DNA from: Serinicoccus kebangsaanensis
GTDB taxonomy: Bacteria; Actinomycetota; Actinomycetes; Actinomycetales; Dermatophilaceae
Reading direction: 5' to 3'
Length of the DNA: 64,000 nt
Assembly (NCBI RefSeq): GCF_008919445.1
Contig: NZ_VSLG01000003.1
Location: 310,001 to 374,000 of the forward strand
Shown: one piece after another, positions 1 to 64,000 of the stretch
How the letters are laid out: each line of letters starts with the position of its first letter
How positions within the stretch are numbered: the stretch's first letter is position 1
Notes under the pieces: generated by a model
Seen by the model: only the letters and a program-made list of their open reading frames with translations
Database searches by the model: none
Told to the model about the DNA's origin: nothing
Position numbers and translations under genes: made by a program

Positions 1-2
1 GT

Positions 3-275
3 TGCGAATCCTGCGTCAACCATGAGGAGTCCGTGGCCTACGGCGTGGAGAACGGCGACTACCTGGAGCAGGACACCTTTCAGATCGGCGATCCCGAAAC
101 CATCTTCACAGGCGACGGGGCGCGGGTGGCCGTTCCCGTGGAGCAAGTGGAGCAGCCCTATTTGCGCGACGGAGAGCCGACCGATCGCACTTTGCCCCAA
201 GCCAGTGCAACTCTCGTGGTGCGGGCGCAGTGGTCGGACGGCTGGCTTGTCGAGAGCATCACTGTCGACCAATGA
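3..275 (+). CDS. 3' end of a hypothetical exported protein (DUF6318-like?)
   Basis: The reading frame is open from the first bases of the window, so this is a 3' fragment of about 90 codons. It begins with a CESC cysteine pair and ends in a beta-rich stretch (ATLVVRAQWSDGWLVESITV). The cysteine pair near the start of a small domain and the closing 'W.V..I' pattern resemble actinobacterial DUF6318 lipoproteins, but too little is visible to be sure. Its stop codon overlaps the start of the next gene in an ATGA junction, so the two are probably co-translated. No function can be assigned. Confidence 0.55.
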   Translation, partial: CESCVNHEESVAYGVENGDYLEQDTFQIGDPETIFTGDGARVAVPVEQVEQPYLRDGEPTDRTLPQASATLVVRAQWSDGWLVESITVDQ

Positions 276-1186
276 GATGGGCGATGGTTTCCGCAACTGG
301 ATCCCTGGTCGCGGCGATTGGCGCCTTCGGCTATGCGGATGAACCGGATCCGAGTGATCCGCCTTGTGGCGGCATCCAGTGCGACAACGAAGGTGACGGT
401 TCGGAAGTCGGCCTGACCCACGAGGAAGTCAGGGCCATCTCCAACCAATGGCCACCCGGAGCGAACCCAGAGAGCGCTACGTCGTGGTACGAGTACCAGG
501 CAGTGATCGACTGCCGGCCCCCGAATACCGTCAACCAACCGCGTCTGGAGATTTGTCAGGCTGCGTTGGACGCTTGCGCCGGAGTGGCGGACCCAGCGTT
601 CGCCCTCGCGGTCATCTATCGCCGAACCGTCTCAGCTGATGGCGACGTGCTGGAGGGTTGGGCCCCTGGGGATTCCACCTGTTTCAGCGACTCTGTCCCG
701 CCTCGCTCAGGGGAGACCGTCGAGGAGCTCACCGAGGCGATGATCATCGAGCAGTTCCACCAGACCGACTTCGCACTGCCGGAGGCCGTCATCCAGCCGC
801 CGGAAGGACGCACCCTGGTCAACCTGCCCGTCTACTTCGAGCTGGCCTGGCCGGCGGACGGGTTCGAGCCGCAGGAGGTCGACACCACGACCCTGATCGG
901 CCACGAGGTGCGCATCCGACCGACTCTGATCGGCGCCACCTACGTGACCGGCGACGGCGCAAGCATCGGCCCGACCGACAGCCTGGGCGGTCCTTACCCC
1001 GAGGGCGACATCACCCACGAGTACACCGACGCTGCCGATGTGGCTCCCTACATCTCTGTCGAGTACGGCGGCGAGGTCAGCGTGAACGGCGGCGACTGGA
1101 GCGAGATCCCGAGCACGGTCGTCATCGACGGTCCGACGAGCCCGCTCGAGGTCCTCACCTCGAAGAACCGGCTCTACTCCAACTGA
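272..1186 (+). CDS. secreted hypothetical protein, PKD/Ig-like C-terminal region
   Basis: A 304-residue protein. I chose ATG 272 because it overlaps the upstream stop (ATGA) and gives a short Sec signal-like N-terminus (residues 1-22, hydrophobic core around SLVAAIGAFGYA). The mature part has Cys residues in a CGGIQC context and elsewhere, so disulfides are plausible. Residues about 190-304 look like the beta-sandwich of actinobacterial exported proteins: P.yf.L.WP, a G-D-G turn, then 'ITHEYTDAADV', the usual PKD-like closing strand. There are no catalytic motifs. It converges with the sugar permease gene, with only 7 bases between stop codons. Function unknown; surface or secreted role inferred. 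Confidence 0.7.
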   Translation: MRWAMVSATGSLVAAIGAFGYADEPDPSDPPCGGIQCDNEGDGSEVGLTHEEVRAISNQWPPGANPESATSWYEYQAVIDCRPPNTVNQPRLEICQAALDACAGVADPAFALAVIYRRTVSADGDVLEGWAPGDSTCFSDSVPPRSGETVEELTEAMIIEQFHQTDFALPEAVIQPPEGRTLVNLPVYFELAWPADGFEPQEVDTTTLIGHEVRIRPTLIGATYVTGDGASIGPTDSLGGPYPEGDITHEYTDAADVAPYISVEYGGEVSVNGGDWSEIPSTVVIDGPTSPLEVLTSKNRLYSN

Positions 1187-1193
1187 GGGCCTC

Positions 1194-2081
1194 TCAGCCC
1201 TTCACCGAGCCGGCCATCAACCCGCCGACGAAGTACCGGCCGAGCAGCACATACACCAGCAGGGTGGGCAGGCTGGCGATGAGCGCACCGGCCATGGACA
1301 CGCCATAGTTGGACAGCATCGCGCCGTTCGCCAAGTTGTTCAGTGCCATCGTCACCGGCCCGTTGTTCGCCGTGGAGAAGAAGACTGCGAAGAGGAAGTC
1401 GTTCCACGCCGAGGTGAACTGCCACAGCAGCACCACGACGAAGCTCGGGATCGAGATGGGCAGCACCACCGAGAAGTAGGTCCGCAGCATCCCCGCACCG
1501 TCCACCCGGGCCGACTCGATCAGCTCCATCGGCACCGTCTCGTAGTAGTTGCGGAAGATGAGGGTGCAGATCGGGATGCCGTAGACGACGTGGAGCAGGA
1601 TCAGCGACGGTATGCCGTTGGGCACGTTGATGTCGATCATCAGCTGCACCAGGGGGATCATCACCGCCTGGTACGGGATGAACATGCCGAATAGGATGAG
1701 CGTGAAGACGAGGTTCGCGTGCGGGAACCTCCAGCGCGAGAGCACGAACCCGTTCATCGACCCCAGCAGCGAGGACAGCACCGCTGCCGGGATGACCATC
1801 GCGAAGGACCGGATCAGCGCCGGTGACAGCGCCTCCCACGCCTCGGCCCAGTTCTCCACCGTCCACGCCTGCGGGAAGAACCATGTCCGCGACGGGCTCG
1901 CGTCGCCGATGCCCTTGAAGCTCGTGACGAACAGCACGTAGACCGGGATGAGGACCAGCAGCAGCGAGGCGAGGAGGACGGCATACCGGAACGTGCGCCA
2001 GCCCGGGCTCCCGGTGCGCCGCGACGGCTTGCCCGACCCCGTGATCTCCCGCGTCCCCGGGGCGGTGGTGACAGCACCCAT
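1194..2081 (-). CDS. carbohydrate ABC transporter permease (MalG/CUT1 type)
   Basis: Inner-membrane permease of 295 residues, the usual length for MalG-like subunits. It has six hydrophobic segments starting at residues 33-55. The cytoplasmic EAA loop that contacts the ATPase is at about 181-197 (ETVPMELIESARVDGAG). This is the last gene of a three-gene minus-strand operon (lipoprotein, MalF-like, MalG-like), starting 3 bases after the upstream permease stop. The family takes up mono- or oligosaccharides; the substrate cannot be read from the sequence. No ATPase gene is present, as is common in actinobacteria that share one MsiK-type ATPase among several importers (family knowledge). Confidence 0.93.
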   Translation of the reverse strand: MGAVTTAPGTREITGSGKPSRRTGSPGWRTFRYAVLLASLLLVLIPVYVLFVTSFKGIGDASPSRTWFFPQAWTVENWAEAWEALSPALIRSFAMVIPAAVLSSLLGSMNGFVLSRWRFPHANLVFTLILFGMFIPYQAVMIPLVQLMIDINVPNGIPSLILLHVVYGIPICTLIFRNYYETVPMELIESARVDGAGMLRTYFSVVLPISIPSFVVVLLWQFTSAWNDFLFAVFFSTANNGPVTMALNNLANGAMLSNYGVSMAGALIASLPTLLVYVLLGRYFVGGLMAGSVKG

Positions 2082-2084
2082 GCC

Positions 2085-2987
2085 TCAGCCCCGCTTCCTG
2101 GCCCGCGCGTCGTACCAGAGGTACGGCACGACCGCGAGCGCCACGAGGACCAGCAGAATGACGCCGACCGCCGCCGAGTTCGCGTAGTCGTAGATGGTGG
2201 CGAAGTTGTACATGTCGATCGCCGGCACCTTGGTGGAGTAGGCCGACTGGTTCGCAATAGACATGATCAGGTCGAACGACTTCAGCGACATGTGGCCGAT
2301 GATGATCAGCGCGGACAGCGCGACCGGCGACAGCTGCGGGAAGACGACGTGCCGGTAGAGCTGCAGCTCGCTCGCCCCGTCGACCCGCGCCGCCTCCCGC
2401 AGCTCGTCCGGTATGCCGCGGAAGCCCGCGAGGAACAGCGCCATGACATAGCCCGACAGCTGCCAGATCGCCGGCAGCGCGATGGCGAGGATGCCGTAGC
2501 GCGGGTTCGTCCACCACTCGTTCTGCAGGAAGCCGAGCCCGGTCATCTGGAAGAGCCGGTTGAGCCCGGACGCCTGCTCGCCCACGTTGGAGTTGAGCAG
2601 CCACTTCCACACCACACCTGAGGCGACGAAGCTGACGGCCATCGGGAAGAGGTAGACCGACCGGAAGATCCCCTCACCCTTGATCGGCCGCTCCAGCACC
2701 CACGCCCAGCAGAAGCCGATGATGAGCGTGCCGAGCAGGAAGACCACCGTGAAGATGACCAGGTTGCGGAGCGAGTGCTGGAAGGCGGGGCTGGCGAGCA
2801 GCTCGGTGTAGTTGCTCAGCCCGACGAAGCCGACCTCGTCCCGGCCGGTCGCCTGCGCCGCGGTGTGCTTGTCGGTCAACGACTCCCGGAAGCTCAGCCC
2901 GATGAAGCCGTAGACGAACACACCGAGCAGCAGCAGGGACGGGCTGATGAGCAGCAGTCCCGGGATCCAGGACCTGACGCGGGTCAC
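2085..2987 (-). CDS. sugar ABC transporter permease (MalF/CUT1 type)
   Basis: The protein has 300 residues when started at GTG 2987, which overlaps the stop of the upstream lipoprotein gene (GTGA). The open frame runs further upstream but only through shadow sequence of that gene. It has an N-terminal membrane helix at about 8-32, a periplasmic loop, then five more helices. The EAA motif (GIPDELREAARVDGAS) lies near residues 201-216. It pairs with the MalG-like subunit downstream to form the translocation channel. The tight overlaps imply equal, coupled expression of the whole importer. Confidence 0.93.
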   Translation of the reverse strand: MTRVRSWIPGLLLISPSLLLLGVFVYGFIGLSFRESLTDKHTAAQATGRDEVGFVGLSNYTELLASPAFQHSLRNLVIFTVVFLLGTLIIGFCWAWVLERPIKGEGIFRSVYLFPMAVSFVASGVVWKWLLNSNVGEQASGLNRLFQMTGLGFLQNEWWTNPRYGILAIALPAIWQLSGYVMALFLAGFRGIPDELREAARVDGASELQLYRHVVFPQLSPVALSALIIIGHMSLKSFDLIMSIANQSAYSTKVPAIDMYNFATIYDYANSAAVGVILLVLVALAVVPYLWYDARARKRG

Positions 2988-4300
2988 TGAGACAGCGACT
3001 CCGTGGCCGCCACCAGCTCCTGCTGCAGGGTGTCGACGTCGGACGCGCCCTGGCTGAACTTCACCACGGCCTGGTTGACCGCCGTCGAGACCGCGACCGG
3101 CGCGGCGGCACCGTGCGCCAGCGAGCTGACGATGGTGTCGTTCTCGAAGGCCTCCATCGCCGACTGCTGGTACTCCGGGAATTCCGCGGCGTCGATGTCG
3201 GTGCGGGCCGGGATCGAGCCCTTCACCGTGTTGAACGCCAGCTGCCCCTCGGCCGAGGAGATCGTCTCCAGCCACGCCTTGGTGCCGCCGGCGTGCGCCG
3301 CGCCCACAGGCATCGTGAACGAGTCGGCGAGGTAGTTGAAGACCCCGTCGGTCCCCGGCACCGGCCAGTAGGCGTAGTCCTCACCCGCGGTCATGTCCTG
3401 CGCGTCGTAGGCCGCCACGGCCCAGTCGCCCATGACGTTGTAGGCCGCCTCGCCCTGCATCACCGGCTGCAGCGCCGGCTCCCAGTCGAGCCCGTCGCGG
3501 TCGGTGTTGGACCACTCCACGATCTGCGCCCACTTGGTCAGCGCGGAGTTCACCTCGCCGCCGGCCCAGTCGGTGCTCCCGTCCCACAGGCCGTTGTATG
3601 CCTCGGGCCCGAGCTCGGAGAGCAGGACGTTCTCCAGCAGGTGGGTCTGGGTCCAGTCCATGCCCAGGGTCACCGGGGTCTTGCCGGTGGCCGCGACCTT
3701 CTCCATGTCGGCCATCCAGGCGTCCAGGTCCGCCGGGGGCGTGGACGGGTCGACGCCCGCCTCCTCCAGGACGGCCGGGTTGACCCAGACGACGTTGGAC
3801 CGGTGCACGTTGGAGGGGATGGAGTAGATCTGGTCGTCCACCGTGAGCTGCTCGATCAGGCTCTCCGGGAAGACGTCGGTCAGGCCGAACTCGTCGTAGA
3901 GGCCGGAGACGTCCTCGATCTGGCCGGCGTCGATGTAGTCCTGCAGCTCGGCCCCGGTGTGCGCCTGGAAGCTGTCCGGCGGGTTGCCGGCCTGCAGGTC
4001 CGCCTGCAGCTTCTGCTTCGCCTGCGACCCCGCGCCACCGGCGAGCGCCGCGTTGACGAACTCGGTGTCCGGGTGCTGCTCGCCGAAGACCTCCACCAGC
4101 GCGTCCAGGCCGGCCTTCTCCGAGCCCTGCGCCCACCAGGTCATGACCTGCACCTCACCGGCGTCCTCACCCCCGGCCGAGCCGCCCTCCGAGCCACTGG
4201 AGTCGCCGGACCCGCCCCCGCCGCACGCCGACAGGACCAGCGCCCCGGACATCACCACTGCCAGCGTCGAGAGCCGGCCCACCTTCTTGATCTGCCTCAT
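2984..4300 (-). CDS. sugar ABC transporter substrate-binding lipoprotein
   Basis: A 438-residue extracytoplasmic solute-binding protein, family 1. Residues 1-26 form a lipoprotein signal with lipobox LSAC (modified Cys26), followed by a Gly/Ser linker. Typical family features follow: VQVMTWWAQGSEKAGLDALV near the start, ALAGGAGSQAKQKLQADL, and a Trp-rich mid-domain (MDWTQTH, MGDWAVAAYD). ATG 4300 has an AAGGGA ribosome-binding site about 8 nt upstream. It is the first gene of the importer operon, transcribed divergently from the ROK regulator, which probably controls it in response to a sugar ligand (inferred from context). Confidence 0.93.
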   Translation of the reverse strand: MRQIKKVGRLSTLAVVMSGALVLSACGGGGSGDSSGSEGGSAGGEDAGEVQVMTWWAQGSEKAGLDALVEVFGEQHPDTEFVNAALAGGAGSQAKQKLQADLQAGNPPDSFQAHTGAELQDYIDAGQIEDVSGLYDEFGLTDVFPESLIEQLTVDDQIYSIPSNVHRSNVVWVNPAVLEEAGVDPSTPPADLDAWMADMEKVAATGKTPVTLGMDWTQTHLLENVLLSELGPEAYNGLWDGSTDWAGGEVNSALTKWAQIVEWSNTDRDGLDWEPALQPVMQGEAAYNVMGDWAVAAYDAQDMTAGEDYAYWPVPGTDGVFNYLADSFTMPVGAAHAGGTKAWLETISSAEGQLAFNTVKGSIPARTDIDAAEFPEYQQSAMEAFENDTIVSSLAHGAAAPVAVSTAVNQAVVKFSQGASDVDTLQQELVAATESLSQ

Positions 4301-4362
4301 CGCTCGTCCCTTCGCACGTCGTCGTCACGGGCCGGAGGTCGCACCAGCCACGGGTGATCGTG

Positions 4363-4392
4363 AGGCTAACCACGGCCGTTAAGTCTTGTCAA
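4363..4392 (-). promoter_or_regulatory. promoter of the sugar ABC operon
   Basis: On the minus strand TTGACA (4392-4387) is followed by an 18-bp spacer and TAGCCT (4368-4363), a near-consensus sigma-70-type promoter. The -35 hexamer overlaps, on the other strand, the TTGTCA of the regulator promoter. Confidence 0.55.
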
Positions 4393-4394
4393 CG
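4377..4394. promoter_or_regulatory. imperfect dyad, candidate ROK operator
   Basis: CGTT at 4377-4380 and AACG at 4391-4394 bracket an 18-bp partly symmetric stretch covering both -35 elements. A repressor bound here could block both divergent promoters. The assignment is positional inference only. Confidence 0.3.
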
Positions 4395-4416
4395 ATAGTT
4401 ATGGCTGTGTTATTTT
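4386..4416 (+). promoter_or_regulatory. promoter of the ROK regulator gene
   Basis: TTGTCA at 4386-4391 and TATTTT at 4411-4416 (19-bp spacing). The -10 box ends 7 nt before the GTG start, so transcription would begin at or next to the start codon (leaderless mRNA). Confidence 0.45.
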
Positions 4417-4423
4417 CCGAGTC

Positions 4424-5578
4424 GTGGACAAACAGAAGGTCCTCTCGACCGGCCGCAGCCCCCGGCACCGTGGCAACGCCGCCGCCGTGCTGCGGGTGGT
4501 CGGCGACCGCGACGAGGTGACCCGCCAGGAGATCGCCCGGCACACCGGTCTGTCCCGCAGCACCGTGGCCGACGTCGTCACCCGGCTCCTCGACAGCGGC
4601 GACCTCAGGGAGGCCACCCGGCAGCCCGACGGGAGGGGGCGCCCGGCACAGCTGGTGCGTCGCGCCGACCCCGAAGGCCTGCTGCTCGGCATCGACCTCG
4701 GCCACAACCACGTGTCCGTCGCGCTCGGGGACGCCGCCGCCGCGGTCCTGCACGAGATCACCGTCGACGCCGACCTCGACCGGGAGCCGGCGGCCACCAT
4801 CGACCTGACCCGTGACCTGGCGCTGGAGATCCTGGCCCGCGAGGGCGCCACCCTGGCGGACGTGGCGGGGGCCGTCGCGGGGCTCCCCGGGCCGATGAGC
4901 CACGACGGGGTCCTCGCGGTCCCCTCGATGCTGGGCCAGGGCAAGATGAGCGACCCGGGACGGCGACTGACCCGCGTGCTCGGTATGCCCGTGCCCGTCA
5001 CCACCGACACCGTCCTCGGGGCGGTCGGCGAGATGCGCAGCGGGGCCGCCGTGGGCGTCGACGACTTCGTCTTCGTCAAGGCCTCGCACGGGGTCGGGTG
5101 CGCGCTGGTCCTGGGTGGCCGCGTCTACCGCGGCAGCGGCGGACTCGCCGGTGAGTTCGGGCATACGCGGGTCGATGACAGCACCATCCGCTGCCGGTGC
5201 GGCAACCTCGGCTGCCTCGAGACCGTCGCCGGGCTGGAGCGGGTGCAGGCCGAGCTCCCCCACCCCTACACCGAGGACGCGCTCACCGACGCCGGCGCAG
5301 GTGACCCCGTCGTGGCGCGGGTCGTGACGGACGCTGGCCGGGCCGTGGGCACCACCCTCGCGCCCGTCTGCAACGCCCTCAACCCCGCCCTCGTCGTGAC
5401 CGGCGGCCGGCTCGGGGCGGTGCACGCCGAGGCCTTCGGCAAGGGCGTCCGGGAGGCGATCGACCGGGACGCGCAACCGGCCATCGCCAGCGCGCTGCAG
5501 GTCGTCCCCGCGCAGCACGGCATCCGGGCCGAGCGGATCGGCGCGCTGCTGCTCGCCCGGCGGGAGGCGATGGCCTGA
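4424..5578 (+). CDS. ROK family transcriptional regulator
   Basis: A 384-residue protein with an N-terminal winged helix-turn-helix (about 25-60, TRQEIARHTGLSRSTVADVV) fused to a ROK sugar-kinase-like domain beginning GIDLGHNHVSVALG. The ROK zinc site is present: His247 in GEFGHTRVD and Cys257, Cys259 and Cys264 in CRCGNLGCLE. The kinase Asp is retained in a TTDTVLGAVGE context, where the usual preceding Asn is Thr, so catalytic activity is doubtful. GTG 4424 follows a -10 box by 7 nt. Its divergent position to the sugar importer suggests a sugar-responsive repressor of that operon and of itself. The ligand is unknown. Confidence 0.92.
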   Translation: MDKQKVLSTGRSPRHRGNAAAVLRVVGDRDEVTRQEIARHTGLSRSTVADVVTRLLDSGDLREATRQPDGRGRPAQLVRRADPEGLLLGIDLGHNHVSVALGDAAAAVLHEITVDADLDREPAATIDLTRDLALEILAREGATLADVAGAVAGLPGPMSHDGVLAVPSMLGQGKMSDPGRRLTRVLGMPVPVTTDTVLGAVGEMRSGAAVGVDDFVFVKASHGVGCALVLGGRVYRGSGGLAGEFGHTRVDDSTIRCRCGNLGCLETVAGLERVQAELPHPYTEDALTDAGAGDPVVARVVTDAGRAVGTTLAPVCNALNPALVVTGGRLGAVHAEAFGKGVREAIDRDAQPAIASALQVVPAQHGIRAERIGALLLARREAMA

Positions 5579-5585
5579 GCTGCGG

Positions 5586-6191
5586 CTAGAGCCAGCCGCG
5601 CTCCTCGGCATACCTCGCCGCCTCCACCCGGGTCGCCGTGCCGGTCTTGCCGATCGCGGACGACAGGTAGTTGCGCACCGTCCCGGGCGACAGGAAGAGG
5701 TGCCCCGCGATCGACTGCACCGGGGAGCCGTCCAGCGCCTGCCGCAGCACCTCGCGCTCGCGGTCGGTGAGCGGGTTCGGGCCGCCGATGAGCGACTCGG
5801 TGGCCAGCGCGGGGTCCACGACGCGCAGCCCCGCGTGCACCCGCCGCACCGCCTCGGCGAGCTCGGGCGCGGGCGTGTCCTTCACCACGAAGCCGCTGGC
5901 CCCCGCGTCCATCGCGCGCCGCAGATAACCCGGCCGCCCGAACGTCGTCACCATGAGGCACCGCGTCGACAGGCCCGCGTCCCGCAGCTGCTGCAGCACC
6001 TCGATGCCGTCCAGCCCGGGCATCTCGATGTCGAGCAGGCATACCTGCGGCTGGGCCTGGCGCACCGCGTCCAGCACCGCGTCGCCACGCCCCACCTGCG
6101 CGACCACGTCGATGTCGCGCTCCAGGTCGAGCAGCGCCGCCAGGGCGCCGCGCACCAACGCCTGGTCGTCGGCCAGCAGCACCGAGATCAC
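5586..6191 (-). CDS. LuxR/NarL-family response regulator
   Basis: A 201-residue two-component regulator. The receiver domain (1-120) has the acidic pair D8-D9, phospho-acceptor Asp54 in CLLDIEMPG, a Thr in VTTFG and the conserved Lys in VVKDTP. The C-terminal HTH_LUXR domain (about 138-195) contains LTDREREVLRQALDG and SPGTVRNYLSSAIGKTGTATR. Its ATG overlaps the stop of the upstream kinase gene (ATGA), so the pair is co-translated. It resembles DesR-type regulators by length and layout, but the regulon cannot be inferred. Confidence 0.92.
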   Translation of the reverse strand: MISVLLADDQALVRGALAALLDLERDIDVVAQVGRGDAVLDAVRQAQPQVCLLDIEMPGLDGIEVLQQLRDAGLSTRCLMVTTFGRPGYLRRAMDAGASGFVVKDTPAPELAEAVRRVHAGLRVVDPALATESLIGGPNPLTDREREVLRQALDGSPVQSIAGHLFLSPGTVRNYLSSAIGKTGTATRVEAARYAEERGWL

Positions 6192-7285
6192 AGCTTCACC
6201 TCCACCGTCGTCCCGACACCGTCCGTGCCCGGCCGCAGCGACAGGGCGCCGCCGGCCTGCTCCACGCGCTCCCGGAGGCCGCGTATGCCGTTGCCCTCAC
6301 GGTGGTCGCCGACGCCACGACCGTCGTCGGTCACCGTCAGCACGTTCTCCCCCAGCTCGATGACGCACCGCGTCGCGCCGCTGTGGCGCACCACGTTGGT
6401 GACCGCCTCGCGCAGCACCCAGGCGACCGTCATCCGGTGCCGCGGGTCGACATCGGCCACCTCGCCGCGGACGTCGATCGTGACGTCCGCGCCGGCGAGC
6501 GCGGTCCGCGCGGACTCCAGCTCCTCGGCCAGCCGCGCCACCCGCAGCCCCCCGACCGTGGCGCGGATCTCGGCCAGCGCCTGCCGCGCCAGGTCCTGCA
6601 CCTCCCCCATCTCCTGCTTGGCCCGCTCGGGGTCGGCGTCGACCAGCCGCCGCGCCAGCTCGGTCTTCACCGTGACCACCGTCAGCGAGTGGCCCAGCAC
6701 GTCGTGGACGTCGCGGGCGACCCGCTCGCGCTCCTCGGTCAGCGCCAGCTGGCTCTCGGTCTGCTGCGCCGACTCCTGCTGCTCCTCGAGGTAGCGGCTC
6801 AGGACGCTGATCGTCAGCACCAGCGCCGAGATGCCCCAGAACATCGCCGTCGGCCACCAGCCCCAGAGCAGCGCGCTGGTCACCATGCCCACGCCGAGCA
6901 GACCGAGCGCGACCGTCCAGACCCCTCGCCACGGGAGGAAGAACACCGGGACCCCGACGATGAACGGCATGGCGGTCAGCGCGTTCGGGCCGATCATCGC
7001 AGCCAGGAGCACGGCGATGGCGACCATCGTGGCCAGGCCGAGCAGACCGCCGCGGGCGGCGGCGGCATACTGTCCGGCGCCGACGCGCGAGGTCGCGTGC
7101 CGGACCGTGGCGACGTAGGCCACCATGAAGGCCAGGACGACGGCCGTGGCGGTCAGCCGCCAGCCGAGGCCGTCCAGGACCGTCCAGATGTGGATCAGCG
7201 GGAAGGTGAAGAACACCAGCCAGACCCCGCCGAAGAGCCACCCCCACCGGGACCAGGCGTCCTGAGGTGCGTCGGGGCGAGTCAT
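6188..7285 (-). CDS. sensor histidine kinase (HisKA_3 / DesK-like)
   Basis: A 365-residue kinase with about five membrane helices in residues 15-165, little extracytoplasmic sequence, and a cytoplasmic HisKA_3 domain. Phospho-acceptor His194 lies in ARDVHDVLGHSL. The HATPase_c part has the N-box LREAVTNVVRHSGA, DDGRGVGD and GIRGLRERVEQAGG. ATG 7285 is preferred; the frame stays open far upstream only because of high G+C. It probably senses a membrane-borne signal (inferred from the topology). It forms an operon with the downstream LuxR-type regulator through a 4-base overlap. Confidence 0.92.
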   Translation of the reverse strand: MTRPDAPQDAWSRWGWLFGGVWLVFFTFPLIHIWTVLDGLGWRLTATAVVLAFMVAYVATVRHATSRVGAGQYAAAARGGLLGLATMVAIAVLLAAMIGPNALTAMPFIVGVPVFFLPWRGVWTVALGLLGVGMVTSALLWGWWPTAMFWGISALVLTISVLSRYLEEQQESAQQTESQLALTEERERVARDVHDVLGHSLTVVTVKTELARRLVDADPERAKQEMGEVQDLARQALAEIRATVGGLRVARLAEELESARTALAGADVTIDVRGEVADVDPRHRMTVAWVLREAVTNVVRHSGATRCVIELGENVLTVTDDGRGVGDHREGNGIRGLRERVEQAGGALSLRPGTDGVGTTVEVKL

Positions 7286-7292
7286 GGGGACC

Positions 7293-7335
7293 ACTGTGCC
7301 AGCCCGTCGGCGTCGGTGGGAGTGACGTCTGTCAC
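7293..7335 (-). promoter_or_regulatory. candidate promoter and dyad operator of the kinase-regulator pair
   Basis: CACAGT (minus, 7298-7293) lies 7 nt before the ATG at 7285. A dyad GTGAC-gtct-GTCAC spans 7322-7335, about where an activator would contact the -35 region. Such short symmetric sites suit NarL/LuxR-type regulators, so autoregulation is possible. Low certainty. Confidence 0.3.
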
Positions 7336-7387
7336 CGGATCGGTGCAGGTCAGTGGGTATGTCGGTGTTGGGTGTTTGAGTGTGGTC

Positions 7388-8815
7388 ATGGAGGGATCCG
7401 GGGGCGGGCAGCGGGGCGGGGTGGACGTGTGGGCCGACGTCGAGCCGACCACGACCGCTGAGGTCGACGGGTTGAGCGCGGCGGACTACGACGCACTGAT
7501 GGGCGAGGTCGCGGAGGCCCTGGGTGACCTGCACGGGGCGGAGCTGGCCAGTCGGCCGGCGCGCGAGCGGGTGCTGGACGGGTTGGGTGCCGCGCGCCGC
7601 GGCCTGAACGCCGCCACCCTCGGCGGTGACGAGGCCGCCACGGTGCTCGACGGTGACCTGGCCGGAGCGATCGAGTCGGTGGGCGAGCTGCAGACGCAGC
7701 TGGGGGCGGTGGGGTTCACGCTGGCGCGCGAGGCGGCCCTGCGCGGCCTGCACCAGGACGTGGCGATGTCGCTGGTCGACTGGTTGCGGGTGCGGTGCCC
7801 GTGGCTCAGCACCCAGGACGCGGCCCAGATCGGCGCGATCGTCACGGTCTCGCAGTCCCCCACGACGGCGGTCATCGGCGAGGCGGTCGCCGAGGGCGGC
7901 GTCCCGGTGCACCGGGCGGCGCAGGTCGCGCGGACGATGACCCGGCTCGCGTCCTCGCTCGACCCGGAGCAGCAGGAGGAGTACGCCCGGATCGTCACGG
8001 CGGCGGCCGCGCGGCCCGACCTGTCCGACCGAGACCTGGGCCGGGTGTGCCACCGGCTCCTCGAGGACCTGCTGCACGAGACGAAGCCAAAGGAGCGGGA
8101 GCGGACGGCGATCGAGCTGCGCAGCATCTCCCGCCGCCGGGTCGGGCCAGGGCTCACCCGCTTCACGATCGACGCGCCGGACGGCGACGCAGCGACCATC
8201 AACGGCGTGCTGACCTCTGCCCTCGCGGCGCCCGCACCGGGACGCGAGGCACGGGGCGACGGGGGTGACGACGAGGGATCGGGCGGCGGCCCGGTCGAGC
8301 CGGACACCCGGCTGCCCGGGCAGCGTGGCTACGACGCGCTGATGACGGTGATCCGTCGCGGCACCAGCAACCCAGGTGCCCCGCCCTCCACCGCCCGGGC
8401 CACGGTCCTGCTGACGATCCCGTTCGACCCCGAGCGCGGCACGCCCGCCGGCCCGGCGAGCACGATGGCGGGTGACTACGTGCCACCGGGGCAGGCCGGC
8501 GAGCTGGCCTGCAGCGGCGAGCTGACCCCGGTGTGGCTCACCGCCGACGGCGAGCCGCTCGCCCTGGGCCGGACCGCGCGCTTCGCCAGCCCGGCGCAGT
8601 GGAAGGCGCTGGCCGTGCGTGACGGCGGCTGCTCCTTCCCCGGCTGCTCCGCGCTGCCGCAGTGGTCGGACAGCCATCACCTGGACCACTGGGCCCGTGG
8701 CGGACACACCGACGTCGACCGGATGACCCTGCTGTGCGGCCGTCACCACACGCACGTCCACCAGCGCGACCTCACCGCGACGGTGAGCGGCGGCACCGTC
8801 ACCTGGCACGTCTGA
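7388..8815 (+). CDS. DUF222 / HNH endonuclease domain protein (13E12-like)
   Basis: A 475-residue protein with the DUF222 helical region in residues about 20-300 (MGEVAEALGDLHGAELASRP, QEEYARIVTAAAARPDLSDR) and a C-terminal HNH module: CSFPGCSALPQWSDSHHLDHW, GGHTDVDRMTLLCGRHH. The zinc Cys residues and the HH and HH pairs are present. At the position where relatives usually carry the Asn of 'DxxN' this copy has Arg (DVDRM), which may weaken metal-dependent cleavage. ATG 7388 was chosen as the first Met before the conserved region; an in-frame GTG at 7382 is possible. These proteins are repeated many times per genome in actinobacteria; their role is unsettled. Confidence 0.85.
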   Translation: MEGSGGGQRGGVDVWADVEPTTTAEVDGLSAADYDALMGEVAEALGDLHGAELASRPARERVLDGLGAARRGLNAATLGGDEAATVLDGDLAGAIESVGELQTQLGAVGFTLAREAALRGLHQDVAMSLVDWLRVRCPWLSTQDAAQIGAIVTVSQSPTTAVIGEAVAEGGVPVHRAAQVARTMTRLASSLDPEQQEEYARIVTAAAARPDLSDRDLGRVCHRLLEDLLHETKPKERERTAIELRSISRRRVGPGLTRFTIDAPDGDAATINGVLTSALAAPAPGREARGDGGDDEGSGGGPVEPDTRLPGQRGYDALMTVIRRGTSNPGAPPSTARATVLLTIPFDPERGTPAGPASTMAGDYVPPGQAGELACSGELTPVWLTADGEPLALGRTARFASPAQWKALAVRDGGCSFPGCSALPQWSDSHHLDHWARGGHTDVDRMTLLCGRHHTHVHQRDLTATVSGGTVTWHV

Positions 8816-8829
8816 GGACCCCGCCCCCA

Positions 8830-8854
8830 CGGCCGGCCCGAGAGTGGCCGGCCG
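8830..8854 (+). terminator. hairpin after the HNH gene
   Basis: A perfect 9-bp stem CGGCCGGCC / GGCCGGCCG with a 7-nt loop, 15 bp after the stop codon. There is no T-run, as is usual for high-GC actinobacterial terminators. Confidence 0.5.
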
Positions 8855-8965
8855 GTGAGGCATGCCCGTGGACGACCCGCGGCGCACGCGCAGGACCTGG
8901 CGTGCCTGTCCGCTGCCGCTCGAGGAGGGCGGCATACACGACCGGCTGCGGACGTTGACCCGCAC

Positions 8966-10012
8966 ATGCCGACTCCCCGCGTCCCGCTGTCCGTGCTCGA
9001 CCTCGTCCCCCGGTCCCAGGGCATGACCCCCGCGACCGCGATCGAGGAGTCCGTCGCCCTGGCGCGCGAGGTGGACCAGCTCGGCTACCGCCGCTTCTGG
9101 ATGGCCGAGCACCACGGCTCGGAGGCCTTCATGTCCTCCGCCACCTCGCTGCTGCTGGGCCACGTCGCGCACGCGACCGAGCGGATCCGCCTGGGCTCCG
9201 GCGGGGTGATGCTGCCCAACCACTCGCCGTTGATGGTCGCGGAGTACTACGGGACCCTCGCGACCATGCACGGCGACCGCTTCGACCTGGGGCTGGGCCG
9301 TGCGCCCGGCACCGACCCGATGACCGCCGCCGCCCTCTCCCGGTCCAGCGGCCACCTGCCCGACTTCGCCGGCGAGGTGGCCGACCTGCAGGCATACCTC
9401 GGCGCCCCGCAGGCCGGCCGCCGGGTGCGTGCCCTGCCCGGCGAGGGCACCCAGGTGCCGCTGTGGATGCTCGGCTCCTCGACCGGTGGTGCCCAGGTCG
9501 CCGCTGCTCTCGGGCTGCCGTTCTCCTTCGCCTCCCACTTCGCCCCGGACCAGCTGCAGGAGGCGCTCAGCCTCTACCGCGACCGGTTCCGCGCGGATGC
9601 CGAGACCGCCGAGGTCGACCGGCCGACCACCATGGCCGGGGTCAACGTCCTGGTCGCCCCGACCCAGGAGGAAGCCGACCACCTCTTCACCACGGCGCAG
9701 CTGATGGCGATCCGCATCCGCTCGGGTCAGCCCGCGCCGCTGGACCCACCGGTCGAGAGCCTGGCCGCCGTCGTGCCGACCGAGCTGCTCCCGCTCGCCA
9801 ACGCGCACCAGTCGGTGAAGATGGTGGGCACGCCCGAGACCGTGGTCGAGAAGCTCGAGGCGTTCGCCGCGGCGCACGAGCTCGACGAGCTCATCGTCAC
9901 CACCTACACCTTCGACCCCGAGCTGCGCCGCCGCAGCTACCGCATGCTCGCGGAGGCCTGGGGGGTGGAGGCGTCGACGTCCTCGGGCGAGTCGATCGCG
10001 GCCACCACCTGA
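8966..10012 (+). CDS. LLM-class flavin-dependent oxidoreductase (MsnO8-type)
   Basis: A 348-residue member of the luciferase-like monooxygenase TIM-barrel family. Family signatures are LSVLDLVPRSQGMTP at the start, then GYRRFWMAEHH, SSATSLLLGHVAHATERIRLGSGG, LPNHSPLMVAEYYGTL and FDLGLGRAPGTDP. The layout matches the MsnO8 subfamily of alkanal-monooxygenase-like oxidoreductases that use reduced flavin. ATG 8966 begins the conserved region. It stands alone, so the substrate is unknown. No recognisable ribosome-binding site lies directly before the start. Confidence 0.88.
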   Translation: MPTPRVPLSVLDLVPRSQGMTPATAIEESVALAREVDQLGYRRFWMAEHHGSEAFMSSATSLLLGHVAHATERIRLGSGGVMLPNHSPLMVAEYYGTLATMHGDRFDLGLGRAPGTDPMTAAALSRSSGHLPDFAGEVADLQAYLGAPQAGRRVRALPGEGTQVPLWMLGSSTGGAQVAAALGLPFSFASHFAPDQLQEALSLYRDRFRADAETAEVDRPTTMAGVNVLVAPTQEEADHLFTTAQLMAIRIRSGQPAPLDPPVESLAAVVPTELLPLANAHQSVKMVGTPETVVEKLEAFAAAHELDELIVTTYTFDPELRRRSYRMLAEAWGVEASTSSGESIAATT

Positions 10013-10078
10013 CCGCGATCGACGTGGCCAGCGGCCGCGAGCCAGCACCAGCACGCGTTCCGCTGGCACGATCGAGCC

Positions 10079-11428
10079 ATGAGCGAGGACCACGACCACA
10101 CGACTCCGCTGACCACGCAGGCGTTCCAGGCTCACCGGGGAACGGAGGACTGGCGGGGGCTCGGCCGCGGAGCCTTCGCCTGGTTCGAGGCGGGGTCGCA
10201 TACCGCGGGCGCCGCCCTCGTCGAGGAGATCGTGAGGCTGTGCGGTGACCACGGGGCACCGCTGCCCGACGTCGACGTGCGCGAGATGGGCGTGCTGGTG
10301 CGCCTGTCCGCGACCGGCGAGGGCTTCACCACCGCGACGGCCGACCTCGCCCGCGCCATCTCCGCGGCGGCCCGTGACCTCGGTCTGGAGCCTCGACCGG
10401 ACGTCGTCCAGGAGGTGCAGCTGACGGTCGACACCCAGCACGCGGACGAGGTGATGAGCTTCTGGGAGACGGCGCTCGGCTACGAGCGCCAGGGGGACGA
10501 GGACGCGGTCGACCCGGGCCGCCGCCATCCGCCGCTGTGGTTCCAGGACATGGACTCCTCCCGGCCACTGCGCAACCGGATCCACCTCGACTCCGTCGCC
10601 GCCCAGCCGGTGTCCGCCGCCGCCGTCGACGACCTCGAGGGCCGCGGGGCGACCGTGGCCCACCATGGCTTCTACGCCTGCGTGGCCGATCCCGAGGGCA
10701 ACGAGGTGGACATGCTGCCGCTCCCGGCCGCCAGCGACCAGTGGGGCGAGCCAGGCACCGACGACTGGCGGCTGGTCTTCTCGGGCGTCGCGACCTACCC
10801 CACCTCCTGGGGCGAGGAGCTGGTTGCGCTGGTGCGGGCGGCATCCAGGCTCGCCGACGACGCGGGACTCCCCCTGGGCATCGATGTGCGGCCGCTCCGG
10901 CGGGACGTCGACGAGCCCGCGACCGGCGGATCGACGGCTGTCGTGACGCTCGACACCGGCAAGGACCGCTGGGAGATGGAGGACGGCTACCTCCCGCTCG
11001 CGCAGGGCGCCCAGCGGGAGGCCCGGGCGCTCGGCCTCACCGCCGATCCGGAGAGCGCGAGGTTCGTGCAGATCGGGATCGACGCGGCCGACGTCGCCGC
11101 CGTCCGGACCTTCTGGCAGGAGGCCCTGGGCTACCGACCCGACCCGCGCACCGATGTCACGGACATCGTCGACCCCCGATGGCTGGGCCCGGTCCTCTTC
11201 TTCCAGCCGATCGACGTCGCCGAGACCGAGCGACGAGCCCAGCGCAACCGCATCCACGTCGACGTCTTCGTGCCGCACGACGTCGCCGCCGCCCGGGTCG
11301 AGGCGGCGGTGGCCGCCGGCGGCACGGTGGTGCGGGACATGGCGCCGTTCTGGTGGACCCTGGCCGACCCCGAGGGCAACGAGCTCGACATCTCCGTCAC
11401 CGTGGGCCGCGAGGAGCACTGGGGCTGA
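10079..11428 (+). CDS. tandem PCD-like + VOC (glyoxalase-like) fusion protein, internally duplicated
   Basis: A 449-residue protein of two similar halves. Residues about 10-105 look like a pterin-4a-carbinolamine-dehydratase fold (PDVDVREMGVLVRLSATG, FTTATADLARAISAAARDLG). They are followed by a VOC domain (about 110-235, LTVDTQHADEVMSFWETALG through FYACVADPEGNEVDMLPLP). The second half repeats this with a more diverged PCD-like part (WRLVFSGVATYPTSWGEELV) and a second VOC domain (FVQIGIDAADVAAVRTFWQ through WWTLADPEGNELDI). Both VOC halves keep the DPEGNE metal-site Glu. Actinobacterial PCD-VOC fusions are known; the doubling is unusual. The substrate is unknown. Confidence 0.8.
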   Translation: MSEDHDHTTPLTTQAFQAHRGTEDWRGLGRGAFAWFEAGSHTAGAALVEEIVRLCGDHGAPLPDVDVREMGVLVRLSATGEGFTTATADLARAISAAARDLGLEPRPDVVQEVQLTVDTQHADEVMSFWETALGYERQGDEDAVDPGRRHPPLWFQDMDSSRPLRNRIHLDSVAAQPVSAAAVDDLEGRGATVAHHGFYACVADPEGNEVDMLPLPAASDQWGEPGTDDWRLVFSGVATYPTSWGEELVALVRAASRLADDAGLPLGIDVRPLRRDVDEPATGGSTAVVTLDTGKDRWEMEDGYLPLAQGAQREARALGLTADPESARFVQIGIDAADVAAVRTFWQEALGYRPDPRTDVTDIVDPRWLGPVLFFQPIDVAETERRAQRNRIHVDVFVPHDVAAARVEAAVAAGGTVVRDMAPFWWTLADPEGNELDISVTVGREEHWG

Positions 11429-11449
11429 GGCACCCCGCACAATGGTGCC

Positions 11450-12280
11450 GTGACCTCCGCCGACGCCGACACGGCCGCGCACCACGCACCAGCCCCCACC
11501 CTGCGCACCCTGCCACCGGCTGCAGGGGTCTCGGTCTCGGCCCTGCTCCTCTTCGGCCTGCACCTGCCCTGGATCGGGTATGCCCTCCTCGTCGTCAGCC
11601 TGGTCGCCGCGTTCCTGCTGCACCGCGAGCTGTTCCGCGACCTGCTGCTCATCGCCCTGGGCATCGGCATCGTGTCCACCACGTCGGTCGAGGCGGACAT
11701 CAGCTGGGACATGTTCTTCCTGCTCGGAGCGGTCCTCACCGCCGCGGTCCTCGCACCCGTGCTGGTCGACCGCTTCGTCTACCGCCGCAGCGCGATCACC
11801 TTCCCGTGGATCACCGGCCGGCGGTGGACCCGGCTCCAGTGGGGCTACGTGGTGTCCGTCCCCGTCCTCGGCTACCTCATCCTGCCGGCCTACTTCATCC
11901 ACTCCGGCAGCTACCAGAACTGGCCGCCCATCCAGACCGCGAGCGAGTTCGGCCGGTTCTTCGTCGGCGTCAACGCCGTGGGGCTGTGGGACGAGCTGTT
12001 CTTCATCTGCATCTGCTTCGCCCTGCTGCGGCGGCACTTCCCGCTGTGGACGGCGAACGTGCTCCAGGCCACGATCTTCGTGTCTTTCCTCTGGGAGCTC
12101 GGCTACCGCGCCTGGGGACCGCTGCTGACGATCCCCTTCGCGCTGCTGCAGGGCTACATCTTCACCCGCACCAAGTCCCTCACCTACGTCGTGCTGATCC
12201 ACCTGCTCTTCGACGCCGTGGTGTTCCTGGCCATCGTGCACGCGCACGACCGCAGCATCTTCCCCTTCTTCCTCTACTGA
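11450..12280 (+). CDS. multi-pass membrane protein, CPBP (CAAX protease/bacteriocin-processing)-like
   Basis: A 276-residue protein with about eight membrane helices. The C-terminal third resembles CPBP intramembrane proteases: LWDELFFICICFALLRRHFP, then FVSFLWELGYRAWGPLL, GYIFTRTKSLTYVVLIHLLFD. The usual first motif EExxxR is here DELFF, without the second Glu and the Arg, so it is either a divergent or an inactive member. GTG 11450 has CACAAT 6 nt upstream, compatible with a leaderless start. It converges with the RecQ gene. Function unknown. Confidence 0.65.
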   Translation: MTSADADTAAHHAPAPTLRTLPPAAGVSVSALLLFGLHLPWIGYALLVVSLVAAFLLHRELFRDLLLIALGIGIVSTTSVEADISWDMFFLLGAVLTAAVLAPVLVDRFVYRRSAITFPWITGRRWTRLQWGYVVSVPVLGYLILPAYFIHSGSYQNWPPIQTASEFGRFFVGVNAVGLWDELFFICICFALLRRHFPLWTANVLQATIFVSFLWELGYRAWGPLLTIPFALLQGYIFTRTKSLTYVVLIHLLFDAVVFLAIVHAHDRSIFPFFLY

Positions 12281-12317
12281 CCCCGACGGGCGAGGCAGGG
12301 AGGCAGGCCCCGCCGGC

Positions 12318-14495
12318 TCAGCCCTCGATCGCCAGCGCGAGCGGCAGCACCGCCTCGGCACCCGCCAGACGCAGCGCCCGCGCGGCGACGGTCATCGTCC
12401 ACCGTGAGTCGACGACGTCATCCACCAGCAGCACCGGCCCGCCCGCCCCGCGGACCGCCTCGCCGAGCTGGTCCCCGACGACGACCCGGTCCCAGACGTT
12501 GGCGAGTCGGAAGGCGCTGTTGCCCCCTGGCTCGCCCACCGGACCGCCGTGCGCGAGGTCGAGGGTCCCGAGCAGCGGCAGCCGCCCGATCTGGCTGATC
12601 TGCTCCGCCAACGACCCGACGACCGCCGGACGTCGGCGCGACGGCATCGCCACCACCCCGACCGGACGCTGCGCCCAGTCCCACCCCGCCAGCACCTGCA
12701 CCACGGCGCGGGTCACCTGCTCCGGGACCGGCTCCCCGGCCACCGTCTCCTGCTCCGGGTCCTCCGGGTCCGACTGCACCGATGTGCCCGCTTCCAGCAC
12801 CGTGCGCAGCCGCTGCCCCCACCCGAGGTCGGAGAGCCGGGCCAGCGCCCGGCCGGGAGCGGCCTGCTCCTCCGGCGGGATCTTGCCCTTGACCTCCACG
12901 CCGAGCCGGGGCATACCCGACGGCCACTGCCCTCGCGGGTCGACCGGCACGCCCACCGCACCCAGCCGCTGCTGCGCGTCCCCCACCGCCGCCTCCGGGA
13001 CCTCCGTGGGATACCAGACGTCGGCGCACCGGTCGCACCGACCGCAGGGTGCCGCCGTCGGGTCGTCCAGGCACTCCTGCAGGAAGGCCATCCGGCACCC
13101 GTCGGTCTGCTGGTAGCCGACCATGAGCTCGGCCTCGCGCACCCGCGCCTCGGCCACCCGGGTGTAGCGCTCCCGGTCGTAGACCCATGGCTCGCCGGTC
13201 GCGGTCCACCCGCCCTGCACCTTCGTCACCGCCCCGTCGACGTCGAGGACCTTGAGCAGCAGCTCGAGTCGGGTCCGACGCACGTCGACAATGGTCTCCA
13301 GCGCCGGCGTCGACAGCGGTCGGTCGCTCTCCCCGAGCGCCGTCAGCACCGCGTCCGCCTGGTCCTGCCGCGGCATCGACACCGTGGCGAAGTAGTTCCA
13401 GATGTCGCGGTCCTCCGACCCCGGCAGCAGCAGCACGTCCGCCCGCTCCGTGGCCCGCCCCGCGCGCCCCACCTGCTGGTAGTAGGCCACCGGCGAGCTG
13501 GGCGCCCCGAGGTGCACCACGAATCCCAGGTCGGGCTTGTCGAAGCCCATCCCCAGCGCACTGGTCGCCACCAGCGCCTTGACCTGGTTGTCGCGCAGCG
13601 CCGCCTCCAGCCGCTCGCGGTCCTCGGTGTCGGTGCGCCCGGTGTAGGCCGCGACCTCGTGCCCGGCGGCGCGCAGCGCCTCGGCGACGTCCTCGGCGGC
13701 CGACACCGTGAGGCAGTAGATGATCCCGCTGCCGGGCAGCGTCCCGAGATGGGCCAGCAACCACCCGAGCCGCTGCTCCGGCGTGAGCCGGGGCAGCACC
13801 CCCAGCCGCAGCGAGGACCGGGCCAACGGTCCCCGGATGGTCCGCACCTCCCGACCCCCGACCCCCAGCTGCTCGGCCACGTCCTCGACGACCCGCTCGT
13901 TGGCCGTCGCCGTCGTCGCGAGCACCGGCGTGCCCCCGGGGAGGGCGTCCAGCAGGGTCCGGATCCGGCGGTAGTCCGGGCGGAAGTCGTGCCCCCAGTC
14001 GCTGATGCAGTGCGCCTCGTCCACCACCAGCAGACCGCAGCGCGCCGCCAGGTCCGGCAGCTGCTCGTCCCGGAACCTCGGGTTGTTCAGCCGCTCCGGG
14101 CTGACCAGCAGCACGTCGACCTCGTCGGCGGCGAGCGCGGAGCGCACCTCGTCCCACTCGGTCGCGTTGGCGGAGTTCATCGTCACCGCCCACACGCCCG
14201 CCCTCGAGGCGGCCGCGATCTGGTCACGCATCAGCGCCAGCAACGGCGACACGATCACCGTCGGCCCCGCTCCGCCCGCCCGACGCAGGGCCGTCGCCAC
14301 GAAATACACCGCCGACTTGCCCCATCCCGTCCGCTGCACCACCAGCACCCGGGATCGCTCCTCGACCAGCGCGCGCACGGCCTCCAACTGCCCGTCGCGG
14401 AAGTCCGCGTCCTCGCGCCCCACCAGCCGCCGCAGCGCCTGCCCCGCTGCCTCCGTGAGCGTGGGCGGCGTCCTGACCTGAGTCTCATCCGGCAT
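12318..14495 (-). CDS. RecQ-family ATP-dependent DNA helicase with C-terminal phosphoribosyltransferase-like domain
   Basis: A 725-residue protein. SF2 helicase core: Walker A at about 54-61 (QRTGWGKS), DEAH box with RecQ aromatic-rich loop (VVDEAHCISDWGHDFRPDYR), motif VI QQVGRAGRATERA. The RecQ zinc region follows (CRMAFLQECLDD, CGRCDRCAD). The final ~150 residues are not RecQ-HRDC: they end in VLLVDDVVDSRWTMTVAARAL, the PRPP-binding loop pattern of phosphoribosyltransferases. ATG 14495 is preferred over an upstream GTG because TAGCGT lies 7 nt before it (leaderless pattern). It unwinds DNA 3'-5' in repair (family knowledge). The PRTase tail has an unknown role. Confidence 0.88.
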   Translation of the reverse strand: MPDETQVRTPPTLTEAAGQALRRLVGREDADFRDGQLEAVRALVEERSRVLVVQRTGWGKSAVYFVATALRRAGGAGPTVIVSPLLALMRDQIAAASRAGVWAVTMNSANATEWDEVRSALAADEVDVLLVSPERLNNPRFRDEQLPDLAARCGLLVVDEAHCISDWGHDFRPDYRRIRTLLDALPGGTPVLATTATANERVVEDVAEQLGVGGREVRTIRGPLARSSLRLGVLPRLTPEQRLGWLLAHLGTLPGSGIIYCLTVSAAEDVAEALRAAGHEVAAYTGRTDTEDRERLEAALRDNQVKALVATSALGMGFDKPDLGFVVHLGAPSSPVAYYQQVGRAGRATERADVLLLPGSEDRDIWNYFATVSMPRQDQADAVLTALGESDRPLSTPALETIVDVRRTRLELLLKVLDVDGAVTKVQGGWTATGEPWVYDRERYTRVAEARVREAELMVGYQQTDGCRMAFLQECLDDPTAAPCGRCDRCADVWYPTEVPEAAVGDAQQRLGAVGVPVDPRGQWPSGMPRLGVEVKGKIPPEEQAAPGRALARLSDLGWGQRLRTVLEAGTSVQSDPEDPEQETVAGEPVPEQVTRAVVQVLAGWDWAQRPVGVVAMPSRRRPAVVGSLAEQISQIGRLPLLGTLDLAHGGPVGEPGGNSAFRLANVWDRVVVGDQLGEAVRGAGGPVLLVDDVVDSRWTMTVAARALRLAGAEAVLPLALAIEG

Positions 14496-14502
14496 ACCGA
14501 CG

Positions 14503-14508
14503 ACGCTA
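14503..14508 (-). promoter_or_regulatory. -10 box of the RecQ gene (leaderless)
   Basis: TAGCGT on the minus strand, separated by 7 nt from the ATG at 14495. It lies back to back with the promoter of the HAD gene. Confidence 0.45.
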
Positions 14509-14535
14509 GTCCCCCACACCGACACCCCTCCCCAC

Positions 14536-14541
14536 TAGGGT
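14536..14541 (+). promoter_or_regulatory. -10 box of the HAD gene (leaderless)
   Basis: TAGGGT ends 7 nt before GTG 14549, which supports that start over the GTG at 14540. Confidence 0.45.
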
Positions 14542-14548
14542 GTCCCTC

Positions 14549-15262
14549 GTGAACTGGGATCCCGTGACCGCAGTGCTGTTCGACCTGGACGGCGTCCTGA
14601 CGCCCACCGCGACCGTGCACATGCGTGCCTGGGAGGTGATGTTCACCCGTGTCCTCGAGCAGGAATCGGCGACCCAGGCCCCCTACACCGACCAGGACTA
14701 CTTCGCCTACATCGACGGCAAACCCCGCTACGACGGGGTCCAGTCCTTCCTCGACGCGCGCGGCCTCGACCTGCCCTACGGCGACCCCGGCGACTCGCCC
14801 GACACGCTCAGCGTCTGCGGCCTCGGTAACCGCAAGAACGAGCTCTTCAACGAGGTCCTGGCCCAGGAGGGCATCACCGCCTACCCCGGCTCGGTGCAGC
14901 TGCTCGACGCCCTCGACCGGCGCGGCATCGCGATGGCTGTCGTGTCCTCGTCCAAGAACGCCCCGACGGTCCTGGAGGCGGCCGGCATCGCGCACCGCTT
15001 CCCGGTCGTGGTCGACGGCACGGTGGCGGCCCGTGAGCAGCTCGCCGGCAAGCCCTCCCCCGACACCTTCCTGTATGCCGCGCGCCAGCTCGGGCACGAG
15101 GCCGAGGCCTGCGTGGTGGTCGAGGACGCCGTGTCCGGCGTCGAGGCCGGCGCCGGTGGCCCGTTCGCGTTCGTCGTCGGTGTCGACCGCGGCGCCGGCC
15201 GCAACGTGCTGCTGGAGGCCGGCGCGGACCAGGTCGTGACCGATCTGGCAGAACTGATGTGA
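14549..15262 (+). CDS. HAD-family hydrolase, beta-phosphoglucomutase-like
   Basis: A 237-residue HAD protein. Motif I is LFDLDGVLTPTA (nucleophile Asp and general acid Asp), motif II VVSSSKN, motif III Lys in LAGKPSPDTF, motif IV VVVEDAVSGVEAG. The cap region includes the long insertion (YFAYIDGKPRYDGVQSFLDARG) seen in the subfamily found next to GH65 phosphorylases. It ends 35 bp before the GH65 gene on the same strand. Together they suggest phosphorolysis of a disaccharide to beta-glucose-1-phosphate and its conversion to glucose-6-phosphate. The name rests on context; a phosphatase role is possible. Confidence 0.87.
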   Translation: MNWDPVTAVLFDLDGVLTPTATVHMRAWEVMFTRVLEQESATQAPYTDQDYFAYIDGKPRYDGVQSFLDARGLDLPYGDPGDSPDTLSVCGLGNRKNELFNEVLAQEGITAYPGSVQLLDALDRRGIAMAVVSSSKNAPTVLEAAGIAHRFPVVVDGTVAAREQLAGKPSPDTFLYAARQLGHEAEACVVVEDAVSGVEAGAGGPFAFVVGVDRGAGRNVLLEAGADQVVTDLAELM

Positions 15263-15297
15263 TGCCGTCCCGCACCTGAAGAGGAGAGCCCGCCCCG

Positions 15298-17886
15298 ATG
15301 GCAGCGATGTCCCACCGTCCCCCTGCCCCTGTCGACCCGCTGGACCGCACCCGCTTCCCCGCCGAGCCCTGGAGCCTGGTGGAGACGGCCTACGAGGGCT
15401 CCGACCTCGGGGTCACCGAGACCCTCTTCGCCGTCTCGAACGGCTACCTCGGCCTGCGCGGCAACGTCGAGGAGGGCCGGGACACCCACGCGCACGGCAC
15501 CTTCGTCAACGGCTTCCACGAGACCTGGCCGATCCGGCACGCCGAGGAGGCGTTCGGGCTGGCGCGGGTGGGGCAGACCATCGTCAACGTGCCCGACCCG
15601 AAGACGATCAAGCTCTACGTCGACGACGAGCCGTTGCTGCTGTCGACGGCCGACCTGGACCACTACGAGCGCACGCTGGACTTCCGCGCGGGTCTGCTGC
15701 GTCGTGAGGTCGTCTGGCGCACCAGCGCGGGCAAGCGGGTCAAGATCACCACCAGCCGGATGACGAGCGTGGTGGAGCGGCACCTCGCGGTCATGACCTT
15801 CGAGGTGGAGCTGCTGGACGGCAACGCCGCGCTGGACGTCTCCAGCCAGATCCTCAACCGTCAGGACGGCTCGGACGAGTACCACGTGCGCAGCGCCGCG
15901 ATGGGCGAGGGCGTCGACCCGCGCAAGGCGGAGTCCTTCGAGCACCGGGTCCTGGACCCTGTCCTGGGCGAGGCGAGCGGCCAGCGGCTGCTGCTCGGCT
16001 ACCGCTGCCACAACTCGGGCATGACGATCGCCACGATGGCCCACCACACGGTCGAGACCGACAACACCTGGACCGAGCACCTCGAGGTCACCGACGACCT
16101 GGCCAAGCACGTCTTCCGGGTCGAGGCCCAGGAGGGTCGGCCGGTCCGGATCGAGAAGCTGGTCGCGGTGCACACCTCGCGGGGTGTGCCGCCGCGCGAG
16201 CTCGCCGACCGCTGCTCCCGCACCCTTGACCGCGCCGGACAGCGCGGGGTGAGCGTGCTGCACGAGGAGCAGGCCGGGGTGTGGGCCCGCTTCTGGGAGG
16301 AGTCCGACGTCGAGCTGCCGGAGCAGCCCGCGCTGCAGCAGGCGGTCCGGTGGAACCTCTTCCAGCTCGGCCAGGCCTCGATCCGCGCCGGCTCGCACGG
16401 CATCCCGGCCAAGGGACTCACGGGGTCCGGCTACGGCGGGCACTACTTCTGGGACACCGAGTGCTACGTGCTCCCGTTCCTCGTCTACACCCACCCCCAG
16501 GCCGCCCGCAACGCGCTGCGGTTCCGCCACGGCATGCTCGAGTCCGCCCGTGCGCGGGCCGCGGAGATGGCGCAGTACGGCGCGCTGTTCCCGTGGCGCA
16601 CCATCAACGGGGAGGAGGCCTCGGCCTACTTCGCGGCCGGGACGGCGCAGTACCACATCAACGCGGACGTGGCCTACGCGCTGATGAAGTATGCCCGCGC
16701 CACGGGCGACGACCAGTTCCTGCTGGACCAGGGGGTGGACATCCTCGTCGAGACCGCGCGCCTGTGGGCCGACCTGGGCTTCTGGCAGCGCAACGGCAGC
16801 CGGCAGTTCCACATCCATGCGGTGACCGGGCCGGACGAGTACACCACGATCGTCAACGACAACCTGTTCACCAATGTCATGGCGCAGATCAACCTGCGCG
16901 CGGCGGTGGAGGCGGTGCGGGCGCTGCAGGGCTCCGACCCCGCGCAGTTCGCCCGGGCGGTGGCCCGGCTGCACCTGGCCGACCACGAGGTGCAGGCCTG
17001 GGAGAAGGCCGCCGACGGCATGCACATCCCCTACGACGAGGTCGTCGGCGTGCACCCGCAGGACAGCCAGTTCCTCGAGCGGGAGGTCTGGGACCTCGAC
17101 GCCACGCCCGCGGACAAGCGGCCGTTGCTGCTCAACTACCACCCGCTGGTGATCTACCGCTACCAGGTGCTCAAGCAGGCCGACGTCGTGCTCGCGCTCT
17201 ACCTCGCGGGTGACGTCTTCACCGCCGATCAGAAGCTGGCGGACTTCGCCTACTACGACCCGATCACCACGGGGGACTCCACCCTCTCGGCCGTCGTGCA
17301 GTCGATCGTCGCGGCGGAGGTGGGCTACCACGAGCTGGCCCTGCGCTACTTCTACGCCGGCCTCTTCGTCGACCTCGAGGACCGGCACGGCAACGCCAGC
17401 GACGGCGTGCACGTGGCGTCGACCGGGGGCGTGTGGAGCGCGTTGGTCGCGGGCTTCGGCGGTATGCGCGACCACGGCGGCGAGCTGACCCTCGACCCGC
17501 GCCTCCCGGCCGGCTGGCCGGCGCTGACCTGGCGGATGCGCTGGCACGGGTCGCGGCTGCGCGTCCGGGTCGAGCAGGAGGTCCTCCGAATGGCCGTCGA
17601 GGTCGGGGAGCCGGTCACGGTCGAGGTCCGGGGAGAGCGGGTCGAGGTCGGTCCCGAGGAGGTCGCCGTCACCCTGGCCGACCACGGTCCGCGCCGCTCG
17701 GGAGCGCCGGCACCGGCCGCGACCACGTCCAGCAGCATCCCCACAGACCGGTGCCACGGCGAGCGCCCCCACCACGGAGGCGTGGTGCCGCACAGCTGGC
17801 CCGAGGAGGAGTGGGAGACCACCGCCGCGGCGCCACGCGAGGATGTCGAGGCAGCCGGGCAGAGGCCCACGTCCCCCGGAGGCTGA
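15298..17886 (+). CDS. glycoside hydrolase family 65 disaccharide phosphorylase
   Basis: An 862-residue enzyme, within the usual GH65 range. The N-terminal beta-sandwich (about 25-290; ETLFAVSNGYLGLRGNVEE, GTFVNGFHETWP) leads into the (alpha/alpha)6 barrel with GYGGHYFWDTECYVLPF. The general acid is Glu514 in VTGPDEYTT. KGLTGSGYGGHYFWD and QADVVLALYL match the phosphate-handling region of maltose, trehalose and kojibiose phosphorylases. A possible AGAGGAG ribosome-binding site lies about 11 nt before ATG 15298. It is paired with the beta-phosphoglucomutase-like gene. Which alpha-glucosidic disaccharide is cleaved cannot be read directly. The C-terminal ~80 residues are low-complexity and probably dispensable. 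Confidence 0.9.
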   Translation: MAAMSHRPPAPVDPLDRTRFPAEPWSLVETAYEGSDLGVTETLFAVSNGYLGLRGNVEEGRDTHAHGTFVNGFHETWPIRHAEEAFGLARVGQTIVNVPDPKTIKLYVDDEPLLLSTADLDHYERTLDFRAGLLRREVVWRTSAGKRVKITTSRMTSVVERHLAVMTFEVELLDGNAALDVSSQILNRQDGSDEYHVRSAAMGEGVDPRKAESFEHRVLDPVLGEASGQRLLLGYRCHNSGMTIATMAHHTVETDNTWTEHLEVTDDLAKHVFRVEAQEGRPVRIEKLVAVHTSRGVPPRELADRCSRTLDRAGQRGVSVLHEEQAGVWARFWEESDVELPEQPALQQAVRWNLFQLGQASIRAGSHGIPAKGLTGSGYGGHYFWDTECYVLPFLVYTHPQAARNALRFRHGMLESARARAAEMAQYGALFPWRTINGEEASAYFAAGTAQYHINADVAYALMKYARATGDDQFLLDQGVDILVETARLWADLGFWQRNGSRQFHIHAVTGPDEYTTIVNDNLFTNVMAQINLRAAVEAVRALQGSDPAQFARAVARLHLADHEVQAWEKAADGMHIPYDEVVGVHPQDSQFLEREVWDLDATPADKRPLLLNYHPLVIYRYQVLKQADVVLALYLAGDVFTADQKLADFAYYDPITTGDSTLSAVVQSIVAAEVGYHELALRYFYAGLFVDLEDRHGNASDGVHVASTGGVWSALVAGFGGMRDHGGELTLDPRLPAGWPALTWRMRWHGSRLRVRVEQEVLRMAVEVGEPVTVEVRGERVEVGPEEVAVTLADHGPRRSGAPAPAATTSSSIPTDRCHGERPHHGGVVPHSWPEEEWETTAAAPREDVEAAGQRPTSPGG

Positions 17887-17932
17887 GCCGCTGGGATTGG
17901 CCCTGTGCCGCGTGCTGTGGTCGACTGGAGGG

Positions 17933-18562
17933 ATGAGTGACCCAGCCGACATCCCCTTCCAGGACGACGAGCGCCCGGAGGAGTCCATCTACGAGGGCGA
18001 GCGACCCGCCTCCTCGGACTCGGCGGGGACCGGGGCGTCGGCGGCAGGACCGGGAGCGGGTCAGGACTCCTCGGGCACGGCCGCGGGGGCGACGCCGCTG
18101 GGGCAGCTCGCCGCACCTGAGGAGACCGAGACCGACGTGCTCGCGGGTCAGGTGACCGGCCCGGAGGACCACGAGGGCATGGCGGCCCTGTGGCGGGCCA
18201 CGATGGACCTGCCGCACTGGTGGTTCATCGCTGTCGGCGAGCCGGGCGCCGAGTCCCCCGCGGCCGCGCAGATCGACGGTCAGCTGATGCTGCTCACCTA
18301 CACCAGCGGCGAGCGCGCGCGCCACTTCGCCGTCCAGAACGAGATGGTCGGCGCCGACGAGGACCTACGGGCGATCGCTCTGCCGCCGCAGGAGCTGGTG
18401 GAGTCGGTGGAAAGCTACCAGCAGGCCGGCATCGCCGGGCTGATGTTCGACCCGCACCTCACCGGCTACTTCATGCCCTGCGACCAGCTGGAGGCCGTCT
18501 GGGGAGCGGTCCACGACGAGGACGACCCGCCGGACGCGGCACCGAGCGCGACCTCGAGCTGA
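17933..18562 (+). CDS. hypothetical protein with SseB-like C-terminal domain
   Basis: A 209-residue protein. The first ~85 residues are acidic and low-complexity (Glu, Ser, Gly, Ala-rich). The rest resembles the SseB N-terminal domain: ALWRATMDLPHWWFIAVGE, QLMLLTYTSGERARHFA, AIALPPQELVESVESYQQAG, GLMFDPHLTGYF. ATG 17933 has a GGAGG ribosome-binding site just upstream. It follows the GH65 gene by 46 bp on the same strand but has no obvious link to it. Cytosolic; function unknown. Confidence 0.65.
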   Translation: MSDPADIPFQDDERPEESIYEGERPASSDSAGTGASAAGPGAGQDSSGTAAGATPLGQLAAPEETETDVLAGQVTGPEDHEGMAALWRATMDLPHWWFIAVGEPGAESPAAAQIDGQLMLLTYTSGERARHFAVQNEMVGADEDLRAIALPPQELVESVESYQQAGIAGLMFDPHLTGYFMPCDQLEAVWGAVHDEDDPPDAAPSATSS

Positions 18563-18590
18563 GTCCCGACCGCGGCCACCGAGCCAGACC

Positions 18591-18995
18591 TCACGGCGCG
18601 GGGATCACCAGCTCCTGGCCGGCGGCCAGCGAGGTCGTGCTGAGGCTGTTCGCCCGCTGGATGTCGGTGATCGCCCGGCTCAGCGGCACCTCGGGCAGCT
18701 GCTCGCTCGCGATCTGCGTCAGCGTCATGCCCGGCTCCACGACGATCGAGGTCGTGGCTCCCGCCGGCCCGAGCAGGCCGACCATCGACCCCACCACGAG
18801 GGCCACGACCAGGGTGGTCGTCGTGGTGATCGCGAGGCGACCCCGCCGGGTCAGTCTCAGCGCGGCCCCGCGGCTGCGGCGGGCGATCTGCTCGTGACCG
18901 GTGACCAGACGCAGGTGGGCACGGCGACCGGGGGCGGTCCTCCGGACCGGCGCCGGCAGCGGACTCAGGATGTCGTGCGCGATGGCGGTGCTCAT
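18591..18995 (-). CDS. LysM-domain membrane protein, SOS cell-division suppressor (YneA/ChiZ/DivS-like)
   Basis: A 134-residue protein: basic cytoplasmic N-terminus, one membrane helix (about 55-80, ITTTTTLVVALVVGSMVGLLG), then an external LysM domain (SIVVEPGMTLTQIASEQLP through LAAGQELVIP). ATG 18995 has an AGGAAGG ribosome-binding site 8 nt upstream. It is divergent from lexA with a clear SOS box between them. This is the arrangement of Bacillus yneA, Mycobacterium chiZ (Rv2719c) and Corynebacterium divS, which delay division after DNA damage. Function is inferred from synteny plus domain layout. The gene is short for ChiZ, and I see no hydrolase domain. Confidence 0.85.
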   Translation of the reverse strand: MSTAIAHDILSPLPAPVRRTAPGRRAHLRLVTGHEQIARRSRGAALRLTRRGRLAITTTTTLVVALVVGSMVGLLGPAGATTSIVVEPGMTLTQIASEQLPEVPLSRAITDIQRANSLSTTSLAAGQELVIPAP

Positions 18996-19026
18996 GCTCT
19001 TCACCTTCCTCGTGGCGGTGCGATGC

Positions 19027-19054
19027 GGACAGACATCTGATCGCACGTCTGTTC
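19027..19054. repeat. 28-bp imperfect dyad in the LysM-gene leader
   Basis: GGACAGAC (19027-19034) and GTCTGTTC (19047-19054) are inverted with one mismatch and a 12-nt loop. The dyad begins next to the predicted transcription start of the LysM gene, so it could be an operator or a 5' stem-loop in the mRNA. Confidence 0.35.
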
Positions 19055-19056
19055 TA

Positions 19057-19085
19057 TTCATAGCACAGGCGTCCGACTCTGTCGA
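19057..19085 (-). promoter_or_regulatory. promoter of the LysM division-suppressor gene
   Basis: On the minus strand TCGACA (19085-19080), 17-bp spacer, TATGAA (19062-19057). The SOS box lies just upstream of this -35 element. Confidence 0.5.
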
Positions 19086-19094
19086 CACGCGGAC

Positions 19095-19108
19095 CGAACA
19101 CATGTTTG
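19095..19108. promoter_or_regulatory. SOS box (LexA operator)
   Basis: CGAACACATGTTTG matches the Gram-positive LexA operator pattern CGAAC-N4-GTTCG with one mismatch in the last half. It sits between divergent lexA and LysM genes and overlaps the -35 region of lexA, so LexA would repress both. Confidence 0.85.
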
Positions 19109-19134
19109 CTCTTCGTGCGGTCCGGGCGTAGTCT
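19106..19134 (+). promoter_or_regulatory. promoter of lexA
   Basis: TTGCTC (19106-19111), 17-bp spacer, TAGTCT (19129-19134). The -35 overlaps the 3' end of the SOS box. Transcription is predicted to start near 19141, exactly at an ATG. Confidence 0.5.
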
Positions 19135-19140
19135 GTGCTC

Positions 19141-19191
19141 ATGTCGGAGACTCAAGCACTCACCTCTGACATACCTTCTGACCAGGGATGA
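19141..19191 (+). CDS. possible 16-codon leaderless leader ORF before lexA
   Basis: ATG 19141 lies 6 nt after the -10 box TAGTCT, so it would be the 5' end of the lexA transcript. It encodes [16 protein letters not shown] and its TGA overlaps an in-frame lexA ATG (19188) as ATGA. It could be a translated leader that couples to lexA, or a chance ORF. No homology can be assessed at this length. Confidence 0.3.
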
Positions 19192-19259
19192 TGCAGCCAG
19201 AGCAGCAGGCCGCAGCCATCGGACCGGCCGAGGGTGGGACCGCACGAGGGATGGAGATC

Positions 19260-19979
19260 ATGGCCACGATCCACGAGATGCCGGACCGCGACGGCGGCGC
19301 CAGCCTGACCAACCGACAGCGCCGCGTGCTCGACGTCATCCGCGACTCCGTCGACCACCGCGGTTATCCCCCGAGCCTGCGGGAGATCGGTGACGCCGTC
19401 GGGCTGACCTCGCCGAGCTCGGTGGCGCACCAGCTCAAGATGCTCGAGCGCAAGGGTTTCCTCCGGCGGGACCCGCACCGTCCCCGGGCGATCGAGGTCG
19501 TCCACCCGGGGAGCGAGGGCTCCGGCTACCGCCGCGGCGACACCGACGCGGGCCCGGTGCCCAGCGACGTCCACGACGAGACCGGGGTGGGTGACGCGCG
19601 TCCGCGCCCGTCCTACGTCCCCCTGGTCGGCCGGATCGCCGCGGGCGGACCCATCCTGGCCGACGAGGCCGTCGAGGACGTCTTCCCGCTGCCCCGTCAG
19701 ATCGTCGGCGACGGCGAGCTCTTCCTGCTCAAGGTCGTCGGCGACTCGATGATCGACGCGGCCATCTGCGACGGGGACTGGGTCGTCGTGCGCCGCCAGC
19801 CCACGGCGGTCAACGGGGAGATCGTCGCGGCCATGCTCGACAACGAGGCCACGGTCAAGACCTACCGCCACCGCGACGGCAAGACCTGGCTGATCCCGCA
19901 CAACCCCGCCTACGAGCCGATCGACGGCGACCACGCCGTCATCCTCGGCAAGGTCACGGCGGTGCTGCGCCGGGTCTGA
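19260..19979 (+). CDS. lexA: LexA repressor
   Basis: SOS master repressor and self-cleaving protease, 239 residues from ATG 19260. That start is chosen for a GAGGG site 9 nt upstream; ATG 19188 or 19251 in the same frame are alternatives. The winged HTH begins [20 protein letters not shown] and contains [20 protein letters not shown]. The Ala-Gly cleavage site is in VGRIAAGGP. The catalytic Ser is in [13 protein letters not shown] and the Lys in ATVKTYRH. Upon RecA activation it cleaves itself and derepresses SOS genes, here certainly its own and the divergent LysM gene. Confidence 0.96.
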
Positions 19980-19990
19980 CCCCCCGAACC

Positions 19991-20038
19991 GCGGCGCCGA
20001 CCCCCGGCCCTCCATCCTCTACCGGGGGTCGGCGCCGC
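19991..20038. terminator. bidirectional terminator between lexA and the PRC-barrel gene
   Basis: A perfect 17-bp inverted repeat, GCGGCGCCGACCCCCGG and its complement, with a 14-nt loop lies between two convergent stop codons. It should work in both directions; there is no long T-run. Confidence 0.75.
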
Positions 20039-20042
20039 TATC

Positions 20043-20375
20043 TCATCCGGAGGGGGCTGGCCCCGCGTCGATCGAGTAGTAGTCGTACAGCTGCTCCTCC
20101 TCGTCCTCGGTCAGGTGACCGTCGCACGGGATGTCCGGAGCGTCCTTGATCATCGACAGCGGGTAGGGCACCTGGATCTGGCCGTCGCGGATCGAGGCGT
20201 TGGAGACCGGGCAGAAGATCTTGCGCCCCCCGAACCACCCGGTGCGCACCGACACCCAGGCCGGCTCACCGGTCCCGTTGTCGAGGTAGACCTGGTCGAG
20301 TCCGCCGACCTTGTGCCCGTCCTGGTCGACGACCTCGGCGTCGTACATGTCGCCCAGCTGCTCGTAGGTGACCAC
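20043..20375 (-). CDS. PRC-barrel domain protein
   Basis: A 110-residue protein. The N-terminal part matches a PRC-barrel: DMYDAEVVDQDGHKVGGLDQ, VYLDNGTGEPAWVSVRTGWF, then FCPVSNASIRDGQIQVPYPLSMIKDAP, the pattern of stress-related YsnF-like and photosynthetic reaction centre H-subunit barrels. A short acidic tail follows (TEDEEEQLYDYY). GTG 20375 has a strong GAGGAGG ribosome-binding site. It is a small cytosolic protein of unknown binding partner. It converges with lexA across the shared terminator and lies 44 bp downstream of sir2. Confidence 0.8.
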   Translation of the reverse strand: MVTYEQLGDMYDAEVVDQDGHKVGGLDQVYLDNGTGEPAWVSVRTGWFGGRKIFCPVSNASIRDGQIQVPYPLSMIKDAPDIPCDGHLTEDEEEQLYDYYSIDAGPAPSG

Positions 20376-20419
20376 AGCGACCTCCTCGTCGCGACCCGCT
20401 CGGGCCGCCGCCGACCAGC

Positions 20420-21310
20420 CTAACCACCCAGATCGGCGACCAGGGCGGGCAGCACGTCCCCGAGCAGTGCATCCAGCCGCACGGTGGCCTCGGCGTCACC
20501 TCGGGTGCCAGCCCGGGTGACCACCGCGACCGGTATGCCCGTGCGCGCCGCCCGCCGCACGAAGCGGTAGCCGCTCATCACCCGCAAGGAAGAGCCCAGG
20601 ACCAACAGGGTCCGCGCCTCGTCGACGAAGGCGAACGCCCGCTCCACGAGGTCCTTGGCCACCGACCCGCCGAAGAAGACGACGTCCGGCTTCAGCCGGT
20701 CGCTGCCGCACACCAGGCAGCGCGGCGCGCGGAAGCCCGCGACCAGCTCCTCGGGGAGCGCGACGTCACCGTCCGGTCGCACCTGGGAGGGCGCGTCGAC
20801 CCGGGCGAGGAAGTCCGGGTTCGCCACGCTCAACCACTCCTGCACCTGCTCCCGCGTGGTCGCCTCGCCGCAGTCGAGGCACTCCACCGCGGCGAGGCTG
20901 CCGTGCAGCTCCAGGACCCGGCGGCTCCCGGCCTCCTGGTGCAGCCCGTCGACGTTCTGGGTGATGACGTGGCGCAGCAGGCCCGACCGTTCCAGGTCGG
21001 CCACGGCGTGGTGCGCGGGGTTCGGGCGGGCTGCCGCGAACCTGGTCCACCCGACGTACGCCCTCGCCCAGTAGCGCCGCCGGGCCGCGGCGGAGCCGAC
21101 GAACTCGCCGTGCTGCATCGGCTGGACCCGTCGGGTCCCGTCCGGGCCCCGGTAGTCCGGGATGCCGCTCGCGGTCGACATGCCGGCACCGGTCAGGGCG
21201 ACCACACCCCCGGCACCCAGCAGGTCGCGCAGCTGCTGGTAGGCCTCCCCGTCCACCGCCACCGGCGGCGGTGTGGTGCGGGCCGCGTCCAACGGCCCCA
21301 CGGCGCTCAC
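20420..21310 (-). CDS. Sir2-family NAD-dependent protein deacylase
   Basis: A 296-residue sirtuin. NAD-binding GAGMSTASGIPDYRG, TQNVDGLHQEAG, catalytic His in ELHGS, and the zinc ribbon CLDC...CLVC are all visible. The PDVVFFGG and LGSSLRVMSGY blocks follow. GTG 21310 overlaps the stop of the sensor-kinase gene (GTGA), so it is the third gene of a response regulator-kinase-sirtuin operon. It removes acyl groups from protein lysines, producing nicotinamide and O-acyl-ADP-ribose (family knowledge). The coupling to a two-component system is noteworthy. The class I vs III specificity cannot be fixed. Confidence 0.93.
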   Translation of the reverse strand: MSAVGPLDAARTTPPPVAVDGEAYQQLRDLLGAGGVVALTGAGMSTASGIPDYRGPDGTRRVQPMQHGEFVGSAAARRRYWARAYVGWTRFAAARPNPAHHAVADLERSGLLRHVITQNVDGLHQEAGSRRVLELHGSLAAVECLDCGEATTREQVQEWLSVANPDFLARVDAPSQVRPDGDVALPEELVAGFRAPRCLVCGSDRLKPDVVFFGGSVAKDLVERAFAFVDEARTLLVLGSSLRVMSGYRFVRRAARTGIPVAVVTRAGTRGDAEATVRLDALLGDVLPALVADLGG

Positions 21311-22815
21311 GGCGCCCCGTCCGTCGCCGGGTCCGAGCTCGGGCTCTCGTCCCGCGGCAGGGTCAGCACGAAGCTGGTGCTCCCCGGTCGCGACTCGACG
21401 GCGATCCGGCCCCCGTGCGCCCTGGCCACGGCGTCCACGATGGACAGGCCCAGCCCGGTGCTGCCCGCGGCCCGGGAGCGCGAGTCGTCCCCCCGCGCGA
21501 ACCGCTCGAACACGGTGGCCTGCAGCTGCTCCGGTATGCCCGGTCCGTCGTCGGCGACCACCAGCTCGACCTCGTCGGGCGCCGCCCGCAGCCGGGTCGT
21601 CACCGTCGTGCCGGTGGGGGTGTGGGTGCGCGCGTTGGCGAGCAGGTTGCCCAGGACCTGGCGCAGCCGCGCGTCGTCGCCCACGAGCTCGACCGGCTGC
21701 TCGGGCAGGTCCAGCGCCCAGACGTGGTCCCTCCCGGCGGCGCGGGCGTCGCTCACGGCGTCCAGGCACAGCAGGGTGAGGTCGACCCGCTCCCGCTCCA
21801 GCGGTCGCCCGGCGTCCAGCCGGGCCAGCAGCAGCAGGTCCTCCACCAGCCCCTGCATCCGCAGCGACTCCGACTCCACCCGGTCCAGGGCATACCGGAC
21901 GCCGGTGGGCACCGGCTCGGTCTCCCGCCGCGACAGCTCGGCATACCCGCGGATCGAGGCGAGCGGGGTGCGCAGCTCGTGCGAGGCGTCGGCGACGAAC
22001 TGTCGCACCCGCTGCTCGCTGGTGTGCCGGGCCGACAGGGCCGACTCCATGGTGTCGAGCAGCTCGTTCAGCGCGTGGCCCACCTGCCCGACCTCCGTCC
22101 CGGGGTCGGTGTCGCCGGCCGGCACGCGGTCCGACACGGCGACCTCGCCCCGTTCGAGGCGCTGCTGGGAGACCCGCCGCGCCGTCGCCGCCACCCGGTC
22201 CAGCGGCGCCAGGTTGCGGCGCACCAGCCAGGCCGATCCCGCCCCCGCCGCCAGGAGGGACAGCAGCGCCGCCGGCACCAGGATGACCACGGCCTGTCGC
22301 GTCGTGTCCGTCACCGCGGCCAGCGGCAGCCCCGTCACCACCGTCCTGCTGCCGTCCGCCGTCTCGCTCACCACCACCCGATAGTCGCCCACGCCGGAGC
22401 CCAGGTCGACCGAGAACGGCCCCGCCTGCGCCACCTGCTCCTCCCGCGCGGTGGCCAGGGTCGCCAGCTGCGCGTCGTCCAGGGCCCCGAGCCGGTTGTC
22501 GGTGGTGACCACCGCGTTGACGAGGATCTGCCCCTGGGCGTCCGTCACGACGGTCAGCGAGCGGTCGCCCCCGCCGGGCGGTCGCCCCGGCCCGCCCGGA
22601 TCCTCGTCCATGGGCGGGGGCGGTCCCGCTCCCCCGAGCTGGTCGCCGACACGCTCGCTCGAGAGCCGCAGGTCCTCGTCCAGCTGCCCGATGAGGGTAT
22701 GCCGCAGGGTCAGCGTCGTCGCCAGCCCGGACAGCAGCAGCACGCAGGCGAAGATCGCGACGACGGAGGTGACGATCGTGGTGCGGAGGGACCTGCTGCG
22801 ACCGGCCGGCGTCAC
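21307..22815 (-). CDS. two-component sensor histidine kinase (HAMP, HisKA; TrcS-like)
   Basis: A 502-residue kinase started at GTG 22815, which overlaps the regulator stop. Membrane helix 1 is at about 14-36. It is followed by an external sensor domain with a Pro/Gly-rich insertion, helix 2 (about 176-198, AVVILVPAALLSLLAAGAG), then HAMP. The phospho-acceptor His279 lies in FVADASHELRTPLASIRGY. ATP-binding boxes: LGNLLANARTHTP, DDGPGIPE, FERFARGDDSRS, GLGLSIVDAVARAHGG. It phosphorylates the OmpR-type regulator encoded directly upstream. The architecture matches actinobacterial TrcS/CutS-type kinases; the stimulus is unknown. Confidence 0.94.
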   Translation of the reverse strand: MTPAGRSRSLRTTIVTSVVAIFACVLLLSGLATTLTLRHTLIGQLDEDLRLSSERVGDQLGGAGPPPPMDEDPGGPGRPPGGGDRSLTVVTDAQGQILVNAVVTTDNRLGALDDAQLATLATAREEQVAQAGPFSVDLGSGVGDYRVVVSETADGSRTVVTGLPLAAVTDTTRQAVVILVPAALLSLLAAGAGSAWLVRRNLAPLDRVAATARRVSQQRLERGEVAVSDRVPAGDTDPGTEVGQVGHALNELLDTMESALSARHTSEQRVRQFVADASHELRTPLASIRGYAELSRRETEPVPTGVRYALDRVESESLRMQGLVEDLLLLARLDAGRPLERERVDLTLLCLDAVSDARAAGRDHVWALDLPEQPVELVGDDARLRQVLGNLLANARTHTPTGTTVTTRLRAAPDEVELVVADDGPGIPEQLQATVFERFARGDDSRSRAAGSTGLGLSIVDAVARAHGGRIAVESRPGSTSFVLTLPRDESPSSDPATDGAP

Positions 22816-23546
22816 GGGCCTGCGGCCGGCTTGAGGACGTACCCCGCGCCGCGCAGGGTGTGGATCATCGGCTCGTGGCCGTGGTCGATCTTCTTGCGCA
22901 GGTAGGAGATGTAGAGCTCCACGATGTTGGCCTGGCCGCCGAAGTCGTAGTTCCACACCCGGTCCAGGATCTGCGCCTTGGAGAGCACGCGTCGCGGGTT
23001 GCGCATGAGGAAGCGCAGCAGCTCGAACTCGGTGGCCGTCAGGGTGATCTCGGTCCCGGCCCGCGCCACCTCGTGGCTGTCCTCGTCCAGGGTGAGGTCA
23101 CCGACCGCGAGCACCGAGGTGGCCTCCTGCGCCACGACCGCGGTGCGTCGGATGAGCGCCCGCACCCGCGCCACCACCTCCTCCAGGCTGAACGGCTTGG
23201 TGACATAGTCGTCCCCGCCCGCGGTCAGGCCGGCCACCCGGTCCTCGACGGCGTCCTTGGCGGTGAGGAAGAGCACCGGCACCTCCGGCTCGGCGGCCCG
23301 CATCCGCCGCAGCACCTCCAGCCCGTCGAAGTCGGGCAGCATCATGTCGAGGACGACGGCGTCCGGACCGAACTCCCGCGCCACCCGGACGGCCTCCATC
23401 CCGCTCCCGGCGGTGCGCACCTGCCAGCCCTCGTAGCGCAGCGCCATCGAGAGCAGCTCGGTCAGGTGCGCCTCGTCGTCGACCACGAGCACCCGGACGG
23501 GGGCACCGTCGAGGCGGGTCAGGGGCGGGGCGGCGGCAGGTCTCAT
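22812..23546 (-). CDS. OmpR/PhoB-family response regulator (TrcR-like)
   Basis: A 244-residue regulator. Receiver domain with acidic pocket VVDDEAH, phospho-acceptor Asp67 in VVLDMMLPD, Thr in LFLTAKD, Lys in VTKPFSLEE. The C-terminal winged HTH has LTATEFELLRFLMRNPRRVLSK, the DNA-binding QILDRVWNYDFGGQANIVE and the terminal hairpin IHTLRGAGYVLKP. It heads an operon with its kinase and a sirtuin, joined by 4-base overlaps. It lies 71 bp from the patatin gene start-to-end on the same strand. Confidence 0.94.
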   Translation of the reverse strand: MRPAAAPPLTRLDGAPVRVLVVDDEAHLTELLSMALRYEGWQVRTAGSGMEAVRVAREFGPDAVVLDMMLPDFDGLEVLRRMRAAEPEVPVLFLTAKDAVEDRVAGLTAGGDDYVTKPFSLEEVVARVRALIRRTAVVAQEATSVLAVGDLTLDEDSHEVARAGTEITLTATEFELLRFLMRNPRRVLSKAQILDRVWNYDFGGQANIVELYISYLRKKIDHGHEPMIHTLRGAGYVLKPAAGP

Positions 23547-23616
23547 GGTGAGAGTTCATCCTGCCACCCCGTGCGCCGCCCAGGTGCCGGCTGTGCGTCC
23601 GCTGTGCGACCGAGGG

Positions 23617-24963
23617 TCAGCGCCGGCCCAGGGCGGTGACCCGCGCCGAGGCCCGCAGTGCGGCGATCACGTCCTGGCCGTCGGCGACCTGCGGATGTGG
23701 CGGTCGGGCGGGCGCGTCGACGAGCACCGACTCCGGGCTGTGCCGGCGCACGGAGGCGTCGGCCACCAGGTAGCCGTGCCGGCCCAGGACCATCTGCTCG
23801 CCGGGTGTGAACGCGTCCAGGTCGGTGCGGACCCGGTGGATGGCGCCCACCACCTCGGGGGCATACCCGTCCGCCGTGGTCGGCACCAGGTCCGGCCCCG
23901 GGAGCCCGGCGAGGTCGCCCGGCGACTCCAGGGACCAGGTCGCCCCACCCAGGACGCCGGCGGAGAAGCTGGCCCGGAGCCACCGCAGCCGAGCCGTCTG
24001 ACCACCGCTGGAGGCGATCGAGAGCAACCGCCACAGGCGGGACAGCACCGACCCGGCCGGCCGGCCCCGGAAGACGGCGCCGCCGTCGCTGACCAGGACG
24101 GTCGCGTGGTCGGTCCAGACCGGCTCCAGCGCCAGGTTGTCGTAGACACCACCGTCCACCAGCTGGATCCGCCGGGCGATCGCCTCCCGGACCTCCGGCG
24201 CCTCGTCCGGGTCCGGGACCCCACCGGCCAGGCCCAGGGTGGCGCCGTCCAGCTCGAGCGGGGCGAAGAAGGGCGGGTAGGCGCAGGAGGCCGCGACCGC
24301 GTCCACCAGGCGCAGACCGGGTGGCGGGGCGGCATACCCCAGGCGGTGGTCGCCGATCCGCCCGCGGGGCCCGACGGAGTGCGGGTCGGCGAAGAGCCAG
24401 GACACCCCGTAGCCGACCTCCGTCGCCCCGGTGAGCACCACCGGTCCGTGCGACCGCCGGTGCTCGCGCAGGTCGGTGCCCCACCACGGGATCGACCGCT
24501 CGAGCTCGTCCGCCAGCACCTGCACGCTCGCGTCCGGCCGCCCCCACCCGCTCGGGCGCACTCGCGACAGGAGTGCTGGCGTCCGCAGGTTGCGGCGGGT
24601 GAGCTCCAGCAGCGGCTCCGCGACCAGCTCGTCGAAGCCCCCGACCCGCCGGTCACCACCGGCCCGCGGGTCCGGCCACTCCAGCTCGGGGTGCAGCAGC
24701 AGGTTGGCCAGCACGGCCCCGCCGGAGACCGCGCTGATGGTGCGGAGCGAGGACAGGATGCCCAGCTCGTTCAGCCGCCGCACCGCGCCGAGGTGGAACA
24801 GCGCCGCGCGGAAGCCGCCCCCGGACAGGCACAGGGCGTTCCCCTGCCTCGGACGGCGGGCCGACGGGCCGTGGTGCGCGGTGGCCCGGGCCGCCTCCAG
24901 CTGGGCGAGCGCCGGGTCCCCCGGTGGTGGTTCCGGGTGCTGGTGCAGGTGCGTGGGGAGCAC
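23617..24963 (-). CDS. patatin-like phospholipase domain protein
   Basis: A 448-residue protein. The patatin catalytic core starts with the oxyanion loop LSGGGFRAALFHLGAV at about 46-61. The nucleophile Ser follows in ISAVSGGAVLANLL, and the catalytic Asp in the DGGVYDN motif. The nucleophile elbow reads A-V-S-G-G instead of the canonical G-x-S-x-G, as in some cPLA2-like members. No signal peptide is evident. GTG 24963 is the annotated start, with no good ribosome-binding site. Expected activity is acyl-ester hydrolysis of lipids (family). It is divergent from the LysR gene, which could regulate it (inference). Confidence 0.85.
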   Translation of the reverse strand: MLPTHLHQHPEPPPGDPALAQLEAARATAHHGPSARRPRQGNALCLSGGGFRAALFHLGAVRRLNELGILSSLRTISAVSGGAVLANLLLHPELEWPDPRAGGDRRVGGFDELVAEPLLELTRRNLRTPALLSRVRPSGWGRPDASVQVLADELERSIPWWGTDLREHRRSHGPVVLTGATEVGYGVSWLFADPHSVGPRGRIGDHRLGYAAPPPGLRLVDAVAASCAYPPFFAPLELDGATLGLAGGVPDPDEAPEVREAIARRIQLVDGGVYDNLALEPVWTDHATVLVSDGGAVFRGRPAGSVLSRLWRLLSIASSGGQTARLRWLRASFSAGVLGGATWSLESPGDLAGLPGPDLVPTTADGYAPEVVGAIHRVRTDLDAFTPGEQMVLGRHGYLVADASVRRHSPESVLVDAPARPPHPQVADGQDVIAALRASARVTALGRR

Positions 24964-25049
24964 GGGACCAGCAGAGCGGGCGTGGGTGACGCGGGTGTGA
25001 ACGGCGGTCCGGGTGTCGGCGTCGAGGAGATGACGAACGGCCCGGCCAC

Positions 25050-25055
25050 TATCAT
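25050..25055 (+). promoter_or_regulatory. -10 box of the LysR gene (leaderless)
   Basis: TATCAT ends 6 nt before ATG 25062; transcription would start at the initiation codon. Confidence 0.45.
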
Positions 25056-25061
25056 CGGGGC

Positions 25062-26006
25062 ATGTTCGACGCCGCAGGGCTGCGCGTGATGCGCGCCATC
25101 GCCGAGGAAGGATCGTTCACGGCCGCCGCGAACGCCCTCGGCTACACCCAGCCCGCGGTGTCCCAGATGGTCCGCCGCCTCGAGCAACGCGCGGGTACCG
25201 CCCTGGTCGAGCGGATCGGGCGGACCGTGCGGCTCACCGAGGCCGGCAACCTGCTCGCCGAGCGGGCCGCGGAGATCCTGGACCGCATCGACGAGGCGGA
25301 GGCGGAGGTCATCGCGATCGCCGGGCTCAAGGCCGGGCGGGTGCGGCTGATGGCCTTCCCGTCCTCGTCGGCGACCCTCGTGCCGCGCGCCCTGGCCCAG
25401 CTGCGCCGCAGCCACCCGGCGGTGACCGTCCAGTTCAGCGAGGCCGAGCCGCCGGAGTCGCTGGCGGCCGTCCGTGCCGGGGCGGTGGACCTGGCGGTGG
25501 CCTTCGCCTACGACGGCACCGACGCCGGCCGCGGCGAGGACGACCTGGACGGTCTGGTCGTCATGGACGTGCTCGACGACCCGGTCATGCTCGTCCTCCC
25601 GCGCGACCACGAGCGGGCCGGGCAGGACGAGGTGGACCTCGCCGACCTCTCCGCGGACCGCTGGATCGCCGGCTGCCCGCGCTGCCGCGGACACCTGCTC
25701 ACGCTGGCCCACGAGGCCGGCTTCGACCCGGACGTGACCTTCGAGACCGAGGACTACGTGGCGGTGCTCGGACTGGTCGCGGCCGGCCTCGGGGTGGCCC
25801 TGGTGCCGCAGCTGATCCTCTCCACCGTGTCGCACCCCGACGTCGTCATCCGCCCGGTGTCGCCGCCGTCGCGGCGGACGGTCCAGGTGGTGACCACACC
25901 CGACCTGCAGCGGGTGCCGGCGGTGGCGGCCATCCTGGACGCGCTCTGCGAGAGTGCCCGCGAGCTGGGCGGCTCGCCGTGCGCGCACGTCAGCGCCGCC
26001 ACCTGA
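25062..26006 (+). CDS. LysR-family transcriptional regulator
   Basis: A 314-residue regulator. The N-terminal HTH (1-60) reads LRVMRAIAEEGSFTAAANAL, YTQPAVSQMVRRLEQRAGT, VRLTEAGNLLAERAAEIL. The effector domain begins GRVRLMAFPSSSATLVPRAL and has an unusual GCPRCRGHLLTLA stretch with two Cys, seen in some LysR members. It is divergent from the patatin gene (98 bp between starts), the usual arrangement for a LysR target. The ligand is unknown. Probably leaderless. Confidence 0.92.
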   Translation: MFDAAGLRVMRAIAEEGSFTAAANALGYTQPAVSQMVRRLEQRAGTALVERIGRTVRLTEAGNLLAERAAEILDRIDEAEAEVIAIAGLKAGRVRLMAFPSSSATLVPRALAQLRRSHPAVTVQFSEAEPPESLAAVRAGAVDLAVAFAYDGTDAGRGEDDLDGLVVMDVLDDPVMLVLPRDHERAGQDEVDLADLSADRWIAGCPRCRGHLLTLAHEAGFDPDVTFETEDYVAVLGLVAAGLGVALVPQLILSTVSHPDVVIRPVSPPSRRTVQVVTTPDLQRVPAVAAILDALCESARELGGSPCAHVSAAT

Positions 26007-26078
26007 CCGTTTCCCTGCCGGAGCGGCACCCGGCGCCGAGGCTCCGCGCAGCGCGAGGCGACCTGAGCCGCCGCCGCG

Positions 26079-28424
26079 TCACTCACGGGCGTGCGGCACC
26101 AGCCGTCCTCGCTCGTCCCGCACCACCGCGACGTCGCCGTGCAGGTCGGTGCGGAGCACCACGGCACCCGCCCGCTGGAGCAGCCCCAGTGCGGCGGGGC
26201 TCGGGTGGCCGAAGTCGTTGTCGGCCCCCACCCCGATCAGCGCGATCTCCGGGTCGGCCGCCAGGACCAGCCGCTCGTCCTGGGCGGCCGACCCGTGGTG
26301 GGCGACCTTGAGCACGTCGTAGTCGCGGCCGGCGGTCGTGGCGCGCACCTGCCGCGCGCTCTCCGGCTCCAGGTCCCCGGTCATCAGCACCCGCACCCCG
26401 GAGGCGGTGACGTCCAGCACGACGCTGGCGTTGTTGGCGGCGGACGCCGCGACGGGCGGTGACGGCCCGGGCCAGACGACGGTCACCCCGACCTCGCCCA
26501 GCTCCCGGCGCTGTCCGGCCGCGGCGCGCTCGACGGGTATGCCCTCCGCCGCCAGCAGCCCCAGGGTCGCCGCGGCGACCGCCGGCGGATCCTCCACCGG
26601 GGTGACCAGCACCTCCTCCACCCGGGCGACGCGCAGCACTCCGGACAGCCCCGCGACGTGGTCGGTGTGGAAGTGGGTCAGGACGAGCAGGTCGATCCGG
26701 CGCACCCCCAGGTCCCGCAGACAGGTCGAGACCGCTGCCGGGTCGGGGCCGGTGTCGACCAGCATCGCCCTCCCCGGTCCGGTAGCGACCACGAAGGCGT
26801 CGCCCTGACCGACGTCGCAGCCCGCCACCACCCAGCCGGGTGGTGGCCAGCCGCGCAGCCCCGGCAGCGGGGCGAGGCAGGCCACGAGGGCGCACGCACC
26901 CGCGCCGCACCACCACCGGTGGCGCAGCATCAGCCCCAGCCACCAGCGACCGGTGAGCAGCGCCAGCAGGGTCACCGCCGCCAGGGCCCAGGCGCCGGGC
27001 GCACCGTCCCACCACTCGATGCTGCCCCAGGGCAGGCGGGCGCACGTCCGCGCCACCTGGGCGATGACCCACGCGGGCAGGGCCGCCGCCCACGCGACGA
27101 CCCCCGCCACCGTGACCGACACCGGTGCCGCCAGGGCGGCGACCACCCCGAGGACGGTGGTGGGCGGCACCAGGGGTGCGGCGAGCAGGTTGGCGAGCAC
27201 GGCCACCGTGGTGACCTCGCCCTGCAGCAGCACGATGACCGGGGCGCAGATGACCTGCGCCGCGAGCGGCACCGCCGTCGCGCGGGCGGCGAGCCCGGCC
27301 CACCGCGGCACCCGTGCCGCCATCGCCAGCCCCCAGGGCCGGGCCCAGAGCACCAGACCGAGGGTCGCCAGCGTCGACAGCGCGAACCCGTGGGACCGGG
27401 CGAGCCAGGGGTCGAGGCAGAGCAGACCGAGGACGGCCGCACCGAGCGTGGGCAGGCTGGCGCGCCGTCGACCACGGCTGAGCGCGAGCAGACCGACCGC
27501 ACCCATCACGCCGGCGCGCAGCACCGAGGGCTCGGGACGGCAGAGCAGGACGAATCCGACGAGCCCGGTGAGCACCACCGGGAGCCGCCACCGGCGCGGC
27601 AGCCCTACCCGCGCCGCGAGCAGCGCGATGCCACCGACCACGATCGCCACGTTGCTGCCGCTGACCGCGCTCAGGTGGGTCATCCCCGTGTCGCGCATCG
27701 CCTGGGTGAGGTCCTCCGGGGTGAGCGAGGTGTCGCCGATGACCAGACCGGGGACCAGGCCCCGGGCGTCGGCGGGCAGCGGGTCGACGGCCCGGCGGAA
27801 GCGGTCGCGCACGTGGTCGACGCCGCGGAGCAGGGCGGCGGGCTCGCTCACGGTCACCGGCGGACCTCGTGGCACCAGCACGGCGACCGTCCGCTCTCCC
27901 GGATCGCCCTGGCGCCACCTGCCGCTCACCTGGACCTCGCTGCGCCACCCCACCTGCTCCCAGTCGTCCCCGGCCGTGGCCAGCACCAGGACGGGGGTCC
28001 GTGGGTGGCTCACCCGGCCACGGGAGACGGCTCGCTGCACGCGCGCCTCCAGCACCACCAGGGACGCCCGGTCGTCGCCACGCGCCACGACGCGCGGCTC
28101 GGTGGTAACCAGCAGCCGGGCCTCGGTGACGGCGCCCTCCCGTGCCCACCCCGGCACCGGCCCCGCGGTCGCCACCGCCAGGTGCAGCGCCGCGGCGCCG
28201 GTCACGAGCCCGGTGGCGGCAGCCGCCAGCGCCACCTGCCCCCGGAGTCCCCCGGCGCGTCGCGGCCGCGAGGGGAGACCGGTGACTGCGAGCAGCAGCG
28301 CCAGCACGCAGACCGTGCCGGAGACCCATCCCGGATGCGGCAGCACCGCGACGAGGGCCGCCCACCCGGTCAGGGCCGGCAGCAGCAGGCGCAGGTCGTG
28401 CGGTGCCTCCCCCGCCGCGCTCAC
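26079..28424 (-). CDS. comEC: ComEC/Rec2 DNA uptake channel protein
   Basis: A 781-residue inner-membrane protein from GTG 28424, which overlaps the comEA stop (GTGA). Domain order: N-terminal helices and OB-like DUF4131 region (about 1-200), the Competence permease domain (GLVPGLVIGDTSLTPEDL, MTHLSAVSGSNVAIVVGG), and a C-terminal metallo-beta-lactamase domain (GCDVGQGDAFVV, MLVDTGPDP, LTHFHTDHVAGL, VLKVAHHGSAAQD). The membrane part forms the channel for single-stranded DNA import during transformation; the lactamase part is probably a nuclease. It is in an operon with comEA. Confidence 0.95.
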   Translation of the reverse strand: MSAAGEAPHDLRLLLPALTGWAALVAVLPHPGWVSGTVCVLALLLAVTGLPSRPRRAGGLRGQVALAAAATGLVTGAAALHLAVATAGPVPGWAREGAVTEARLLVTTEPRVVARGDDRASLVVLEARVQRAVSRGRVSHPRTPVLVLATAGDDWEQVGWRSEVQVSGRWRQGDPGERTVAVLVPRGPPVTVSEPAALLRGVDHVRDRFRRAVDPLPADARGLVPGLVIGDTSLTPEDLTQAMRDTGMTHLSAVSGSNVAIVVGGIALLAARVGLPRRWRLPVVLTGLVGFVLLCRPEPSVLRAGVMGAVGLLALSRGRRRASLPTLGAAVLGLLCLDPWLARSHGFALSTLATLGLVLWARPWGLAMAARVPRWAGLAARATAVPLAAQVICAPVIVLLQGEVTTVAVLANLLAAPLVPPTTVLGVVAALAAPVSVTVAGVVAWAAALPAWVIAQVARTCARLPWGSIEWWDGAPGAWALAAVTLLALLTGRWWLGLMLRHRWWCGAGACALVACLAPLPGLRGWPPPGWVVAGCDVGQGDAFVVATGPGRAMLVDTGPDPAAVSTCLRDLGVRRIDLLVLTHFHTDHVAGLSGVLRVARVEEVLVTPVEDPPAVAAATLGLLAAEGIPVERAAAGQRRELGEVGVTVVWPGPSPPVAASAANNASVVLDVTASGVRVLMTGDLEPESARQVRATTAGRDYDVLKVAHHGSAAQDERLVLAADPEIALIGVGADNDFGHPSPAALGLLQRAGAVVLRTDLHGDVAVVRDERGRLVPHARE

Positions 28425-29311
28425 CGCCCGACGCTGACCAGCGGCTCCAGCTGCTCCAGCGTGCGCTCCCCGATGCCGCTCACCTCCATCAGCTCCTCCA
28501 CGGTGGCGAACCTGCCGTGCTGCTCGCGCCAGTCGAGGATGTGGCCCGCCGTCACCGGCCCGATCCCGGGGAGCTCCTCCAGCTCCGGGCCAGTCGCGGA
28601 GTTGAGGTCCAGCAGCTGGACCGGGCCGTCCTCGGCCGCACCGCTCGCGCCGGACGCCCCACCGACCGCGCCGTCGCCGGCGGCTCCGGCCACCCACCCG
28701 GCCGGCGGCTCCTCACCGGGTGCGCCGACCCAGACCTGCTCCCCGTCCACGACCGCCCGCGCCATGTTGACCGAGCCGGGGTCGGCCTCCCGGGTGAGAC
28801 CGCCCGCGGCGTCCACCGCGTCCACCACGCGCGCGCCCGGAGGCAGCTCCACGACTCCCGGGGCGGCGACCCGGCCGACGACGTGCACGAGGAGCGGCCC
28901 GGTCGGCTGGGGCGCGACGTCCGTCGTCGGCACGGGGCCCGGATCCACCGAGGCTGCGGCCTCCGTGCTCGCTACCCCGTCACCTCCCGCAGCCGGGGTG
29001 CCGTCCTCCACCCAACCCTGCGCCGTCGGGACGGCGGTCGCCCGTTGCTCCACCCACCACCACCGGCCGCCCAGGACCGTGAGCACCACGGCCACCACCA
29101 GGATCAGTCCACCGACCGCGCGGGCACCCACCCCGATCTCGGCGACCCGGCCCGTGCCGGGGACCGACACCAGGCGTCGCAGCAGGTCCTCGTCGTCGTC
29201 CGGCCGGTCCGGCGGCCCCGTGCCGGTGGCCCCGGCGGGCTCGTCCCCACCCGGCCTGGTCGGTGCCCGACCGGACCGGTGCCTGCCGGTGTGCAGCTCG
29301 TCTCCCCCCAT
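28421..29311 (-). CDS. comEA: ComEA helix-hairpin-helix DNA-binding protein
   Basis: A 296-residue membrane-anchored DNA receptor. A long charged cytoplasmic N-terminus precedes one helix (about 67-85, VGGLILVVAVVLTVLGG). A SLBB-like domain follows (LLVHVVGRVAAPGVVELPPG, VVDAVDAAGGLTREAD), then a Gly/Ala linker. The C-terminal (HhH)2 domain reads LLDLNSATGPELEELPGIGP and FATVEELMEVSGIGERTLEQL. ATG 29311 gives the full length. It binds incoming double-stranded DNA at the cell surface and hands it to ComEC (family knowledge). Its stop overlaps the comEC start. Confidence 0.94.
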   Translation of the reverse strand: MGGDELHTGRHRSGRAPTRPGGDEPAGATGTGPPDRPDDDEDLLRRLVSVPGTGRVAEIGVGARAVGGLILVVAVVLTVLGGRWWWVEQRATAVPTAQGWVEDGTPAAGGDGVASTEAAASVDPGPVPTTDVAPQPTGPLLVHVVGRVAAPGVVELPPGARVVDAVDAAGGLTREADPGSVNMARAVVDGEQVWVGAPGEEPPAGWVAGAAGDGAVGGASGASGAAEDGPVQLLDLNSATGPELEELPGIGPVTAGHILDWREQHGRFATVEELMEVSGIGERTLEQLEPLVSVGR

Positions 29312-29424
29312 GGACGCACGCTGGCACGGGCGAGCGAGGGGACGACAGGGGTGCGCAGGGATCTGTGGACGCCTCGACCCCTCGCCGCAGGGGTGTGGAC
29401 GACGGACGGTGCCGTGCTGCGCGC

Positions 29425-30291
29425 TCAGCCGCCGTCGGCCACCACGACGCCCAACGTCCCCGGGCCGGTGTGCACGCCGATGCTGGGGTCGAGGGGCCGC
29501 ACCCAGGGCTGCACGCCGACCCGGTCGTGCAGCCGGTCGGCCAGCTGCGCCGCCGCCTCCTCGGCGTCCAGCTCGTGCACGGCCAGCCGTGGCTCGGCAC
29601 CGCGCCCGCGCGCGTCCCCGGCGGCCCGGTCGACCAGGTCGACCAGGCGGGCCAGGGCCTTCCCCCGGGTCCGGACCCGCTCGGCGAGCACCACCTCGCC
29701 GTCGCCCACCGCGAGCAGCGGCTTGATCGCCAGCGCCGACCCGAGGACCGCCTGCGACCGGCCCAGCCGACCGCCTCGCCGCAGGTGCTCCAGGCTGTCG
29801 ACGTAGAACCACGCGTGTCCCGAGGCCAGCCGCTCCCGCACCAGCTGCTCGACCTCGTCGACCCCTGCCCCTGTGCTCGCCAGCTCGGCGGCGTCCAGCA
29901 CCGCCCAGCCGAGAGCCAGCCCCACGGTGCGGGAGTCGACGACGGTGACCTGGACCTCACCGGCCACCTCGTCCGCCGCGAGCCGGGCGGCCTCGACAGT
30001 CCCGCTCAGCGCCCCGGACAGGTGCACCGAGACGATGTGCCGACAGCCCGTGCCCTCGACGAGGTCGCGGTAGCCGCTGGCGAACTCGCCCGGGGAGACC
30101 CTGCTCGTCGAGATCCGCTCCCGCCCCGCGCGCATCACCTCGACGACCTCGGCGTGCGTCACCTCGCGCGAGTCACCCCGGCGACCGCTGACCTGGACGT
30201 GCAGCGGCAGCACGGCCAGGCCGTGGATGCCCTGCGGGAGCAGGCAGCTCGAGCTGTCGGTGAGGAGGGCGACGTCCATCGGGAAGGGCAC
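29425..30291 (-). CDS. DegV family fatty-acid-binding protein
   Basis: A 288-residue protein with the DegV N-terminal signature VALLTDSSSCLLPQ, the TSRVSPGEF block, the HLSGALSGTVEAARLAA block around the fatty-acid carboxylate site, VVDSRTVGLALGW, and C-terminal VDSLEHLRRGGRLG and SIGVHTGPGTLGVVV. DegV (FakB-like) proteins hold a fatty acid for phosphorylation by a FakA/DhaK-type kinase (family knowledge); no kinase gene is in the window. The start codon sits one base after the leuS stop on the minus strand, so it is likely transcribed from the leuS promoter. Confidence 0.93.
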   Translation of the reverse strand: MPFPMDVALLTDSSSCLLPQGIHGLAVLPLHVQVSGRRGDSREVTHAEVVEVMRAGRERISTSRVSPGEFASGYRDLVEGTGCRHIVSVHLSGALSGTVEAARLAADEVAGEVQVTVVDSRTVGLALGWAVLDAAELASTGAGVDEVEQLVRERLASGHAWFYVDSLEHLRRGGRLGRSQAVLGSALAIKPLLAVGDGEVVLAERVRTRGKALARLVDLVDRAAGDARGRGAEPRLAVHELDAEEAAAQLADRLHDRVGVQPWVRPLDPSIGVHTGPGTLGVVVADGG

Positions 30292-33237
30292 TCAGACGAC
30301 GATGTTGACCAGGCTCGGCGCGCGGACGATCACCTTGCGCACCGGCGCGCCGTCGATGAACCGCTGCACCTTCTCGCTGCCCAGCGCCAGGGCCTCGAGA
30401 TCGGCCTCGGCGATGTCGGCCGGCACCTCCAACCGGTCCCGCACCTTGCCCTTGACCTGCACGACGGCGGTCACGGCGTCCTCCACCAGCTGGGCCGGGT
30501 CGGCCTGCGGGAAGGGCGTGTAGGTCAGGTCCTCGTGCCCGAGCCGCTCCCACAGCTCGGCGGCCAGGTGCGGCGCGACCGGCCCCACCATCTGCACCAA
30601 CGGCTCGACCGCGGCGCGCGGCACGGCGTCCAGCTTGGTCAGCAGGTTGTTCAGCTCGATCATCCGGGCGATCGCGGTGTTGGTGCGCAGCGCCGCGTAG
30701 TCGGTCCCGACCGCGTCGATGGTCCGGTGCAGCGCCTTGCTCAGCTCGGGCGTCAGCTCCTCGTCCACGACGGTCACCGCGCCGGTGTCCTCGTCGACGA
30801 CGTTGCGCCACAGCCGCTGCAGGAAGCGCTGGCTCCCGACCACGGCCCGGGTCTCCCACGGGCGGTACTGCTCCAGCGGGCCCATGCTCATCTCGTAGAC
30901 CCGGAAGGTGTCCGCGCCGTACTGGTCGACCATGTCGTCCGGGGTCACGACGTTCTTGAGCGACTTGCCCATCTTGCCCTGCTCCTGGGTGACCGGCGCG
31001 CCGTTCCAGGTGTACGCCGGTGCTCCCCCGTCGGCGGACGGGTGCTCCTCCACCTCCGCGGCGGGCACCGGGAAGCCCCGCTCGTCGCGGTAGACGTAGG
31101 CCTCGATCATGCCCTGGTTGATCAGCCGTCGGAACGGCTCCTCGCTGGTGACGTGGCCCAGGTCGAAGAGCACCTTGTGCCAGAACCGCGCATACAGCAG
31201 GTGCAGGACGGCGTGCTCGACGCCGCCGACGTAGAGGTCGACGCCCCCGGGGTCGACGGCACCCTCGGGAGCTCCGGGCACGGTCTCGCGCCGCGGCCCG
31301 ATCCAGTACTCCTCCACCGCCGGGTCGACCGGCACCCGGGTGTTGTCCGGGTCCAGGTAGCGCAGGTAGTACCAGCAGGAGCCGGCCCAGTTCGGCATCG
31401 TGTTGGTCTCGCGACGGACCGGCACCGGACCGCGCCCGTCGCCCAGGTCCATCGTGGTCTCCACCCACTCCTCCGCCCGGGCCAGCGGTGCCTCCGGCTC
31501 GCTCGCGGCGTCCTGCGGGTCGAAGGTCCGAGGTGTGTAGTCGGGGACGTCTGGCAGGGTCACCGGCAGCTGGTCGTCCGGCACCGGGTGGGCGACGCCG
31601 TCCTCGTCCCACACGACGGGGAAGGGCTCTCCCCAGTAGCGCTGCCGGCTGAACAGCCAGTCACGCAGCCGGTAGGTCACCGTCGACCGGCCGCGCCCGG
31701 TCTGCTCCAGCCAGGCGATGATCCGCTCCTTGGCCTCGGCGACACCCAGCCCGTCCAGGCTGACCTGGTCGTTCGCCGAGTTGATCGCCACGCCCTCACC
31801 GGTGAAGGCCTGGTCCTCGGGGTGGTCCGGGGTCGGCTGCACGGTGCGCACGACCGGCAGCCCGAAGGCGGTCGCGAAGTCCCAGTCGCGCTGGTCCTGA
31901 CCGGGCACCGCCATGATCGCGCCGGTGCCGTAACCCATGAGCACGTAGTCGGCGACGAACACCGGGACCGGCGCACCGGTCACCGGGTTGGTCGCGTACG
32001 CCCCGGTGAAGACGCCGGACTTGGCGGAGCCCTCGACGGTCTCTTTCTGGCGCTCGACGTCGCTCTTGGTCGCCGCCTCCCGCTGGTATGCCTGCACCGC
32101 CTCGCGCGGGGTCGCCCGGGCCTCGCCGGTCCCCTTCCACGCCTCCTGGGTGCCCTCCGGCCAGGCGTCGGGCACGATCTGGTCGACCACCGGGTGCTCC
32201 GGGGCCACCACCATGAAGGTCGCGCCGAACACCGTGTCCGGCCGCGTCGTGAAGACCTCGATCTGCGCCGCGTCGCCGGCGACGGTCGCGACCGGGAAGT
32301 CGACCTCGGCGCCGGTCGAGCGGCCGATCCAGTTGCGCTGCATCAGCCGCACCCGCTCCGGCCAGTCCAGCCGGTCCAGGTCGTCGGTGAGCCGGTCGGC
32401 ATACGCGGTGATCCGCATCATCCACTGGGACAGGTTGCGCTTGAAGACCGGGAAGTCGCCCCGCTCGGACTTGCCGTCGGCGGTGACCTCCTCGTTGGCC
32501 AGGACGGTGCCCAGACCCGGGCACCAGTTCACCGGGGCCGCGGAGACGTAGGCCAGCCGGTAGCCGTCCAGGACGCGTGCCCGCTCGACGCGGGACAGCT
32601 CGGCCCACGGCCGTCCGTCGGGCGTGGGGCGCTCCCCCGCGCTGAACTGGCCGACCAGGTCGCTGATCGGGCGAGCCCGCCCGGGTCCGGCCTGACCGGA
32701 GCCCTCACGGGGCGGCGCGTCCGGGTCGTACCACGCGTCGTAGATGCGCTGGAAGATCCACTGGGTCCACCGGACGTAGTCCGGGTCGATGGTGGCGAAG
32801 GTGCGGCGCGGTTCGTGCGACAGCCCGATCATCCGCATCTGGCGGCGGTAGGTCGCCATCGCGGCCTCGGTGGTGACGCGCGGGTGCTGACCGGTCTGCA
32901 CCGCGTAGTGCTCGGCCGGCAGGCCGAAGGCGTCGAAGCCCATGGCATACATGACGTTGGTGCCGGCGGTGCGCAGGTAGCGGGCGTAGACGTCGGTGGA
33001 GACGTAGCCGAGCGGGTGCCCGACGTGCATCCCGGCGCCCGAGGGGTAGGGGAACATGTCCATCACGACCCGGTGATCGCGCCCGTCGGCCAGGCGCGGG
33101 TCGTCCGGGGACGCCCAGGGGCCGGCCGGGTTGGCCGAGGCGAAGGTGTCCTCGGCCTCCCACCGCTCCTGCCACCGGCGCTCGATCTGGCCGGCCAGCT
33201 CGGCGGTGTAGCGGTGCTGCGGGATGCGCTCGCTCAT
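30292..33237 (-). CDS. leuS: leucyl-tRNA synthetase
   Basis: A 981-residue class I aminoacyl-tRNA synthetase. HIGH region [16 protein letters not shown] near residue 64, KMSKS loop [13 protein letters not shown]1 editing domain with [20 protein letters not shown], and a C-terminal ValS/LeuS-like anticodon domain ending in [14 protein letters not shown]. It attaches Leu to tRNA-Leu in the cytosol. A leader of about 150 nt with a Leu-codon-rich peptide and a terminator-like hairpin precedes it, suggesting leucine attenuation. ATG 33237 begins [18 protein letters not shown]. Confidence 0.97.
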
Positions 33238-33289
33238 GCCTGTCTCTCGTCTCGTTCTCGCTGCGGGTGCGGTGCCGTGTGCAGACGAA

Positions 33290-33311
33290 AGCCCCTCACG
33301 CAGGAGGGGCT
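33290..33311 (-). terminator. terminator-like hairpin in the leuS leader (attenuator)
   Basis: Read on the minus strand: AGCCCCTC, 6-nt loop, GAGGGGCT, then TTCGTCTG. An 8-bp perfect stem lies 53 bp before the leuS ATG and abuts a second strong hairpin. It is the proposed attenuation point. Confidence 0.6.
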
Positions 33312-33347
33312 GGCCGCGCTGCAGGTATGCGGTCTGCTAGCGCGGCC
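33312..33347 (-). promoter_or_regulatory. hairpin overlapping the stop codon of the leuS leader peptide
   Basis: GGCCGCGCT (33347-33339) pairs with AGCGCGGCC (33320-33312), extended by an inner GCAG/CTGC. The leader-peptide TAG lies at the end of the 5' arm, so a ribosome terminating there would melt this hairpin, while one stalled at the Leu codons would let it form. Confidence 0.5.
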
Positions 33348-33378
33348 CGGTAAGGAGGAGCTCGCAGCGGGTCGCCAT
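33337..33378 (-). CDS. leucine-rich leader peptide of leuS
   Basis: A 13-codon ORF, MATRCELLLTGPR, with three successive Leu codons (CTC CTC CTT) between the rpsT terminator and the leuS attenuator hairpins. An in-frame ATG at 33390 would add four residues. Consecutive codons for the cognate amino acid in front of a terminator are the hallmark of ribosome-mediated attenuation. No strong ribosome-binding site is visible; TACCAT at 33395-33390 could be a -10 box for a near-leaderless start. Confidence 0.55.
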   Translation of the reverse strand: MATRCELLLTGPR

Positions 33379-33401
33379 GGTGCGGCCCATGGTAGCGCAG
33401 C

Positions 33402-33431
33402 GGGCGCCCACCCCCTCGAGGGTGGACGCCC
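33402..33431 (-). terminator. terminator of rpsT
   Basis: Read on the minus strand, GGGCG-t-CCACCC, a short TCGAGG loop, GGGTGG-g-CGCCC: a 12-bp stem with one mismatch, 26 bp after the rpsT stop. Confidence 0.6.
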
Positions 33432-33456
33432 GGGTGCTCGCGGCGGAGGAGTGCGC

Positions 33457-33723
33457 TCAGCCGCCGAGCGCGTTGAAGCGCTTGGCCATGGCCGACTTCT
33501 TGTTGGCGGCCTGGTTCTTGTGGATGACGCCCTTGGAGACCGCCTTGTCCAGCTTGCGCGACGCCGCCTGCAGCGCGTCGGACGCCTTGCTGGTCTCCCC
33601 GCTGTCCGCCGCCTCGCGGAAGCGGCGGATGAAGGTGCGCAGCTCCGACTTGTAGGCGCGGTTGCGCTCGGTGCGCGCGGCGTTGGTCTTGACGCGCTTG
33701 ATCTGGCTCTTGATGTTTGCCAC
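33457..33723 (-). CDS. rpsT: 30S ribosomal protein S20
   Basis: An 88-residue basic three-helix protein that binds the 5' domain of 16S rRNA early in 30S assembly. It reads [20 protein letters not shown] at the N-terminus, [17 protein letters not shown], and ends [14 protein letters not shown], all typical of S20. GTG 33723 has an AGGAAG ribosome-binding site 7 nt upstream. A 12-bp terminator follows, so it is monocistronic and separated from the leuS leader. Confidence 0.96.
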
Positions 33724-33948
33724 TGAGAACTTCCTGGTCAGTCGTTGGTCTGGTGTCGTGAGGGCGACGCCCGTGCTCCGGCGAACTGGCGTGGGGATGC
33801 CTGGCGATGTCCGGTGCACGGGATGGTGCGTGATCTCGCGCGAGGTCCACGAGAGATCGACGAACGCGCACGACCATGCGCGCACGCAAAGGGCAAGGCT
33901 AGCAGCGGGTGCCGTCAGGTCCCAAGTCGTCGCCCACGGGCCAGGGCC

Positions 33949-35226
33949 TCAGACCTGCACCCGGCGCAGTCCCATCCCCGAGGTCCCCCGGTCGCTGGTC
34001 CGGACGGCGAGCACCTGGTGCAGCTCCATCCCTCGCCGTTCGAAGTTCATCCGCGACCCGGCGAGGTAGAGCCCCCAGACCCGCGCGCGCCCCAGGCCCG
34101 CCTCCGCGACGCACTCGTCCCAGTGCTCCGTGAGGTTCGCGCACCAGGCGGCGCAGGTCCGGGCGTAGTGCTCGCGCAGGTTCTCCTGGTGACGGACCTC
34201 CATCCCGGCGTCCTCGATCCGGGTGACGATCGTGCCCGACCCCGCGAGCTCGCCGTCGGGAAAGACGTAGCGCTCGACGAAGGCCTGCCTGGCCATCGGC
34301 GCCCGCTGGTTGTCCGCCCAGGTGATGCAGTGGTTGAGCAGCCGGCCCTCGTCGCGCAGCCGGTCGCGCAGGAAGGCGAAGTACGCGGGGTAGCGGCGCA
34401 CCCCGATGTGCTCGGTCAACCCGATGGAGCTGATCGCGTCGAAGCCCCGCTCGGTGACGTCGCGGTAGTCGCCGTGCCGGATCTCGGCGCGGCCGGCCAG
34501 CCCCGCGCGTCCCACCATCTCCTGCCCCCAGGCGGCCTGCTGCCGGGAGAGCGTCACACCGAGCGCGGTCACGCCGTAGTGCTCCACCGCGTGCCGGACC
34601 AGCTGGCCCCAGCCGCAGCCGACGTCGAGCAGCCGCATCCCCGGGCGCAGCCCCAGCTTGCGGCAGACCAGGTCGTGCTTGTGCGCCTGCGCCTCCTCCA
34701 GGGTCGCCTCCCCGTCGGGGTATGCCGCGCACGTGTAGGTCATCGACGGGCCGAGCACCAGCTCGTAGAACCGGTTCGAGACGTCGTAGTGGTGGGCGAT
34801 GGCGGCGGCGTCCCTCCGGCGACCGTGCCGGAGCCCTTCGGCCAGGCGGCGGACGCGGGTGGGGGTCTCCTCCGGGGGCAGCGCGGGCGGGCGGGGGCGC
34901 AGCTGCGCGAGGGCGGAGGCCAGGTGCGGCAGCTCGGCCGGCGAGCGCCGCTTGGTCGTGACCAGATCCCGCAGCAGCACCATCTCCGGATAGGGATCAC
35001 CCTCGACCATGCCCTCGATGCGCAGGTCGCCGGTGAGGTAGGCCCGGGCCAGGCCGAGCTCGCTGCTGGGCGAGGTGACCAGGTGCTCCAGGGCCCGGCG
35101 CGAGTTCAGGTGGAGCACCCGGCCCTGCGGGTCGCCGCCGCGGGAGCCGTCCCACGCCGCGACGGCCAGGCCGTCCACCGGCCCGACCAGGGCGTCGAAG
35201 ATCTGGGCGCCGGAGAGGGAGCTCAT
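33949..35226 (-). CDS. SAM-dependent fatty-acyl-phospholipid methyltransferase (CFA synthase family, TmsB/BfaB-like)
   Basis: A 425-residue member of the cyclopropane-fatty-acid synthase family. SAM motif I MRLLDVGCGWGQLVRHA, acyl-chain region HYDVSNRFYELVLGPSMTYTCAAY, and the bicarbonate-site context GLTEHIGVRRYPAYF are clear. ATG 35226 overlaps the stop of the FAD-oxidase gene (ATGA). In actinobacteria this exact pair (FAD oxidoreductase plus CFA-like methyltransferase, tmsA-tmsB or Rv0449c-Rv0447c type) makes 10-methyl branched (tuberculostearic-type) fatty acids by methylating oleoyl chains. That assignment rests on the pairing and family. Confidence 0.9.
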   Translation of the reverse strand: MSSLSGAQIFDALVGPVDGLAVAAWDGSRGGDPQGRVLHLNSRRALEHLVTSPSSELGLARAYLTGDLRIEGMVEGDPYPEMVLLRDLVTTKRRSPAELPHLASALAQLRPRPPALPPEETPTRVRRLAEGLRHGRRRDAAAIAHHYDVSNRFYELVLGPSMTYTCAAYPDGEATLEEAQAHKHDLVCRKLGLRPGMRLLDVGCGWGQLVRHAVEHYGVTALGVTLSRQQAAWGQEMVGRAGLAGRAEIRHGDYRDVTERGFDAISSIGLTEHIGVRRYPAYFAFLRDRLRDEGRLLNHCITWADNQRAPMARQAFVERYVFPDGELAGSGTIVTRIEDAGMEVRHQENLREHYARTCAAWCANLTEHWDECVAEAGLGRARVWGLYLAGSRMNFERRGMELHQVLAVRTSDRGTSGMGLRRVQV

Positions 35227-36614
35227 CGTGACCCCACCGCCTTGTCGTAGAGGGACGGGAGCCGTCCGTCCGGGTCGTAGCGAGCCTTGACCTCGGCGTA
35301 AACCGCTCCGCCGTAGAGCTGCTCGAAACTCGCCCGGTCGTAGGTCGCGGTGGAGTAGAGCCCCTTGTGCCCGCCGAGCTCGGTGACCTTGTGCTCGATG
35401 GCCCGGTTGACGTCGCCGTCCCGGCCGCCGGGGGCGATGTCGACCGCCGACCAGAAGCCGACGTTGACGTAGTCCCGGCCGGCCTCCATCGGGTAGAGCG
35501 GCCAGGGGCGTGCGGCCGAGGTGTCGCGCAGCCGGACCGGGCACAGCCAGAGCGGCGCGATCGGGACGGTGTCGAGGAACCACCGGAGGAACTCCGCGGT
35601 CCGCTCCAGCGGGATCTCGACGTCCTGCACGACCCGCTCCTGGTCGGGCAGGCCGCGCAGTCGCCGCAGGCGGGCCTGCGGGGCATACCGCTGCTCCACG
35701 CCGACGAGGCGCCAGTAGACGTCGCTGCGTCGCCAGCGCGCCGGCCAGAGCCGGCGGACCGTGGGGTGCTGCGCCCCGAAGGCCCGCGAGCACCAGAACC
35801 AGTCGGTGTCCCAGCGCCACAGGTAGTCCTCGGCGCGCAGCAGGTCGTGCCGTCGGTGCTGCACCGAGCGGTAGTAGATCTGCGCTCCGGTGTAGTCGCT
35901 GGGCGAGCCGTGCCCGGCACACCTGACCTCCTCGGCCTCGACCGGGCGGCCGAGCGTCAGGTAGGTCTCCGTGCCGGAGAAGACGATCCCGTCGAGGAAG
36001 GCCACCGGCTCCCCCGCGCGGGCGCCTGTGGCCATGATCTCGCCGACGGCCTCCATCGCGGCGCCGATGTCGGTGAACCGCTCGTGCCGGAGCAGCACCA
36101 TGGACGGGGCCGGCTCCAGCTCGACCGTCAGACCGAGGCAGTAGCCGAAGGTGCCGTAGGAGTTCGGGAGGGTACGGAAGAGGTCGGCGTGCTCACCCTG
36201 GGGGCGGGCGGTGACCACCTCGCCGGTGCCGGTGAGGACGTCGACCTCACGCACCGACTCGTGCGGGAGGCCGTGGCGGAAGGAGGTCGACTCGATGCCG
36301 AGGCCGACCAGCGCACCGCCGGTCGTGATCGTGCGCAGCTGCGGCACGACCCGGGGCATCCACCCGCGCGGCAGCAGCTCCTCGACCAGCCGTTCGTAGG
36401 TGCACAGGCCCCCGACGAGAGCGGTCCGCTCCTGCTCGTCCACGGCGACGACGTCCTGGAAGGCGCCGAGATCCAGCCGGGAGGCGTCCCCGCTGCGCAC
36501 TCGGAAGAGGTTGCTGGTGCGCTTGGCCAGCCGCACGGGCCGGCCTGCGGGCAGCGCGGCATACCGTGCCCGCGCCTGCTGGACGCCGGTGACGTAGCCC
36601 GGTGGCCGCTCCAT
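35223..36614 (-). CDS. FAD-binding oxidoreductase (TmsA/BfaA-like, 10-methylene fatty acid reductase)
   Basis: A 463-residue protein with an FAD_binding_4 (PCMH) domain: LDLGAFQDVVAVDEQERTAL, PQLRTITTGGALVGLGIEST, SFRHGLPHESVREVDVLTG, LPNSYGTFGYCLGLTVEL. The rest is the substrate-binding part of DWF1/DHCR24-type oxidases (YLWRWDTDWFWCSRAFG). It is translationally coupled to the downstream methyltransferase. In characterised pairs the flavoprotein reduces the 10-methylene product to the 10-methyl branch. CAGGAT 7 nt before ATG 36614 may be a leaderless -10 box. Confidence 0.87.
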   Translation of the reverse strand: MERPPGYVTGVQQARARYAALPAGRPVRLAKRTSNLFRVRSGDASRLDLGAFQDVVAVDEQERTALVGGLCTYERLVEELLPRGWMPRVVPQLRTITTGGALVGLGIESTSFRHGLPHESVREVDVLTGTGEVVTARPQGEHADLFRTLPNSYGTFGYCLGLTVELEPAPSMVLLRHERFTDIGAAMEAVGEIMATGARAGEPVAFLDGIVFSGTETYLTLGRPVEAEEVRCAGHGSPSDYTGAQIYYRSVQHRRHDLLRAEDYLWRWDTDWFWCSRAFGAQHPTVRRLWPARWRRSDVYWRLVGVEQRYAPQARLRRLRGLPDQERVVQDVEIPLERTAEFLRWFLDTVPIAPLWLCPVRLRDTSAARPWPLYPMEAGRDYVNVGFWSAVDIAPGGRDGDVNRAIEHKVTELGGHKGLYSTATYDRASFEQLYGGAVYAEVKARYDPDGRLPSLYDKAVGSR

Positions 36615-36687
36615 GCCCCCCTATCCTGCCCAGCGCCGCCGCGCCGTGCCAGTGGGTGCCGCGCGTCCCGTGACGGTCGGCCGGACC

Positions 36688-37677
36688 TCAGGGGCGGCCG
36701 TCGCCCTGCGCGAGCCGGCAGACGGTCAGGACCGCCCGCTCGACGGCATACTCCGGGCTGCGCACCGCGACCTCGGTCCGCACCCCGCCCTTGACGTCGA
36801 CGTCGGCCTGCGCCACGGCCTGGATCGCCGCGCCCAGCCGCTGGCCGTCCCAGCCCTGGCTGGCCCGCCGTGCCGCGTCCACCTGCCAGGGCGCCATGCC
36901 GAGGTCGCGCGCCAGCTGCGCCGACGACCCGCGACCGGCCGTGGCGACCTTGCCGACCTGGCGCAGCTGCATCGCCAGCACGGCGACGATGGGGACCGGG
37001 TCGAGCCCGCCCAGCATGGCGTGCCGCAGCAGCGCCATCGCCCGCGCCTCGTCGCCGCCCAGCGCCGCCTCCGCGACCCGGAAGCCGGTGGTCTCGACCT
37101 TCTCGCCGTAGTAGGTGGTGACGTCCTCGGTCTCGACCAGACCCTCGACGTCACGGATGAGCTGCTCGCAGGCGGACGCGAGCTCGCGCAGGTCCTTCCC
37201 CACGGCCAGCACGAGCGCCCCCACCGCATCGGCGGCGATCTTGCGCCGCGCGCTGCGGAACTCCTCGGTGACGAAGTCGTGCTTGTCCCGCTCGGTCTTG
37301 ACCGCCTTGGCCTCGATGACGCGGGCGCCGCTCTTCTTGAGCGCGTCCAGCACCCGCTTGCCGCGGTTGCCGGACTTGTGCAGCACGACGAGTGTGACCC
37401 CGTCGGCGGGCTGGTCCAGGTAGCCGGACAGGTCCTCGACGAGGGCGTCGTCGGCCTCGTCCAGGTCGTGCACGACCAGGACCGTCCAGCCGCCGAACAG
37501 GCTCGGGCTGGTGTGCACCATCAGCTCACCGGGCTGGTAGCTCTCGGTGTGCACGTGCACCACCTCGGCGTCGGCGTCACTCGTGCGCACGGCCTCGACC
37601 ACCGAGTCGACCGCCCGCTCGGCCCGCAGCTCCTCGGGCCCGGTCACCAGCACCAGCGTCGGGACCGCCGCGCTCAT
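36688..37677 (-). CDS. holA: DNA polymerase III subunit delta
   Basis: A 329-residue clamp-loader delta subunit. It starts PTLVLVTGPEELRAERAVDSV with the RuvA/AAA-like N-terminal domain, has LVVLHKSGNRGKRVLDALKKSG and an interior KGKD-like ALVLAVGKDLRELASACEQL. It ends in the C-terminal collar helix bundle (ARDLGMAPWQVDAARRASQGW). It opens the beta clamp with the gamma/tau and delta' subunits. The start overlaps the stop of the DUF952 gene upstream (ATGA), so the two form a small operon. Confidence 0.94.
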   Translation of the reverse strand: MSAAVPTLVLVTGPEELRAERAVDSVVEAVRTSDADAEVVHVHTESYQPGELMVHTSPSLFGGWTVLVVHDLDEADDALVEDLSGYLDQPADGVTLVVLHKSGNRGKRVLDALKKSGARVIEAKAVKTERDKHDFVTEEFRSARRKIAADAVGALVLAVGKDLRELASACEQLIRDVEGLVETEDVTTYYGEKVETTGFRVAEAALGGDEARAMALLRHAMLGGLDPVPIVAVLAMQLRQVGKVATAGRGSSAQLARDLGMAPWQVDAARRASQGWDGQRLGAAIQAVAQADVDVKGGVRTEVAVRSPEYAVERAVLTVCRLAQGDGRP

Positions 37678-38105
37678 CGGCCGCTCCCCGCCCCGACCGG
37701 CTCCCAGGGGCCGAGCTCAAGCCAGCCCCGGTCCACCCGGGCGGGGCGCAAGCGGGCGACCGCCGCCACCGGGACGGCGCCGTAGAGGTGCGGGAAGTGC
37801 TCGGAGTCGGGGTCGGACGGGTCGCCCGGCTCCACCCTGACCTCGACGCCGTGGTCGGCGAGCACCGCCGGGTCGATCTCGAGCACGACCAGCTCCTCCT
37901 CCGCCCCGGCGTAGAGGGCGCGGGCCACCGCGGGCAGCTGGTCGGGACGGCTGGCGTGGACGAAGCCGACCTCGGCCAGGGACCCGCCCCGCGTGGACCG
38001 GTCGTAGCGGCCGCTGGTCAGCGCGGCCTCCCAGGCGTCCCGCTCGGCCAGGTGCCACACCGCGACCCCCGTCTCGTCGCAGTCGCCTGCCTGCTCGCCG
38101 CTCAT
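37674..38105 (-). CDS. DUF952 domain protein
   Basis: A 143-residue protein. The DUF952 pattern is visible: VWHLAERDAWEAALTSGRYD, GFVHASRPDQLPAVARALYAG, LVVLEIDPAVLADHGVEVRVE, and the invariant HFPHLYGAVPVAAVARLRP. The fold is related to ADP-ribosyltransferase-like barrels but the activity is not established. ATG 38105 has CAGGCT 7 nt upstream. It forms an operon with holA through a 4-base overlap; the association may be merely positional. Confidence 0.85.
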   Translation of the reverse strand: MSGEQAGDCDETGVAVWHLAERDAWEAALTSGRYDRSTRGGSLAEVGFVHASRPDQLPAVARALYAGAEEELVVLEIDPAVLADHGVEVRVEPGDPSDPDSEHFPHLYGAVPVAAVARLRPARVDRGWLELGPWEPVGAGSGR

Positions 38106-38145
38106 GCCCCCCAGCCTGCCACGCGGGGACGACAACGCCCGCGCC

Positions 38146-40347
38146 TCACGCCGGCAGCTCGAGCCCGAGCTGGTTGACCCGGGCGGTGACCAGGTCGAGA
38201 GCCAGGTCGAGGTGCTCGGCCAGCTCGGTGAGCTCGACGCCGGCCTCGACGCCGTCGCGCAGCTCCTCGTCCTGCTCCTGCGACCAGGCGTGACCGCCGG
38301 TCACCGCGGTGCGCGGGGAGCGTGCCACCGGCACGGCCCCGGCCGTGACCAGCGGCGCACCGCCCAGCCCACGCGCGCCCGGCTCGGCCACCGGGACCGG
38401 GTCGGGCGCCGTCTCGTCGAGCCGCCGCAGCGCCCCCAGCACCAGCGTCGTGTCCGTCGTCGGCCAGAACGGCGGCAGCGAGCGCTGGAGGAACCCGGCA
38501 TACCGCGCCGTCATCATCCGCGAGTCGAGGAAGGCGACCACACCACGGTCGTCACCGCGCCGGATCAGCCTCCCGGCCCCCTGCGCCAGCCGCAGCGCCG
38601 CGTGCGTGGCGGACACCGCCATGAAGCCGTTGCCGCCCATCCGCCCGATCGCCTCGGTGCGCGCCGACGTCAGCGGGTCGTCCGGGCGGGGGAAGGGGAT
38701 GCGGTCGACGATGACCAGCTGGCAGGCGGACCCCGGCACGTCCACGCCCTGCCAGAGCGACAGCGTCCCGAACAGGCACGTGCTGGCCTCGCCGGCGAAC
38801 TCCCGCACGAGCGTGGGCAGCTGGTCCTCGCCCTGGCACCGGACGGTGATGCCGGTGTCGGCCAGCCGGGCGCGCATCTCCTCGGCGGCCGCCTCCGCGG
38901 CCCGTCGGGAGCTGAACAGCCCCAGCGTCCGCCCCCCGGCGGCCCGCACGAGCTCCTCGATCTCGTCGAAGACGACCGCTCCCGCGCCGTCCCGGCCCGG
39001 CGGCGGCAGGTGGGCGGCGACGTAGGCGATGGCCTGGGCCGGGTAGTCGAAGGGCGAGCCGACGTCGAGGCCCTCCCAGGCGGGTGCGCCCGTGCCGCGC
39101 AGCCCGATGGTGCCGGCGACGGCGTCGAAGGTCCCACCGAGCTCCAGGGTGGCCGAGGTGAGGACCACGGTGCGGTCCTCGAAGATCTTGTCGCGCACCA
39201 TCATCGCCACGCTCATCGGCGCCACCCGCAGCACGCTGCCCCGCCGCTGGTCCTGGCTGATCCAGACGACGTCGAGCTCGGCCTCGCCGAGCACCCGCTC
39301 GCTGGTGTCGAAGACGTCCTGGACCGCGGCGAGCGCGACCTGCTTGGCCCCGTCCGGCTCGGCACCCTTCTCCGGCCTGATCTCGGACAGCGTCGCGCGC
39401 GCGGCGTCGCGGACCAGCTGCAGTGCGGTGACCAGTCGCTCGGGGAGCTGACCCAGCTTGCCCTCGGGCAGCTCGCCCAGCGCCGCCTCGAGCAGGTCGG
39501 TCGTCTCCGCCAGCCGTTCGGCGGCGTCGCTCTTGCCGGCCCGCCTCGCCGCCACCGACACCGAGGAGGGGGTGAGCTCGTCGGTGATGGTCGAGGTGAT
39601 GCGGTCGGTGAGCTCGTGCGCCTCGTCGATGACCAGGAGGTCGTGCTCGGGCAGCATGAAGCGACCCTCCACGGCGTCGATGGCCATGAAGCTGTGGTTG
39701 GTGACGATGACGTCGACCTCCCCCGCGGCCGCCCGCGAGCGCTCCACGAAGCACTCCGCGACGACCGGGCAGCGGCTGCCCAGGCACTCGTGGGCGGAGA
39801 CGGACACCTGCCGCCAGGCGCGGTTCGTGACCCCGGGCACCAGCTCGTCCCGGTCGCCCGACTCGGTGACCTCGGCCCACTCGCGCAGCCGGGTCACCTC
39901 GTCGCCCAGCCGCGACCGGTCCCGGTCGACCTGCCCCATGGCCAGCAGGGCGTCTTCGTCGTCGTCCGGGAAGCCGCCGACCAGCTTGTGCTGGCAGAGG
40001 TAGTTGGCGCGCCCCTTGACCAGGCCGAACGTCGGTCGGCGGCCGAGCAGCGGCTCGAGCGCCTCGGCGATCCGGGGCAGGTCGCGATCGACGATCTGCG
40101 CCTGCAGCGCCAGCGTCGCGGTGGCGACGACCGCGGGCTTGCCGGTGCGCACCGCGTGCGCGATCGCCGGCACCAGGTAGGCGAGGGACTTGCCGGTGCC
40201 GGTGCCCGCCTGGACCAGCAGGTGCTCCTCGCGCTCGACCGCGCGCTCCACGGCCCGGGCCATCTGCAGCTGCCCCGGTCGGTCGGTCCCCCCGACCCCG
40301 CCGACGGCGGCCGCGACGAGGTCGTCGAGCTCCGCGGTCGCTGCCAT
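38146..40347 (-). CDS. DinG/XPD-like ATP-dependent DNA helicase
   Basis: A 733-residue SF2 helicase. Walker A VQAGTGTGKSLAYLVPAIAHA, four Cys of the Fe-S cluster (YLC, ECLGSRC, ECF), DEAH box LVIDEAHELTDR, TNHSFMAIDA, and C-terminal motifs TSATLELGGTFDAV, LFSSRRAAEAAAEEM, SLWQGVDVPG, QGAGRLIRRGDDRGVV. It unwinds DNA 5'-3', probably acting on R-loops, forks or D-loops (family knowledge). A ~75-residue C-terminal extension with a HAWSQEQDEELRDG helix-turn-helix-like segment is additional. TACCCT 6 nt before ATG 40347 suggests a leaderless transcript. Confidence 0.93.
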   Translation of the reverse strand: MAATAELDDLVAAAVGGVGGTDRPGQLQMARAVERAVEREEHLLVQAGTGTGKSLAYLVPAIAHAVRTGKPAVVATATLALQAQIVDRDLPRIAEALEPLLGRRPTFGLVKGRANYLCQHKLVGGFPDDDEDALLAMGQVDRDRSRLGDEVTRLREWAEVTESGDRDELVPGVTNRAWRQVSVSAHECLGSRCPVVAECFVERSRAAAGEVDVIVTNHSFMAIDAVEGRFMLPEHDLLVIDEAHELTDRITSTITDELTPSSVSVAARRAGKSDAAERLAETTDLLEAALGELPEGKLGQLPERLVTALQLVRDAARATLSEIRPEKGAEPDGAKQVALAAVQDVFDTSERVLGEAELDVVWISQDQRRGSVLRVAPMSVAMMVRDKIFEDRTVVLTSATLELGGTFDAVAGTIGLRGTGAPAWEGLDVGSPFDYPAQAIAYVAAHLPPPGRDGAGAVVFDEIEELVRAAGGRTLGLFSSRRAAEAAAEEMRARLADTGITVRCQGEDQLPTLVREFAGEASTCLFGTLSLWQGVDVPGSACQLVIVDRIPFPRPDDPLTSARTEAIGRMGGNGFMAVSATHAALRLAQGAGRLIRRGDDRGVVAFLDSRMMTARYAGFLQRSLPPFWPTTDTTLVLGALRRLDETAPDPVPVAEPGARGLGGAPLVTAGAVPVARSPRTAVTGGHAWSQEQDEELRDGVEAGVELTELAEHLDLALDLVTARVNQLGLELPA

Positions 40348-40353
40348 GGGGCC

Positions 40354-40359
40354 AGGGTA
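40354..40359 (-). promoter_or_regulatory. -10 box of the DinG-like gene (leaderless)
   Basis: TACCCT on the minus strand ends 6 nt before the ATG at 40347. Confidence 0.4.
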
Positions 40360-40397
40360 TGCGCTCCCTCCGACGTCCGACGCGGCCGTCCACAGGC

Positions 40398-41246
40398 TCA
40401 GCCGGGACCGCCCACCCGCTCCCCACCGGTGTAGACGTTGAGCGACTCGCCGCGGTTGAACCCGACGAGCGTCATGCCCAGGTCCTCGGCGAGCTCCACG
40501 GCCAGCGACGACGGAGCCGAGACCGCGGACAGCAGCGGTATGCCCGCGAGCGCCGCCTTCTGCACCAGCTCGAAGGACGCCCGCCCGGACACCTGGATCA
40601 CCGAGCCGGGGAGCGGCATACCTCGCTTGCGCAGTGCCCAGCCGACCACCTTGTCCACCGCGTTGTGGCGCCCCACGTCCTCGCGCAGGCAGGCGAGCTC
40701 GAGGCCGCGCCCGTCCTCCCCCGGCGTGAACAGGCCGGCCGCGTGCACCCCGCCGGTCCGGTCGAAGACCGCCTGCGCCTCCCGCAGCCGGTCCGGCAGC
40801 CCGAGCAGCTCCGCGAGCGGGTATGCCGTCGTGTCGGCCCGCAGGTCGTGCGTCCCGGTGCGCCGCACCGACTCGATCGACGCGGTGCCGCACACCCCGC
40901 ACGAGGAGGAGGTGTAGACGTGCCGCTCCAGCGACGGGTCCGGCGGCGGCACGCCGTCGGCGAGCCGCACGTCCACGACGTTGTAGTCGCGCATCCCGTC
41001 GGCGCCGATGCCGGAGCGGTAGTCGATCTGCGCGACGTCGTCCCAGCTGGTCACGATGCCCTCGCCGTGGAGGAAGCCCACCACCAGGTCGAAGTCGTCC
41101 CCGGGGGTGCGCATCGTCACCGAGAAGGACCGCCCGCCGATCCGGATCTCCAGCGGCTCCTCCCCCGCCAGCACGTCGGCCCGGTCACGCGTCGCCCCGT
41201 CGGCGCTGAGCCGGCGGACGCGCCGCCGCTGGGTCACCCGGGCCAT
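40398..41246 (-). CDS. fdhD: formate dehydrogenase accessory sulfurtransferase FdhD
   Basis: A 282-residue protein. FdhD moves sulfur from IscS-type desulfurases to the Mo-bis-MGD cofactor of formate dehydrogenase. Signatures: EEPLEIRIGGRSFSVTMRTP, DFDLVVGFLHGEGI, the catalytic CxxC in SSSCGVCGTASIE, and LREDVGRHNAVDKVVGWAL, SGRASFELVQKA. No formate dehydrogenase gene is nearby. ATG 41246 with TACTGT 6 nt upstream suggests a leaderless transcript. Confidence 0.95.
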   Translation of the reverse strand: MARVTQRRRVRRLSADGATRDRADVLAGEEPLEIRIGGRSFSVTMRTPGDDFDLVVGFLHGEGIVTSWDDVAQIDYRSGIGADGMRDYNVVDVRLADGVPPPDPSLERHVYTSSSCGVCGTASIESVRRTGTHDLRADTTAYPLAELLGLPDRLREAQAVFDRTGGVHAAGLFTPGEDGRGLELACLREDVGRHNAVDKVVGWALRKRGMPLPGSVIQVSGRASFELVQKAALAGIPLLSAVSAPSSLAVELAEDLGMTLVGFNRGESLNVYTGGERVGGPG

Positions 41247-41252
41247 GGAGCC

Positions 41253-41258
41253 ACAGTA
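41253..41258 (-). promoter_or_regulatory. -10 box of fdhD (leaderless)
   Basis: TACTGT on the minus strand ends 6 nt before the fdhD ATG. Confidence 0.4.
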
Positions 41259-41299
41259 GCCCCACCCCTGCCCGCGCCCTTGCCCGCCCCCTGCAGGAA

Positions 41300-41345
41300 T
41301 TCGACCTCTCGAATGTTCGCCATGGCGACGACTCCAGCGGTCGAA
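41300..41345. repeat. 46-bp palindromic element, copy A
   Basis: Outer arms TTCGACC (41300-41306) and GGTCGAA (41339-41345) are inverted. The element is centred on the palindrome GCCATGGC (41319-41326). An asymmetric CTCTCGAA follows the left arm. It matches copy B at 41976-42021 in length, centre and arms. It lies between the divergent fdhD and DinB genes. Confidence 0.6.
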
Positions 41346-41375
41346 AACGTGCAGCCAGCGGGCCCGGCCGGGGGC

Positions 41376-41381
41376 TATGGT
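41376..41381 (+). promoter_or_regulatory. -10 box of the DinB-family gene (leaderless)
   Basis: TATGGT ends 6 nt before ATG 41388. Confidence 0.4.
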
Positions 41382-41387
41382 CGACGC

Positions 41388-41966
41388 ATGGAGGATCCCA
41401 AGGAGACGCTGCAGCGATACTTCCGGGCCGGGCACGCGGGGCTGCTCTGGAAGCTCGACGGGCTGAGCGAGTACGACGCGCGGCGCCCGCTGACCTCGAC
41501 CGGGACGAGCCTGCTGGGTCTGGTCACCCACCTCGCGTGGGTCGAGTCGGGCTACTTCGGCGAGTGCTTCGGACGGCCCTTCCCCGAGCCGGAGCCCTGG
41601 GACTGGGACGACCCGGCGACCGACCCCAACGTCGACCTCGTGCCGGACCCGACGGCGTCCATGCCGGAGATCCTGGCCTTCGCGCAGCGCGCCTGGGACT
41701 GGGCGGACGAGACCGTCACGGCGACCGACCTGGGGACGACCGGCACCGTGTCCTGGTGGCCGGAGGACCGGCGGCACCCGACGCTGCACACCGTGCTGGT
41801 GCACGTGCTGACGGACGTGACGCGGCACGCCGGCCACGCGGACATCCTCCGCGAGGGCCTCGACGGCCGCGTCGGTATGCGCGAGGAGAACCTCAACCTG
41901 GACCCCGGCTACCACTGGCCGGCGCACGTGGCCCGGGTCCAGGAGGCCGCCGACCGCTTCCGCTGA
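41388..41966 (+). CDS. DinB family protein (DUF664)
   Basis: A 192-residue four-helix-bundle protein. It starts DPKETLQRYFRAGHAGLLWKL. The metal-ligand histidines expected for DinB/DUF664 are visible as VTHLAWVESGYF and DVTRHAGHADILREGLDG. Members use bacillithiol or mycothiol as thiol cofactor in detoxification (family knowledge), so a mycothiol-dependent transferase is possible. It is flanked on both sides by copies of a 46-bp palindromic element. The transcript is probably leaderless. Confidence 0.88.
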   Translation: MEDPKETLQRYFRAGHAGLLWKLDGLSEYDARRPLTSTGTSLLGLVTHLAWVESGYFGECFGRPFPEPEPWDWDDPATDPNVDLVPDPTASMPEILAFAQRAWDWADETVTATDLGTTGTVSWWPEDRRHPTLHTVLVHVLTDVTRHAGHADILREGLDGRVGMREENLNLDPGYHWPAHVARVQEAADRFR

Positions 41967-41975
41967 CCGCACTTT

Positions 41976-42021
41976 CTCGACCTCTCGAAACGCTGCCATG
42001 GCGCGCAGAAGCACGGTCGAG
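41976..42021. repeat. 46-bp palindromic element, copy B
   Basis: Arms CTCGACC (41976-41982) and GGTCGAG (42015-42021) with central GCCATGG. Compared with copy A the outermost pair has changed from T-A to C-G on both arms, a compensatory change. It lies just after the DinB-family stop, between convergent genes, where it could also act as a terminator. Confidence 0.6.
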
Positions 42022-42047
42022 TTCCGGCACCGTCCACCGACGACGGC

Positions 42048-44729
42048 TCAGCGGTTCGGTATGCCGTCCGGCGCGCAGATGAAGTGCGCCACCAGCGCGG
42101 TCCAGCCGGTCTGGTGCGAGGCGCCGAGACCGCGGCCGTCGTCGCCGTGGAAGTACTCGCTGAAGGTCGGGTGGGCGTCCCAGAGCGGACCGGCGGGGTG
42201 GTGCCGGGGGGTGCTCGGCCGCCGCCCGTCCGGCCCCGGGCGGAAGAGCGACACCAGACGCTCCTCGACCTCGTGGGCCACCTGCTCCATACCCAGGGTG
42301 CGGCCCGAGCCGGTGGGGTACTCCACCTCGATCCCGACCCCGGCGCCCCGGCCGTAGATCCGCAGCGCGTCCAGCAGCAGCGCGTTGACCGGCAGCCAGA
42401 CCGGCCCGCGCCAGTTCGAGTTCCCGCCGAACATCCCCGAGTCGGACTCGCCCGGCACGTAGCGCAGCGACAGGCGGGCACCCTCGACCTCGACCTCCAC
42501 CCCGTCCCGGTGCGCCGCCGACAGCGACCGGATCCCGTGCGGGCTCAGGAACTCGCCCTCGTCCAGCAGCGGCCGCAGCAGCGCCTGCCACTGGTCGCGG
42601 GAGACCAGCGAGAGGGTGCGCAGGGCATGCCCCCGGTGGTTGGTGTGGATCAGCGCGTCGGCCAGCTCGGGCCGACGCTCGGTCCACCCCTGGAAGAAGT
42701 CGGTGAGGTCGGGCAGCTCGCCCGCCACCCAGTTCGGGACGATCGAGATCCCGGTGAGCGGGAGCAGACCGACCATGGACCGCACCGGCATCCGGTGCGC
42801 CGTGCCGTCCTCCCCCACCAGGACGTCGTGGAAGAACTCGTCCTCGCCGTCCCAGAGGGAGGTGTGGTGCGTGCCGAAGTCGTCCAGCGCCTCCGCGATC
42901 GACAGGAAGTGCACGAGGAACTTCGTCGACACCTCGTCCCAGGCCTTGTCCTCCCGCGCCAGCTCCGCCGACATCCGCAGCATCTTGAGGCAGAACATCC
43001 CCATCCAGGCGGTCGCGTCGGCCTGCTCCAGCCGCTGCCCGCCGGGCAGCGCCTCGCTGCGGTCGAAGAGCCCGACGTTGTCCATCCCGAGGAAGCCGCC
43101 CTCGAAGACGTTGGACCCCTCGGAGTCCTTGCGGTTCACCCACCACGGGAAGTTGAGCAGCATCTTGAGCACGATCCGCTGCAGGAAGTCGCGGTCGCGG
43201 CCCCCGTCGATGGCGTAGACCTGCCAGGCGGCCCACGGGTGCACCGGTGGGTTGACGTCGGAGAAGTTCCACTCGTAGGCCGCGAGCTGGCCGTTCGGGT
43301 TCATCACCCACTCGCGGCACATGAGCAGCAGCTGCCACTTGGCGAAGTACGGGTCGACATGGGCGATCGCGACGCAGTGGAAGGCGAGGTCCCACGTGGC
43401 GAACCAGGGGTACTCCCACTCGTCCGGCATCGAGATGACCTCGGCCAGGTTGACGTGCCGCCAGCGGGTGTTGCGCCCGGTCTGCCGGGTGTGCCGCTCC
43501 GGCGGCGGTGGCGGCTGACCCGGGTCGCCCTCGATCCAGCGCGGGATGTCGTAGAGGTAGAGCTGCTTGCCCCACTGCAGCCCGGCGAACGCCCGCCGGG
43601 CGATGAGCGCGTCCTGCTCGCTGGTGTCCTCGGGGATCACCGTGGCGTAGAACTCCTCGCACTCGCGGGACCGCACGGCGAGCACGTCGTCGAAGGAGGC
43701 GGCGGGTGAGGGGCTGCCGTCCAGGTCCGTGAGGCGCACCCGGACGGTCACGCTCTCGCCCGGGCCGACCTCGCCGAGGTCCCACCACAGGCCCACCTTG
43801 GTGCCGGTGCGCTCGGGGTTGCACGCGTCCGGCTGCGCGTGGACGACCGCCCGGTCCACCGCGTCCTTGGGGTATGCGCTCGCGCCCTCGGCCACGGCCT
43901 GCGCGCCGTAGAGGGTGGCGGCGTTGGTCTCGTTGTCGCAGAAGAGCAGGGTCGGCGCCACCCCCTCGGCCGACGATCCACGGCCGCCCTCACCGGTGAG
44001 CTGCAGCCGCCCCAGCACGCGGTGCTGCGCCAGCACCTCGGCATACCCCTCGCCGCTGTCGCCGGCCCACAGGCGCGGACGCCGGTCGTCCAGCCCCCAG
44101 CTCCACGTGTTGCGGAACCACAGCTGCGGCACGAGGTGCAGCGGCGCCGCCTCGGGGCCGTGGTTGGTGGCGGTGATCTCGACGCAGACGTCGCTGGGGC
44201 TGGCCTTGGCGTGGGTGACCCGGACGTCGAAGAACCGGTCCTCGGCGAGCACCCCGGTGTCACTGAGCTCGTACTCCTCGTCGTCGACGCCACGCTCGCC
44301 GTTCACCCGGACCAGCTCGTCGTACGGGAAGGCCGCCTGCGGGTAGCGGTAGAGCCACGTCGCGTAGCTGTGCGTGGGGGTCCCCTCGAGCGCCCACCAG
44401 TACTCCTTGACGTCCTCGCCGTGGTTGCCCTGCGGGTTGGTGAGCCCGAAGAGCCGCTCCTTGAGCCGGTCGTCGCGTCCGTTCCACAGCGCCAGGCCGA
44501 GGTTGAGGAAGCCGTCGACGTCGCACAGCCCGGCCAGACCGTCCTCGCCCCAGCGGTAGGCGCGGAGGTGGGCGTGGTCGAACGGCAGGTGGGCCCACGC
44601 GTCGCCGTCCGCGCTGTAGTCCTCCCGCACGGTGCCCCACTGGCGGGCCGAGACATAAGGCCCCCAGCGACGCCAGGCGGCGCGCGAGTCGTCGGAGTCG
44701 GCCAGCCGGTCGTGCTCTGCGGTGCTCAC
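42048..44729 (-). CDS. glucosidase, glycoside hydrolase family 63-like
   Basis: An 893-residue protein with the (alpha/alpha)6-barrel catalytic domain of GH63/MGH-like glucosidases in its second half ([75 protein letters not shown]). The acidic DWEYP...TWD and GPVW segments are typical active-site regions. No signal peptide, so it is intracellular. It probably hydrolyses an alpha-glucoside or glucosylated osmolyte (family inference; GH63 members include glucosylglycerate and mannosylglycerate hydrolases). GTG 44729 is the start. Monocistronic. Confidence 0.85.
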
Positions 44730-44747
44730 GGCGGCCAGGGTGCCACA

Positions 44748-45416
44748 TCAGCGGGTGGCGAGATCCCTGTCGCGCGTGCGCGTGCCGGCCAGCCAGTCGA
44801 GCCCCCACACGACCGCGGCCAGCGCGAGGGTGAGGGCCACGAGGGGCAGCAGCCCGAGGACGACCCCGCCCCACCCGGCGACCCGCGGGTCGAAGAGGTC
44901 GACCGGATAGCGGGCGAAGACCGGCGGGAAGACCACCGAGCGGAGCAGGGTCACCAGGGCGTACGCGATCGGGTAGGCGATCCACCACACGGCGTGGTGC
45001 CACGCGACCTGACGGTGCGGCCCGAAGGCGACCCAGTCGATGAGCATGCAGCCCGGCACCACCCAGTGGATGAGGAAGGCGGACCAGTTGAGCAGCGCCT
45101 GCTCCGGGTCGGCGACGACCAGCCCGGCGAACGGCAGCTCACCGCCGGCGAACATCCAGTGCGAGATGACGCCCACCAGCAGGATCGCCGTGGTGACCCC
45201 GCCGCGCAGCAGGGGCGCCGGTGCGTGCGAGGTGCGCCTGCGGACCGACCACGGCAGGGCGTACGCGAGGTAGCCGAGCACCAGCAGGTTGGTCTGGGTG
45301 GACAGGAAGGGCAGACCCCACGGCGCCGTCAGCAGGCCGGTGAGGCACGCCACCAGGGTCGTGCCCCGCCACAGTGCGGGGACGAGGAACCAGCGGGACG
45401 GCGCCGGGCCCGACAT
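44748..45416 (-). CDS. Pr6Pr family membrane protein
   Basis: A 222-residue protein with six predicted helices (RGTTLVACLTGLLTAPWG, TTAILLVGVISHWMFAGG, ALVTLLRSVVF and others). Motifs FLSTQTNLLVLGYLAYAL, NWSAFLIHWVVPGCMLIDWV and WHHAVWWIAYPIAYALV match the Pr6Pr/FAR-17a-like family of unknown function. ATG 45416 has TACGGT 7 nt upstream (45429-45424), compatible with a leaderless start. It is divergent from the SDR gene. Confidence 0.82.
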   Translation of the reverse strand: MSGPAPSRWFLVPALWRGTTLVACLTGLLTAPWGLPFLSTQTNLLVLGYLAYALPWSVRRRTSHAPAPLLRGGVTTAILLVGVISHWMFAGGELPFAGLVVADPEQALLNWSAFLIHWVVPGCMLIDWVAFGPHRQVAWHHAVWWIAYPIAYALVTLLRSVVFPPVFARYPVDLFDPRVAGWGGVVLGLLPLVALTLALAAVVWGLDWLAGTRTRDRDLATR

Positions 45417-45423
45417 GCGCTCC

Positions 45424-45429
45424 ACCGTA
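45424..45429 (-). promoter_or_regulatory. -10 box of the Pr6Pr gene (leaderless)
   Basis: TACGGT on the minus strand ends 7 nt before the ATG at 45416. Confidence 0.4.
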
Positions 45430-45485
45430 GCGGCCGGGTCGGCGTCGGGCTGCGCCCTGGGCACGACGACGCCCCGCAGGACGGT

Positions 45486-45491
45486 TAGCGT
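45486..45491 (+). promoter_or_regulatory. -10 box of the SDR gene (leaderless)
   Basis: TAGCGT ends 7 nt before ATG 45499. Confidence 0.45.
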
Positions 45492-45498
45492 GACCGGT

Positions 45499-46200
45499 AT
45501 GCCGCAACGAGATCTCACCGACCAGCGCGTCGCCGTCGTGGGCGCGACCGGGGCCCTGGGCTCGCGGGTGGCCCGCGGGCTGGCCGCGGGCGGGGCACGC
45601 CTGCTGCTCGTCGGACGGGACGAGCAGCGGCTGCAGCAGGTCGCGCAGGACCTCGGGGCCGGCGCCACCGTCGTGGGCGACCTCGGCGACGCCACGACGG
45701 GTGACCGGGTGGCCGAGACCGCTCGCGAGCAGCTGGGCGGGTTGGACGGTCTGGTCAACGCAGCCGGCATCGCCGCCTTCGGCCCGCTCGTGGACACCCC
45801 CGACGCGGTCGTCGAGGAGGTCTTCACGACCAACGTCGTCGGCCCGGCCTTCCTGCTGCGCAGGCTGCTGCCGTTGCTCCAGGAGACCGAGGGCTTCGTG
45901 GTCAACCTCAGCGCCATCCTGGCCGAACGGCCGATGGCGGGGATGGGTGCCTACTCCGCGAGCAAGGCGGCCCTCACCGCGCTGGACCGCTCGCTGGCGG
46001 GTGAGCTCCGGCGGGCCAAGGTGCGCGTGCTCGACGTCCGCCCCCCGCACACCGAGACCGGCCTGGTGGACCGTGCCATCCACGGCGAGGCACCCCGCCT
46101 GCCCGACGGCCTGTCGCCGGACGACGTCGCGGACCGGGTCGTCCGGGCCATCACCGAGGACGCCTCCGACCTCGGGTCGGACGACTTCCTGGAGGGCTGA
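45499..46200 (+). CDS. short-chain dehydrogenase/reductase
   Basis: A 233-residue classical SDR. Cofactor motif VGATGALGSRVARGL; the Arg in LLLVGRDEQR favours NADP(H). LVNAAGIAAFG, catalytic Ser in VVNLSAILAE, and the YxxxK pair in MGAYSASKAALTAL follow. It is cytosolic; the substrate is unknown. ATG 45499 is chosen because TAGCGT lies 7 nt before it; an in-frame GTG at 45490 is possible. The start codon lies inside a copy of the octamer GGTATGCC. Confidence 0.92.
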   Translation: MPQRDLTDQRVAVVGATGALGSRVARGLAAGGARLLLVGRDEQRLQQVAQDLGAGATVVGDLGDATTGDRVAETAREQLGGLDGLVNAAGIAAFGPLVDTPDAVVEEVFTTNVVGPAFLLRRLLPLLQETEGFVVNLSAILAERPMAGMGAYSASKAALTALDRSLAGELRRAKVRVLDVRPPHTETGLVDRAIHGEAPRLPDGLSPDDVADRVVRAITEDASDLGSDDFLEG

Positions 46201-46258
46201 GGCCGGCCCGGCCACGCGTCCGCGACACCGTCCATCCGCGCTGTGCCACACTGCGCCG

Positions 46259-47167
46259 ATGCGACGCGTGCTGGTGGTCGGAGCGGGAGTGGTCGGGCTG
46301 ACCTGCGCGATCCGGCTGCTGGAGGCGGGGCACCGTGTCGAGGTGCTGACCCGCGACCGCCCGGCGGAGACGACCTCGTCGGTGGCCGCGGCGCTGTGGT
46401 ACCCCTACCGCGCGCTCCCCCAGGACAGGGTCACCGCGTGGTCCCGCGCGACCTACGCGACGCTGAGCGACCTCGCCGCCGACCCGGCCACGGGCGTCAC
46501 GATGCGACCCGGGACCGAGCTGCTCCGCGAGGCCCGACCCGACCCCTGGTGGGCCGGCGCCGTCCCGGACCTGGTCCACGTCGACGGCCTCGACGGGTAT
46601 GCCGGTGGCTGGCGCTTCACCGCCCCGGTCGCGGAGATGGGGGTGCACCTGCGCTGGCTCGAGGGGCGCCTGGCGGAGCTCGGCGGCACCGTGACCCGGA
46701 CCAGCCTGTCCCGCCTCCCGGAGGGTGAGGGCCTGGTCGTCAACGCCTCCGGGCTGGGAGCGCACGAGCTGGCCGCCGACCCGACCGTGACCCCGGTCCG
46801 CGGGCAGGTGGTGGTCGTCGAGCAGGTGGGGCTGGGCGAGTGGTGGCTGGACCCCGGCGCCCCCGGTGGACCGACCTACGTCGTGCCGCGCTCGCACGAC
46901 ATCGTGCTCGGCGGCACCGACCAGCCCGGCGAGACCGGCCGCGACCCCGACCCCGCCGTCGCCGACGACATCCGCGCCCGCGCGGCAGAGCTGGTGCCCG
47001 CGCTGGCGGGCGCGCGGGTGCTCCGGCACGCCGTGGGGCTGCGGCCGGTGCGCCCGCAGGTGCGGGTGGAGCGTGCGGGCGAGGTCATCCACTGCTACGG
47101 CCACGGCGGCGCGGGGGTGACCCTCAGCTGGGGCTGCGCCGACGAGGTCGTGGAGCTGGCCGGATGA
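46259..47167 (+). CDS. FAD-dependent oxidoreductase, D-amino-acid-oxidase-like (DAO)
   Basis: A 302-residue flavoprotein. Rossmann motif RRVLVVGAGVVGLTCAIRLLEAGH, SSVAAALWYPYRALP, GLVVNASGLGAHELAAD, TPVRGQVVVVEQ, YVVPRSHDIVLGGTDQPGE, LRPVRPQVRVER and YGHGGAGVTLSWG. These match D-amino acid oxidase/DAO family proteins; the Arg in LRPVRP corresponds to the substrate-carboxylate Arg of DAAO. It probably oxidises a D-amino acid with O2, making an imino acid and peroxide. The histidine phosphatase gene overlaps its stop (ATGA). Confidence 0.9.
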   Translation: MRRVLVVGAGVVGLTCAIRLLEAGHRVEVLTRDRPAETTSSVAAALWYPYRALPQDRVTAWSRATYATLSDLAADPATGVTMRPGTELLREARPDPWWAGAVPDLVHVDGLDGYAGGWRFTAPVAEMGVHLRWLEGRLAELGGTVTRTSLSRLPEGEGLVVNASGLGAHELAADPTVTPVRGQVVVVEQVGLGEWWLDPGAPGGPTYVVPRSHDIVLGGTDQPGETGRDPDPAVADDIRARAAELVPALAGARVLRHAVGLRPVRPQVRVERAGEVIHCYGHGGAGVTLSWGCADEVVELAG

Positions 47168-47763
47168 GCGACCTGCAGTGCCCGGCCCGGATCCTGCTGA
47201 TCCGCCACGCCGAGGCGACCTACGAGGCACCGGTGACGACCGGGTCCGGCGGCACGCTCAGCGCCCGGGGCCGGCAGCAGGCCCGGGAGGCCGCGTCACA
47301 CCTGCAGCAGGAGAGGGTGGTCCACGTCTACTCCTCGATGCTGGCCCGTGCCGTGCAGACGTCCGAGCTCGTGGCGCAACGGCTGGGGGTGGAGGTGACG
47401 GCCCGTGAGGGCCTGGAGGAGTTCGACCCGGGCGTCCACCTCGGCAGCCCGCACGACTCCGGCTGGGCCGGGGCGACGATGCAGGCGTGGGCCGCGGGAG
47501 ACCTGGACGCCCGGTGGGAGGGCGGCGAGAGCGCCCGCGAGATCGCGACGCGCGTCACGGTGGTGCTCGAGGAGGTGGCCGACCTGCACCGCGGCGAGAC
47601 CGTCGTGGTGGTGGCCCACGGTGGCGCGATCCTGGCGACGCTGGCGTCGCTGGGGCGACCGGACCTCGCCACCGACCTCTCGCCCTGCGCGGGCGTGATC
47701 CTGGAGCGGGACGGCGACGGCTGGCGGCATACCCCCGGCGGACCCGGACCAACGTCGGGATAG
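47164..47763 (+). CDS. histidine phosphatase family protein
   Basis: A 199-residue phosphoglycerate-mutase-like protein. Catalytic His in ILLIRHAEATYE, Arg in YSSMLARAVQTSELVA, Glu in EGLEEFDPG, and second His in VVVVAHGGAILATLASL. The substrate is unknown; SixA/CobC/PhoE-like hydrolases are options. ATG 47164 overlaps the amino-acid-oxidase-like stop. The TAG stop lies inside the arm of a large palindrome that ends the transcript. Confidence 0.92.
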   Translation: MSDLQCPARILLIRHAEATYEAPVTTGSGGTLSARGRQQAREAASHLQQERVVHVYSSMLARAVQTSELVAQRLGVEVTAREGLEEFDPGVHLGSPHDSGWAGATMQAWAAGDLDARWEGGESAREIATRVTVVLEEVADLHRGETVVVVAHGGAILATLASLGRPDLATDLSPCAGVILERDGDGWRHTPGGPGPTSG

Positions 47764-47809
47764 CACAACCTCCATCGGCGAACTTCCCGATGAGGGTTGT
47801 GCTATCCCG
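47756..47809. terminator. 23-bp-stem palindrome between convergent genes
   Basis: Left arm 47756-47778 (starting CGGGATAGCACAACC) and right arm 47787-47809 (ending GGTTGTGCTATCCCG) pair over 23 bp with two mismatches and an 8-nt loop. It contains the stop codon of the phosphatase gene and lies before the hflX stop. It is a probable bidirectional terminator, but the A/T-containing arm sequence and lack of T-run are atypical. Confidence 0.6.
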
Positions 47810-47836
47810 TGGTCACTCCGCGAGGGGGCCGGTGGC

Positions 47837-49387
47837 TCAGACGGCGTAGCTGCCGAGGTGACCGTGCAGGTCGGGGTCCACCTTGGCCTCGACCCGGGTC
47901 CCCTCCGGGGTGTGCTCCTCGCGCAGGATCTCGCCCTCGTCGTAGAGCCGCGCGACCAGGTCGCCCCGGTCGTAGGGCAGCAGCACGTCGACCAGGATCT
48001 CCGGGCGCGGGAGCGCAGCCTCGACCGCCGCCAGCAGCTCCGGGACGCCCTCGCCCGTCTTGGCGGAGACGATGACGACGCGCGGGTAGGCCCGGCGCAA
48101 CCGGTCCAGCACCTCGGGGTCGGCCAGGTCGGCCTTGTTCACCGCGATCACCTCGGGCAGCTTCAGGGCCGCACCCTGCTCGATCTCCGCGAGCACCGCG
48201 TGCACCGCGTCGACCTGACCCTCCGGGTCCGGGTGGGACCCGTCGACGACGTGCAGCAGCACGTCCGCCTCCGCGGCCTCCTCCAGCGTCGACCGGAAGG
48301 CCTCGACCAGCTGGTGCGGCAGCCGCTTCACGAAACCGACGGTGTCGGACAAGGTGTAGCTGCGGCCCTCCTCGCTCTCGGTGCGCCGCACCGTGGGGTC
48401 CAGCGTGGCGAAGAGCTGGTTCTGCACCAGCACCCCGGCGCCGGTGAGCCGGTTGAGCAGCGAGGACTTGCCGGCGTTGGTGTAGCCGACGATCGCCACG
48501 CTGGGCACGCGGTTGCTGCGGCGCGAGGACCGCTTGGTGTCCCGCACCGTCCGCATCGCGGCGATCTCGCGGCGCAGCTTGGCGATGCGGGTGTTGATCC
48601 GGCGCCGGTCCAGCTCGATCTTGGTCTCACCCGGGCCTCGGGAGCCGATGCCCTCACCGCCGGCGACCCGCCCACCGGCCTGCCGCGACATCGACTCGCC
48701 CCACCCGCGCAGGCGCGGCAGGAGGTACTGCAGCTGGGCCAGCTCGACCTGGGCGCGGCCCTCCTTGCTCTTGGCGTGCTGGGCGAAGATGTCCAGGATG
48801 AGCGCGGTGCGGTCGATGACCTTGACCTTGACGACGTCCTCCAGGGCACGTCGCTGGGACGGGCCGAGCTCGCCGTCGCAGACGACGGTGTCGGCGCCCT
48901 CGGCGGCGACGATCTCGCGCAGCTCGGCGGCCTTGCCGGAGCCGAGGTAGGTCGCCGGGTCCGGCTTCTGCCGCCGCTGGATGACGCCCTCCAGCACCGT
49001 GGAGCCGGCGGTCTCGGCCAGCGCGGCGAGCTCGCGCAGCGAGTTCTCCGCGTCCGCGAGCGTGGTCTGCCCGTTGTCCTCCCAGACGGCGGCGAGCACG
49101 ACCCGCTCCAGCCGGAGCTGGCGGTACTCGACCTCGGTGACGTCCTCGAGCTCGGTGGACAGCCCGGCGACGCGCCGCAGCGCGGCCCGCTCCTCCCGGT
49201 CCAGCTGGTCCCCGTCGACGGAGCCTGCGCGCGAGACCACGGAGTCCGGGTCGGAGCCGGAGTGCCCGCCCCAGCTGCCCCAGTCGCCTTCGCGCAGGTC
49301 GATCTCGGTCTCCTCGGTGAGCGCCTCGGCGCGTCGGTCGAGCAGCTGGTTGCGCTTCGCGGTGGTCTCGTCGTGCGGCTGGGCCAT
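47837..49387 (-). CDS. hflX: ribosome-associated GTPase HflX
   Basis: A 516-residue GTPase. The N-terminal HflX domain includes DPATYLGSGKAAELREIV, GPSQRRALEDVVKVKVIDRTALILDIFAQHAKSKEG and the GRVAGGEGIGSRGPGETKIEL linker. The G domain has P-loop GYTNAGKSSLLNRL, DTVGFVKRLPHQL, and NKAD. It splits stalled 70S/100S ribosomes in heat or other stress (family knowledge). ATG 49387 has a GAAGGAG ribosome-binding site. Actinobacterial N-terminal extension of about 80 residues. Confidence 0.95.
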   Translation of the reverse strand: MAQPHDETTAKRNQLLDRRAEALTEETEIDLREGDWGSWGGHSGSDPDSVVSRAGSVDGDQLDREERAALRRVAGLSTELEDVTEVEYRQLRLERVVLAAVWEDNGQTTLADAENSLRELAALAETAGSTVLEGVIQRRQKPDPATYLGSGKAAELREIVAAEGADTVVCDGELGPSQRRALEDVVKVKVIDRTALILDIFAQHAKSKEGRAQVELAQLQYLLPRLRGWGESMSRQAGGRVAGGEGIGSRGPGETKIELDRRRINTRIAKLRREIAAMRTVRDTKRSSRRSNRVPSVAIVGYTNAGKSSLLNRLTGAGVLVQNQLFATLDPTVRRTESEEGRSYTLSDTVGFVKRLPHQLVEAFRSTLEEAAEADVLLHVVDGSHPDPEGQVDAVHAVLAEIEQGAALKLPEVIAVNKADLADPEVLDRLRRAYPRVVIVSAKTGEGVPELLAAVEAALPRPEILVDVLLPYDRGDLVARLYDEGEILREEHTPEGTRVEAKVDPDLHGHLGSYAV

Positions 49388-49504
49388 GATCTCCTTCGTC
49401 CGGCGGTATGCCTGCGCCGGCGTGTGCTGTCGCTCGGCCGGGCGGTCCGCCTCAGCCTCTCACTGGTGCAACGCCGGGAGCCAGCGATTTGTTGCCGGGC
49501 CGGG

Positions 49505-49933
49505 TCACATCGTCAGGTCGGCGTAGCGGTAGCGCGTGGGCGTGAAGGTGAGCCGCTCCTCCGGCCCGAGGCTCTCCGCGGCGAACGCCAGGTAGCCCTC
49601 CAGCGCCTCGCCGCTCAGGTAGCGCGCGGCGATCGCCCGCGACTCCTTCGCCGTGGCCGGGGCCCGGTCGGTGAGCTCCAGGTCGACCGACACGAACCGG
49701 GTCCGCGGGCTGACGGTGTGGACCACGAGCGTCGCCGCTCCCGATGCGGCCAGCAGCCGGGCCTTGCGCGTCGTGGCGGACGTCACCAGCCACACCGCAC
49801 CGTCCGGCTCCACGGCATACCAGAGCGGGGTCGCCGCGGGCGGGCCACCGTCGGCGGAGACCGCCAGCACCCCGACGTGCGGCTCGGCCAGGAACGCCCG
49901 CGCCGCCTCCTCGTCGAACGTCTCCTCATCCAT
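49505..49933 (-). CDS. pyridoxamine 5'-phosphate oxidase family (split-barrel flavin) protein
   Basis: A 142-residue split-barrel protein. Pattern: FLAEPHVGVLAVSADGGPPAATPLWYAVEPDG, VWLVTSATTRKARLLAASG, FVSVDLELTD. This resembles F420- or FMN-binding PPOX-like proteins with a 'PxxTPLWY' strand. ATG 49933 is chosen because TAGCGT lies 7 nt before it (49946-49941). Probably a small reductase or cofactor-binding protein; the substrate is unknown. Confidence 0.82.
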   Translation of the reverse strand: MDEETFDEEAARAFLAEPHVGVLAVSADGGPPAATPLWYAVEPDGAVWLVTSATTRKARLLAASGAATLVVHTVSPRTRFVSVDLELTDRAPATAKESRAIAARYLSGEALEGYLAFAAESLGPEERLTFTPTRYRYADLTM

Positions 49934-49940
49934 GACCAGC

Positions 49941-49946
49941 ACGCTA
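49941..49946 (-). promoter_or_regulatory. -10 box of the PPOX gene (leaderless)
   Basis: TAGCGT on the minus strand ends 7 nt before the ATG at 49933. Confidence 0.4.
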
Positions 49947-49987
49947 GCGGGGGCCACCGACAGGCCGTCCGGACCCGGCTCCGCGCC

Positions 49988-49993
49988 TAGACT
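49988..49993 (+). promoter_or_regulatory. -10 box of the RsmC-like gene (leaderless)
   Basis: TAGACT, a near-consensus actinobacterial -10, ends 7 nt before ATG 50001. Confidence 0.45.
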
Positions 49994-50000
49994 GGCGTCG

Positions 50001-50624
50001 ATGTCGACCGACCACTACTTCTCCGCGCAGCCGGCCTCCGACGACGACGTGCGGCAGCTGCGGGTCCGGCTGGCCGGCCAGGACGCCGAGGTCGTGACCG
50101 CAGCCGGCATCTTCTCCCCCGACGGGATCGACAAGGGCACCCGCGTGCTGCTCGACCACGCACCGGCCCCACCGTCCTCCGGCACCTTCCTCGACCTGGG
50201 CTGCGGGTGGGGGCCGCTGGCGCTCACCCTCGCGCGGGAGGCACCGGAGGCCTCGGTGCACGCCGTGGACGTCAACGAGCGCGCCCTCGACCTGGCCCGG
50301 CGCAACGCCGCCGCGCTGGGCTGCCGCGGGATCCGCGTCGACCGGCCGCAGGACGTCGACCCGGCCACCCGGTTCGACCTGATCTGGTCCAACCCCCCGA
50401 TCCGGGTCGGCAAGCAGGCGCTGCACGAGCTGCTCCTCACCTGGCTGCCCCGGCTCGCCGAGCACGACGCCGCCGCGGCCTACCTCGTCGTGCAGAAGAA
50501 CCTCGGTGCCGACTCGCTGCAGACCTGGCTCGAGGCCTCCTTGCCGCCGGCCGTCGGACCGGTCCGCGTCGACCGGGAGGCGAGCAGCAAGGGCTTCCGG
50601 GTGCTCCGGGTCGCCCGCGGCTGA
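50001..50624 (+). CDS. class I SAM-dependent methyltransferase, RsmC-like
   Basis: A 207-residue methyltransferase-small domain protein. YFSAQPASD and VVTAAGIFSPDGIDKGTRVLL match the RsmC/RlmG C-terminal domain. SAM motif I FLDLGCGWGPLALTLA, acidic motif II HAVDVNERALDLARRN, and catalytic SNPPIRVGKQALHELL (NPPF/Y-type motif of N2-guanine methyltransferases). It probably modifies G1207 of 16S rRNA or a similar guanine. It is a single-domain form, shorter than E. coli RsmC. Confidence 0.9.
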   Translation: MSTDHYFSAQPASDDDVRQLRVRLAGQDAEVVTAAGIFSPDGIDKGTRVLLDHAPAPPSSGTFLDLGCGWGPLALTLAREAPEASVHAVDVNERALDLARRNAAALGCRGIRVDRPQDVDPATRFDLIWSNPPIRVGKQALHELLLTWLPRLAEHDAAAAYLVVQKNLGADSLQTWLEASLPPAVGPVRVDREASSKGFRVLRVARG

Positions 50625-50683
50625 GCCCGACCGCACGCGGGTCAGCAGGTGCGACCGGGGCACCGCCGTGGGACGCTCCCGGT

Positions 50684-51466
50684 ATGCGCGTGCTCGTCAC
50701 CGGGGCCGCGGGAGACGTGGGCTCCCGCGTGGCCGCCTCCCTGTCCGAGTCCGGGCACGAGGTGGTCCGGGCGTCCCGGCGCACCGGCGTCGACCTGGTC
50801 ACCGGCGCGGGCCTGGACGCGGCGGTCGAGGGTGCGGACGCCGTCGTGCACGCCGCGAGCTCGGACCGGTCCCCGCGACAGGTGGAGGTCGACGGCCTGC
50901 GACGGCTGACCGGGACGATCCGGCGGTCCGGGCGGCCGGTGCACGTCGTCACGGTCTCCATCGTCGGCTGCGACCGCATCGCTTTCCCCTACTACCGGGT
51001 GAAGGCCGAGGCCGAGCGGGTGCTCGAGGCCTCCGGTGTGCCGGGGACCGTCGTGCGGGCCACCCAGTTCCACTCCCTGGCCGCTTATTTCGCCCAGCTC
51101 CTGCAGGTGCGCCGGCTCGCCTTCACGATCGGCTCGATGCGCATCCAACCGGTGGACGTGGAGTGGGTCGCCCAGCGCCTGGCCGGGCACGCCGTCGGCC
51201 CGGCACCGGAGGGCTTCCACCGCGCCCAGGACCTGGCCGGGCCGACCGTCTACGACCTGCACGACCTGACCCGGCTGCTCGCCGAGCACGCCGGCACCCC
51301 TGCCCCCCGCGTGCTGCGCATCCCACCGGTCCTGCCCGCCCTGCGCGACGTCTCGCAGGGACGCGTGCTCGCCGGCGTGGACGCGCTCACCGGCGGGCGG
51401 TCCTTCGAGGAGTGGCTGGCGCAGCAGCCGACCGTGCTGCCGCGTCAGCGCCGGGTCCCCGGCTGA
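50684..51466 (+). CDS. NAD(P)-binding NmrA/NAD-epimerase-like protein
   Basis: A 260-residue Rossmann protein. Cofactor motif RVLVTGAAGDVGSRVAASL, then AVVHAASSDRSPRQVEVDG, VHVVTVSIVGCDRIAFPYYRVKAEAERVLEASG, TVVRATQFHSLAAYF. It retains the YxxxK arrangement (YYRVK) of extended SDRs but is most like the atypical NmrA-type family. The last ~80 residues form the substrate domain. It is a redox sensor or reductase of unknown substrate. Its 3' end overlaps the convergent antiporter gene by 22 bp. Confidence 0.87.
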   Translation: MRVLVTGAAGDVGSRVAASLSESGHEVVRASRRTGVDLVTGAGLDAAVEGADAVVHAASSDRSPRQVEVDGLRRLTGTIRRSGRPVHVVTVSIVGCDRIAFPYYRVKAEAERVLEASGVPGTVVRATQFHSLAAYFAQLLQVRRLAFTIGSMRIQPVDVEWVAQRLAGHAVGPAPEGFHRAQDLAGPTVYDLHDLTRLLAEHAGTPAPRVLRIPPVLPALRDVSQGRVLAGVDALTGGRSFEEWLAQQPTVLPRQRRVPG

Positions 51467-52689
51467 GCTGTCCCGCGCCCCGGCGCCGGGCGCGCGAGGA
51501 AGGGGAACACCAGCACGGTGAGTGCACCGGCCGCGACGAGCACCGCCGCGATGTCCTCCGGCATGAGCTCACGTGACACGCCCAGCTCGGTCACCGCCAC
51601 GATGATCGGGAGCCCGGTCGCGGCATACAACGCCAGCCGGCGCCGGTCGCCGGGACCGGTGAGGCCCGACCCCGTCCGGCTGAGACGCTCGCGCAGCCAC
51701 ACCACGCCGCCACGGATCACCAGGATCATCGCGACGAAGACGAGCAGCAGGACCGGTTGCTCGGCGACCGCGGCCACGTCGACGTTCATCCCGGAGGTCA
51801 CGAAGAAGACCGGGATGAAGAAGCCGTAGGCGATCGCCTCCAGCCGCTCCTCGTAGCCCAGGAAGCCCTCCGGGCGGACGGCGCGGACGATGAAGCCGGC
51901 GGCGAAGGCGCCGAGGACGACGTCCAGCTCGAAGACGCTCGCCGCGGCCATGAGGGTCAGCAGCAACCAGAAGGTCACCCGCACCGCCGTCTGCGCCGTG
52001 GTGTCGACGCCTTCGACGAGGGCCGCCCGGATGCCCGGCACCCGCATGACCAGCCGGTGCGGCACCACCGCGACCACGGCGGCCACCAGGAAGAAGGCCA
52101 GCAGCACGAGTGCGGAGGCCCAGGTGGTGCGGGTGGACAGCAGCAGCGCCATCGCCATGATCGGCATCAGCTCACCGACCGCCCCGTGGGTGAGCACCGC
52201 GGTCCCCAGCGGTGAGTCCAGCTGGCCGCGGTCCTTGAGGATGGGCAGCAGCGCCCCCAGCGCGGTCGAGGTGACGGCGATCGCCAGCACGGCGGCGGCC
52301 GCGAAGGTCGCGTCCGGGATGAACGCCCAGGCCACGCCGAGCGCCAGCGCCAGGCACAGGATCCAGGTGAGGATGGCCTGCCTGCCCTGCTTGGCCCGGA
52401 GGGTCGCCGGGTCGATCTCGGTGCCGGCGAGCAGGAAGAGCAGCCCCAGGCCCAGCTCGCGCACGAGCTCCACACCGGGACCGATCTCGGCGAGCGCCAG
52501 CACGCTCGGACCCAGGAGGCACCCGAGCACCAGCAGCACCACGACGTCCGGTACCACACCCCGTGAGGCGCGCACCACGACGGGCGAGACCACGAGCGCG
52601 CACCCGATCCAGAACAGCGACAGCAGCGCGGCGTCCAGGGTCGTCGAGGAGGTCAGCACCGGGAGCGAGAGCAGGTCCACGCCGCTCAT
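51445..52689 (-). CDS. cation:proton antiporter (CPA2 family)
   Basis: A 414-residue membrane protein with about 12 helices. FWIGCALVVSPVVVRASRG, LVLGCLLGPSVLALAEIG, LLFLLAGTEIDPATLRAKQG (helix-4-like motif), AVTSTALGALLPILKDRGQL, GELMPIMAMALLLSTR and YGFFIPVFFVTSGMNVDVAAV match KefB/CPA2 exchangers. The membrane domain ends without an RCK/TrkA regulatory domain. It exchanges Na+ or K+ for H+ (family). ATG 52689 overlaps the miaA stop. Confidence 0.92.
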   Translation of the reverse strand: MSGVDLLSLPVLTSSTTLDAALLSLFWIGCALVVSPVVVRASRGVVPDVVVLLVLGCLLGPSVLALAEIGPGVELVRELGLGLLFLLAGTEIDPATLRAKQGRQAILTWILCLALALGVAWAFIPDATFAAAAVLAIAVTSTALGALLPILKDRGQLDSPLGTAVLTHGAVGELMPIMAMALLLSTRTTWASALVLLAFFLVAAVVAVVPHRLVMRVPGIRAALVEGVDTTAQTAVRVTFWLLLTLMAAASVFELDVVLGAFAAGFIVRAVRPEGFLGYEERLEAIAYGFFIPVFFVTSGMNVDVAAVAEQPVLLLVFVAMILVIRGGVVWLRERLSRTGSGLTGPGDRRRLALYAATGLPIIVAVTELGVSRELMPEDIAAVLVAAGALTVLVFPFLARPAPGRGTAQPGTRR

Positions 52690-53648
52690 CCTCCCGCGCC
52701 GGCGACGACGTGACTCCCGACCAGGTCGAGGGCGCGCCGGAGCAGGTCCGGGTCGTCGTGCTCGAGCCAGACGATCCGGCCGTCCGGGCCGAACCACGAC
52801 TGCTGCCGGCGCGCCAACCGGCGGGTCGCCGCGGCCGTGTCCTGGATCGCCGCACCCTCGTCCAGCTCGCCGTCCAGCTGGCGCAGGGCCTGGGCATACC
52901 CCACCGCGCGCGAGGCCGTCCTGCCCTCCCGCAGGCCGCGGCCGACGAGGTCGGCGACCTCGGCCGGCAGCCCGTCCGCCCACATCCGCCCGGCCCGTCG
53001 GCCGATCCGTGCGTCCAGCACCTCGCGGTCGGCCCGCAGGCCGATGAGCACCGTGGGCTGGAGCAGCTCCCGGGTCGGCAACGTGGCGCTGAACGGTCGC
53101 CCGGTCAGCTCGATCACCTCCAGCGCCCGCACGACCCGGCGGCCGTTGCGCGGCTCGATCCGGGCGGCTGCCTGGGGGTCACGCCCCACGAGGACGTCGT
53201 GCAGGGCCTCCGCGCCCCGCTCCTGCAGCTCCGCCTCCCAGCGGGCGCGCACCTGGGGGTCGGTGGGCGGGATCTCCAGCCGGTCCAGCAGGGCGCGGAC
53301 GTAGAGACCGGAGCCGCCCACGACGACCGGCACCCGGCCCCGGGACCGGATCTGCGCCAGGTCGGCGCGCGCCGCGCCCTGGTATGCCGCCACGCTCGCC
53401 TCCTCCCGCACGTCCAGCACGTCCAGCTGGTGGTGCGGGACGCCCCGGCGTGCCGCCATGGTGAGCTTGGCCGTGCCGATGTCCATCCCGCGGTAGAGCT
53501 GCGAGGCGTCGGCGTTCACCACCTCACCGTCCAGCGCGAGCGCCAGCTCCACCCCGAGGTCCGACTTCCCCGTCGCCGTCGGTCCCACCACCGCGACCAC
53601 CGGCACCCTGCCCGGAGGAACGGCCTCCCCACCCCGGCGCTCACGCAT
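52686..53648 (-). CDS. miaA: tRNA dimethylallyltransferase
   Basis: A 320-residue enzyme. P-loop VVAVVGPTATGKSDLGVELA, catalytic region VNADASQLYRGMDIGTAKL, VPHHQLDVLDV, AVVGGSGLYVRALLDRL-type block (VVVGGSGLY), RVVRALEVIELTGRPFS, and the C-terminal SRAVGYAQALRQLDGE. It transfers dimethylallyl from DMAPP to A37 of tRNAs reading UNN codons. CACACT lies 6 nt before ATG 53648. The antiporter gene follows with a 4-base overlap. Confidence 0.96.
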   Translation of the reverse strand: MRERRGGEAVPPGRVPVVAVVGPTATGKSDLGVELALALDGEVVNADASQLYRGMDIGTAKLTMAARRGVPHHQLDVLDVREEASVAAYQGAARADLAQIRSRGRVPVVVGGSGLYVRALLDRLEIPPTDPQVRARWEAELQERGAEALHDVLVGRDPQAAARIEPRNGRRVVRALEVIELTGRPFSATLPTRELLQPTVLIGLRADREVLDARIGRRAGRMWADGLPAEVADLVGRGLREGRTASRAVGYAQALRQLDGELDEGAAIQDTAAATRRLARRQQSWFGPDGRIVWLEHDDPDLLRRALDLVGSHVVAGAGG

Positions 53649-53694
53649 ACCGCCAGTGTGGCAGCGGTGCGTGGCGAGGTCACGTCCGCCGCAC

Positions 53695-53700
53695 TAGCGT
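53695..53700 (+). promoter_or_regulatory. -10 box of the DUF4282 gene (leaderless)
   Basis: TAGCGT ends 6 nt before ATG 53707. Confidence 0.4.
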
Positions 53701-53706
53701 GGGGCC

Positions 53707-54057
53707 ATGACCTCCCAGCAGCCGCACGGCACCCCTGACCAGCCCGAGCGCACCACCCCCGGCGGGGGTCTCAAGGCGCTCTTCGACTTCAACTTCGACA
53801 CCTTCGTCACCCCGAGCATCGTCAAGATCGTCTACGTCATCGCGACCGTGCTGGTCGCGATCATGACCCTGGGCATCGCGGTCACCGGCCTGACGACGAT
53901 GTTCCAGGGTGGGGCGCCGGTCTTCCTCGGCCTGCTGCTCCTCGTCGCGTCCCCGATCATCGGCCTGGTGTATCTCGCCTTCGTCCGGATGAGCCTGGAG
54001 CTCTACTACGCGGTGATCCGGCTGTCCGAGGACGTGCACCACCGTGGCCGCCTCTGA
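53707..54057 (+). CDS. DUF4282 membrane protein
   Basis: A 116-residue protein: Pro/Thr-rich cytoplasmic N-terminus (1-22), FDFNFDTFVTPSIVKIVYVI and two membrane helices (about 36-60 and 68-92). It ends in VYLAFVRMSLELYYAVIRLSE, the C-terminal DUF4282 signature. Function is unknown; members are small inner-membrane proteins. Leaderless promoter pattern upstream. Confidence 0.87.
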   Translation: MTSQQPHGTPDQPERTTPGGGLKALFDFNFDTFVTPSIVKIVYVIATVLVAIMTLGIAVTGLTTMFQGGAPVFLGLLLLVASPIIGLVYLAFVRMSLELYYAVIRLSEDVHHRGRL

Positions 54058-54105
54058 GCTCTCCCCCGGTTGCCGCGTCGCCCGGCGCGGTGCAGGGTGA
54101 GCAGC

Positions 54106-54354
54106 ATGAGCCAGCACCCGGACGACCAGCAGGAGCAGGGCACCTTCGTCGGCGGCAGCTTCGGCTCCGACGAGGAGCCGGACACGACCGAGCAGGTCGA
54201 CGAGGACCAGGACGCCCCCCTCGCGGGCGCCGGTGAGGCCCCCGCCGAGGTGGAGGAGCAGGTGACCGAGCCGTCCGGCGAGGCGGACTTCGCCGTCGAC
54301 GTGGAGGGGATCGCGACCGAGCAGGCGCCCGGCGACCGCAACGAGCCGGTCTGA
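54106..54354 (+). CDS. small acidic hypothetical protein
   Basis: An 82-residue protein, extremely acidic (many Asp/Glu, Gln, Pro), with no membrane helix and probably disordered (ADFAVDVEGIATEQAPGDRN). A GTGAGCAG context before ATG 54106 is a weak ribosome-binding site. It lies 48 bp after the DUF4282 stop on the same strand and 20 bp before the PpsR gene. I recognise no family. Confidence 0.55.
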   Translation: MSQHPDDQQEQGTFVGGSFGSDEEPDTTEQVDEDQDAPLAGAGEAPAEVEEQVTEPSGEADFAVDVEGIATEQAPGDRNEPV

Positions 54355-54362
54355 CGACGGCA

Positions 54363-54368
54363 TACGCT
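54363..54368 (+). promoter_or_regulatory. -10 box of the PpsR-type gene (leaderless)
   Basis: TACGCT ends 6 nt before ATG 54375. Confidence 0.4.
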
Positions 54369-54374
54369 CGGGCC

Positions 54375-55226
54375 ATGGCGCACCCGATCGAGCTGCACAT
54401 CATCGCCGACTCCACCGGGGACACGGCGGCCCGCGTGGCCCGGGCGGCCGCGGCGCAGTACCACGACCACGACATCCGGATCGTCCGTCACCCCCGTCAG
54501 TCCTCCTTGGACGGGGTGCACGACTCCTTCGCCCGGATGCGCCCGGACCAGGTGCGCACCGTCGTCTTCTCGACCGTGGTCGACGAAGGGCTGCGGCAGC
54601 GGGTCACCCAGCTGTGCGAGGAGCACGGGGTGCCGCACGCCGACCTGCTCGAGCCGGCCGTCACCGCGCTGTCCGCCATCACCGGGCAGGACCCGGAGCG
54701 GGTGGTCCGGCCGGTCGGGGTCGGCGAGGACTACTTCAAGCGGGTCGCCGCCATGGAGTTCGCGGTCGCCAACGACGACGGCAACCTCTCCAACCACCTG
54801 CGTGAGGCGGACATCGTCCTCATCGGGGTGAGCCGCACCGGCAAGACCCCGCTGTCGATGTACCTCGGCTACCTGGGCTATCGCACCGCCAACATCCCCC
54901 TGGTGCCGGGCATCGAGCCGCCGGCGCAGCTCTACGAGGTGCAGCGGTGGAAGATCGTCGGCCTGACCATCGACCCGGAGCGGCTGCAGCAGATCCGTGG
55001 CCGCCGGGTGCGCGCCATGGGCAGCGCCCAGAGCCACCGCGACGGCTACACCGACCTGGTCAAGATCTTCGACGAGCTGGACGAGGTCGCCCAGCTGCAG
55101 CGCAGCCTCGGCTGCCCCGTCATCGAGACCACGGACCTGGCGCTGGAGGAGGCGGCGGGGCGGGTCATCGAGGTCGTGCAGCGACGGCGCGAGGCGGCAT
55201 CGGGCGGAGGCGGGTCAGCCCGGTAG
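54375..55226 (+). CDS. pyruvate phosphate dikinase/PEP synthase regulatory protein (kinase-pyrophosphorylase, DUF299)
   Basis: A 283-residue bifunctional regulator. It starts IELHIIADSTGDTAARVARAAA. The P-loop GVSRTGKTPLSMYLGYLGYR is at about 150-169, followed by NIPLVPGIEPPAQLYEV and KIVGLTIDPERLQQIR. Family members use ADP to phosphorylate a Thr next to the catalytic His of PPDK (off) and phosphorolytically remove it (on). The next gene is ppdK, 61 bp downstream, so the partner is almost certainly that enzyme rather than PEP synthase. Confidence 0.94.
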   Translation: MAHPIELHIIADSTGDTAARVARAAAAQYHDHDIRIVRHPRQSSLDGVHDSFARMRPDQVRTVVFSTVVDEGLRQRVTQLCEEHGVPHADLLEPAVTALSAITGQDPERVVRPVGVGEDYFKRVAAMEFAVANDDGNLSNHLREADIVLIGVSRTGKTPLSMYLGYLGYRTANIPLVPGIEPPAQLYEVQRWKIVGLTIDPERLQQIRGRRVRAMGSAQSHRDGYTDLVKIFDELDEVAQLQRSLGCPVIETTDLALEEAAGRVIEVVQRRREAASGGGGSAR

Positions 55227-55286
55227 GCTCCGCAGCAGCAGACCTCCGGGGCAGCGGCGCCCCGCCGAGACCGCGAGGAGACCGAG

Positions 55287-57974
<2,688 letters not shown>

Positions 57975-57985
57975 CGGCATACCGG

Positions 57986-58783
57986 ATGAGCGCGCGCGCA
58001 CCGGAGGGGTTGCTGCCGACGCTGGGTGACCTCGGCGGGTTCTTCGAGGTCACCGACCCGACCGTCCGCGACAGCGACGCGGTCGCCTGGACCGACGCGC
58101 TGGCACCGGACGCCCTCACCGCCCGGGTCGCGACCATCCGGGCCGCGCTCGGGCGGGCCACCGGGCAGACGGCCGAGGACGTGGACGTCCGGGTCGCCGT
58201 CTCGGCGCTGCAGGTCGGCCTCGCCTCGCGCCTGTGGTCGGTGGCCCTGGCCGGTGCCGTCCTGCACGACTGGGTCCCGGACCTCACCTCGGCCAACCTC
58301 GTGGCCAGCCCGGTGCACGCAGGTCGGGTGCCGCTGGGCCTGGTCGACCCCGGGGCCGGGTATGCCGTCACCGGCCTGCCCGAGATCACCGACCGGGTCG
58401 CGGGGACCGTGGTGGACGACAGCCTGGCGGCGCTGGAGGCCGCCTGCACGCAGGTCGGACGCACCTCGGCCCAGGTGCTGCGCTCCAACTCTGCCTCCAG
58501 CCTGGTCGGGGCGGCGCGGGTGCTCGCGGGGGCCAGACCCTCGTCCGGCCCCCGCGCGTGGGAGGTGGTGCGCCGCCTGCTCGAGGTGCCCGCACTGGCC
58601 CGGGGCGGCGGTGTGCGCGAGCGCTCGGGGCTGCCGGCCGGCACGGGCGGCGGGATGGAGCACCACGCCGAGGCGTTCCTGCGACGCGGGTGCTGCCTCT
58701 ACGACCGGCTTCCCGGGCACGGGCTGTGCCCGGACTGCGTGCGCGCGGTGCGGCGCCCGGACCTGGTCACGCCCGGCCACTGA
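57986..58783 (+). CDS. FhuF-like (2Fe-2S) protein
   Basis: A 265-residue protein. The C-terminus has the cysteine pattern RRGCCLYDRLPGHGLCPDCVRAV, the [2Fe-2S] motif of FhuF-type ferric-siderophore reductases. The rest is alpha-helical (ARVATIRAALGRATG, WSVALAGAVLHDWVPDL). It is cytosolic. A role in reducing ferric siderophores is family inference; no siderophore transporter is nearby. ATG 57986 lies 12 bp after the ppdK stop, so it may share that transcript. Confidence 0.8.
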   Translation: MSARAPEGLLPTLGDLGGFFEVTDPTVRDSDAVAWTDALAPDALTARVATIRAALGRATGQTAEDVDVRVAVSALQVGLASRLWSVALAGAVLHDWVPDLTSANLVASPVHAGRVPLGLVDPGAGYAVTGLPEITDRVAGTVVDDSLAALEAACTQVGRTSAQVLRSNSASSLVGAARVLAGARPSSGPRAWEVVRRLLEVPALARGGGVRERSGLPAGTGGGMEHHAEAFLRRGCCLYDRLPGHGLCPDCVRAVRRPDLVTPGH

Positions 58784-58812
58784 GGTCGCAGGACCGGGCG
58801 CCGGGCGAGGGC

Positions 58813-60015
58813 TCAGCGGGGCCGGACGGTGCCGGTGCGCTCCTCGGTGTCGTAGGAGTAGACCTCGACGCCGTCGATCCAGGTGCGCAGCACCCGCGAC
58901 TGCAGGTCGAGCGGGTCGCCGGACCACCAGGCGAGGTCGGCGTCCTTGCCCACCTCGAGCGACCCGACCCGCTCCTCGACACCCAGCACCCTGGCCGGGT
59001 TGATCGTCACCGCCCGCAGCGCGGCGTCGCGGTCCATGCCCTCCCGGACCGCCAGGGCGACCTGGGTGACCAGGTGGTCGATCGGCACGACGGGGTGGTC
59101 GGTGATGATCGAGACCTCCACGCCGGCGCGGTCCAGGATCCCCGGAGCCTTCGGGGTCCGGCCCCGCACCTCGACCTTGGAGCGGCTGACGATCATCGGG
59201 CCGTAGAGGACCGGGACCTCGTGCTCGGCGACGAGATCGGCCAGCAGGTAGGCCTCGGTCCCGTGGTCCAGCACCAGGCGGTAGCCGAACTCCTCGGAGA
59301 GCCGGATCGCCGTGGCGATGTCGTCGGCCCGGTGGCAGTGCTGCCTCCAGGGGATCTCCCGCTCGAGGACCTGCACGAGGATCTCGCTGACCAGGTCGGT
59401 GTCGACCGGTGAGTCGGAGGCGGCCTGCTTGGCCTGGTAGCTGCGCGCCGCGGCGAAGGCCTTGCGCAGCACGAGGGCGACCCCGAGCCGGGTCGAGGGC
59501 GTCTTCTGCTGGTCCCCGTAGACCCGCTTCGGGTTCTCCCCCAGCGCCGCCTTCACCCCGGAGGGGTTGCGCAGCACCATCTCGTCGACGTAGCGGCCGT
59601 AGGTCTTCAGCGCCACCGCCTGACCACCGATCGGGTTGGCCGACCCGGGGTTGACGTTGACCGTGGTCACACCGGCGCCGAGCGCGTCGTCGAAGCCCTG
59701 CTCCCGCGGGTTGATGGCGTCGATCGCCCGGGCCGCGGCCATCACCGGGTCGGTCGCCTCGTTGCCGTCGACACCGGCCCAGCCCTCCCCCTCCTCCCAG
59801 ACGCCCAGGTGGACGTGGGCGTCGATGAGCCCTGGCAGGACCCACCCACCGGCGGCATCGACCACGTCGACCCCCTCCGGGACCTCCACCTCGCCGCGGG
59901 GTCCCACCGCGGCGATCTTGCCGTCCTGGACCAGCACGGTCCCGTCCTCGATGATCTCGCCGACGACCGGCACGACACGGGCACCGACGACGGCCAGGGT
60001 GGTGCTGCTGCTCAC
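58813..60015 (-). CDS. amidohydrolase (imidazolonepropionase/dihydroorotase-like)
   Basis: A 400-residue amidohydrolase. Metal motif LPGLIDAHVHLG (HxH), then GVTTVNVNPGSANPIGGQAV, the HCHRADDIATAIRLSEEFG helix with further His, LDHGTEAYLLADLV and SIITDHPVVPIDHL (Asp). The last part has the GSLEVGKDADLAWWSGDPLD strand common to the superfamily. GTG 60015 has an AGGAG ribosome-binding site. It belongs to the group of actinobacterial 'amidohydrolase' paralogues of unknown substrate. It lies divergent to whiB1. Confidence 0.9.
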   Translation of the reverse strand: MSSSTTLAVVGARVVPVVGEIIEDGTVLVQDGKIAAVGPRGEVEVPEGVDVVDAAGGWVLPGLIDAHVHLGVWEEGEGWAGVDGNEATDPVMAAARAIDAINPREQGFDDALGAGVTTVNVNPGSANPIGGQAVALKTYGRYVDEMVLRNPSGVKAALGENPKRVYGDQQKTPSTRLGVALVLRKAFAAARSYQAKQAASDSPVDTDLVSEILVQVLEREIPWRQHCHRADDIATAIRLSEEFGYRLVLDHGTEAYLLADLVAEHEVPVLYGPMIVSRSKVEVRGRTPKAPGILDRAGVEVSIITDHPVVPIDHLVTQVALAVREGMDRDAALRAVTINPARVLGVEERVGSLEVGKDADLAWWSGDPLDLQSRVLRTWIDGVEVYSYDTEERTGTVRPR

Positions 60016-60406
60016 GGTGGGGGCTCCTTGCGGTTGTGGTTCTCGGGTGTCTGCCACCCTACGCAGGGGGCCCGTCCGCCGGTGCTGCGCCCCGGCTCCG
60101 GACCTGCTCCGGGCGCCGCGGGCAGGCGTGCAGCGCGTGACCAGTGTGATTGACGCCTCACCGGAATCGCCCGGCTGTCGCGCCAGAACCCTTGTGCTAC
60201 GGCGTGTCGCGATGGGAGGATGGGGAATAGTGAGCCTGGCCCTGGCGTTGGCACAGGCAGTGATGGCGGTCCCGACCCCCCGACCCTGGCACCGCCCACG
60301 TAGACGGAACAACGAGGTGTCGTCGCCCGCCGGTACACCCCCTGGTTCCGGAGTGGGCGACGGCCAGAGGATGCCCAGACGGGCTCAGACATAGGAGCAG
60401 ACACTG
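60016..60406. other. 391-bp intergenic region between the amidohydrolase gene and whiB1
   Basis: The region holds the two divergent promoters. A TGTGA-N8-TCAC stretch around 60147-60163 superficially resembles a CRP site but has the wrong spacing. A small ORF (60212-60394) precedes whiB1. I see no convincing -35/-10 pair for whiB1 and no RNA gene. Confidence 0.4.
60212..60394 (+). CDS. possible 60-codon upstream ORF before whiB1
   Basis: The ORF starts MGGWGIVSLALALAQAVMAV, a hydrophobic, signal-like N-terminus, and continues Arg/Pro-rich (RPWHRPRRRNN). It ends 12 bp before the whiB1 ATG. It may be a translated leader in the whiB1 transcript or a chance ORF. Neither homology nor a good ribosome-binding site supports it strongly (GGAG lies inside the ORF). 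Confidence 0.25.
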   Translation: MGGWGIVSLALALAQAVMAVPTPRPWHRPRRRNNEVSSPAGTPPGSGVGDGQRMPRRAQT

Positions 60407-60655
60407 ATGGACTGGCGCAACCGCGCGGCGTGCCTGGAGGAAGACCCCGAGCTCTTCTTCCCGATCGGCAACACCGGCCCGGCGCTGCAGCAGATCGAGG
60501 AGGCCAAGGCCGTCTGCCGCACCTGCCCGGTGATCGACACCTGCCTCAAGTGGGCCCTCGAGACCGGCCAGGACGCAGGTGTGTGGGGCGGGCTCTCGGA
60601 GGACGAGCGCCGCGCCCTGAAGCGACGCAAGGCGCGCGCACGGCGCGCCAGCTGA
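60407..60655 (+). CDS. whiB1: WhiB1-type iron-sulfur transcriptional regulator
   Basis: An 82-residue Wbl protein with four cluster Cys: Cys9, Cys37, Cys40 and Cys46 (AVCRTCPVIDTC). The turn GVWGGLSEDERRALKRR and a basic C-terminal tail (KARARRAS) follow. The 4Fe-4S cluster reacts with NO; the protein binds sigma A region 4 and DNA (WhiB1 family knowledge). ATG 60407 has an AGGAG ribosome-binding site 9 nt upstream. Next to convergent pdtaS it keeps the mycobacterial order Rv3219-Rv3220c, which supports the whiB1 name. Confidence 0.95.
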   Translation: MDWRNRAACLEEDPELFFPIGNTGPALQQIEEAKAVCRTCPVIDTCLKWALETGQDAGVWGGLSEDERRALKRRKARARRAS

Positions 60656-60673
60656 CGAGACCGCTGTCGAGCT

Positions 60674-60716
60674 CTCCGCCACCGGAGGAGGCCGTGACCC
60701 TCAGCCGGTGGCGGAG
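60674..60716. terminator. terminator between whiB1 and pdtaS
   Basis: A perfect 12-bp inverted repeat CTCCGCCACCGG / CCGGTGGCGGAG with a 19-nt loop, 18 bp after the whiB1 stop and overlapping the pdtaS stop. It probably ends both transcripts. Confidence 0.6.
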
Positions 60717-62203
60717 CCACGAAGCCGCACGGTGAACCGCACGACGGTCCCGTGCGGCTTCGTCGTCTCCCAGGAGATCTGACCCCGGAGGTCGGTGATC
60801 AGGGCCTCCACGATCTGCGTCCCCAGGCCCTGCCGGTCCGACGTGGCGGGGGCATACCCGCTGCCGTTGTCGGTCACCGACACCTCCAGCAGGTCGACCT
60901 CGGCCTCGTCGTCCCGTGCCCGCCGGGCCGCCACCACGACCCTCGCGGCCTCGCCCCCGGACCCACCCTCCTCGAAGCCGTGCTCCACCGCGTTGTGCAC
61001 GAGCTCGGCCAGGACCATCGCCAGGTGCGTGGCGTCGTCCGGCGGCAGCCAGCCGAAGGATCCCTCCACCGCGGTCGCCACGACGGCCTGCGTGGAGGCG
61101 ACCTCGACGGTCGCCCGCAGGATCCGGGCGGCGACGTCGTCGAAGTCGACCCGTTCGGAGAACCCCTGGCTCAGGGTGTCGTGCACCAGCGCCACCGTCG
61201 AGAGGCGCCGCCCGGCCTCGGCGAGAGCCTCCTGGGCCTTCGGGTCGTCCAGCCGACGGGACTGCAGACGCAGCAGTGCCGCCACCGTCTGCAGGTTGTT
61301 CTTGACCCGGTGGTGGATCTCCCGGATCGTGGCCTCCTTGCTCAGCAGCTCACGCTCGCGGCGGCGGATCTCGCTCACGTCGCGCAGCAGCAGCAGGGCA
61401 CCGACCCGCTCACCCCCACGGGTCAACGGGACCGAGCGCATGGTGAGGTTCATCCGGCCGGTCTCGATCTCGGTCCCCCACGGCGCCCGACCGGTGAGCA
61501 CGAGGGGCACCGTCTCGTCCACGGTGGACCCCTGCGCGATGCGGGAGGCGACGATCTGCGCGAGGTCCGCGCCGTTGACGTGGTCGGTGTGCCCGAGCCG
61601 GCGCAACGCGGACACGGCGTTCGGGCTGGCGTAGTCGATGATGCCCTCGGCGGTCAGCCGCAGCACCCCGTCGCCGACGCGGGGCGTCCCCCGCCCGACG
61701 CCGGTCGCGACGTGGTCCATCGGGAAGGCACCCTCGGCGATCATCGAGAACAGCTGCTGGCTGATCTGGAGGTAGTTCACCTCCAGCCCACCCTGCTGGC
61801 GCATGTTCTGCACGTCGGTGTGCCGCACCAGCACCGCGATCGGTCGGCCGGTGCGGACCACGGGGACGTACTGCTCCCGCACGAAGCCGATCTCGTCCGG
61901 CGTCGTCGAGCGGCCGGTCTCCATCACCTGGCTCAGCAGGCGTGCCCGCTCCGCCCCGGGCGTCTCGCCGATGACGTCGTCGTGGTAGAAGTTCGGGCCG
62001 GTCGACGGTCGCGCGTGCGCCGCGAGGAACCACGGCGAGACGTGCGGGTCGGCCTCGTCGTCCCGCTGCACCGGCAGCCACAGCGTGAGGTCGGCGAAGG
62101 CCAGGTCGGCCACCATCTGCCAGTCGCCCACCAGACGGTGCAACCAGTCGATGTCCGCGCCGGACATCGAGGAGCGCGACAGCGTGTCCCGGAGTGCAAC
62201 CAC
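60701..62203 (-). CDS. pdtaS: sensor histidine kinase PdtaS (GAF-PAS-HisKA_2)
   Basis: A 500-residue soluble kinase without membrane helices. N-terminal GAF-like domain (about 15-150), a PAS domain (about 180-290, GVLRLTAEGIIDYASPNAVSAL), then HisKA_2 with the phospho-acceptor His in REIHHRVKNNLQTVAALLRL, and an ATPase domain with LAELVHNAVEHGFE, TDNGSGYAP, GLGTQIVEAL. In mycobacteria PdtaS with PdtaR (ANTAR regulator) controls nitric-oxide and copper-linked responses and sits beside whiB1, as here. GTG 62203. pdtaR is not in the window. Confidence 0.94.
   Translation of the reverse strand: MVALRDTLSRSSMSGADIDWLHRLVGDWQMVADLAFADLTLWLPVQRDDEADPHVSPWFLAAHARPSTGPNFYHDDVIGETPGAERARLLSQVMETGRSTTPDEIGFVREQYVPVVRTGRPIAVLVRHTDVQNMRQQGGLEVNYLQISQQLFSMIAEGAFPMDHVATGVGRGTPRVGDGVLRLTAEGIIDYASPNAVSALRRLGHTDHVNGADLAQIVASRIAQGSTVDETVPLVLTGRAPWGTEIETGRMNLTMRSVPLTRGGERVGALLLLRDVSEIRRRERELLSKEATIREIHHRVKNNLQTVAALLRLQSRRLDDPKAQEALAEAGRRLSTVALVHDTLSQGFSERVDFDDVAARILRATVEVASTQAVVATAVEGSFGWLPPDDATHLAMVLAELVHNAVEHGFEEGGSGGEAARVVVAARRARDDEAEVDLLEVSVTDNGSGYAPATSDRQGLGTQIVEALITDLRGQISWETTKPHGTVVRFTVRLRGSATG
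60721..60761. repeat. second perfect inverted repeat, inside the end of pdtaS
   Basis: GAAGCCGCACGG and CCGTGCGGCTTC, 12 bp each with a 17-nt loop, five bases from the preceding hairpin. The tandem arrangement at the 3' end of the kinase gene could strengthen termination of whiB1 read-through. Confidence 0.5.
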
Positions 62204-62223
62204 ACCCCGATTGTGGCAAACCC

Positions 62224-64000
62224 CTAGTCGGCGGACCCCTGCCGGACCAGACCACGCAGCGTGCGCAGGGCGACCGAGAGCGGAGCCAGGTCCGGCTCGC
62301 TCATCCCGCTGACCGTGCGCAGCACCTGGCTGGTGCGGACCAGGGCGTCGCGGTTCTCACCCATCCAGTCCCGCACCCGGGCCAGCGAGTCCGCCTCGTC
62401 GGCGGCCTCCCCGGCGGAGTCGGTGCGCTCGACCACGGTGCGGGTCAGACCACGCATGACGCCGTAGAGGTCGTCCCGCAGCGCGCCGCGGGCCAGCGAG
62501 GACCACCGGTCCTCCCGGGGCAGGTGCGACACGTGCGTGAGCAGGTCGTCGATCCGGAACGCCTCGGACACCCCGAAGTAGACCTCGGCGACCTCGTCCA
62601 CGTCGCGGTCGATCTCGCCCGCGAGCTCGGCGACGTCCAGCAGCGAGTAGCTGTCCAGCAGCGAGGCGTAGAGCTCGGCGAGGTCCTCCGGTATGCCCTG
62701 GTCCCGGGCCCACTGGGCACGCTGGGCCCACCGCTCGCGCTCGTCCCCCTGCAGCAGCTCCCCCAGCTTCGGGACGAGCGACTGGACCGGGGAGGCGAAG
62801 CGCTCGATCTCCTCGTCCATCCCGGTCGAGAGCGACCGGTTGTTGAGGAACCAGCGGGTGGCCCGGTCCAGCAGCCGACGGACCTCGAGCAGGAGCTCGG
62901 TCTGCGCCTCGGTCGGCACCTGGTTGTCCAGCGCCTCGACCGCTGCGGTGAAGTCGCCCAGCGCGAAGACCGAGCGGACCACGTGGAAGGCCCGGGTGAT
63001 CTGCGCGATGGTCGCACCGGTCTCCTCGACCGCGCGGAAGGCGAAGGACACCCCGCCCCGGTTGATCATGGCGTTGGCGATCTCGTTGACGACGATCTGC
63101 CGCCGCAGCGGGTGCTCCAGGATCTGCTCCTCGGCGCGCTCGCGCAGCGGCTCGGGGAAGTAGTGCAGCAGGCTGGTCAGCAGGGCCGGGTCGTCCGGGA
63201 GCTCGGTCTCGATCAGCTCCTGCTTCAGGGCCAGCTTGGAGTAGGCGACGAGCACCGAGAACTCCGGGCTGGTGAGGCCGACCCCGGCCTTCTCCCGCTC
63301 GTCCCACTCGGCGTCGTCGGGGAGGAACTCCAGCTCGGGCTCCAGACCGGCGTGCTCGCCCAGGTAGCGGATCAGCCGCTGGTGCACCGTGGCCATCACG
63401 CCCCGCTGGTGCCGCCCGTTGCCGATGAGCACGTTCTGGTCGTAGTTGTGCCGGAGCACCTTCTCGGCGACCTCGTCGGTCATCGAGGCCAGCAGCTCGT
63501 CCCGGTCCTCGAGCGAGAGCTGGCCGCCCTGCACCAACGGGGTCAGGGCGATCTTGATGTTCACCTCGTGGTCGGAGGTGTCCACGCCGGCCGAGTTGTC
63601 GATCGCGTCGGTGTTGACGTGCACGCCGGTGGTCGCCGCCTCGATGCGGCCCCGCTGGGACAGGCCCAAGTTGCCGCCCTCGCCCACGACGCGGACGCGC
63701 AGGTCCCGGCCGTCGACCCGGATCGGGTCGTTGGCCCGGTCACCGACCTGGGCGTCGGTCTCGGTCGAGGCCTTGACGTAGGTCCCGATGCCGCCGTTCC
63801 AGAGCAGGTCCACCGGGGCGGAGAGGATGGCGCGCAGCAGCTCCTGCGGGGTCATCGCCTGGGCGTCGGACTCGATGCCGAGCCGCTCCCGCACCTGCGC
63901 GGTGATCGGGATGGACTTCTTCGTGCGCGGGTAGACGCCGCCTCCCTCGCTGATGAGCGAGGTGTCGTAGTCCTCCCAGCTGGAGCGGGGCAGGTCGAAC
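62224..64000 (-). CDS. NAD-glutamate dehydrogenase, 3' part (large GDH)
   Basis: The C-terminal 592 codons of a large (usually ~1600-residue) NAD-specific glutamate dehydrogenase; the 5' part lies beyond position 64000. The visible start reads FDLPRSSWEDYDTSLISEGG, a conserved stretch of the family. The Rossmann part follows (VDLLWNGGIGTYVKAS, VVGEGGNLGLSQRGRIEAA, VHVNTDAIDNSAGVD, HNYDQNVLIGNGRHQRG) and the alpha-helical C-terminal region. It deaminates glutamate to 2-oxoglutarate with NAD. The pdtaS gene follows by 20 bp on the same strand. Confidence 0.95.
   Translation of the reverse strand, partial: FDLPRSSWEDYDTSLISEGGGVYPRTKKSIPITAQVRERLGIESDAQAMTPQELLRAILSAPVDLLWNGGIGTYVKASTETDAQVGDRANDPIRVDGRDLRVRVVGEGGNLGLSQRGRIEAATTGVHVNTDAIDNSAGVDTSDHEVNIKIALTPLVQGGQLSLEDRDELLASMTDEVAEKVLRHNYDQNVLIGNGRHQRGVMATVHQRLIRYLGEHAGLEPELEFLPDDAEWDEREKAGVGLTSPEFSVLVAYSKLALKQELIETELPDDPALLTSLLHYFPEPLRERAEEQILEHPLRRQIVVNEIANAMINRGGVSFAFRAVEETGATIAQITRAFHVVRSVFALGDFTAAVEALDNQVPTEAQTELLLEVRRLLDRATRWFLNNRSLSTGMDEEIERFASPVQSLVPKLGELLQGDERERWAQRAQWARDQGIPEDLAELYASLLDSYSLLDVAELAGEIDRDVDEVAEVYFGVSEAFRIDDLLTHVSHLPREDRWSSLARGALRDDLYGVMRGLTRTVVERTDSAGEAADEADSLARVRDWMGENRDALVRTSQVLRTVSGMSEPDLAPLSVALRTLRGLVRQGSAD

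What the first reader, a model, noticed from the sequence alone, without database searches (positions are those of the whole stretch)
1609..62697. Octamer GGTATGCC/GGCATACC is strongly over-represented, without strand preference
Reading the whole window I counted about 60 GTATGC/GCATAC hexamers and about 39 full octamers (roughly 19 on one strand, 20 on the other). At ~72% G+C, independent bases would give about 16 and 2. The motif falls in every codon phase (Gly-Met-Pro as GGT ATG CC, Tyr-Ala as TAT GCC, Ala-Tyr as GCA TAC) and often forces rare codons, so it reflects DNA-level selection or mutation rather than protein motifs. Equal orientation argues against KOPS or Chi polarity. Density, about one per 1.6 kb, is like the DNA uptake sequences of Neisseria and Pasteurellaceae, and comEA/comEC are in this window. 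Alternatives: a protein-binding or methylation motif. The octamer differs by one C-to-T step from the palindrome GGCATGCC, so methyl-C deamination is also possible.
Basis: partly seen in the sequence, partly recalled or inferred. Interest (0 to 1): 0.8.

Follow-up and report, generated by a model that had tools for sequence, protein, structure and literature searches.

The report
DNA-uptake-like tags in actinobacteria
A short DNA word is scattered across the whole chromosome of this high-GC Gram-positive bacterium and many of its relatives, in the way that 'take up this DNA' tags are scattered in Neisseria and Haemophilus, so it may be such a self-recognition tag outside those Gram-negative families; that function has not been tested in the laboratory.

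Summary
The window carries GGTATGCC 19 times on one strand and 20 on the other; the genome carries 894+870, against 4+6 for the reversed word. A synonymous-codon shuffle predicts about 9 in coding DNA where 181 are seen.

The real unit is wider: a core GTATGNCG with local dialects, a trait of one actinobacterial family (GTDB Dermatophilaceae, recalled name; genus Ornithinimicrobium here). Of 186 family genomes, 108 are ON (up to 8,019 copies), 68 OFF, 10 between, with several changes of state on ComEC trees. Of 385 class genomes outside the family, none reached ON density (read by eye).

Sites are conserved in near relatives, eroded in an OFF congener, scarce in two large inserts, and unbiased by replication strand. 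The best fit is a DNA-uptake sequence served by ComEA/ComEC and a Tad/Flp pilus. But ComEC and DprA are near-universal. The tad link is weak: it disappears on the loosest count and cannot be tree-corrected. This genome has itself lost tadA, tadB and most of tadC at one tad locus. No receptor is identified and competence is untested. I put the uptake reading at 0.57.

The parts
1609..1616 (+). GGTATGCC
1980..1987 (-). GGTATGCC
2410..2417 (+). GGTATGCC
4982..4989 (+). GGTATGCC
5607..5614 (-). GGTATGCC
6038..6045 (-). GGTATGCC
9391..9398 (-). GGTATGCC
11577..11584 (+). GGTATGCC
12910..12917 (-). GGTATGCC
14491..14498 (-). GGTATGCC
20532..20539 (+). GGTATGCC
21533..21540 (+). GGTATGCC
21889..21896 (-). 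GGTATGCC
21940..21947 (-). GGTATGCC
22696..22703 (+). GGTATGCC
23860..23867 (-). GGTATGCC
24331..24338 (-). GGTATGCC
26536..26543 (+). GGTATGCC (inside comEC)
32085..32092 (+). GGTATGCC
34719..34726 (+). GGTATGCC
35682..35689 (-). GGTATGCC
36558..36565 (-). GGTATGCC
38497..38504 (-). GGTATGCC
40537..40544 (+). GGTATGCC
40615..40622 (-). GGTATGCC
40820..40827 (+). GGTATGCC
42058..42065 (+). GGTATGCC
44040..44047 (-). GGTATGCC
45496..45503 (+). GGTATGCC
46596..46603 (+). GGTATGCC
47726..47733 (-). GGTATGCC
49405..49412 (+). GGTATGCC
49814..49821 (-). GGTATGCC
52893..52900 (-). GGTATGCC
53381..53388 (+). GGTATGCC
57976..57983 (-). GGTATGCC
58359..58366 (+). GGTATGCC
60851..60858 (-). GGTATGCC
62690..62697 (+). 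GGTATGCC
26079..28424 (-). comEC (DNA channel of transformation): Competence domain plus metallo-beta-lactamase domain; candidate machinery, not shown to act on the motif
   Evidence: Pfam PF03772 E 2.2e-46 and PF00753 E 2.3e-14
28421..29311 (-). comEA (DNA-binding helix-hairpin-helix protein): SLBB plus HHH_3; candidate machinery
   Evidence: Pfam PF12836 E 3.6e-18 and PF10531 E 1.6e-14

Best explanation
GTATGNCG (here mostly GGTATGCC, roughly GTATG[CT]CB) is a family-specific DNA-uptake sequence. Shown: a genome-wide, strand-symmetric word that codon use does not explain; one core with lineage dialects; on/off state by lineage with repeated changes; conservation of sites in near ON congeners and erosion in an OFF congener; scarcity in two large inserts. 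Inferred: a surface DNA receptor, probably a small pilin of a Tad/Flp competence pilus, prefers DNA bearing the word; ComEA/ComEC/DprA import it; recombination then copies word-bearing alleles into the chromosome, so copies accumulate by biased transformation. When the system fails the word is no longer renewed and decays. The receptor, the uptake bias and even competence in this family are not demonstrated.
For: Number and symmetry like the Neisseriaceae and Pasteurellaceae words: 1,764 copies in 3.5 Mb, 894/870; up to 8,019 GTATGNCG in a 4.7-Mb relative. Excess independent of codon use (21x). Core GTATG intolerant of change, dialects around it, as in Neisseriaceae dialects with a conserved core (PMC3630211, abstract and passages). 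For the wider pattern one orientation is commoner in genes (158:94, 180:129, 122:72, 254:167 in four data sets), as PMC2346458 states for uptake words (abstract). 24 of 38 sites conserved in G007 against 28% of 7,004 same-phase controls; 0 of 7 in OFF congener G023 against 17%. Read ends of two large inserts in comEC of ON genomes: 2 sites in 29.5 kb against 15 in 28.5 kb of flank, p = 0.001. Two tad loci resembling the two that Micrococcus luteus needs for transformation (PMC4322843, passages) recur in the 10 genomes looked at. Among genomes at least 90% complete, the tad-b TadE-like pilin is missing in 0 of 92 ON and 9 of 62 OFF (p = 2e-4); tad-b tadA has no match at 1e-60 in 1 of 92 and 9 of 62 (p = 0.001). 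OFF members of ON genera with lesions: G023 comEC alignment stops at residue 459 of 872 against unrelated sequence at a contig end, and the rest of its Competence domain is not found; G140 tadC is split by about 37 kb with a serine recombinase.
Against: ComEC is found in 180 of 186 and DprA in 185 of 186 family genomes, ON and OFF alike; a ComEA frame is present in all 31 loci looked at, 10 of them OFF. Most OFF genomes keep the tad-b pilin (53 of 62). The tad link is fragile: weak pilin hits counted as absent, 2 of 92 against 10 of 62, p = 0.004; genomes with only a tad-a-like ATPase counted as lacking, 4 of 92 (G000, G026, G129, G130) against 9 of 62, p = 0.04; every genome whose best tadA-b match is worse than 1e-130 counted as lacking, 11 of 92 against 13 of 62, p = 0.17 (these partial matches were not examined). 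On the ComEC tree the pilin loss is only 3 events, 2 independent pairs, no power. The window's own ON genome lacks tad-b tadA (but for a 25-residue scrap), tadB and nearly all of tadC. Among ON genomes, G002 and G018 have comEC split by inserts and G015 lacks about residues 433-568 of comEC; further split or partial ComEC matches in ON and OFF genomes were not examined. G065 is OFF with com genes and tad-b present; its tad-a comparison was inconclusive. Site conservation is weaker in farther ON congeners: 3 of 11 in O. tianjinense (controls 15%), 0 of 1 in several. The octamer alone shows no orientation bias in genes (98:83). No inverted-pair terminators (1 close opposite pair of octamers in 464 kb), no gene-end bias. 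PilM-type T4P in only 1 of 50 genomes. No uptake experiment in this family was found.
Confidence: 0.57

Rival explanations
1. A HIP1-like or architectural word: an unknown chromosomal DNA-binding protein (nucleoid organisation, replication, repair) uses GTATGNCG sites, and lineages that lost the protein lost the word.
For: Dispersed, Poisson-like spacing (CV 0.9-1.0) and no strand polarity; on/off by lineage; competence genes alone do not predict the state.
Against: Non-palindromic word with dialects and repeated changes of state; scarcity in inserts does not discriminate. No candidate protein was found; none was searched for systematically, since whole gene contents could not be compared.
Confidence: 0.25
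2. A restriction-modification or other epigenetic self-mark (type I, III or BREX-like asymmetric site) that was selected for.
For: Asymmetric, short, partly degenerate word. A Type ISP restriction-modification gene lies in this genome's tad-b island, but its specificity is unknown.
Against: Known restriction targets tend to be avoided and such systems change between strains (recalled), whereas one core persists across dozens of genera. Not tested: no methylation data.
Confidence: 0.08
3. A Chi-, KOPS- or terminus-type word read with polarity by a recombination or segregation motor.
For: Frequent genome-wide octamer.
Against: 894 and 870 on the two strands; 179 leading and 209 lagging in 20 stretches round the G007 chromosome, no gradient seen.
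Confidence: 0.04
4. Mutation bias, codon or peptide effects (including methyl-C deamination of GGCATGCC).
For: Commonest reading frame gives Tyr-Ala (TAT GCC), using a T-ending Tyr codon.
Against: 21-fold over a synonymous shuffle; single-base neighbours at the core not comparably enriched; intergenic density 1.3-2.6 times coding; OFF genomes of similar composition lack it.
Confidence: 0.03
5. A relic (sub-case of the best explanation): a former uptake word now decaying in this particular genome, whose tad-b motor genes are gone, still active in relatives.
For: tadA, tadB and most of tadC replaced by a 9.4-kb, 61% G+C island, while G007 keeps them.
Against: Copy number in G000 (1,900 GTATGNCG) is like that of relatives with tad-b, so any loss would be recent; other pili might serve.
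Confidence: 0.3

Closest known systems
DUS of Neisseriaceae (ATGCCGTCTGAA and dialects; receptor ComP)
   Same: Hundreds to thousands of dispersed copies; family-wide trait; dialects round a conserved short core; orientation bias in reading frames (here for the wider pattern, not the octamer alone).
   Different: Unrelated word (the shared string ATGCCGT looks like chance); Gram-positive host; PilM of type IVa pili not found in 49 of 50 genomes; no inverted-pair terminators; receptor and uptake untested.
USS of Pasteurellaceae (AAGTGCGGT)
   Same: Abundance, symmetry, clade restriction.
   Different: Different word and phylum; no bias to gene ends here, which PMC2346458 reports for Pasteurellaceae (abstract).
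Flp/Tad-pilus-dependent natural transformation of Micrococcus luteus (PMC4322843, passages read)
   Same: Another actinobacterium; two tad loci; comEA/comEC (com genes there recalled).
   Different: 'uptake sequence' and 'uptake signal' do not occur in the text held of that paper; the M. luteus genome was not counted here; this family's competence is unknown.
HIP1 of cyanobacteria (GCGATCGC, recalled)
   Same: Dispersed, abundant, lineage-specific octamer of debated function (recalled).
   Different: HIP1 is palindromic; this word is not.
Mobile elements that break competence genes (intragenomic conflict; PMC4774983, PMC11472951, start of abstracts in a search listing only)
   Same: Inserts sit in comEC (G002, G018) and tadC (G140).
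   Different: Here both targets lie in one actinobacterial family; effect on competence not tested.

Membership tests
DNA uptake sequence (DUS/USS) | Short word vastly over-represented genome-wide on both strands | tested here: met
   1,764 copies, reversed word 10; 21x over synonymous shuffle
DNA uptake sequence (DUS/USS) | Clade-specific with dialects round a conserved core | tested here: met
DNA uptake sequence (DUS/USS) | One orientation commoner in reading frames | tested here: met
   wider pattern, four data sets, p from 0.004 to 3e-5; the octamer alone 98:83, p = 0.30
DNA uptake sequence (DUS/USS) | Inverted pairs used as terminators (common, not universal; recalled) | tested here: not met
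   1 close opposite-strand octamer pair in 464 kb; not treated as defining
DNA uptake sequence (DUS/USS) | Host is naturally competent with a DNA-uptake pilus and com genes | tested here: inconclusive
   ComEA/ComEC/DprA present and tad loci recur; competence itself unknown; own genome lacks tad-b tadA, tadB and most of tadC
DNA uptake sequence (DUS/USS) | Word enhances DNA binding, uptake or transformation; a receptor recognises it | not testable with these tools
   needs experiment
DNA uptake sequence (DUS/USS) | Word is lost with competence | tested here: inconclusive
   tad-b pilin missing 0/92 ON, 9/62 OFF, but about 3 independent losses, exceptions and no association on the loosest count (p = 0.17)
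Chi / KOPS | Strong replication-strand polarity | tested here: not met
HIP1-type palindrome | Palindromic word | tested here: not met
   GTATGNCG is not its own reverse complement
Restriction-modification self-mark | Word is methylated | not testable with these tools
   no methylation data

The most novel reading that the evidence does not exclude
A third, independently evolved DNA self-recognition code for natural transformation: GTATGNCG with dialects, present near the base of a large actinobacterial family, read by a Tad/Flp-pilus-based uptake system in place of a type IVa pilus, lost repeatedly, and fought over by mobile elements and islands that insert into comEC and tadC.
Probability: 0.47. 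Interest if true: 0.92.

Novelty: new variant of a known kind. Interest (0 to 1): 0.85.

Why it matters
Sequence tags that restrict DNA uptake are described for two families, Pasteurellaceae and Neisseriaceae (PMC5031613, a 2016 review, passages). A case in high-GC Gram-positives would show that the strategy evolved outside Gram-negatives and without a type IVa pilus. It would point to natural transformation in genera such as Ornithinimicrobium, Tetrasphaera/Phycicoccus, Knoellia, Terrabacter and Intrasporangium; I searched for reports only under Intrasporangiaceae and Ornithinimicrobium and found none in the held library. It would also give a one-word handle for genetic tools. If it is not an uptake word, then a DNA-binding process that shapes thousands of sites in these genomes is still unknown. 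With some ten on/off changes in one family, the determinant should be findable by comparative genomics.

Tried and rejected
Codon, peptide and composition effects: rejected by synonymous shuffle and by OFF relatives of similar G+C. Deamination of GGCATGCC: rejected. Chi/KOPS polarity: disfavoured. ComEC presence as the switch: rejected. DprA presence: rejected. T4a pilus (PilM): in 1 of 50 genomes only. ComEA: no ON/OFF difference seen by eye in 31 loci. tad-b loss: suggestive, weakened by exceptions, by the tree and by looser counting. Terminator pairs and gene-end bias: absent. A sister word in Nocardioidaceae, Kribbella, Streptomyces or Streptosporangiales: none comparable found in the comEC neighbourhoods looked at, though a small excess shows in Kribbella (8 against 2.7) and in some class members (G485, 406 against 95 reversed). 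Literature: searches gave no paper; (the bare octamer) gave 400 papers, the 15 listed unrelated, the rest not seen; some searches gave listings from which the cited background papers come.

Choices made after seeing data: ON at 200 or more and OFF at 110 or fewer GTATGNCG per Mb (10 genomes between left out of the Fisher tables); genomes under 90% complete left out of the main table (with them in: pilin missing in 2 of 108 ON, 12 of 68 OFF). For the tree four between-class genomes were labelled by ratio to the reversed word (G075, G078, G079 as OFF, G090 as ON), named duplicates and row G046 were dropped; the strict match failed on one locus and was relaxed. The trees are single-gene ComEC trees, quick method; two rows (G015, G023) fill under half of the columns. 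Gene calls come from my own simple script. Densities outside the family and the sums were worked out by eye or hand.


Full report
1. The observation. The window is bases 310001-374000 of contig C24 of a 3,503,838-base genome; that genome holds 894 + 870 octamers and only 4 + 6 of the reversed word. In 464 kb of the genome the octamer is the top 8-mer by z-score under an order-2 Markov model (203 against 8.5). In 390 predicted genes there are 181 octamers where synonymous-codon shuffles give 8.6 +/- 3.2. So the excess is real, genome-wide and independent of protein and codon use.

2. What the unit is. Replacing single bases shows an intolerant core: variants at G2, T3, A4, T5 and G6 are near or below expectation, or are a handful of copies. 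Position 1 tolerates A and T (18.8x and 16.5x) more than C (3.3x). Position 7 tolerates T (7.6x) and A (3.2x). The following base is A in 1 of 203. In a relative of another genus (G034) the pattern is GTATGNCG with CG fixed. Across 24 ON data sets the core GTATGNCG is 5- to 18-fold enriched, with dialects: N is C almost exclusively in G133, G166, G188 and G200, and nearly free in G034, G033, G087 and G066; the last base is relaxed in this genus. Samples of 14 to 60 kb for most of these genomes make the finer dialect statements provisional.

3. Who has it. Among 57 relatives the 30 congeners hold 38 to 2,180 octamers. GTATGNCG in 186 genomes of the family falls into 108 ON, 68 OFF and 10 between by density cuts that I chose after seeing the data; the maximum is 8,019 copies in 4.7 Mb (G087). 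Three OFF genomes lie in otherwise ON genera: G023 (126 copies), G065 (82) and G140 (68). In a class-wide sample of 393 genomes at least 80% complete (8 of them from the family), no genome outside the family reached the ON density; the densest that I found by eye was about 140 per Mb with a ratio to the reversed word of 1.8 (G223), and a weak excess exists in one genus (G485, 406 against 95). Names: loci found with a ComEC alignment (the best 80 of 567 were kept) show, in up to 23 kb each, ON density in Ornithinimicrobium, Tetrasphaera/Phycicoccus elongatus, Knoellia, Arsenicicoccus, Humibacillus, Terrabacter and Intrasporangium oryzae, and OFF in Janibacter, Dermacoccus, Intrasporangium flavum and an uncultured Phycicoccus. 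Equal contig lengths tie handles to names (for example G188 and Phycicoccus elongatus Lp2, 3,174,691 bases). The genus here is Ornithinimicrobium by its neighbours in the ComEC tree; the family name Dermatophilaceae in the GTDB sense is recalled, NCBI uses several families.

4. History. On a ComEC tree of 59 rows the ON/OFF label needs 9 changes, all forced by supported branches, against 14.2 in shuffles. On 79 rows it needs 12, at least 8 forced, against 25.2. The simplest reading is an early gain in the family and repeated losses; gene-tree error and regains are not excluded.

5. Behaviour of the sites. Between G000 and G007 24 of 38 aligned sites are exactly conserved against 28.4% of 7,004 same-phase control octamers nearby; other near congeners around comEC give 5 of 9, 6 of 10 and 3 of 5. 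Farther ON congeners give less: 3 of 11 in O. tianjinense (controls 15%), 1 of 5 in G021, 0 of 1 in several. In the OFF congener G023 0 of 7 are conserved against 17.4% of controls, the T at position 5 being changed in 6 of 7. In ON genomes G002 and G018 inserts of about 40 kb sit in comEC; the ends that I read hold 2 GTATGNCG in 29.5 kb against 15 in 28.5 kb of flanking chromosome, p = 0.001. The tad-b island of this genome holds 2 GTATGNCG and no octamer in 9.4 kb, at lower G+C. In G007 the two stretches of lowest G+C are poor in the word; so, for the octamer, is one stretch of the highest G+C. Replication strands are balanced in 20 stretches of G007 (179 leading, 209 lagging, p = 0.14, origin assumed from weak skew). 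Relative to genes, one orientation of the wider pattern prevails in all four data sets, though not of the octamer alone (98:83). Intergenic density is 1.3 to 2.6 times coding density. There is no bias to gene ends and no terminator-like pairing.

6. Machinery. comEC and comEA lie in the window (26079-28424 and 28421-29311, both on the - strand; Pfam). ComEC is found in 180 of 186 family genomes, DprA in 185 of 186. PilM, a mark of type IVa pili, is found in 1 of 50, but secretion-type ATPases are in 50 of 50, and two tad loci, here called tad-a and tad-b, recur in the 10 genomes whose loci I fetched. In Micrococcus luteus two tad loci are both needed for transformation (PMC4322843, passages seen). 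That makes a Tad/Flp pilus the natural candidate for DNA capture here; this step is inference from layout. The small tad-b proteins are called Flp, TadE-like and TadG-like from their place and size; only the last matched Pfam (PF13400).

7. Does the word go with the machinery? Only weakly. Among genomes at least 90% complete, the tad-b TadE-like pilin is missing in 0 of 92 ON and 9 of 62 OFF genomes (p = 2e-4; by genus 0 of 26 and 6 of 19, p = 0.003); with weak hits counted as missing it is 2 of 92 and 10 of 62 (p = 0.004). The tad-b ATPase has no match at 1e-60 in 1 of 92 and 9 of 62 (p = 0.001); 4 of 92 and 9 of 62 if genomes with only a tad-a-like ATPase are added (p = 0.04); 11 of 92 and 13 of 62 if every match worse than 1e-130 is counted as broken (p = 0.17). 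These tests ignore descent: on the tree the pilin loss is about 3 events, so a tree-corrected test has no power. Lesions in OFF members of ON genera: in G023 the comEC alignment stops at residue 459 of 872 and runs into unrelated sequence at a contig end, and the rest of the Competence domain is not found in the genome (an assembly fault is possible). G140 has tadC split by about 37 kb with a serine recombinase at the edge. G065 has no clear lesion. Against the link, the window's own ON genome has lost tadA (but for a 25-residue scrap), tadB and most of tadC of tad-b to a 9.4-kb island of 61% G+C with Type ISP restriction-modification and SIR2-like genes; ON genomes G002 and G018 have comEC split by inserts, and ON genome G015 lacks about residues 433-568 of comEC. 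A slow decay of the word after a recent loss would reconcile this, but it is an extra assumption.

8. Reading. The combination of abundance, symmetry, dialects round a core, reading-frame orientation bias of the wider pattern, family-wide on/off history, scarcity in inserts and site conservation is what uptake sequences show, and I know of no other word that shows all of it. It works like a DUS/USS in the genomic respects tested except terminator pairing and gene-end bias, which are not universal. Membership is not established, because uptake and a receptor were not testable and the tie to competence genes is weak. The main rival is an unknown chromosomal DNA-binding process. I give 0.57 to the uptake reading.

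9. Known or new. The review and papers seen describe such tags in Pasteurellaceae and Neisseriaceae (PMC5031613 passages; PMC3630211 abstract and passages; PMC2346458 abstract). Searches for uptake sequences with Actinobacteria, Intrasporangiaceae or Ornithinimicrobium found no paper in the held library; the library lacks most subscription journals.

Noticed in passing
L048-L051 (G002, G018; comEC): Inserts of about 40 kb interrupt comEC at its conserved TGMTHLSAVSGSN stretch (the flanking comEC pieces overlap by about 9 residues). G002's has phage-like ORFs by eye and a large serine recombinase at the junction (Pfam Resolvase plus Recombinase); G018's genes were not read. G124 (OFF) may have comEC split at a similar place by about 28 kb (the small piece is a weak match).
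   Followed up: partly
L222:434-10048 (own genome, C2): A 9.4-kb, 61% G+C island with a Type ISP restriction-modification protein (PF18135) and a SIR2-like protein (PF13289) has replaced tadA, tadB and most of tadC of the tad-b locus; flp and the small pilin genes remain.
   Followed up: partly
L210:10531-20000, L211, L207:1-7550 (G140); L216 (G201): An element of about 37 kb with a serine recombinase splits tadC near its 3' end in G140; in G201 the tadC match stops early and flp and both TadE-like genes are not found in the 20 kb read, a tadG piece remaining. tadC, like comEC, looks like a repeated insertion target.
   Followed up: partly
L052 (G015, ON): comEC matches residues 49-432 and 569-871 in one frame, side by side, so about 136 residues of the Competence domain seem to be missing.
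   Followed up: no
L034-L038 (G034): Overlapping 10-mers that make up CAACCCCTGACA (11 copies each) and GATCTGCGGAC (14 each) in 100 kb, perhaps a repeat array.
   Followed up: no
G485 and other members of f42/g115; L126, L129 (Kribbella): Weak excess of GTATGNCG outside the family (406 against 95 reversed in G485; 8 against 2.7 expected in two Kribbella loci): chance, or a faint related word.
   Followed up: partly
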